A stretch of 18,776 nt of DNA from a candidate division WOR-1 bacterium RIFOXYB2_FULL_46_45 (GTDB taxonomy: Bacteria > Margulisbacteria > WOR-1 > XYC2-FULL-46-14), in contig MEUE01000002.1 in assembly GCA_001771585.1 (NCBI GenBank), positions 1-18,776 on the forward strand, written 5' to 3'. A program made the position numbers and the translations under genes. Positions 1 to 18,776 of this stretch are shown here, one piece after another (position 1 is the first letter of the stretch; every line of letters begins with the position of its first letter). The notes under the pieces were generated by a model. It made no database searches and had not been told where the DNA came from. It saw only the letters and a program-made list of their open reading frames with translations.

Positions 1-3
1 GTA

Positions 4-99
4 TACCACATCTACCGAAAAGGAGGGAAAACAAAAAGGTGGGGGAATGCAGCATAAGGAGAAGAATGAGGGAGGAAACCCCACCCCCACCATTTCTGC
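4..99 (+). repeat. Left terminal inverted repeat (96 bp, perfect)
   Basis: Positions 4-99 are identical to the reverse complement of 18681-18776. The match continues with one mismatch (position 100) to about 107. One strand is strongly purine-rich. Inside the repeat are a dyad of 8-bp arms GGTGGGGG (38-45) and CCCCCACC (84-91), and a 9-bp dyad ATGCAGCAT (47-55). These could be binding sites for an end-recognition protein, which is inference. The identity of both ends is seen directly and marks the window as a bounded element, either a transposon-like insertion or a linear replicon. Confidence 0.97.
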
Positions 100-155
100 G
101 CTATTTTAGGAACGTTTTGGGATAAAGACGGCCTGGGTTAAGAGCTCCAAAAGGA

Positions 156-211
156 GCACTGTTTTACACCTGCCTGCCGGCAGGCAGGTCTTAGTGGCAC
201 TATTTTACACC
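156..211. repeat. Pair of 15-bp direct repeats around a palindrome
   Basis: GCACTGTTTTACACC (156-170) and GCACTATTTTACACC (197-211) differ at one base and start 41 bp apart, nearly four helical turns, so bound proteins would sit on almost the same DNA face. They flank the palindrome at 168-189, and the second copy lies directly upstream of the -10 element of the recombinase-ATPase gene. They may be an operator or accessory recombinase sites (inference). Confidence 0.7.
168..189. repeat. 22-bp perfect palindrome
   Basis: The two 11-bp halves, ACCTGCCTGCC (168-178) and GGCAGGCAGGT (179-189), are exact reverse complements with no loop. From memory, this core recurs many times in candidate-phylum genomes as an interspersed palindrome; that is recollection, not a search. 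It may be a genomic repeat that landed here rather than an element-specific site. Confidence 0.85.
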
Positions 212-217
212 AGGGCG

Positions 218-226
218 TGGTATAAT
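218..226 (+). promoter_or_regulatory. Extended -10 promoter for recombinase-ATPase gene
   Basis: TGGTATAAT gives an extended -10 (TG at 218-219) with a consensus TATAAT at 221-226. No good -35 is seen at 17 bp. Transcription should start around 232-234, on or beside the ATG at 232, so the message may be leaderless. Confidence 0.65.
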
Positions 227-231
227 ATTAC

Positions 232-1701
232 ATGTTCACCGGGGTTGAATATCTAACCCAAGACGAGGTTAGCGCCTTAATCGCTACCCTAAAAAGCTCC
301 CGCGATCTCGCCATTGTCCGGCTTCTGCTCGGTACCGGGGTATATCGAAACGAAATCCACGATCTGAATATTGAGTCAATCGACTGGGAAACCAAGACGC
401 TGCGGTTTAATGGTTCCCGCCCAAGAAAAATCCCCCTAAACGACGAAACATATAACGCCCTGTCGAGCTGGTCGCAGGAAAGAATCGACAACGCGTCAAA
501 CGCCCTGTTCACAACTTCAAGGGGCAAGCCGGTCCGTTTGTCGGCCCGCGCCATCGACCGCCTCATAAAAAAATACGGGGAAGAGGCTGGCATCAAGAAA
601 AGCATCTCGGCTCAGACCCTGCGCAACACCTTCGCGGTCCGCCTTTTTTCCATGGAACCGTCGCTTGATAACGCGGCATATATTTTGGGAATCACCGCTC
701 CCAAAGCGCTCCGCCGCTACCTCAAAGCCGCGCAGATGGAAAAAGCGGGTGGGGTACCCAGGGAGGAACTTTTAAAACTGGATCGGCGGCCGAAGATCGT
801 CAAACAAATCACCAATCTAATCCAACGCAAACCCAAAGAAGCCAGGATCATAGAGCCGGTCCCGATCAACAAAGAGGACTCAACCATCGGCCGCGACGCT
901 CTCCTCGCGGATATCCGCCAAAACCTGGACAAAGGGCTTTCGACTCTTTTGACCGGCGAAATCGGCATGGGAAAGACCCATCTTTTGAAGCTCATCGCCA
1001 AAGAAAAGGGTTGTTTGTATCTGGATTCTCCAACCCCAATCCGGCAGTTTCTCCAAAAGATTTGCGAGAAGTATTGCCCGGACTGGAACAAGCGCCTGCC
1101 GCAGAAAAACCGTTCCGGCGTAAAAGAGATAACCGAGCTGCTTACCGGCGTTTTCGCGGGATGCGCGCGAAAAGAGACGCTGATCATCGACAACCTCGAC
1201 AAACTGCGGCTTTCGGATGTTGGTCCGATTTTGTCGCTTGCCGATTACTTCGTTATCCTAGCCGCCGCGGACGAGACCAAAGAGCGTTTGAAGCAGGTCT
1301 GGTGGAAGTTCAAGAAAATCGAACTGCCGCCGCTTGATTCCGAATCCGAGAAGGCCCTGATCAAGCAGCTGACTGCCGGAATGGTGATCGAGGATTATAA
1401 TTTGCTGGAGACCCACATCATCTCCCTGGCCGGCGGCGTGCCGCTGGCGATTGTGGAGATGGCCAATCAATTGAGCGGCCATCCAAAGATTAAAGATACC
1501 GACGTGCGCGAACTTTACCACGAGTCGGGGGTCCGCTACCGGGACTGGTCGTCGCTCCTTTTTGTCGTCTGGGGCGCGGCGATGGTTTTCCGGTTCCTTG
1601 CTCTGGGGGTGCACAGTTTTGAGAACTATATTTTGGCCGGTTTCAGCATGGCGGTTATCGCAACCGCCACCAGGATTTTGAGAAGTTTTGGGAGGAGATA
1701 A
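232..1701 (+). CDS. Tyrosine recombinase fused to AAA/STAND-like ATPase and membrane tail
   Basis: The 489-aa protein starts directly in a tyrosine recombinase catalytic domain (about 6-170) with no N-terminal core-binding domain. Visible residues are box I Arg39 (in TGVYRNEIHDL), a likely beta-hairpin Lys66, Arg131 in QTLRNTFA and candidate nucleophile Tyr163 in LRRYLKA. Two usual histidines are replaced: HxxR by Gln128-x-x-Arg, and LGH by LGI. Residues 205-430 form a P-loop ATPase with Walker A GEIGMGKT (242-249) and Walker B TLIIDNLD (316-323). The GGVPLAIVEMA motif (401-411) resembles the GxPLA box of STAND/NB-ARC ATPases. The C-terminus has two hydrophobic helices (about 440-457 and 465-480), implying membrane anchoring. 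No SD is seen; the start is supported by the following recombinase-like LTxxEVxxLI motif and by the promoter position. It may be an ATP-regulated recombinase or a DNA-binding partition/end-binding protein; the exact function is unknown. Confidence 0.85.
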   Translation: MFTGVEYLTQDEVSALIATLKSSRDLAIVRLLLGTGVYRNEIHDLNIESIDWETKTLRFNGSRPRKIPLNDETYNALSSWSQERIDNASNALFTTSRGKPVRLSARAIDRLIKKYGEEAGIKKSISAQTLRNTFAVRLFSMEPSLDNAAYILGITAPKALRRYLKAAQMEKAGGVPREELLKLDRRPKIVKQITNLIQRKPKEARIIEPVPINKEDSTIGRDALLADIRQNLDKGLSTLLTGEIGMGKTHLLKLIAKEKGCLYLDSPTPIRQFLQKICEKYCPDWNKRLPQKNRSGVKEITELLTGVFAGCARKETLIIDNLDKLRLSDVGPILSLADYFVILAAADETKERLKQVWWKFKKIELPPLDSESEKALIKQLTAGMVIEDYNLLETHIISLAGGVPLAIVEMANQLSGHPKIKDTDVRELYHESGVRYRDWSSLLFVVWGAAMVFRFLALGVHSFENYILAGFSMAVIATATRILRSFGRR

Positions 1702-1703
1702 GA

Positions 1704-3011
1704 ATGCTCGCGCCGACGCATAGCGTGTTCGGAGTCTTTTTAACGCTCATCATACTTGCCCTGTTTGGGGTAAAGTTGAGCCTGCATTGGACGATCATGC
1801 TTTTCGCGATACTCGGGGCGCTCCTGCCGGACGCCGACCACCCGGCTTCGATCATCGGCCGGTTCCTTTATCCGATTTCATCGAGAATAGAAAGAAGATT
1901 CGGTCACCGCACCGTCACCCACTCTTTGATCGGCTGGATGAGCGCCACCATCAGCGCAAGTGTCCTAATCGCTTTTGTAAGTTTGATCCCGCTGATTTCA
2001 AGATGGGGCTGGTCGGATCTGCCGGTTCGCTGGGCGGCGGCTTTTTCAATCGGCTACTTTTCCCACATTGTACTTGATATGTTCAACAAGCGCGGCTCAC
2101 AGCTCTTCTGGCCGCAGGAGGTGAGGGATGTTATTCCGCTTAACCACCGCTACCGGATCAATTCCGGCTCCCGTCCCGAAATTGTCGTTTTCATAATCAT
2201 CGTGTTGATGCTGGCTTTGACCCTGCCGATTTCAAAATACGGGATCGGAAGTTCTCTCCACTGGCTTTTGGCGACCTCCGGCTCCGCGATTGAAGAATTC
2301 AAATCGTCAAACCTGGTTTCATATCTGGAATTCAAAGGATATTTCAAAGATACCAAGCAGCCAATCTCCGCCACGGCCGAAATTCTGGATGTGGTTAACG
2401 AAAGGATCGTTATCCTTTTGGACGGCAAAATTTACACCATCAGCGATGAGCTGGCTTCCGATATTATCGCCGAGAAAATGAGAGTCAAGCAGGGGAAGCG
2501 GCCGGTCCAAGTTGAGAGAAAAGAGTTTAAGGACAAAAGCCGTGAATATCTTGAGTCGCAGATACCGGACAAGGCTCTTGTTTCCGGTACGATCCATCTG
2601 CCGGAAGGGATGAAAGTTACTCTCCCCGCCGGCGCCGGCTCGTTTAATATTTTCGAGCAAAAGGGCGGCGATTTATATTTGCGCTTCGCCGGCAAAAAGC
2701 AAATTCGGGAACTGGCGCTGACGGAGCAGTTTGATCTGCAGAGGAAGCGTGATCTGGTCGATCTCTCCGGCTTTCACGCGCGGGCGAGAAAGATCAGAAG
2801 CCAGATTACGGAAGCGGGCGAAGAGTACGAGGGCTTGACGGAACTGGGCAAGCAGGCGCTGTTGGGGAAAGAGGGGATCGAAAAACAGAATGCCCGTATC
2901 GCCGAATTGCAAAGCCAGCTGGCCGAAGTCAATCTGAATATTGAGGAAGTGCAGTTGCGGATAAAATCTAGGAAGTTTGTCTATTCGGGAGAGGTTTATA
3001 TTCGATTGTAG
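1704..3011 (+). CDS. YdjM-family membrane metal-dependent hydrolase with long C-terminal extension
   Basis: This 435-aa protein has the YdjM/DUF457 pattern: His6 in the N-terminal THSVFG, LLPDADHP (40-47), GHRTVTHS (67-74, His68 and His73) and SHIVLDMFNKRG (120-131), followed by LFWP. Hydrophobic segments lie near 10-45, 75-100, 108-125 and 158-178, so it should be an inner-membrane protein with a histidine/aspartate metal site. The substrate of the family is poorly defined. Residues about 200-435 form an unusual soluble extension with a beta-rich part and a charged coiled-coil-like stretch (about 365-420). The SD GGAGGAG lies just upstream, and only two bases separate the gene from the preceding stop, so the two genes form an operon. 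The pairing of two membrane proteins suggests a shared role at the envelope, possibly in transfer or anchoring (inference). Confidence 0.85.
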   Translation: MLAPTHSVFGVFLTLIILALFGVKLSLHWTIMLFAILGALLPDADHPASIIGRFLYPISSRIERRFGHRTVTHSLIGWMSATISASVLIAFVSLIPLISRWGWSDLPVRWAAAFSIGYFSHIVLDMFNKRGSQLFWPQEVRDVIPLNHRYRINSGSRPEIVVFIIIVLMLALTLPISKYGIGSSLHWLLATSGSAIEEFKSSNLVSYLEFKGYFKDTKQPISATAEILDVVNERIVILLDGKIYTISDELASDIIAEKMRVKQGKRPVQVERKEFKDKSREYLESQIPDKALVSGTIHLPEGMKVTLPAGAGSFNIFEQKGGDLYLRFAGKKQIRELALTEQFDLQRKRDLVDLSGFHARARKIRSQITEAGEEYEGLTELGKQALLGKEGIEKQNARIAELQSQLAEVNLNIEEVQLRIKSRKFVYSGEVYIRL

Positions 3012-3013
3012 GA

Positions 3014-3030
3014 GCAGATCAATGATCTGC
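3014..3030. repeat. 17-bp inverted repeat upstream of the cargo operon
   Basis: GCAGATC (3014-3020) and GATCTGC (3024-3030) are perfect arms around AAT. The dyad lies just after the YdjM-like stop codon and about 20 bp upstream of the next -10 element. No U-tract follows, so it is not a typical terminator. It could be an operator for the winged-helix regulator encoded next, or a copy of an interspersed repeat. Confidence 0.6.
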
Positions 3031-3049
3031 CCAATTGTCCGATTTGGTT

Positions 3050-3058
3050 TGATATAAT
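3050..3058 (+). promoter_or_regulatory. Extended -10 promoter for the cargo operon
   Basis: TGATATAAT gives an extended -10 (TG at 3050-3051) with TATAAT at 3053-3058, 22 bp before the ATG at 3081. A convincing -35 at 17 bp is absent. It would drive the regulator-like gene and probably the whole rightward series, since no other clear promoter or terminator is seen before 14.3 kb. Confidence 0.6.
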
Positions 3059-3080
3059 AAGCGTATAGGGAAAAGTCAAA

Positions 3081-4556
3081 ATGAGAAAACACAGCATTTT
3101 TATAAGCGCAAACCAGAAAGAGCTAAAAGACGAAAGATTGGCTGTCAGGGATGTAATCCAAAACAACGCGGCTCTTAGGAATTTTTTTGATGTCTTTCTT
3201 TTTGAGGATTTGCCGGCCAAAGGGAAACACCCCGTTTCAACATATCTTAAACAGGTTGAGAAAAGCGATATTTACCTGGGAATAATCGGGGATGAATACG
3301 GGGCCAAAGGAAAAGACGGGTATTCCCCAACGGAGAAAGAATTTAGCCGCTTTCTCAAAGCTAATCCCAAGGGCGAGATCATAATTTTTATCAAGGGAAA
3401 AGATGATTCCAAAAGAGACAAAGACACGCGGAAATTCGTAAAAACCGTCAGGGATTCTTTTATCTACAAAAGATTCTTTGGCATAGACGGATTAAAAACC
3501 CAAACATTAAACAGCTTGATTACTTATCTTGACGAAAATGGCGTTCTGGCCAAAAAACCTTTTGACCAATTGGCCCGCAAAGATGTTCCCTACGGAGCGA
3601 TAGACGAAAAACAAGCACAAGATTTTCTGGAAAATAGGGCGGTCAAGCTTAATGTTGCTGTTCCCAAAATTTCCATAAGGGACTTTTTGGTTAAAACCTT
3701 GAAAGTGGTGCAAAAAGAAAACGGCGAGCTACGTCCCACTAATGCCGGACTGCTCTTTTTCGGAAAAGATCCTTCCGCCTATATTCCCCAGAGTGAAATA
3801 AGGATAGCGCGGTTTAAGGGCGTAGACCGCACTGAATTTATGGATTCAAAGGAAATAACGGGTCCTATTTACAAAATGCTGGATGAGGTTGAATTGTTTT
3901 TTAAAAGAAATACCCGCTTAGCCGGAAAGATTGTCGAGTTTAAGCGCGTCGATATCCCCGAATATCCTTTTGAAGCGATAAGGGAAGCGGTCATTAACGC
4001 TGTCGCCCACAGGGACTATGCCTACCACGGAGCGCCGATCATGTTTTCAATATTTGATGACCGGATAGAAATAAGCAATCCCGGCGGCTTATTGCCCGGC
4101 TTAAACATAAAGAGGCTGGAAGGGCATCATTCCACCAGGAATAAAAAGATCTGCGATATTTTCCATGAGACAAAGGATATGGAAAAATTCGGCACCGGCA
4201 TCGGAAAAATGAAAAGGATTATGAATGAACACGGGTTGGCCAAGCCGGTATTTTGGGAAGAAGGGGATTTCTTTGTGGCAAAGTTTTACGGCCCCGGAGA
4301 AAAGATTTTAGATCTGGTTCCAAATATACCAGCGGAGAGACAGACAGATTTGCGGGAATTAGGGTTAAATGACAGGCAGATTGAAGCCTTGCGGCTAATG
4401 ATGAATGAAGGCGAAAAAATAACAATCAAAAAATATGTCAGATTATCTGGAAACATCAGTGGCAAAACAGCCCAAAGAGACATAAAAAGACTAGTTGAAA
4501 TTGGATTTGTTAAAAAAACAGGATATAAAAAGGGGGCATATTTTGAGGCGGCATAG
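3081..4556 (+). CDS. DUF4062 / GHKL-ATPase (RecG-related regulator type) / winged-helix protein
   Basis: The 491-aa protein has three parts. Residues 1-130 match DUF4062 (start KHSIFISANQKELKDERLAV, then YLGIIGDEYG), a TIR-like fold family found beside nucleotide-binding and conflict proteins. Residues about 165-410 match the divergent ATP-binding domain of proteins usually labelled RecG-related or AlbA_2-type regulators: an N-box EAIREAVINAVAHRDY (298-313), DDRIEISNPGGL (326-337) and a glycine lid FGTGIGK (370-376). Residues about 427-491 look like a winged helix. The usual N-terminal AlbA_2 DNA-binding domain is replaced by DUF4062. It heads the cargo operon, behind its own promoter and a dyad, and could be a regulator or a sensor/effector of the defence block. 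The domain calls are good; the function is inferred. Confidence 0.85.
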   Translation: MRKHSIFISANQKELKDERLAVRDVIQNNAALRNFFDVFLFEDLPAKGKHPVSTYLKQVEKSDIYLGIIGDEYGAKGKDGYSPTEKEFSRFLKANPKGEIIIFIKGKDDSKRDKDTRKFVKTVRDSFIYKRFFGIDGLKTQTLNSLITYLDENGVLAKKPFDQLARKDVPYGAIDEKQAQDFLENRAVKLNVAVPKISIRDFLVKTLKVVQKENGELRPTNAGLLFFGKDPSAYIPQSEIRIARFKGVDRTEFMDSKEITGPIYKMLDEVELFFKRNTRLAGKIVEFKRVDIPEYPFEAIREAVINAVAHRDYAYHGAPIMFSIFDDRIEISNPGGLLPGLNIKRLEGHHSTRNKKICDIFHETKDMEKFGTGIGKMKRIMNEHGLAKPVFWEEGDFFVAKFYGPGEKILDLVPNIPAERQTDLRELGLNDRQIEALRLMMNEGEKITIKKYVRLSGNISGKTAQRDIKRLVEIGFVKKTGYKKGAYFEAA

Positions 4557-4576
4557 TATGTCTCTAAAAACTCAAA

Positions 4577-4603
4577 AATGTCCCTAAAAATGTCCCTAAA
4601 AAC
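4577..4603 (+). repeat. Out-of-frame tandem repeat coding KNVPKNVPKN
   Basis: Two tandem copies of AATGTCCCTAAA lie just past the stop codon of the GHKL-ATPase gene. Read in the frame beginning at 4577 they encode NVPKNVPKN. From memory, such NVxKN/NVTEN repeats occur as linkers between the ATPase and winged-helix parts of this protein family. The copies are neither in frame with nor inside the upstream gene, so they look like a remnant of an alternative C-terminus. Confidence 0.5.
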
Positions 4604-4619
4604 AAAGGCAAAAAATATC

Positions 4620-5159
4620 ATGAAAAAATTCATCTGTCTTTTGTTGATAACCTGTTTCCTGATCCCTGTTTTTCAGATCCCAATTTTCGCAGCAGAATAT
4701 GTCCTTGCGCCGGGTGATACATTGGAAGTTAAAATCCTCGGCAAAAAAGATCTCGACACCAAACAAACCATCGCTCCCGACGGAACCATCTCTCTGCCTT
4801 TTTTGGGCAGAGTGGAAGCACAAGGGCAAACGCTGAAAGAATTCAACAACAACCTAAAATCTGCTTTTTCGAGATACATAGCAAATGCTCAAGTAGTCGT
4901 CTTTCTAACTCCCCGGCCGATTTATGTAATTCAGCATGATATCAAAAAGAACGTTTGGGATGTGAAGAAAGCCGAATCGGTTGATGAAGCGCGCGCGTAT
5001 CTGGGTCCCCCTGATAAGGGGGACTACAGGGGGTTAAAGCATGGTGATATTGTAGCCGTCTCCGTCAGCCAAAAGCCCGATTGGTGGGAGGATAATTGGT
5101 ATAAGGTACTCACAGGGGTGGCGGTTGCGGTGGGAGTTTATGCTACTTTACACAAATGA
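4620..5159 (+). CDS. Secreted polysaccharide-export-domain protein (short Wza-like)
   Basis: Starting at 4620 gives 179 aa with a clear signal peptide (MKK, hydrophobic core to about 22, cleavage near IFAA/EY); an earlier ATG at 4578 would only add a repeat-coded leader. The mature N-terminus YVLAPGDTLEVKILG through DGTISLPFLGRVEAQGQTL matches the Poly_export domain of Wza-type outer-membrane export proteins. The protein is about half the usual length and lacks recognisable SLBB repeats and a lipobox. It ends in a hydrophobic segment (about 162-177). A repeat-like insert encodes residues near GPPDKGDYRG. Its stop overlaps the SNF2 gene start as ATGA, suggesting translational coupling. It may be an envelope partner of the defence cargo or a hitchhiking gene. 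Confidence 0.8.
   Translation: MKKFICLLLITCFLIPVFQIPIFAAEYVLAPGDTLEVKILGKKDLDTKQTIAPDGTISLPFLGRVEAQGQTLKEFNNNLKSAFSRYIANAQVVVFLTPRPIYVIQHDIKKNVWDVKKAESVDEARAYLGPPDKGDYRGLKHGDIVAVSVSQKPDWWEDNWYKVLTGVAVAVGVYATLHK
5006..5035. repeat. Interspersed-type palindromic repeat inside the export-domain gene
   Basis: A C5-type arm followed by GATAAGGGGGACTACAGGGGG makes a short hairpin, with pyrimidine and purine blocks around a GATA loop. It codes in frame for the GPPDKGDYRGL part of the protein. From memory, the same motif is a frequent interspersed repeat in several bacterial phyla, so it probably inserted into the reading frame. Confidence 0.55.
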
Positions 5160-8098
5160 ATATCACTGACTACCATGCGAAATATTTTGCTTATGAACTG
5201 ACTAAACGATGTGCTTCGGATAGCTTAGAGAAACTGTCTTCAACTCTCTCTAACGCGCAAGTTGACCTTAATCCTCATCAGATTGAAGCAGCACTTTTTG
5301 CCTTTAGATCTCCGCTTTCAAAGGGTGCGATTTTGGCCGATGAAGTTGGATTGGGAAAGACAATTGAAGCGGGGCTAGTCCTTTCCCAAAAATGGGCGGA
5401 AAGAAAAAGAAAAATTCTGCTGATTGTCCCTTCCAGTTTACGTAAACAATGGAACGCGGAGCTTCAAGAAAAGTTTTTTTTGCCGTCGATTATTTTGGAG
5501 ACAAAATCATTTAACCAATACGTAAAAGACGGGAATCTTAATCCCTTTGACCAAGAGGGGGTTATCGTTATTAGTTCGTACCATTTTGTTAGGGCAAAAG
5601 CGTCTTATGTTAAACAAACAAAATGGGATATTGCCGTTATTGATGAAGCCCACCATCTTCGCAATGTGTATAAATCAAGCAATAAAATAGCCAAGGAGAT
5701 AAAAAACGCCTTGAGCGAGGTGCCGAAGATATTGCTGACCGCGACTCCCTTGCAAAATTCATTGCTTGAATTATACGGACTGGTTAGCGTGATTGATGAT
5801 CATCTGTTCGGCGACCTGAAAAGTTTTAAGGCGAAATATGCCCGCGTCTCACGCGAGCAGGATATTTTTGAGAGTGAGCTTGGATTGGTGGAGCCAAAAC
5901 AGGAGATGTTTACCGATCTTCGTAATCGTTTAAAACCGGTATGCACGCGTACCCTGCGCCGGCAGGTTCTGGAATATATCAAATACACCAAGCGCATCCC
6001 TTTAACCCAGGATTATGTGCCAACCGAACAGGAAACAGAGCTTTACAACGGCATGTCCGAGTATCTCCAGCGGCCGAAGTTGTTCGCTCTTCCTTCAAGC
6101 CAGCGCCAGTTAATTACTCTTATCCTGCGCAAGCTTCTTGCCTCTTCATCCTTCGCGATTGCCAGTACCCTCGATAGTTTGGTTTATAAGCTGCAAAAAC
6201 TTATTGAAGAAGCCGAGAACCGGCAGTTTATCGAAGATACCGGCATTGCGGGACTCGACCAGAACTTTGAAAATTACGATGAGCTTTATGATGAATGGAA
6301 TGACAACGAGGAAGATGAGGAAGAAGAAGAGGACAAAAAAGTTATTTATACCAAAGAAGATATTGAATTAATGAAAACAGAACGGAATGATCTTGAAAAA
6401 TACCGCGATTTAGCCAAGGAAATATGGAAAAACTCAAAAGGGGAGGCCTTGCTTACCGCTCTCAAAAAGGGCTTTGAAATGGCGACGGAATTAGGGGGCA
6501 GAAAAAAAGCGATTATTTTTACCGAATCGAGGATTACCCAAGATTATCTTTTGGAATTGCTTTCAAAAGACGGCTACGCCGGAAAAATAGTTCTTTTTAA
6601 CGGAACAAATAGTGACCAAAGGTCAAAAGAGATATATCGGGACTGGTTAGCGAAATATAAAGATTCGGACAAAGTTACCGGTTCCAAAACAGCCGATTCA
6701 CGAGCCGCCATTGTGGAACATTTTAGGGATGAGGCGGAAATCATGATCGCGACCGAAGCCGGCGCGGAAGGGGTCAATCTCCAATTTTGTTCGCTCCTGA
6801 TTAATTACGATCTCCCCTGGAACCCCCAGCGGATTGAACAGCGGATTGGGCGCTGCCACCGCTATGGGCAGAAGCATGATGTGGTGGTAATCAACTTTGT
6901 AAACCGCAAAAACGCTGCCGACCAGCGTGTTTATGAACTGTTGGACCAGAAGTTCAGTTTATTTAAGGGTGTGTTTGGAGCGAGCGATGAAGTGCTGGGA
7001 AGCATTGAGTCGGGAGTTGATTTTGAAAAACGCATCGCCGCAATTTACCAGTCTTGCCGTTCGGAGGACGCGATCAATTCCGCTTTTGATGCCCTCCAGG
7101 AAGAAATGGAAGACAGCATTCAGCATAATTTGAGCGATACGCGCCAGAAATTGCTGGAAAATTTTGACTCCGAAGTGCATGAGCGGTTAAAAGTAAACAT
7201 TCGCGAAAGCAGGGAATATCTTGGTGTTTATGAAAAGTGGTTATGGGATATTACGCGATATTATTTGGGTGATAATGCCGACTTTATTGAAAAGGATTAT
7301 TCTTTTACGCTTAAAAACAATCCTTTTCCGGAAGAAAAGATCGATTCCGGCCCTTACAAGATCGGTAAAAATGTGGAAGACGCGCATATTTACCGGCCGG
7401 GGCACATATTGGCGCAGAAAATTTTAAGCGAACTGAAAAAGAAATCTTCTCAAGAAGCCGAAGTATTATTTGATTATTCAAAAAATCCGACGATCATTTC
7501 GGTCCTAAAGCCGCTGGTAGGTAAAAGCGGCATTATGAAGGTTAGCAATTATACGGTAGAGGCGTTTGAGGCGGAAGATCATGTGATTGTTTCCGCGATA
7601 GACGAGAAAAGCGAACCGATCGCGCAGGATATTGCCAAGAAACTCTTTTATCTTTCGGCGGAAGTGAGGCCAGCGGCCGCGAACCTTTCCGAAGACGAGA
7701 AAAAAAGGGCAAATGAGTTGGAAGAGCGGGAGATTGGGCTTATTTCATCAAAGAGCGCCGAACGCAACAGTGAATTTTTTGACAATGAAGTCGATAAGCT
7801 TGATAAATGGGCGGATGACATGAAGACGGCGCTCGAGCTTGATTTAAAGAGGCTGGATATTGAGATTAAAACCGCCAAGACGCAGGCCAAGAAGATCCTT
7901 AATTTGGAGGAAAAAGTCAAAGTCCAACGCGGGATAAAGGATCAAGAAAAAAAGCGCAATGAGATGAGGAAAAAATTATATGAGGCGCAGGATGAGGTTG
8001 ATACCAGAAAAGAGCAGCTTATTGAGCGGGTGGAAGCGCGGCTTAAACAGAGGATCAAGCTGGAAACGCTGTTTTGTTTGAGGTGGAAGGTAGTATAA
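5156..8098 (+). CDS. SNF2/RapA-family helicase (DrmD-like)
   Basis: This 980-aa superfamily 2 ATPase has motif I DEVGLGKT (62-69), motif II DEAH (163-166), motif III LLTATPLQN, and lobe-2 motifs TEAGAEGVNLQ and RIEQRIGRCHRYGQ. The order and spacing are those of RapA/HepA and of DrmD, the SNF2 helicase of class 1 DISARM. An acidic, Glu-rich insert at about 375-400 separates the two lobes, and the C-terminal 130 residues are charged and coiled-coil-like. The ATG sits in ATGA with the preceding gene. Lying upstream of a Mod/Res pair, it probably translocates on DNA to support restriction or exclusion of foreign DNA. No other DISARM core gene (drmA, drmB, drmC) is seen. Confidence 0.9.
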   Translation: MNITDYHAKYFAYELTKRCASDSLEKLSSTLSNAQVDLNPHQIEAALFAFRSPLSKGAILADEVGLGKTIEAGLVLSQKWAERKRKILLIVPSSLRKQWNAELQEKFFLPSIILETKSFNQYVKDGNLNPFDQEGVIVISSYHFVRAKASYVKQTKWDIAVIDEAHHLRNVYKSSNKIAKEIKNALSEVPKILLTATPLQNSLLELYGLVSVIDDHLFGDLKSFKAKYARVSREQDIFESELGLVEPKQEMFTDLRNRLKPVCTRTLRRQVLEYIKYTKRIPLTQDYVPTEQETELYNGMSEYLQRPKLFALPSSQRQLITLILRKLLASSSFAIASTLDSLVYKLQKLIEEAENRQFIEDTGIAGLDQNFENYDELYDEWNDNEEDEEEEEDKKVIYTKEDIELMKTERNDLEKYRDLAKEIWKNSKGEALLTALKKGFEMATELGGRKKAIIFTESRITQDYLLELLSKDGYAGKIVLFNGTNSDQRSKEIYRDWLAKYKDSDKVTGSKTADSRAAIVEHFRDEAEIMIATEAGAEGVNLQFCSLLINYDLPWNPQRIEQRIGRCHRYGQKHDVVVINFVNRKNAADQRVYELLDQKFSLFKGVFGASDEVLGSIESGVDFEKRIAAIYQSCRSEDAINSAFDALQEEMEDSIQHNLSDTRQKLLENFDSEVHERLKVNIRESREYLGVYEKWLWDITRYYLGDNADFIEKDYSFTLKNNPFPEEKIDSGPYKIGKNVEDAHIYRPGHILAQKILSELKKKSSQEAEVLFDYSKNPTIISVLKPLVGKSGIMKVSNYTVEAFEAEDHVIVSAIDEKSEPIAQDIAKKLFYLSAEVRPAAANLSEDEKKRANELEEREIGLISSKSAERNSEFFDNEVDKLDKWADDMKTALELDLKRLDIEIKTAKTQAKKILNLEEKVKVQRGIKDQEKKRNEMRKKLYEAQDEVDTRKEQLIERVEARLKQRIKLETLFCLRWKVV

Positions 8099-8159
8099 TG
8101 GATGTTAAAGACAAAAAGCTAAGGATTTATCGGAAGGACTAAGGGGGACAAAAAGGAAT

Positions 8160-8753
8160 ATGGGAAAATCGTTTCACGGGAATGTTGTTTTGAATTTTAG
8201 AAAAGATTCACTGTCTGAATTTGGTGCATATGCTGAAGCATATCATGAAGCAGGAAAATTATTGGTTTGCCGATTAGATGAGAGCGAGGGGTATAGTGAT
8301 ATTCAAGCTTGCCCAATAGTTTTTTTGTATCGACACGCACTGGAGTTGTATATCAAAGGGATAATTATTGACGGAAATAATATTTTATCGTTATTGGGGA
8401 AGACTCCTGTTGTTGATACCAACGATCTTGGAAAACACGATTTGTTGCCATTGATTCCTGCAATCAAGCAAGTATTTACTGCTATTGGCTGGCTTACAGA
8501 AAATAAGGGAACGAAGGAAGTGGAGGAAGTCGTTGAAATCATTAAGTGTTTTAATGGGCTTGATTCAAATTCTTTTTCCTTTAGATATCCGGTAAATAAA
8601 AAAGGATTGTCAATTCTTTCCGAAAATTTTATTTTAAATGTTGTTGAATTCGCTAAAAAAGCGGATCCCGTTTTTGATTTACTTGATGGCGCAATAGTTG
8701 GGTTATCTGAAGAATGGCAAACGAGAGCGGACAATGCTTACGAAAACAATTAA
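8160..8753 (+). CDS. HEPN-like protein
   Basis: This 197-aa protein is mostly helical. The segment ACPIVFLYRHALELYIKG (50-67) and the later GKHDLLPL (91-98) and SFSFRYPVNKKG resemble HEPN-type proteins often found in defence loci, which act as RNases or nucleotide-binding partners. A strict Rx4-6H catalytic motif is not obvious, so catalysis is uncertain. A purine-rich SD-like AAAAAGGA is close to the ATG. It lies 61 bases after the SNF2 stop in the same direction, consistent with one operon. Confidence 0.65.
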   Translation: MGKSFHGNVVLNFRKDSLSEFGAYAEAYHEAGKLLVCRLDESEGYSDIQACPIVFLYRHALELYIKGIIIDGNNILSLLGKTPVVDTNDLGKHDLLPLIPAIKQVFTAIGWLTENKGTKEVEEVVEIIKCFNGLDSNSFSFRYPVNKKGLSILSENFILNVVEFAKKADPVFDLLDGAIVGLSEEWQTRADNAYENN

Positions 8754-8844
8754 ATATTATCTAAAAAATCCCAAACCAATTGGCTTGGCAAAGATGGAGA
8801 ATAAAATATGGATGAGCAAACTTGTCAATGAATCGGAAAAGTAA
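8734..8844 (+). CDS. Possible 36-aa peptide
   Basis: A 36-codon reading frame begins with ATG at 8734, overlaps the end of the HEPN-like gene by 20 bases in another frame, and stops six bases before the Abi-C start. The product begins MLTKTIKYYLKNPKPIGLAK and is basic. It fills the otherwise empty gap exactly, which suggests a real coupled peptide, but it is short and unrecognised and may be chance. Confidence 0.35.
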   Translation: MLTKTIKYYLKNPKPIGLAKMENKIWMSKLVNESEK

Positions 8845-8849
8845 TAGCC

Positions 8850-9713
8850 ATGAAAAAACTTGATGAAAGCACGCTCGAATCAATTGCAGAAATAATATGT
8901 GGTTCTGATGGTGGAGCCGGTGAAGGATATTTATCTCCCGCGCCGTATCGAACAGGATCGCAAATTCGCGAATTTTTAAGAAGAGCTGGTGTTGATCCTC
9001 AAGGGGTATCCTCAACTCGAAAATGGTTTGTCCTTGAGTCATTACAAGCGATTAACGGAATGAGCTCATTGGAAAGTATTTTGCTTCGGCTTGTTTCACC
9101 AAAGGAATACCGTGGCAATTCAGATATGACTCAACAAATGATTGATCATCTGAACCAGGTATTGCAGATTGAAGGGTTAGAAATTGTCTTATCTGGTATA
9201 AATCCTCAAATGAAGGAGCGAATGGCTACGGCTAGTTTGCCAGAGCCAAAAGATAAACCATTCGAGGTTTCTCCAAACTTTAGAATGGGTGTATCTGATG
9301 ACGGATTGGCGGCTATTTTGGCATTTCGCTGGGAAGAAGCTCAAAAATGCGTAAAGGCTGAGGCGCATCTATCCGCAGTGATTATGATGGGAAGTATTTT
9401 GGAGGGTACATTGCTTTATAAAGTTGAACAAAATACAACGATGGCGTGTCGTGCAACTTCTTCGCCAAAAGATCGTGCGGCAAAAACCAAGCCGATTCAC
9501 GAATGGAGCCTCTCTTCTTTAATTGATGTTGCCCATGAAGTCGGTTGGCTTCAAGGAGATGTTAAACGGTTTAGTCATGCACTTAGAGAATCACGCAATC
9601 TTATTCATCCTTATCAGCAACGACTTAACAAAGAAAAACCAGACAAAGACACCTGTGACATTTGTTGGCAGGTTGTTAGAGCTGCTGTTTCTGATCTTCT
9701 AGGGGAGGATTAG
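8850..9713 (+). CDS. Abi-C (abortive infection C-terminal, HEPN-like) protein
   Basis: The 287-aa protein has the N-terminal signature GGAGEGYLSPAPYRTGSQI then FLRRAGVD (about 21-49) seen in Abi-C proteins. Its C-terminal helical domain (about 155-287) includes HLSAVIMMGSILEG and RESRNLIHP (246-254). Arg246 and His253 fit the Rx4-6H RNase motif of HEPN domains. Abi-C proteins are linked with growth arrest or abortive infection. It directly precedes mod (six bases), so it probably acts with the restriction system, perhaps as a back-up toxic arm; this is inference. Confidence 0.75.
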   Translation: MKKLDESTLESIAEIICGSDGGAGEGYLSPAPYRTGSQIREFLRRAGVDPQGVSSTRKWFVLESLQAINGMSSLESILLRLVSPKEYRGNSDMTQQMIDHLNQVLQIEGLEIVLSGINPQMKERMATASLPEPKDKPFEVSPNFRMGVSDDGLAAILAFRWEEAQKCVKAEAHLSAVIMMGSILEGTLLYKVEQNTTMACRATSSPKDRAAKTKPIHEWSLSSLIDVAHEVGWLQGDVKRFSHALRESRNLIHPYQQRLNKEKPDKDTCDICWQVVRAAVSDLLGED

Positions 9714-9719
9714 TACGAT

Positions 9720-11447
9720 ATGAACAAGCCCAAACTTGAACTAACCTGGATCGGTAAAAACAATCCTGAGTACGATATTGCAAATATTGAGCCCCGAATT
9801 TTAGAAGAAAATCCGAAGCTTTCCAATTGCGCCAACGACCCGAATACCGAGAATATGATAATTCATGGTGACAATCTGCTCGCGCTAAAGGCGCTCTTGC
9901 CTGAATACGAAGGCAGGGTAAAGTGCATCTACATTGACCCCCCTTACAATACTGGTAATGCTTTTGAGCACTACGACGATAGCGTGGAACACAGCACTTG
10001 GCTGTCCCTTATGAGGCCAAGACTAGAATTATTGAAGATGCTCTTGAGGGATGACGGGGTAATTTTTGCGCAGATAGATGACAATGAGATGGCGTATCTA
10101 ACAATCATTATGGATGATATCTTTGGTCGAGAAAATCGTATCAATATTATTTGCGTTAAAATGTCCGAAGCGACCGGGGTAAAGATGTCTCACGCCGATA
10201 AACGATTTCCCAAGTTAAAAGAATTTATTTTATTTTATAAAAAAGATGTTTCTCCGGAAATTAAACCCGTTAAAATACGGTCGGGAAAATGGAATAACGA
10301 ATATAAGGAAATATTATGCGGTATAGATAAGAATACATTAAATGAAATCAAACTATTGATGGATGAAAACAAATCAAACGCAATAAATTTATCAAAAGTA
10401 AATAGCTTTTTAAAAGACACAAAGATAAAAACATTAGCAAAATATTTTAAGGAAGAGAATGTTGCAGAATCGGAACAAGACAGCTTTAAGTGGAACAATT
10501 CGTGGAGGATAATCCAAGCCGTCGGAGCAGGCAGCATTAAAGAGCGAGCTAAACAGGCGGTTATTGAAGGGCAAGATATTTCAGTCGTTCTTTCCGCAAG
10601 AAATAAGCTTTACCTTTTTAAGTCCGAATTTGACAATTATTCCAAGGATCCTCGAATAAGAATAATTTTTGCGGATAAATATTTAGAATATAACCCGGGA
10701 GATTTTTGGACCGACATTAAAACGAGTGGGGGAATTGGCCAAGAAGGCGGTGTTTTTTTCCCTCAAGGAAAAAAACCAGAAGCATTAATTTATAGAATTC
10801 TAAATTCTACAACAAGACAGAATGACTTGGTTCTTGATTCTTTTCTCGGTTCTGGCACAACTGCCGCAGTAGCCCATAAAATGGGGCGAAAATATATTGG
10901 CCTTGAAATGGGTGAGCATGCTTATACGCATTGCAAGGTGCGATTGGATAAGGTGATTGACGGCACGGATCAGGGTGGTATCAGCAAAACAGTTGAGTGG
11001 AAAGGCGGCGGAGCGTATAAGTTTTATGAACTGGCACCAAGTTTTATTGTAAAAGACGAGTTTGGTAATCCAGTGATTGATGGTTTTTATAACGATACCA
11101 AGCTTATCAAAGCGATGTGTAAGCTGATGAATTTTACTTACAAGCCAAGTCAAACCGAATATTGGAAGCATGGCGTTGGGCAAGGCAAAAATTATCTCTA
11201 TGTGACAACCCAGCTTCTTACAAGTGCAATGATTCAGCAGATTGCTGGGCATCTTGCCGAAGGTGAGTCGCTGATTATTTCTCCTAAAAAATATGAGCCG
11301 GGTGCGGATAAAATTGACAGCCGTATTACGATTAAGAAAATTCCGCAGTCAGTTTTAAAAGCTTGCCATTTTGGTAAAAAAGAATATTTATTACCGATTA
11401 AAGAATCCGCCCTGGAAGAAATTGAGATTGAAGAGGATAACGACTAA
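9720..11447 (+). CDS. mod: Type III DNA methyltransferase (Mod)
   Basis: The 575-aa protein has motif IV DPPYNTG (from 73) before motif I DSFLGSGTT (373-381), the order of beta-class amino-methyltransferases such as Type III Mod; the likely product is N6-methyladenine. Residues about 145-335 between them hold the target-recognition region and are coded by much more A+T-rich DNA (about 10.2-10.7 kb) than the flanks, as expected for an exchangeable specificity segment. An SD-like GGGGAGG is upstream. The gene is followed after five bases by res. In the complex, Mod recognises and methylates one strand of the site and directs Res. All key motifs are intact. Confidence 0.95.
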   Translation: MNKPKLELTWIGKNNPEYDIANIEPRILEENPKLSNCANDPNTENMIIHGDNLLALKALLPEYEGRVKCIYIDPPYNTGNAFEHYDDSVEHSTWLSLMRPRLELLKMLLRDDGVIFAQIDDNEMAYLTIIMDDIFGRENRINIICVKMSEATGVKMSHADKRFPKLKEFILFYKKDVSPEIKPVKIRSGKWNNEYKEILCGIDKNTLNEIKLLMDENKSNAINLSKVNSFLKDTKIKTLAKYFKEENVAESEQDSFKWNNSWRIIQAVGAGSIKERAKQAVIEGQDISVVLSARNKLYLFKSEFDNYSKDPRIRIIFADKYLEYNPGDFWTDIKTSGGIGQEGGVFFPQGKKPEALIYRILNSTTRQNDLVLDSFLGSGTTAAVAHKMGRKYIGLEMGEHAYTHCKVRLDKVIDGTDQGGISKTVEWKGGGAYKFYELAPSFIVKDEFGNPVIDGFYNDTKLIKAMCKLMNFTYKPSQTEYWKHGVGQGKNYLYVTTQLLTSAMIQQIAGHLAEGESLIISPKKYEPGADKIDSRITIKKIPQSVLKACHFGKKEYLLPIKESALEEIEIEEDND

Positions 11448-11452
11448 ATACT

Positions 11453-14305
11453 ATGAAACCAGAAGAAGCGCTTAAATATCTAAGTGGAGCGATGAGCTTG
11501 CGTGCTCCACAAGCAAAAAGCTTAGAACTCTTTGCTGGTTATTTGCAATCGCCAGCAGGGCAAAAATTGCTGGCGCGCATGAACAGGGAAATCAAGAGGG
11601 ATACGGCTGATATCCTTTTAGAAAGTAAAAAATATTTTAGTGCTATTCCTGAAGCACGAGAGTTTGAGGAATATGAAAGAGCCTTTCCGGCTTACACTTT
11701 TGCCTTGGCTACCGGAGTAGGCAAGACCAGGTTGATGGGTGCTTTTGTAGCTTATTTATACTTGGTTTATAATATTCAGCATTTTTTGATTGTTGCGCCC
11801 AATTTGACCATCTATCGCAAGCTTTATGATGATTTTAGTAAGGCCAATAATCCTAAGTATGTATTTAAGGGTCTTCAGGAAGTAAATACAAGTACTGTAA
11901 AAGTTATTACCACCGACAATTACACTGATTATAGACAACAATCACTTTATAAGAATCAAATTGAAATAAACATATTTAATGTTCAGCAATTTGCGCAAAA
12001 AGACATGGCTGCTGGTCGAGGCATAGTTAAAGGCTCGGAAATATATGGGCAAAAGGATGACGGAACCCTTGCTTCATATTTTGATTATCTTAAGGAATTG
12101 GATGATTTAGTAGTAATGCTTGATGAGGCTCATCATTATCATGCCGATGCTGCGCTTGGTGCCTTAGATATTCTTGATCCAATTTTTGGTCTGGAAATGA
12201 CAGCTACGCCGTATCTTGGGACGCAAGGATCAGGAAGAAACGCGCGCCAAATAAGGATGAAAAATGTTCTGTATTCCTACAACCTCGGTGATGCAATAAG
12301 GGGAAAGCTGGTTAAAGATCCGTGGGTAGGCACAGAAGCCGATGTGGATTTTAGCCAGTTTGATCCTGATTCGATAGAGACAGATGCGCGCAAATTGCAA
12401 CTTGCGGCCTTTTTTCACGAACGCGCTAAAAACGCGCTTAAAGAATATGCGCTGGAAAATAATAAGCCGATCGTAAAACCGGTTTTGTTGGTGGTTGCTA
12501 AAGATACAAAACACGCAGGAGCGTTGCGCGCCTTAATTAATAGTGATGATTTTCGTGGCGGAGAATTCAAAGGCAAGGTTATTGAGATACATACTAAACT
12601 TCGTGGGGATGAGGCTGATGAAAATATTGAAAAACTGATATTGCTGGAACACCCTGATAATCCTGTAGAGATTGTTATCCACGTTAACATGCTCAAAGAG
12701 GGGTGGGATGTGACCAATGTTTATACCATCGCACCGTTGCGTGAGGCAGCCGCGGCAATTTTAACCGAGCAAACAATTGGCCGCGGTTTGCGCTTGCCTT
12801 ATGGGGAAAGAACTGGAGTCCCTTTGGTGGATCGATTAGTGCTTGTCGCACACGAACAATTTGCTAGAGTCGTGGCGCTTGCTAAGGATTCACCGCTTAT
12901 TCAAGGACAAGTAGAGCAAATTTCTGAGCGGGAAGTCAAAGAAATAAAGGTGCTGACCGAAGTCCAACCAGTTATTCTTGATATGGTAGAAAAGGAAATA
13001 ACGCAAAATAAAGTGATAATGCAGGAGGTACAGAAGAATGCGGAAGAATTGGTTTTAAAGCAGCCACAATCAGAGACTATGGAAACTGGTGTGCGAGAAC
13101 AATTTGTTGAGGCTAAAAAAGCAGAAATAATTAGTGGCCTAACTAAAGAAACAATCAAAAATATCCAGTTTTCTAAGTATCACGGTCAACAGCCGAGTAC
13201 TACGACTGAATTGTCCTTTGGCCCCGATACCTTGTTTGGGGCCTTCAGCATTGAAGCAAAAGACGAGCTTTCCAATATTGCTAAAAAATCCGAAGAGACC
13301 ATGGAAAAAAGGAACATACCAATTCCCCGATTAATGCTTACTCCTAGTTTTGGCGAGCTTATTCTTGAACAGTTTGACCTAGACACAAGCATTGATAAAT
13401 TGCGCTCATATACCAATGAGCGGGCTATCCTTGAAGAGCAATTGCAAAATGACCGTGAGAAAAATCTATTTGGCGAAGAAGTCCCAGGACGCAAAATGTC
13501 GCAACTGACTAGGGTGACCAGTTTTGGTGGGCACACTAGGCAAACTCCACAAAGTACAATTATTGCCGCACTTTTAGATTTTCCTTTAGTTGATTATGAT
13601 GATCCTGCGCAAAAACCGTTGCTTTTGAAATTAGCCGAGCAAGCTGTGGCGCATTATAGTAAAAAAGCGATTGATGATGACAATTTAGCGTTGATTATTG
13701 AGAGCAACGCTCGATCTATAGCCGAAGATATTTATAAACAGATATTGAATCATAAGGAATTACGATCCGAAGGGTATCTTGAGTCCAATATTCGGGAGCC
13801 CAAGCCATATTTGGAAAATTATAATATTTCTTTGTCGTTTGGAGAAAAGCCTTTTTCGCTAGAGTCGCAGATAGACACGTTTAATGCAAAGATAGTTTTT
13901 GGCTACTTTAAAAAGGCCTGCCATTTTATGTATCGATTTGATTCATCTGACGAGGCAAGACTGGCTTATTTGTTGGATAGGGATGAGGCGGTTGAGGATT
14001 GGTTGCGTCCAGCGCCGAATCAGTTTGAAGGGCTGTACTGGCGAGATGCGGAAGGTGAATCTCACCATAGATATGAACCGGATTTTGTTGTGGAATTAAA
14101 AGATAGGATTGTTTTGGTCGAAGTTAAGCCGGAGAGTGAGATTGACACCTCAAGCGTCCAAGCGAAAAAGACAACTGCAGAGAAGTATTGTGAAGTAGTT
14201 AATAAAAATATCGGTAAATATGGCATTGTTAAGCCATGGAAGTATGTGATAGTACCAACGGAGAGGATAACGATTCAGTCGACGGTTATAGGTTTGTTAC
14301 TTTAG
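11453..14305 (+). CDS. res: Type III restriction endonuclease subunit (Res)
   Basis: This 950-aa protein has superfamily 2 helicase motifs: Walker A ATGVGKTR (86-93), DEAH (224-227), TATPY, and motif VI QTIGRGLRLP. The C-terminus carries a PD-(D/E)xK-type nuclease, PDFVVEL with Asp877, then Glu890 and Lys892 in LVEVKPE. Full length with both active centres present, it should be an active Res that uses ATP to communicate between unmodified sites and cut DNA together with Mod. It is the last gene of the cargo operon. No clear hairpin terminator follows its stop. Confidence 0.95.
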   Translation: MKPEEALKYLSGAMSLRAPQAKSLELFAGYLQSPAGQKLLARMNREIKRDTADILLESKKYFSAIPEAREFEEYERAFPAYTFALATGVGKTRLMGAFVAYLYLVYNIQHFLIVAPNLTIYRKLYDDFSKANNPKYVFKGLQEVNTSTVKVITTDNYTDYRQQSLYKNQIEINIFNVQQFAQKDMAAGRGIVKGSEIYGQKDDGTLASYFDYLKELDDLVVMLDEAHHYHADAALGALDILDPIFGLEMTATPYLGTQGSGRNARQIRMKNVLYSYNLGDAIRGKLVKDPWVGTEADVDFSQFDPDSIETDARKLQLAAFFHERAKNALKEYALENNKPIVKPVLLVVAKDTKHAGALRALINSDDFRGGEFKGKVIEIHTKLRGDEADENIEKLILLEHPDNPVEIVIHVNMLKEGWDVTNVYTIAPLREAAAAILTEQTIGRGLRLPYGERTGVPLVDRLVLVAHEQFARVVALAKDSPLIQGQVEQISEREVKEIKVLTEVQPVILDMVEKEITQNKVIMQEVQKNAEELVLKQPQSETMETGVREQFVEAKKAEIISGLTKETIKNIQFSKYHGQQPSTTTELSFGPDTLFGAFSIEAKDELSNIAKKSEETMEKRNIPIPRLMLTPSFGELILEQFDLDTSIDKLRSYTNERAILEEQLQNDREKNLFGEEVPGRKMSQLTRVTSFGGHTRQTPQSTIIAALLDFPLVDYDDPAQKPLLLKLAEQAVAHYSKKAIDDDNLALIIESNARSIAEDIYKQILNHKELRSEGYLESNIREPKPYLENYNISLSFGEKPFSLESQIDTFNAKIVFGYFKKACHFMYRFDSSDEARLAYLLDRDEAVEDWLRPAPNQFEGLYWRDAEGESHHRYEPDFVVELKDRIVLVEVKPESEIDTSSVQAKKTTAEKYCEVVNKNIGKYGIVKPWKYVIVPTERITIQSTVIGLLL

Positions 14306-14372
14306 CTCTCCTTATATGAAAAATATTCGATAAAAAAAATCCCTTCCAAGCATCTCCACTCCCAGCTTTTTA

Positions 14373-14404
14373 ATTATAGCATTTTTCGGAGCTAGTGCTG
14401 TCAA
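14373..14404 (-). promoter_or_regulatory. Possible leftward promoter in left arm
   Basis: On the minus strand TTGACA (14404-14399) is followed after 20 bp by TGCTATAAT, an extended -10 with TATAAT at 14378-14373. The long spacer is unfavourable but the extended -10 compensates. It would transcribe antisense to the 3' end of res. Confidence 0.4.
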
Positions 14405-14629
14405 TCTCGCAAACGGCCTAATCGAGCGGCTGGCTTCGTGTATGCTCCGTCCTCATTCTTCGTCCTCCGCACAGGGTATTGCGAGATCTCGCTCGGCAAA
14501 AAAATTTTGTAGGGAATAAACGCATTATATCAGGCAATATTTTTTTGCCTCGCTCGCCCTCCGCTCTGGTTCGACTCGGCGACATGAGATCAAATCAATG
14601 AACGTCGCCTCGCTCACCATTCGCTACGG

Positions 14630-14658
14630 GTGACAGCGCTCCGAAAAATGCTTTTAAT
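14630..14658 (+). promoter_or_regulatory. Possible rightward promoter for small cysteine-rich genes
   Basis: GTGACA (14630-14635) and TTTAAT (14653-14658) each match consensus in five of six bases, with a 17-bp spacer. It lies 54 bp before the ATG at 14712 and is the mirrored copy of the leftward promoter in the other arm. Confidence 0.45.
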
Positions 14659-14711
14659 AATTCAGCTGGGATTTGTGCCCGGCTCATTTTTTTTATTAGG
14701 AGGTGGTTTTC

Positions 14712-14885
14712 ATGTCAGTTGTTCAGCATCCGTGCAGGGTTTGTCCCCAGGATCAGTTCTGTTCGGTTGGGCGGCGGGCGCACTGCGGGCGGTTTGTCCG
14801 CTACACGCAGGTTTTGCTTCGCTTGCGCCAGCATCAGCGGTTGGTGCGGGATCTCGCCCGGCTGGTTGTTTTCAGGCAGGGGTAG
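14712..14885 (+). CDS. Small cysteine-rich, likely zinc-binding protein
   Basis: This 57-aa basic protein begins MSVVQHPCRVCPQDQFCS and has Cys-x2-Cys, further cysteines at spacing 5 and a later Cys near AHCGRF, with histidines nearby, fitting a small zinc-binding fold. The C-terminal half is Arg/Leu-rich and helical, which could bind nucleic acid. A strong SD AGGAGGT (14698-14704) lies seven bases before the ATG, and the stop codon sits in the loop of a terminator. I do not recognise the family. It may be an element-encoded regulator. Confidence 0.7.
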   Translation: MSVVQHPCRVCPQDQFCSVGRRAHCGRFVRYTQVLLRLRQHQRLVRDLARLVVFRQG

Positions 14886-14906
14886 CTCCCTGCCTGGTTT
14901 CTTTTT
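14873..14906 (+). terminator. Rho-independent terminator
   Basis: Nine-base arms CAGGCAGGG (14873-14881) and CCCTGCCTG (14888-14896) are perfect complements around GTAGCT and are followed by GTTTCTTTTT. The stop codon of the small gene lies in the loop. Confidence 0.85.
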
Positions 14907-14911
14907 GGCTT

Positions 14912-14932
14912 GCCCTCCGTAGCCCGGAGGGC
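14912..14932. repeat. Hairpin just upstream of the second small gene
   Basis: GCCCTCCG (14912-14919) and CGGAGGGC (14925-14932) are perfect arms with a TAGCC loop, ending a few bases before the AGGAGG SD region. The CCTCC in the left arm could alternatively pair with the SD, so it may control translation. From memory this motif also resembles an interspersed genomic repeat. Confidence 0.6.
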
Positions 14933-14951
14933 GTAGGAGGGAGGTGCTTTT

Positions 14952-15131
14952 ATGAAGAATTGTTGTGTCTGCGGTTCGTTTGTGGTTCCGGTCAACAACG
15001 GCGTTGATCACATCGCGTTTCGGTTGGCCGGTTCCAATCGAGAGAAATTGGTTTGCCGGTCCTGCTTGAACGCGATTCTCGATCAGATCGAATACGGCTA
15101 TTCGGTCCAGTACGATTACGCCGATTGCTAA
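14952..15131 (+). CDS. Small zinc-ribbon-like protein
   Basis: This 59-aa protein begins MKNCCVCGSF and later has LVCRSCLNAI: two Cys-x2-Cys knuckles about 32 residues apart, the pattern of a small zinc ribbon. The SD GGAGGT (14940-14945) is six bases before the ATG, and a strong terminator follows the stop. The C-terminal part is acidic and aromatic (Tyr-rich). I do not recognise a named family. It is codirectional with the previous small gene and convergent with the recombinase operon, and may be a DNA- or protein-binding accessory factor of the element. Confidence 0.75.
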   Translation: MKNCCVCGSFVVPVNNGVDHIAFRLAGSNREKLVCRSCLNAILDQIEYGYSVQYDYADC

Positions 15132-15137
15132 AGAGAG

Positions 15138-15173
15138 GCCTGCGTATCACTCTGGTACGCGGGCTTCTTTTTT
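15138..15173 (+). terminator. Terminator between convergent operons
   Basis: Arms GCCTGCGTA (15138-15146) and TACGCGGGC (15156-15164) pair with one G-U and are followed by TTCTTTTTT. The stop codon of the leftward recombinase (15147-15149) lies in the loop, so the hairpin may also help end that transcript. Confidence 0.85.
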
Positions 15174-16103
15174 GGTCGTTTTCTCCCTCGGATGGTGTTT
15201 TTTGAGAACCCTTTTCAAATCGGAGATCGCGACTCTGGTATAAATTTGCGTCGAACTCAAAGAAGCGTGCCCCAAAAGCGCTTGAACATGGCGGATGTTC
15301 ATTCCGTTGTTTACCAGATGAGTCGCGCAAGTATGCCGAAAGGTGTGGGGGCTAACTTTTTTCGTAAGCTTCGCCATCCTGGCATATTTTTTTATAGTCG
15401 CGTCAAGGCAGGAGTGTCCGATTCGAGTGCCCCGATTTGACAAAAAAAGCGCGTCGGTCGGTTTAAAGTCGCGCAGAAATACCGGCCGGATATGACAAAG
15501 GTATCCTTCCAGGCATTGGCAGGCGGTCTTTCCGATCGGGACATAACGATCTTTGTTCCCTTTTCCATGGCGAACCATCAGCGTCGCGTTGGGGCAGTCG
15601 AGATCGGACAAATCCAAGTTTCGCAGCTCCTCGTTCCTGATCGCGGAAGAATAGAACAGTTCCAGAATCGCCCGATCGCGGTAGCCGGTGGGAGTCTGAT
15701 GATCCGGCTGTTCAAGTATCTTTTTCGCTTCCGCGGGAGAGAGGATATCTCTGGGGAGGCACTTGGGTTCTCTCGCGTACCTGATCCCCCTGGTCGGGTC
15801 TTTTAAGATAAAATCGTTGTCTGCCATGAAACGACAAAAGTAGATCGCGATTTTAAGGGTGTTGTTTTGTGATTTTACGGCGTTATTCCGGCCAAATTTG
15901 TTTTTCTCGCCGGCGATAAAGGCCTGATAATCTTGTAAAAGTTCCTTTGTGATCTGATCGGGAGAATCAACTTGGTAACTTTTCAAATAGCCCATAAACT
16001 TGCCCAAAGTCCCGCGGTAGTTTCCAATGGTCCGGCGGGAGAAGTTGGCGATTAAGAGCGACTCAATATATTTCGCCGCCAGATGTTCAATGCTTAATCC
16101 CAT
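15147..16103 (-). CDS. Tyrosine recombinase B
   Basis: This 318-aa XerC/D-like integrase is complete: an N-terminal SAM-like core-binding domain (about 5-100, including RRTIGNYRGTLGKFM) and a catalytic domain with Arg156 (AIRNEEL), Lys184 region (GKGNKDRYVPI), His253-x-x-Arg256 (HTFRHT), His279 (LLGHAS) and nucleophile Tyr288 (STQIYTR). The start has an SD AGGGGGAA and overlaps the end of recombinase A by 17 bases, so the two are coupled and may act as a heteromeric pair, as XerC/XerD or TnpA/TnpB of Tn554 do. It would cut and join the element's ends or resolve multimers. Confidence 0.95.
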   Translation of the reverse strand: MGLSIEHLAAKYIESLLIANFSRRTIGNYRGTLGKFMGYLKSYQVDSPDQITKELLQDYQAFIAGEKNKFGRNNAVKSQNNTLKIAIYFCRFMADNDFILKDPTRGIRYAREPKCLPRDILSPAEAKKILEQPDHQTPTGYRDRAILELFYSSAIRNEELRNLDLSDLDCPNATLMVRHGKGNKDRYVPIGKTACQCLEGYLCHIRPVFLRDFKPTDALFLSNRGTRIGHSCLDATIKKYARMAKLTKKVSPHTFRHTCATHLVNNGMNIRHVQALLGHASLSSTQIYTRVAISDLKRVLKKHHPREKTTKKEARVPE

Positions 16104-17019
16104 TTAAATTCCCCCTTTCCCTCGGATGATATTTTTGGTGAAAATCTTTAAGTGTAGAGATATTAACCTGGGTATAAATTTGGGTAGACTCGATGCTTGA
16201 ATGCCCCAACATGGCTGAGATCGCGTGCAGCGGTGCCCCTTCTTCTAAAAGATGAGTCGCGAAACAATGCCTGAAGGTGTGGGGATGGAGCGCCTTGGTG
16301 ATTCCGGCCTTCTTTTTGATCCTGACAATAATGCTCCACAGTCCTTCTTTGGACAAGTGTGATCTTTCTCCCTCCGCCAGGAAGAGATAGGGGAGATGAG
16401 GGGCGAGATTAGTCCTTATTTTCAAATAGCGCTCCAGCCAGCCGGCGGCGCTTTTCCCAAGCGGCAGCTGGCGGTCTTTTTTTCCTTTCCCTTCATGCAC
16501 AAAAAGGGTGCCGCCCTTTGGGTCAACATCAGTCATCTTTAAATTCAAAAGCTCGCCGCTGCGCAGGCCGCAGCCGTAAAACAATTCCAGTATCGCGCGC
16601 AGTTTTATTCCGCGAAAAGAATTCACATCCGGAACATCCATGACGCGGACCATCTCTTCTTTGCTCAAAAGGCTTTTCGGTAATGTCGCTTCAGTTTTTG
16701 GCGCCCGCAATCTGCTGGCCGGATTGTGGCCGATCATCTCCTTATCTTCCAGGAGATTATAGAAGCGTTTTAGGGCGAGGATATAATAGTAAAGAAATTT
16801 GGGGCCGCTCTTTTGGCCGTAATGGTTAACCTCGTTGAAGACGGAAGTTAAAAAAGTATTGAGTATGTCGGGGGTGGTGTTTTGGAGATCGATATTGATT
16901 TTTTCCAGGAACCCCAAAAAGCGCCTGATTTTAAACCAGAGTATCTTGATACTTGCCGGCGCCAGCTGGTTTGCTTTAAGGTAATCGGAGAATTCATCAA
17001 GAAGCTTTTGGTTATCCAT
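16087..17019 (-). CDS. Tyrosine recombinase A
   Basis: Starting at 17019 (MDNQKLLDEFSDYL) gives a 310-aa standard integrase; a longer frame to 17169 would add a tail with no family match. Residues 1-95 form the core-binding domain. Catalytic residues are Arg153 (GLRSGE), the Lys180 region (GKGKKDRQLPL), His247-x-x-Arg250 (HTFRHC), His273 (LGHSS) and Tyr282 (IYTQV), a full set. An SD-like GGGGGAAG precedes the ATG, which overlaps the end of the ATPase gene as ATGGATAA. It is similar in layout to recombinase B but clearly divergent, suggesting an old duplication with separate roles. Confidence 0.95.
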   Translation of the reverse strand: MDNQKLLDEFSDYLKANQLAPASIKILWFKIRRFLGFLEKINIDLQNTTPDILNTFLTSVFNEVNHYGQKSGPKFLYYYILALKRFYNLLEDKEMIGHNPASRLRAPKTEATLPKSLLSKEEMVRVMDVPDVNSFRGIKLRAILELFYGCGLRSGELLNLKMTDVDPKGGTLFVHEGKGKKDRQLPLGKSAAGWLERYLKIRTNLAPHLPYLFLAEGERSHLSKEGLWSIIVRIKKKAGITKALHPHTFRHCFATHLLEEGAPLHAISAMLGHSSIESTQIYTQVNISTLKDFHQKYHPRERGNLNGIKH

Positions 17020-18637
17020 ATCTCTTCCCCCGCCCAGCGCCCAGAGACACTTTTTTGCTTTTCCCGCTTCCAAAATCTGGGCTACGCCCAGATTTACCCA
17101 GATTTCCAGCTTGCCCCGAGCGAAGTCGAGGGGGTGATAAATTAATTTTGAGGCGGTCGTTGCCGTCAATTCCGCTGTTTAGCTGGTAGTAATATTTCTT
17201 GCGTGGTCCGCCCGAGATCGGGATCAGATATTCAAGGTCGCGCAGCTCTTTGATGTGGGTCTTAATCTGATAGTGTCCCCATAGGGTAAAATCGCGCACT
17301 TCTTTCCTGGTGAATTTGGTTTCATTACTATCGGTTGATTTCCCGACCATCTCTTTGATGGCATTCAAGAGCGTCCGGCTCGACGGCGACAGTTCTTCCA
17401 GAGTATGCGCGAAAATTTGTTGGGCTAAGTCGTTGGCTCTTTTGATGTCGTCGGGAATTACTTCAATATATGGAACTTCTTTCCCTTGGAGATTGACGCT
17501 TTTCTGTTTCCTCTGATGTTGATTAAGAAAAGCGATGGTCTTGATCAAGTTCAGGTATTTTCGATGGTCCCTTCGGGTGCGCAGGGTTTCGTCGTTAAAG
17601 GTTAAACTTTCAGCGTAGGGATTTATAACTTTAACCGGATAGAGGAGCCGCTGGGCGTTCTGATGTTTTTTGATTATTTTTTCCGTCTGCTCTCTTATCA
17701 GCAAGCCCTTCAAGGTCTCAAGCTCCCGCTGTCTTTGCAAAATCTGCCTGGTCTGCTCCTGCGATTCATCGATGGTCAACCGCAAAAAGCGGTTCGCGGT
17801 CTCATAATCCATCTGGACATTCGAGGTTGTAAAGAAGATGCTGACCGGCCCTTTTACCCGATAGACCTCGGTCTTAAGTTTGCCGGTAGAAGAGTCCCGT
17901 CCGGTCGTCGCGATCGACAGATGTTTTGAAGATTGGATCGCGCGCAGGGAATAGTTTGCCTCTTTCGAGCCGGCCTCTTCTTCAATCGCCAGGACCTTGT
18001 TTTGCAGAGCGAATTCGTCCTGATAGAAGAGTGCTTTGCCGGTCAAGGCGGTGTACTTGACAAAGTCCTCCGGAGGGAGGAGGGAGAGGATCGCGTCTTG
18101 AAGTGATGATTTTCCGGCGGCGCTCCTTGAAGTTATCATAATTGAGAGTGGATCATCCAGTTTTCGGGAAGTGATCGCCAGATACGCCGTCAGTTTATTC
18201 ATCTCTTCGCCGATGTAGCCAAGGGACGACAGGTCTTTGGTTATTTCCTCAAACAGGGTGGGGGACTTCAGGAATTCAAGGGCTTCGGTCCTCTCTTTCG
18301 CGCCCATGATTTCCAGCTTGCCGCCCGATGCCGGACTCCCCTTTTTCAGTTCTTCTTTTTTCTCTTCCAGGAGAGTGATGATTTTATTCAAGTCGCTTTC
18401 GACGGTTTTGAATTCTTCTTCAAGCAGGACGGAACAGTTTTTTGCAAACGCCCTCCGGGCGGCGCTTGAATAGAGGTTTACGATGTCGATGTGATAACGG
18501 TCTTTCGCGTCGTCATTTTTGAAGACCTTGGCGTTTACTTTTAACTGATAGGCCGCGAACTGGATATTTTTAAAAACATAACAACGGTCTTTAATCGTGA
18601 TATATATCCCATCTTCGACCAATTGTGTCTTGATCAT
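17012..18637 (-). CDS. Primase-associated helicase-like ATPase (lacking CHC2/Toprim part)
   Basis: This 541-aa protein matches the ATPase half of CHC2 zinc-finger primase-like proteins of mobile elements: MNKLTAYLAITSRKLDDPLS, a Walker A variant SRSAAGKSS (170-178, Ser in place of the first Gly), Walker B VLAIEEEAGS (215-224), sensor-like FFTTSN (269-273) and ANRFLRL with a likely arginine finger. The N-terminus instead has about 70 unrecognised residues and a charged coiled coil (75-105). A C-terminal winged-helix-like region (about 425-490) precedes a Gly/Ser/Lys-rich tail (490-541) that contains a repeat-coded PPRLRSGQAG. The SD AAGGAG lies seven bases from the ATG, only 43 bases inside the right terminal repeat. 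It is probably a replication or end-processing motor. Confidence 0.85.
   Translation of the reverse strand: MIKTQLVEDGIYITIKDRCYVFKNIQFAAYQLKVNAKVFKNDDAKDRYHIDIVNLYSSAARRAFAKNCSVLLEEEFKTVESDLNKIITLLEEKKEELKKGSPASGGKLEIMGAKERTEALEFLKSPTLFEEITKDLSSLGYIGEEMNKLTAYLAITSRKLDDPLSIMITSRSAAGKSSLQDAILSLLPPEDFVKYTALTGKALFYQDEFALQNKVLAIEEEAGSKEANYSLRAIQSSKHLSIATTGRDSSTGKLKTEVYRVKGPVSIFFTTSNVQMDYETANRFLRLTIDESQEQTRQILQRQRELETLKGLLIREQTEKIIKKHQNAQRLLYPVKVINPYAESLTFNDETLRTRRDHRKYLNLIKTIAFLNQHQRKQKSVNLQGKEVPYIEVIPDDIKRANDLAQQIFAHTLEELSPSSRTLLNAIKEMVGKSTDSNETKFTRKEVRDFTLWGHYQIKTHIKELRDLEYLIPISGGPRKKYYYQLNSGIDGNDRLKINLSPPRLRSGQAGNLGKSGRSPDFGSGKSKKVSLGAGRGKRYG
17114..17133. repeat. Interspersed-type repeat in the ATPase C-terminal tail
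   Basis: CCCCGAGCGAAGTCGAGGGG is an imperfect palindrome. On the minus strand it encodes the PPRLRSGQ part of the tail. From memory this sequence and peptide recur in many genomes of uncultured bacteria as an inserted repeat. Its presence suggests the ATPase originally ended near residue 490 and was extended. Confidence 0.6.
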
Positions 18638-18680
18638 TTAATGACTCCTTTAAAAGCTAGATAATGGAATTAAAAATAGA

Positions 18681-18776
18681 GCAGAAATGGTGGGGGTGGG
18701 GTTTCCTCCCTCATTCTTCTCCTTATGCTGCATTCCCCCACCTTTTTGTTTTCCCTCCTTTTCGGTAGATGTGGTA
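18681..18776 (-). repeat. Right terminal inverted repeat (96 bp, perfect)
   Basis: The exact reverse complement of 4-99, with its internal dyad at 18689-18696 and 18735-18742. The window ends on its last base. The adjacent ATPase gene begins just inside it, so the repeat probably lies in or next to that gene's promoter. Confidence 0.97.

Follow-up and report, generated by a model that had tools for sequence, protein, structure and literature searches.

The window, by which we mean the whole 18,776-nucleotide (18.8-kb) stretch of DNA analysed here, is contig C2 of genome G000 in its entirety; G000 belongs to the Margulisbacteria (WOR-1 group). We favour, with slightly less than even confidence, the interpretation that C2 is a plasmid-like or integrative mobile element of WOR-1-group Margulisbacteria made of two joined modules, whose native form may be circular, integrated or linear. 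This interpretation rests on an inverted repeat found at both contig extremes and nowhere else in a 99.5%-complete genome; on the other three contigs, which chain without C2 and whose gap-edge proteins are unrelated to it; on two inward transcription units converging at a hairpin; on two Xer recombinases with full active sites, which together with an ATPase match the primase-Xer(-Xer) operon of plasmids; and on signs of foreign origin, namely the grouping of the IntATP protein with a copy in genome G027, a REP palindrome (168-189) missing from the host chromosome and a foreign cargo composition. The repeats, gene order, convergent layout, homologies and active-site states are read directly from the data. 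Both the repeat and the gene set are real, the latter being a composite of two known halves, but the completeness of the element, which the original prediction had asserted, is unproven, its boundaries being those of the contig.

Terminal inverted repeats and assembly context

Genome G000 comprises 1,698,899 bp in 4 contigs, is 99.49% complete and comes from an uncultured, little-known bacterium. The features at the extremes of C2 are as follows.

1..3, + strand: GTA outside the left repeat, reverse complement of the outermost repeat bases TAC
4..107, + strand: left copy of the inverted terminal repeat, rich in purines; bases 4-99 match the right copy exactly
168..189, no strand assigned: REP palindrome CCTGCCTGCCGGCAGGCAGG, just inside the left repeat
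18673..18776, - strand: right inverted terminal repeat, 96/96 in its outer part and 103/104 overall; the final contig base is the repeat end

As originally predicted, the two extremes carry perfect inverted repeats of 96 bp (4-99 and 18681-18776, exact reverse complements), which extend to 104 bp when one mismatch is allowed (103/104, 99%; 4-107 and 18673-18776), with the copies 18.6 kb apart. Shuffled ends of the same composition had at most 11 bp in common, which excludes a chance origin. The repeat sequence is purine-rich and its folding is not strong. The original prediction would be undermined by an ordinary dispersed repeat, with copies elsewhere that lack the flanking genes; no such copies were seen, since neither further copies nor half-copies occur elsewhere in G000 or at its other contig ends, and the 74 phylum genomes yielded none except for an 83% match over 42 bp in G023, which adjoins a truncated IntATP remnant. 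A 22-mer of the repeat returned nothing from IMG/VR. In no genome sampled do the repeat and the gene set together make up a conserved type of element.

The GTA outside the left repeat is a weak hint of a snap-back or head-to-head junction. As the product expected of snap-back through a hairpin tip, it is the best support for reading C2 as a small linear replicon, hairpin-closed or protein-capped, whose true ends are the inverted repeats and which would depend on the ATPase and the Xer pair for its maintenance; the repeats also match the contig ends to within 0-3 bp, and the genes point inward from both ends. We consider this reading unlikely. A three-base GTA/TAC match has a 1 in 64 chance, the telomere resolvase family PF16684 had no match in the genome (one control genome was positive, and a distant resolvase could be missed), and C2 has no Pfam match to a terminal-protein or PolB gene; in the genome search for PolB2, the control gave no signal. 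Hairpin-ended linear replicons are known from Borrelia, N15 and Phytoplasma mali (PMC2459194) and, like C2, carry terminal inverted repeats at their extremes, whereas the genome of C2 has no detected telomere resolvase. It is improbable as well that C2 represents a complete small linear or repeat-bounded episomal Margulisbacteria replicon that is maintained by an AAA+ ATPase and a Xer pair, with neither a telomere resolvase nor a terminal protein of known type, and carries a phylum-specific membrane/DNA-binding defence backbone.

Because the repeats lie at the contig ends, the fact that the window ends at a repeat may equally mean that assembly halted there, and because the window is a whole contig, the flanks, an empty site and a target duplication lie outside the readable DNA. 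The other contigs overlap at their ends (75 bp are shared by the ends of C1 and C3, and 51 bp by the start of C3 and the end of C4), so that C1, C3 and C4 chain together without C2 and one gap remains. The starts of C1 and C4 both terminate, in the same outward orientation, within one common exact repeat of ~90 bp, hence assembly of G000 does break at repeats of such length. This lends weight to a serious rival interpretation, possible and nearly as likely as a plasmid-like or integrative element, according to which C2 is a repeat-limited fragment of a chromosome, either its own (the unclosed gap) or mis-binned from other Margulisbacteria, with assembly halted at two inverted copies of a local repeat and with nothing self-contained about the fragment. 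Several observations speak against such a fragment: copies or half-copies of the repeat are missing from the other contig ends and the rest of the bin, none of the 74 phylum genomes has it as a dispersed repeat, the two repeats adjoin two operon starts, and the gap-edge genes have no continuation on C2. These genes are related to segments of very large proteins, with open frames of up to 5,281 aa in relatives, and no such protein is found on C2. Placement of C2 in the gap by synteny with a chromosomal locus of the complete genome G011 was rejected, as the gap edges share no gene with a C2-like locus. C2 is therefore not obviously part of the chromosome chain, though it could sit in the single gap. 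A simple circular contig was rejected, since the two ends overlap directly by no more than 3 bp. When the whole window was compared with plasmids by megablast, no match resulted, and an Rfam search gave nothing.

The right-hand operon

The right-hand part of the window contains the following features.

14712..14885, + strand: small ORF of 57 aa, rich in Cys and likely to bind zinc, preceded by a good ribosome-binding site
14952..15131, + strand: small ORF of 59 aa, rich in Cys (CxxC...CxxC), preceded by a good ribosome-binding site
15130..15172, no strand assigned: strong terminator-like hairpin between convergent units
15147..16103, - strand: Xer1 tyrosine recombinase, catalytic residues complete, 33-36% identity to Xer of primase-Xer modules
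16087..17019, - strand: Xer2 tyrosine recombinase, catalytic residues complete; likely start ATG 17019, not TTG 17169
17012..18637, - strand: AAA+ ATPase, 541 aa, with its own ribosome-binding site and ATG; first gene inside the right repeat

Two transcription units head inward from the repeats and converge at the terminator-like hairpin, which together with the two small Cys-rich ORFs lies between them. The right-hand one begins with the ATPase, whose start codon lies 36 bp inward of the right repeat, and has the order ATPase-Xer2-Xer1. By homology the ATPase corresponds to the C-terminal half of CHC2/Toprim primases, with 37-44% identity and conserved Walker residues, in agreement with its earlier description as primase-type. 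The CHC2/Toprim half itself is missing from the protein, which makes autonomous replication doubtful; across the genome it is matched by a single frame only, a chromosomal one of 583 aa that is presumably DnaG. No ParAB was found on C2. Used as a single query against IMG/VR, the ATPase returned nothing, and an alignment retrieved two distant loci only, one of them with a stand-alone ATPase. The C-terminus of the ATPase gene also holds a second REP family, one copy of which is present on C1 too.

Judged by these homologies, the right operon is a truncated relative of CHC2/Toprim-primase-Xer modules and as such a recognisable plasmid module. In these modules, found in Leptospira and on proteobacterial plasmids, the ATPase is likewise followed by one or two Xer-type recombinases in one operon, and identity to C2 is 37-44% for the ATPase and 30-40% for the recombinases. 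The Leptospira plasmid NZ_CP092659 has the order HTH-CHC2-TR-TR-ParA-ParB, whereas C2 is without CHC2/Toprim, HTH and ParAB. On proteobacterial plasmids the modules often lie beside hemagglutinin/toxin genes. Circular NZ_CP055112 and NZ_CP072857 carry primase-Xer modules, and complete circular plasmids of 8.8 and 11.3 kb are among the relatives; inverted repeats as long as the 104 bp of C2 are absent from two small circular primase-Xer relatives. The original view that the gene set belongs to no recognised class thus stands in part: an unclassified mobile-element-like unit with inverted repeats fits, but the right-hand operon is familiar from plasmids.

The left-hand module and its cargo

The left-hand unit reads inward from the other repeat and contains the following genes.

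232..1701, + strand: IntATP, with a degenerate Xer-type catalytic domain, an AAA ATPase (TnsC/MuB/STAND-like fold) and a hydrophobic membrane-like C-terminus
1704..3011, + strand: YdjM-family membrane protein, near IntATP in 9/9 relative loci of other genomes
3081..4556, + strand: DUF4062 + HATPase_c_4 protein, cargo
4578..5159, + strand: Poly_export (Wza-like) secreted protein, present in 6/9 relative loci
5156..8098, + strand: SNF2 helicase, DrmD-like, below the curated cut-off; 74% identical to the protein of the G011 chromosomal locus
8160..8753, + strand: ORF without recognised family
8850..9713, + strand: ORF without recognised family
9720..11447, + strand: type III DNA methyltransferase (Mod)
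11453..14305, + strand: type III restriction subunit (Res) with a TnsA-like endonuclease C-terminus

IntATP (489 aa) carries a Phage_integrase domain. The window therefore has three ORFs with such domains, as the prediction of three tyrosine recombinases implied, but only Xer1 and Xer2 look catalytically competent. When IntATP and 10 relatives were aligned with Xer1 and Xer2, all of them (11/11) were without the catalytic Arg-I and both His, and Arg-II and Tyr are the only catalytic residues kept in the family; given this loss, IntATP is probably not an active recombinase. Its predicted structure is of modest confidence (pLDDT 71), and Foldseek placed the first part of the model onto XerA; its matches included TnsC, MuB and NLR/STAND-type ATPases. 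Rather than an integrase, IntATP is probably a membrane-anchored protein that binds DNA in an ATP-dependent manner.

Homologues of IntATP are present in 8 further genomes of the phylum; the host itself has a second copy on chromosomal contig C4 (47-48% identical). A scan of ~85,000 species genomes returned Margulisbacteria alone, using exact degenerate patterns that could miss other lineages, and neither the single query nor the IntATP alignment found anything in IMG/VR. In the window, IntATP is closest to its counterpart in G027, a genome of a different family, with which it groups (62%, support 100/100), and not with the C4 copy of its own host (47%), as expected of horizontal transfer.

Among the nine relative loci in other genomes, YdjM accompanies IntATP in all and Poly_export in six, with unrelated cargo interspersed, some of which matches Lamassu-like or candidate defence models. 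The three genes have the same order as on C2, with variable, partly defence-related cargo between them; unlike C2, these loci lie on chromosomal or unassigned contigs and are without the Xer-ATPase operon. In the complete genome G011, a chromosomal locus holds IntATP, YdjM, Poly_export, the SNF2 helicase (74%) and Mod (66%), and parts of it recur in others, which favours a chromosomal origin of the window. No long inverted repeats surround the G011 locus. The relatives that the original prediction called for thus exist for the left-hand genes, with changing cargo; the repeat with the full gene set occurs in none sampled. We found no published description of IntATP-YdjM-Poly_export loci. The left half of C2 is a variable defence locus whose three genes recur on chromosomes across the phylum while the cargo changes.

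The predicted defence cargo was borne out by the type III restriction-modification pair, with Mod and Res adjacent, and by the DrmD-like SNF2 helicase. The helicase scored 702 bits against the DrmD model (cut-off 950). A DISARM assignment was rejected, as it requires DrmA, DrmB and DrmC plus DrmD or a methylase, and the window has the sub-cut-off DrmD-like helicase only.

The cargo is foreign in composition, falling lower than any of the 11 host segments examined, whereas the two outer modules lie within the host range. Other WOR-1-group genomes are similar in composition, so the fit of the outer modules is no proof of this host and is also in keeping with a mis-binned piece. REP CCTGCCTGCCGGCAGGCAGG is absent from the 1.68 Mb of chromosome contigs of the host and common in relatives (22 copies in G027, 23 in G019); one G027 copy lies upstream of its IntATP, in a position similar to that in the window. 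The absence from the other host contigs, set beside the 22 copies in G027, marks C2 as foreign to the host chromosome, that is, recently acquired or mis-binned, and the latter would again suit a fragment from another genome.

Comparison with recombinase-borne transposons

C2 shows neither a DDE transposase nor a conjugation gene, as noted originally, and its distinctness from RIT elements also holds in gene order, repeat length and active sites. RIT elements consist of three adjacent, overlapping tyrosine recombinase genes (ritA-ritB-ritC) in ~3.5 kb with a 28-29 bp inverted repeat (PMC3414803). C2 resembles them in having multiple tyrosine recombinases and inverted repeats but combines an intact pair of recombinases with an ATPase and spans 18.8 kb with its 104-bp repeats; RIT membership was rejected because only Xer2 and Xer1 are adjacent, IntATP being degenerate and 13 kb away, and because of the repeat length. 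SE/GInt elements carry an intA-tfp-intB-srap operon at one end and 13-19 bp imperfect inverted ends (PMC10214605). They have in common with C2 two RHRY recombinases, a recombinase-like protein without catalytic residues, inverted ends and cargo. The gene order differs, however, the degenerate protein of C2 is a TR-AAA-membrane fusion at the opposite end, and no srap/ginD partner was seen on C2; with its ATPase-Xer2-Xer1 operon and 104-bp repeats, C2 was not accepted as a member. Despite its several tyrosine recombinase genes and inverted terminal repeats, it is thus very improbable that C2 is a RIT, SE/GInt or Tn554-like recombinase transposon with an unusually large cargo.

Proposed model and implications

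For a plasmid-like or integrative element, we infer mobility, a role of the repeats, an extrachromosomal state, recombination and replication from gene content and layout. The two Xer recombinases would break and rejoin DNA at the repeats or close to them, leading to excision, integration or inversion, and the AAA+ ATPase may act as a helicase or initiator, by analogy with its plasmid primase-Xer relatives. The left module, beginning just inside the other repeat, would consist of the IntATP-YdjM-Poly_export backbone with the DrmD-like helicase and type III restriction-modification as cargo, and may guard the host, and hence the element, against phages and rival DNA. Counted against this model were the single copy of C2, the missing primase half and ParAB, the chromosomal location of the left-half relatives, including a G011 locus without long inverted repeats, and the lack of similar DNA in plasmids or IMG/VR.

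Perfect inverted repeats at contig ends do not by themselves make a complete element. If C2 does prove to be an element, it joins a primase-Xer module known from plasmids with a previously undescribed IntATP-YdjM-Poly_export defence backbone that recurs across Margulisbacteria, a phylum for which our searches found no described mobile elements. What may last longer as a finding is the IntATP-YdjM-Poly_export locus seen across the phylum, whose backbone is a useful marker for locating defence genes in Margulisbacteria.

Results and Discussion

A locus combining IntATP, YdjM and Poly_export (positions 232-5159 of the window) recurs in several families of Margulisbacteria (L040, L042, L044, L046, L047 and L048), with cargo that differs between loci and is in part defence-related, and a pattern scan found no such locus in other phyla. 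Its first gene encodes:

232-1701, IntATP: degenerate Xer domain, AAA domain and membrane-like C-terminus

The host chromosome carries another IntATP copy (G000:C4:105936-107372; L039:10942-12399), which neighbours genes for SEC-C and AlbA/HATPase proteins and has no YdjM or Poly_export homologues beside it. In the relative G023, a truncated IntATP (L077:57-734, contig G023:C138) lies directly downstream of 42 bp that match the terminal repeat of the window at 83%, and together they possibly represent the decayed end of a similar element.

Near the left end, a REP palindrome (168-189) occurs once on contig C2 and is absent from the remaining 1.68 Mb of the host genome; several relatives hold 12-23 copies. 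The sole chromosomal gap of the host (C1 start/C4 start) is bordered on both sides by inverted paralogous segments related to portions of giant proteins, whose open frames in relatives reach 5,281 aa.

Two further ORFs probably encode small zinc-binding proteins:

14712-14885, short Cys-rich ORF, strong ribosome-binding site
14952-15131, short Cys-rich ORF, strong ribosome-binding site

On proteobacterial plasmids (L080, L013 and L079), modules of CHC2-primase and XerC are present in repeated copies adjoining hemagglutinin/toxin-immunity genes, suggesting that these modules may aid the shuffling of toxin cassettes.

Follow-up and report, generated by a model that had tools for sequence, protein, structure and literature searches.

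Recombinase-derived DNA-binding proteins have been described in SPbeta-type phages, whose repressors MrpR and SroF (PDB 8A0A; SroF, 9rgl) have a tyrosine-recombinase fold in which Arg I, the His and the His/Trp residue are lost and the tyrosine is kept. In MrpR of phage SPbeta, this tyrosine is crucial for DNA binding according to the authors, and the protein shows no recombination (PMC10516654). Like MrpR, the protein described here, a fusion of a recombinase domain with an ATPase and a membrane tail, has lost a similar residue set. Unlike the fusion, MrpR, a DNA-binding regulator without recombination, retains the catalytic lysine and the core-binding domain, is soluble, and has neither an ATPase nor a membrane tail. 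Nearest to the N-terminal domain of the fusion in both sequence and fold are archaeal XerA (matched by our family profile A1 at E = 1.4e-24) and bacterial XerC/XerD, which, in contrast to the fusion, possess a core-binding domain, lack a fused ATPase, and are complete enzymes. Dimer resolution by FtsK–XerCD also pairs a membrane-anchored ATPase with Xer-type DNA binding, but FtsK belongs to the HerA/FtsK superfamily and translocates DNA, whereas the fusion combines an AAA_22/STAND-like ATPase with a degenerate active site.

The genes near the fusion and its relatives recall other systems. An energised inner-membrane unit with adaptor-like proteins and an outer-membrane channel next to it is likewise a feature of tripartite TolC–HlyD/MacA systems (type I secretion, efflux). 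In those systems, the unit is an ABC, RND, or MFS pump, whereas here it would consist of a STAND ATPase and a YdjM hydrolase, and no ABC, RND, or MFS pump is annotated in the plasmid operons that we read. The likeness to type IV secretion coupling proteins (VirD4/TrwB) lies in a TrwB_AAD_bind/DUF87 protein encoded after YdjM on cyanobacterial plasmids; the loci that we read in Margulisbacteria, Thermus, and Gammaproteobacteria have no such protein.

Architecture, conservation, and active site of the fusion protein

The window, that is, the whole stretch of DNA analysed, is 18,776 nt long and constitutes the entire contig C2 of the genome of the Margulisbacteria member WOR-1 bacterium RIFOXYB2_FULL_46_45. 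Its features are as follows:

4–107 (+), left arm of a 104-nt terminal inverted repeat
232–747 (+), tyrosine-recombinase catalytic-domain fold, N-terminal part of the fusion protein, residues 1–172 (Pfam Phage_integrase, Foldseek match to XerA 5hxy, XerA alignment)
880–1491 (+), AAA/STAND-type ATPase domain of the fusion protein, residues about 217–420 (Pfam AAA_22, invariant residues)
1549–1692 (+), two-helix membrane hairpin, C-terminal part of the fusion protein, residues 440–487 (alignment, AlphaFold2 model, hydropathy scan)
1704–3011 (+), YdjM-type membrane metal-dependent hydrolase (residues 1–176) followed by a beta domain with a long helical hairpin (Pfam YdjM, E = 2e-27; AlphaFold2 model)
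3081–4556 (+), DUF4062 protein with a RecG-C-terminal-like domain (HATPase_c_4), variable cargo between YdjM and Poly_export (Pfam)
4578–5159 (+), exported Poly_export (Wza/GumB-like) protein, the recurrent third partner (Pfam Poly_export, E = 9e-22)
5156–8098 (+), DISARM DrmD-like SNF2 helicase, cargo (PADLOC/NCBIfam)
9720–11447 (+), type III methyltransferase, cargo (E = 3e-137)
11453–14305 (+), type III restriction enzyme, cargo (E = 5e-126)
15147–16103 (−), ordinary Xer-like tyrosine recombinase, the probable mobility gene of the element (Pfam, E = 2e-43)
16087–17169 (−), second Xer-like tyrosine recombinase (Pfam, E = 3e-44)
17012–18637 (−), ATPase related to part of toprim/CHC2 primase-helicases (sequence match)
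18673–18776 (−), right arm of the 104-nt terminal inverted repeat, 99 per cent complementary to the left arm

The fusion gene is a single open frame (positions 232–1701, forward strand) encoding 489 amino acids. Pfam assigns residues 7–167 to Phage_integrase (E = 4e-22) and residues 236–334 to AAA_22 (E = 3e-7). According to both Pfam and the alignment, the N-terminus coincides with the start of the catalytic domain, and the core-binding domain is absent, bearing out a preliminary description of this DNA. The central domain has the features expected of a STAND/AAA ATPase and is assigned to that class on its motifs: a Walker A P-loop (GEIGMGKTH, near residues 241–250), a Walker B stretch with its acidic residue (LIIDNLD), and a GxP-type motif (GxPLAI). 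Relatives of this ATPase also match NB-ARC and nSTAND1. The two C-terminal hydrophobic helices span residues about 440–458 and 464–487 in an AlphaFold2 model and are joined by a conserved loop (RFxALGxHSFExYILAG); a hydropathy scan scored only the first helix in the window copy and both helices in most homologues, and the protein is predicted to insert into the membrane. The model, built from ten family members (mean pLDDT 70, pTM 0.38), contains a recombinase fold, a P-loop domain, and the two C-terminal helices; because its pTM is low, it does not give the mutual arrangement of the domains. Foldseek searches with the N-terminal part returned XerA 5hxy as the top match (E = 3.5e-11), and SroF 9rgl was structure match 33 of the fusion model. 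Directly upstream of the fusion gene, at positions 168–189, lies a perfect 22-nt palindrome, ACCTGCCTGCCGGCAGGCAGGT.

A homologue search across 74 Margulisbacteria genomes found matches in 10 of them, and nine genomes carry full-length copies (n = 11, including the window copy; two are in the window's own genome). Because there are eleven full-length copies in nine genomes, the fusion is not an assembly artefact, and the identical order of the three parts in all of them is far beyond chance. The preliminary description was thus right to treat recombinase fold, ATPase, and membrane tail as one protein, and the two elements that it had singled out for a conservation check, Walker A and the pair of helices, are both conserved. 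Walker A residues G245, G247, K248, and H250 are invariant in the family, as are D320 of Walker B (IIDNL) and P404 of the PLAI motif. Among the remaining homologues, one (genome G054) is a contig-end fragment, and another (G030:C41, L037:5065–5898) is missing the ATPase and has a linker between its degenerate recombinase domain and the membrane hairpin. When viral contigs were searched with the family alignment, no relative of the fusion was found; a phage collection yielded short integrase-domain matches and nothing for the ATPase half.

We examined the active site by aligning the fusion with XerA 5hxy and 4a8e and with both Xer proteins encoded in the window. Opposite catalytic Arg I of XerA (TGVRVGEL), the fusion has Tyr38 (TGVYRNEI), and all family copies that cover the site have Tyr, Phe, or Ser there. 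At the residue after it, Arg39, most homologues have Leu or Ile, and two have Arg. The beta2–beta3 hairpin is shortened, and its lysine is Asn in the window and Lys in two of ten family members. HxxR is changed to QxxR in the window (the family has Gln, Lys, or Leu in place of that His), and LGH to LGI, the H/W residue being Ile in the whole family. Arg131 and Tyr163 are invariant. The preliminary description had therefore read both histidine changes and the retained tyrosine correctly, and its statement that the arginines remain holds for Arg131 and fails for Arg39, which is not conserved and lies one position off the Arg I site.

Judged by these residues, the window protein probably does not function as a DNA recombinase. 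The losses, together with the MrpR precedent, lead us to infer that the Margulisbacteria fusion has lost catalysis and binds a DNA site, and DNA binding is the most likely candidate function of the degenerate domain by analogy. Here, a tyrosine recombinase has apparently become a DNA-binding part attached to the membrane. The missing catalytic residues also argue against a telomere resolvase, and the homologue in genome G064 sits in a single-contig chromosome without ends of the telomere-resolvase type.

The ATPase–YdjM pair and its envelope partners

The YdjM gene of the window starts 2 nt after the fusion gene. A YdjM gene in the same direction lies downstream of the fusion in 11 of 12 untruncated Margulisbacteria loci, directly or after variable cargo; the exception is the second fusion copy of the window's genome (L024:7919–9376, contig C4, 48 per cent identical), which has no YdjM neighbour. 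Poly_export follows downstream in the same order in seven Margulisbacteria loci, and the gap between YdjM and Poly_export holds other genes in other genomes. Two more Poly_export paralogues, 85 and 56 per cent identical, are located away from the fusion genes on contig C3 of the window's genome (L101:8135–8650 and L102:8566–9156), and one of them adjoins L035-like cargo.

Beyond Margulisbacteria, tblastn searches of plasmids recovered full fusions in Bacteroidota (Spirosoma, Flavobacterium, two Haliscomenobacter plasmids, and Flammeovirga) and stand-alone ATPase-plus-tail proteins in Methylobacter, Nitrosococcus, Allochromatium, Thermus, and Synechocystis. The Bacteroidota fusions retain R-K-HxxR-H-Y, and, judging from these residues, may be active membrane-attached recombinases; a tree of the Margulisbacteria and Bacteroidota fusions does not choose between one and separate origins. 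As a separate plasmid gene, ATPase-plus-tail is found in Thermus, Gammaproteobacteria, Cyanobacteria, Fusobacteria, and Thermococcus. A profile built from Margulisbacteria, Bacteroidota, and gammaproteobacterial ATPases matches the proteins of Thermus (8e-35), Thermococcus (2e-34), Fusobacteria (4e-25), and Cyanobacteria (5e-22 to 3e-11), against a best unrelated (decoy) sequence at 2e-4. Separate genes for the parts, which the preliminary description had named, like unconserved arginines, as counting against its reading, thus exist for the ATPase-tail half in five other groups, the full fusion being found in Margulisbacteria and Bacteroidota. Because the recombinase domain is absent from most of this wider family, DNA binding by the ATPase protein is not a core function.

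In each of the 19 inspected plasmid loci with a sequence-confirmed ATPase (a raw count), a YdjM-type hydrolase gene is in the vicinity, no more than five genes away. Thirteen of these loci were reached by the fusion or ATPase query (tblastn); the other six (Synechococcus, Picosynechococcus, Thermococcus, Stanieria, Fusobacteria, and Anabaena) were reached by the YdjM query, with the ATPase then confirmed by the profile, and are not independent tests of the pairing. The hydrolase frame of Flammeovirga is short and broken-looking. Two more cyanobacterial plasmids carry an adjacent ATPase–YdjM pair by annotation, and a conjugative Methylotuvimicrobium plasmid with a YdjM match has no recognised ATPase partner. 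The pair thus extends over six bacterial phyla and one archaeal plasmid. Neither PADLOC nor NCBIfam assigned the ATPase or YdjM to a specific family, and the pair, like the fusion, is apparently unnamed, without a description in the open-access literature searched. MOB-suite types each of the 21 plasmids reached with the ATPase-tail query as non-mobilizable, without the relaxase of a mobilizable plasmid (again a raw count).

Genes for envelope proteins recur beside the pair. In Thermus, a TolC-family gene lies between the ATPase and YdjM (OEP, E = 5e-12), and YdjM itself has a fused lipoyl and coiled-coil tail. The annotated order on Nostoc plasmid pANSO36C is ATP-binding protein, metal-dependent hydrolase, DUF87, HlyD, TolC, and thermonuclease. 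In cyanobacterial proteins that occupy the HlyD position, a coiled coil is enclosed by two lipoyl halves, and the products of the genes that follow are alike among themselves and weakly OEP-like. The outer-membrane factor and periplasmic adaptor are clear in Nostoc and Thermus, whereas the window has only Poly_export and the modelled hairpin of its YdjM protein. In a moderate AlphaFold2 model, the tail of the latter forms a beta domain with a long helical hairpin, whose best Foldseek match among adaptors is MacA, a weak one (E = 0.2); the fit to a periplasmic adaptor is suggestive only. The cyanobacterial DUF87 protein matches TrwB_AAD_bind (E = 7e-11), and relatives of it are encoded on YdjM-bearing plasmids of Synechococcus, Synechocystis, and Nostocales. 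Such a coupling-protein-like gene was seen beside the pair in Cyanobacteria only, and none was seen in the window.

Some neighbours of the plasmid ATPases might stand in for the recombinase domain. In Anabaena, the gene upstream of the ATPase encodes a KfrA_N DNA-binding domain, and its position in this one plasmid suggests that it could replace the recombinase domain. The KfrA family is tied to plasmid stability. Two Synechocystis plasmids encode 188-aa stand-alone site-specific integrases about 2 kb upstream of the ATPase (L054:5091–5657 and L116:211–777), possibly the recombinase domain as a separate gene; the one included in our tree did not group with the fusions. We also considered the gammaproteobacterial upstream gene as a split-off recombinase domain and dropped it, as it has no Pfam match and an exported-looking sequence; its likeness to TolC was by eye only, and tests of that likeness failed. 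On unrelated plasmids, genes of the thermonuclease family are repeatedly found close to the module (L115:9219–9815, L057:12162–12848, L108:3925–4398, and L054:13774–14445).

Candidate functions of the module

We lean, with a little more than even confidence, toward the view that the fusion is the inner-membrane ATPase of a plasmid- or island-borne envelope complex, in which a recombinase fold without catalysis binds DNA. The conserved core, as sequence conservation and gene neighbourhood show, is the STAND/AAA ATPase with its two-helix membrane tail and the YdjM-type membrane hydrolase encoded close by, and the two would form a putative complex with outer-envelope parts that, by annotation and profile matches, differ by lineage: Poly_export in Margulisbacteria, TolC in Thermus, and HlyD plus TolC in Cyanobacteria. 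In Margulisbacteria, the non-catalytic recombinase fold would bind a DNA site on the element and so hold the element's DNA at the membrane complex, and ATP binding or hydrolysis might switch or assemble that complex. Counting against this explanation, STAND ATPases are usually switches and not transport motors. Its boldest form, a special case that we advance tentatively as possible and rather unlikely, is a DNA-transfer apparatus that has gone unrecognised, serving plasmids and islands typed as non-mobilizable through the ATPase-tail and YdjM core and a TolC/HlyD-like conduit. For DNA recognition, it would use exchangeable modules, in Margulisbacteria the dead recombinase domain and in Cyanobacteria perhaps a KfrA-like protein, and some lineages would add a coupling-protein-like translocase. 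The main rival to DNA transfer is plasmid tethering, in which the complex would serve segregation by attaching the replicon to the membrane: a centromere-like site would be bound by the recombinase-fold domain or by another DNA-binding partner, and the ATPase would act as a membrane switch. We regard such maintenance as doubtful, to about the same degree as transfer: on plasmids of Thermus, Stanieria, Haliscomenobacter, and Flavobacterium, genes for ParA, ParB, or Rep lie close to the pair, the Anabaena neighbour has a KfrA_N domain, and the core is also present on a Thermococcus plasmid, where an outer-membrane conduit is not expected; however, the recurring HlyD, TolC, and Poly_export partners are left unexplained, and several of these plasmids already have a ParA system.

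A role in defence, with a STAND-like sensor and a membrane effector (the YdjM hydrolase) damaging the envelope upon phage infection, would agree with the STAND-like ATPase domain, with the DrmD-like and type III restriction genes that surround the fusion in the window as in a defence island, and with the differences in neighbouring cargo between genomes. We nevertheless consider it improbable, given that PADLOC reports only weak P-loop matches for the ATPase and YdjM, that the pair is often near rep and par genes on plasmids, and that a defence system would not be expected to have a dedicated outer-envelope channel. Least probable by far is the ATP-controlled, membrane-attached working recombinase of the preliminary description, which would have to act with an active site reduced to Arg131 and Tyr163. 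The invariance of Arg II and the tyrosine and the Bacteroidota relatives with a full catalytic set in the same fusion speak for it, but Arg I and both His are missing in all Margulisbacteria copies covering those sites, the lysine is not conserved, and MrpR, with comparable losses, shows no recombination (PMC10516654).

Many plasmids have no recognised means of spread. A conserved pair that occurs mostly on plasmids typed as non-mobilizable, with genes for envelope-spanning and coupling-protein-like products beside it, makes a testable candidate for the mechanism of transfer or anchoring that is missing, and genetically tractable hosts with the module exist in Synechocystis PCC 6803 (pSYSX) and Thermus. 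If true, our reading of the fusion as the DNA-binding ATPase of an envelope complex would extend the conversion of recombinases into DNA binders beyond the soluble MrpR.

Cargo, mobility genes, and ends of the window

The locus in G064 contains a gene 74 per cent identical to that of the DrmD-like helicase of the window. Large serine recombinases of one family are encoded near the module or its remains (L024:263–1789, L034:3–1880, L035:757–2268, and L105:5549–7054), one of them about 6 kb from the second fusion copy of the window's genome; the window and G064 have tyrosine recombinases in their place, as if mobility genes had been exchanged. Toprim/CHC2 primase-helicase relatives of the ATPase at 17012–18637 occur on plasmids of Leptospira, Janthinobacterium, and others, and one adjoins xerC.

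The preliminary description had also proposed that the protein tethers DNA ends via the terminal repeat. We rejected such tethering as the function of the family, as no comparable inverted repeat flanks the G064 homologue and the 104-nt repeat is found neither elsewhere in the window's genome nor in viral contigs. The other three contigs of the genome join at their ends without C2 (overlaps of 75 and 51 nt; a 483-nt repeat, 85 per cent identical, at two starts), and the window may therefore be a separate replicon. At its left end, an extra GTA precedes TACCAC, and both ends read as one palindrome, as from hairpin ends or a circular junction.
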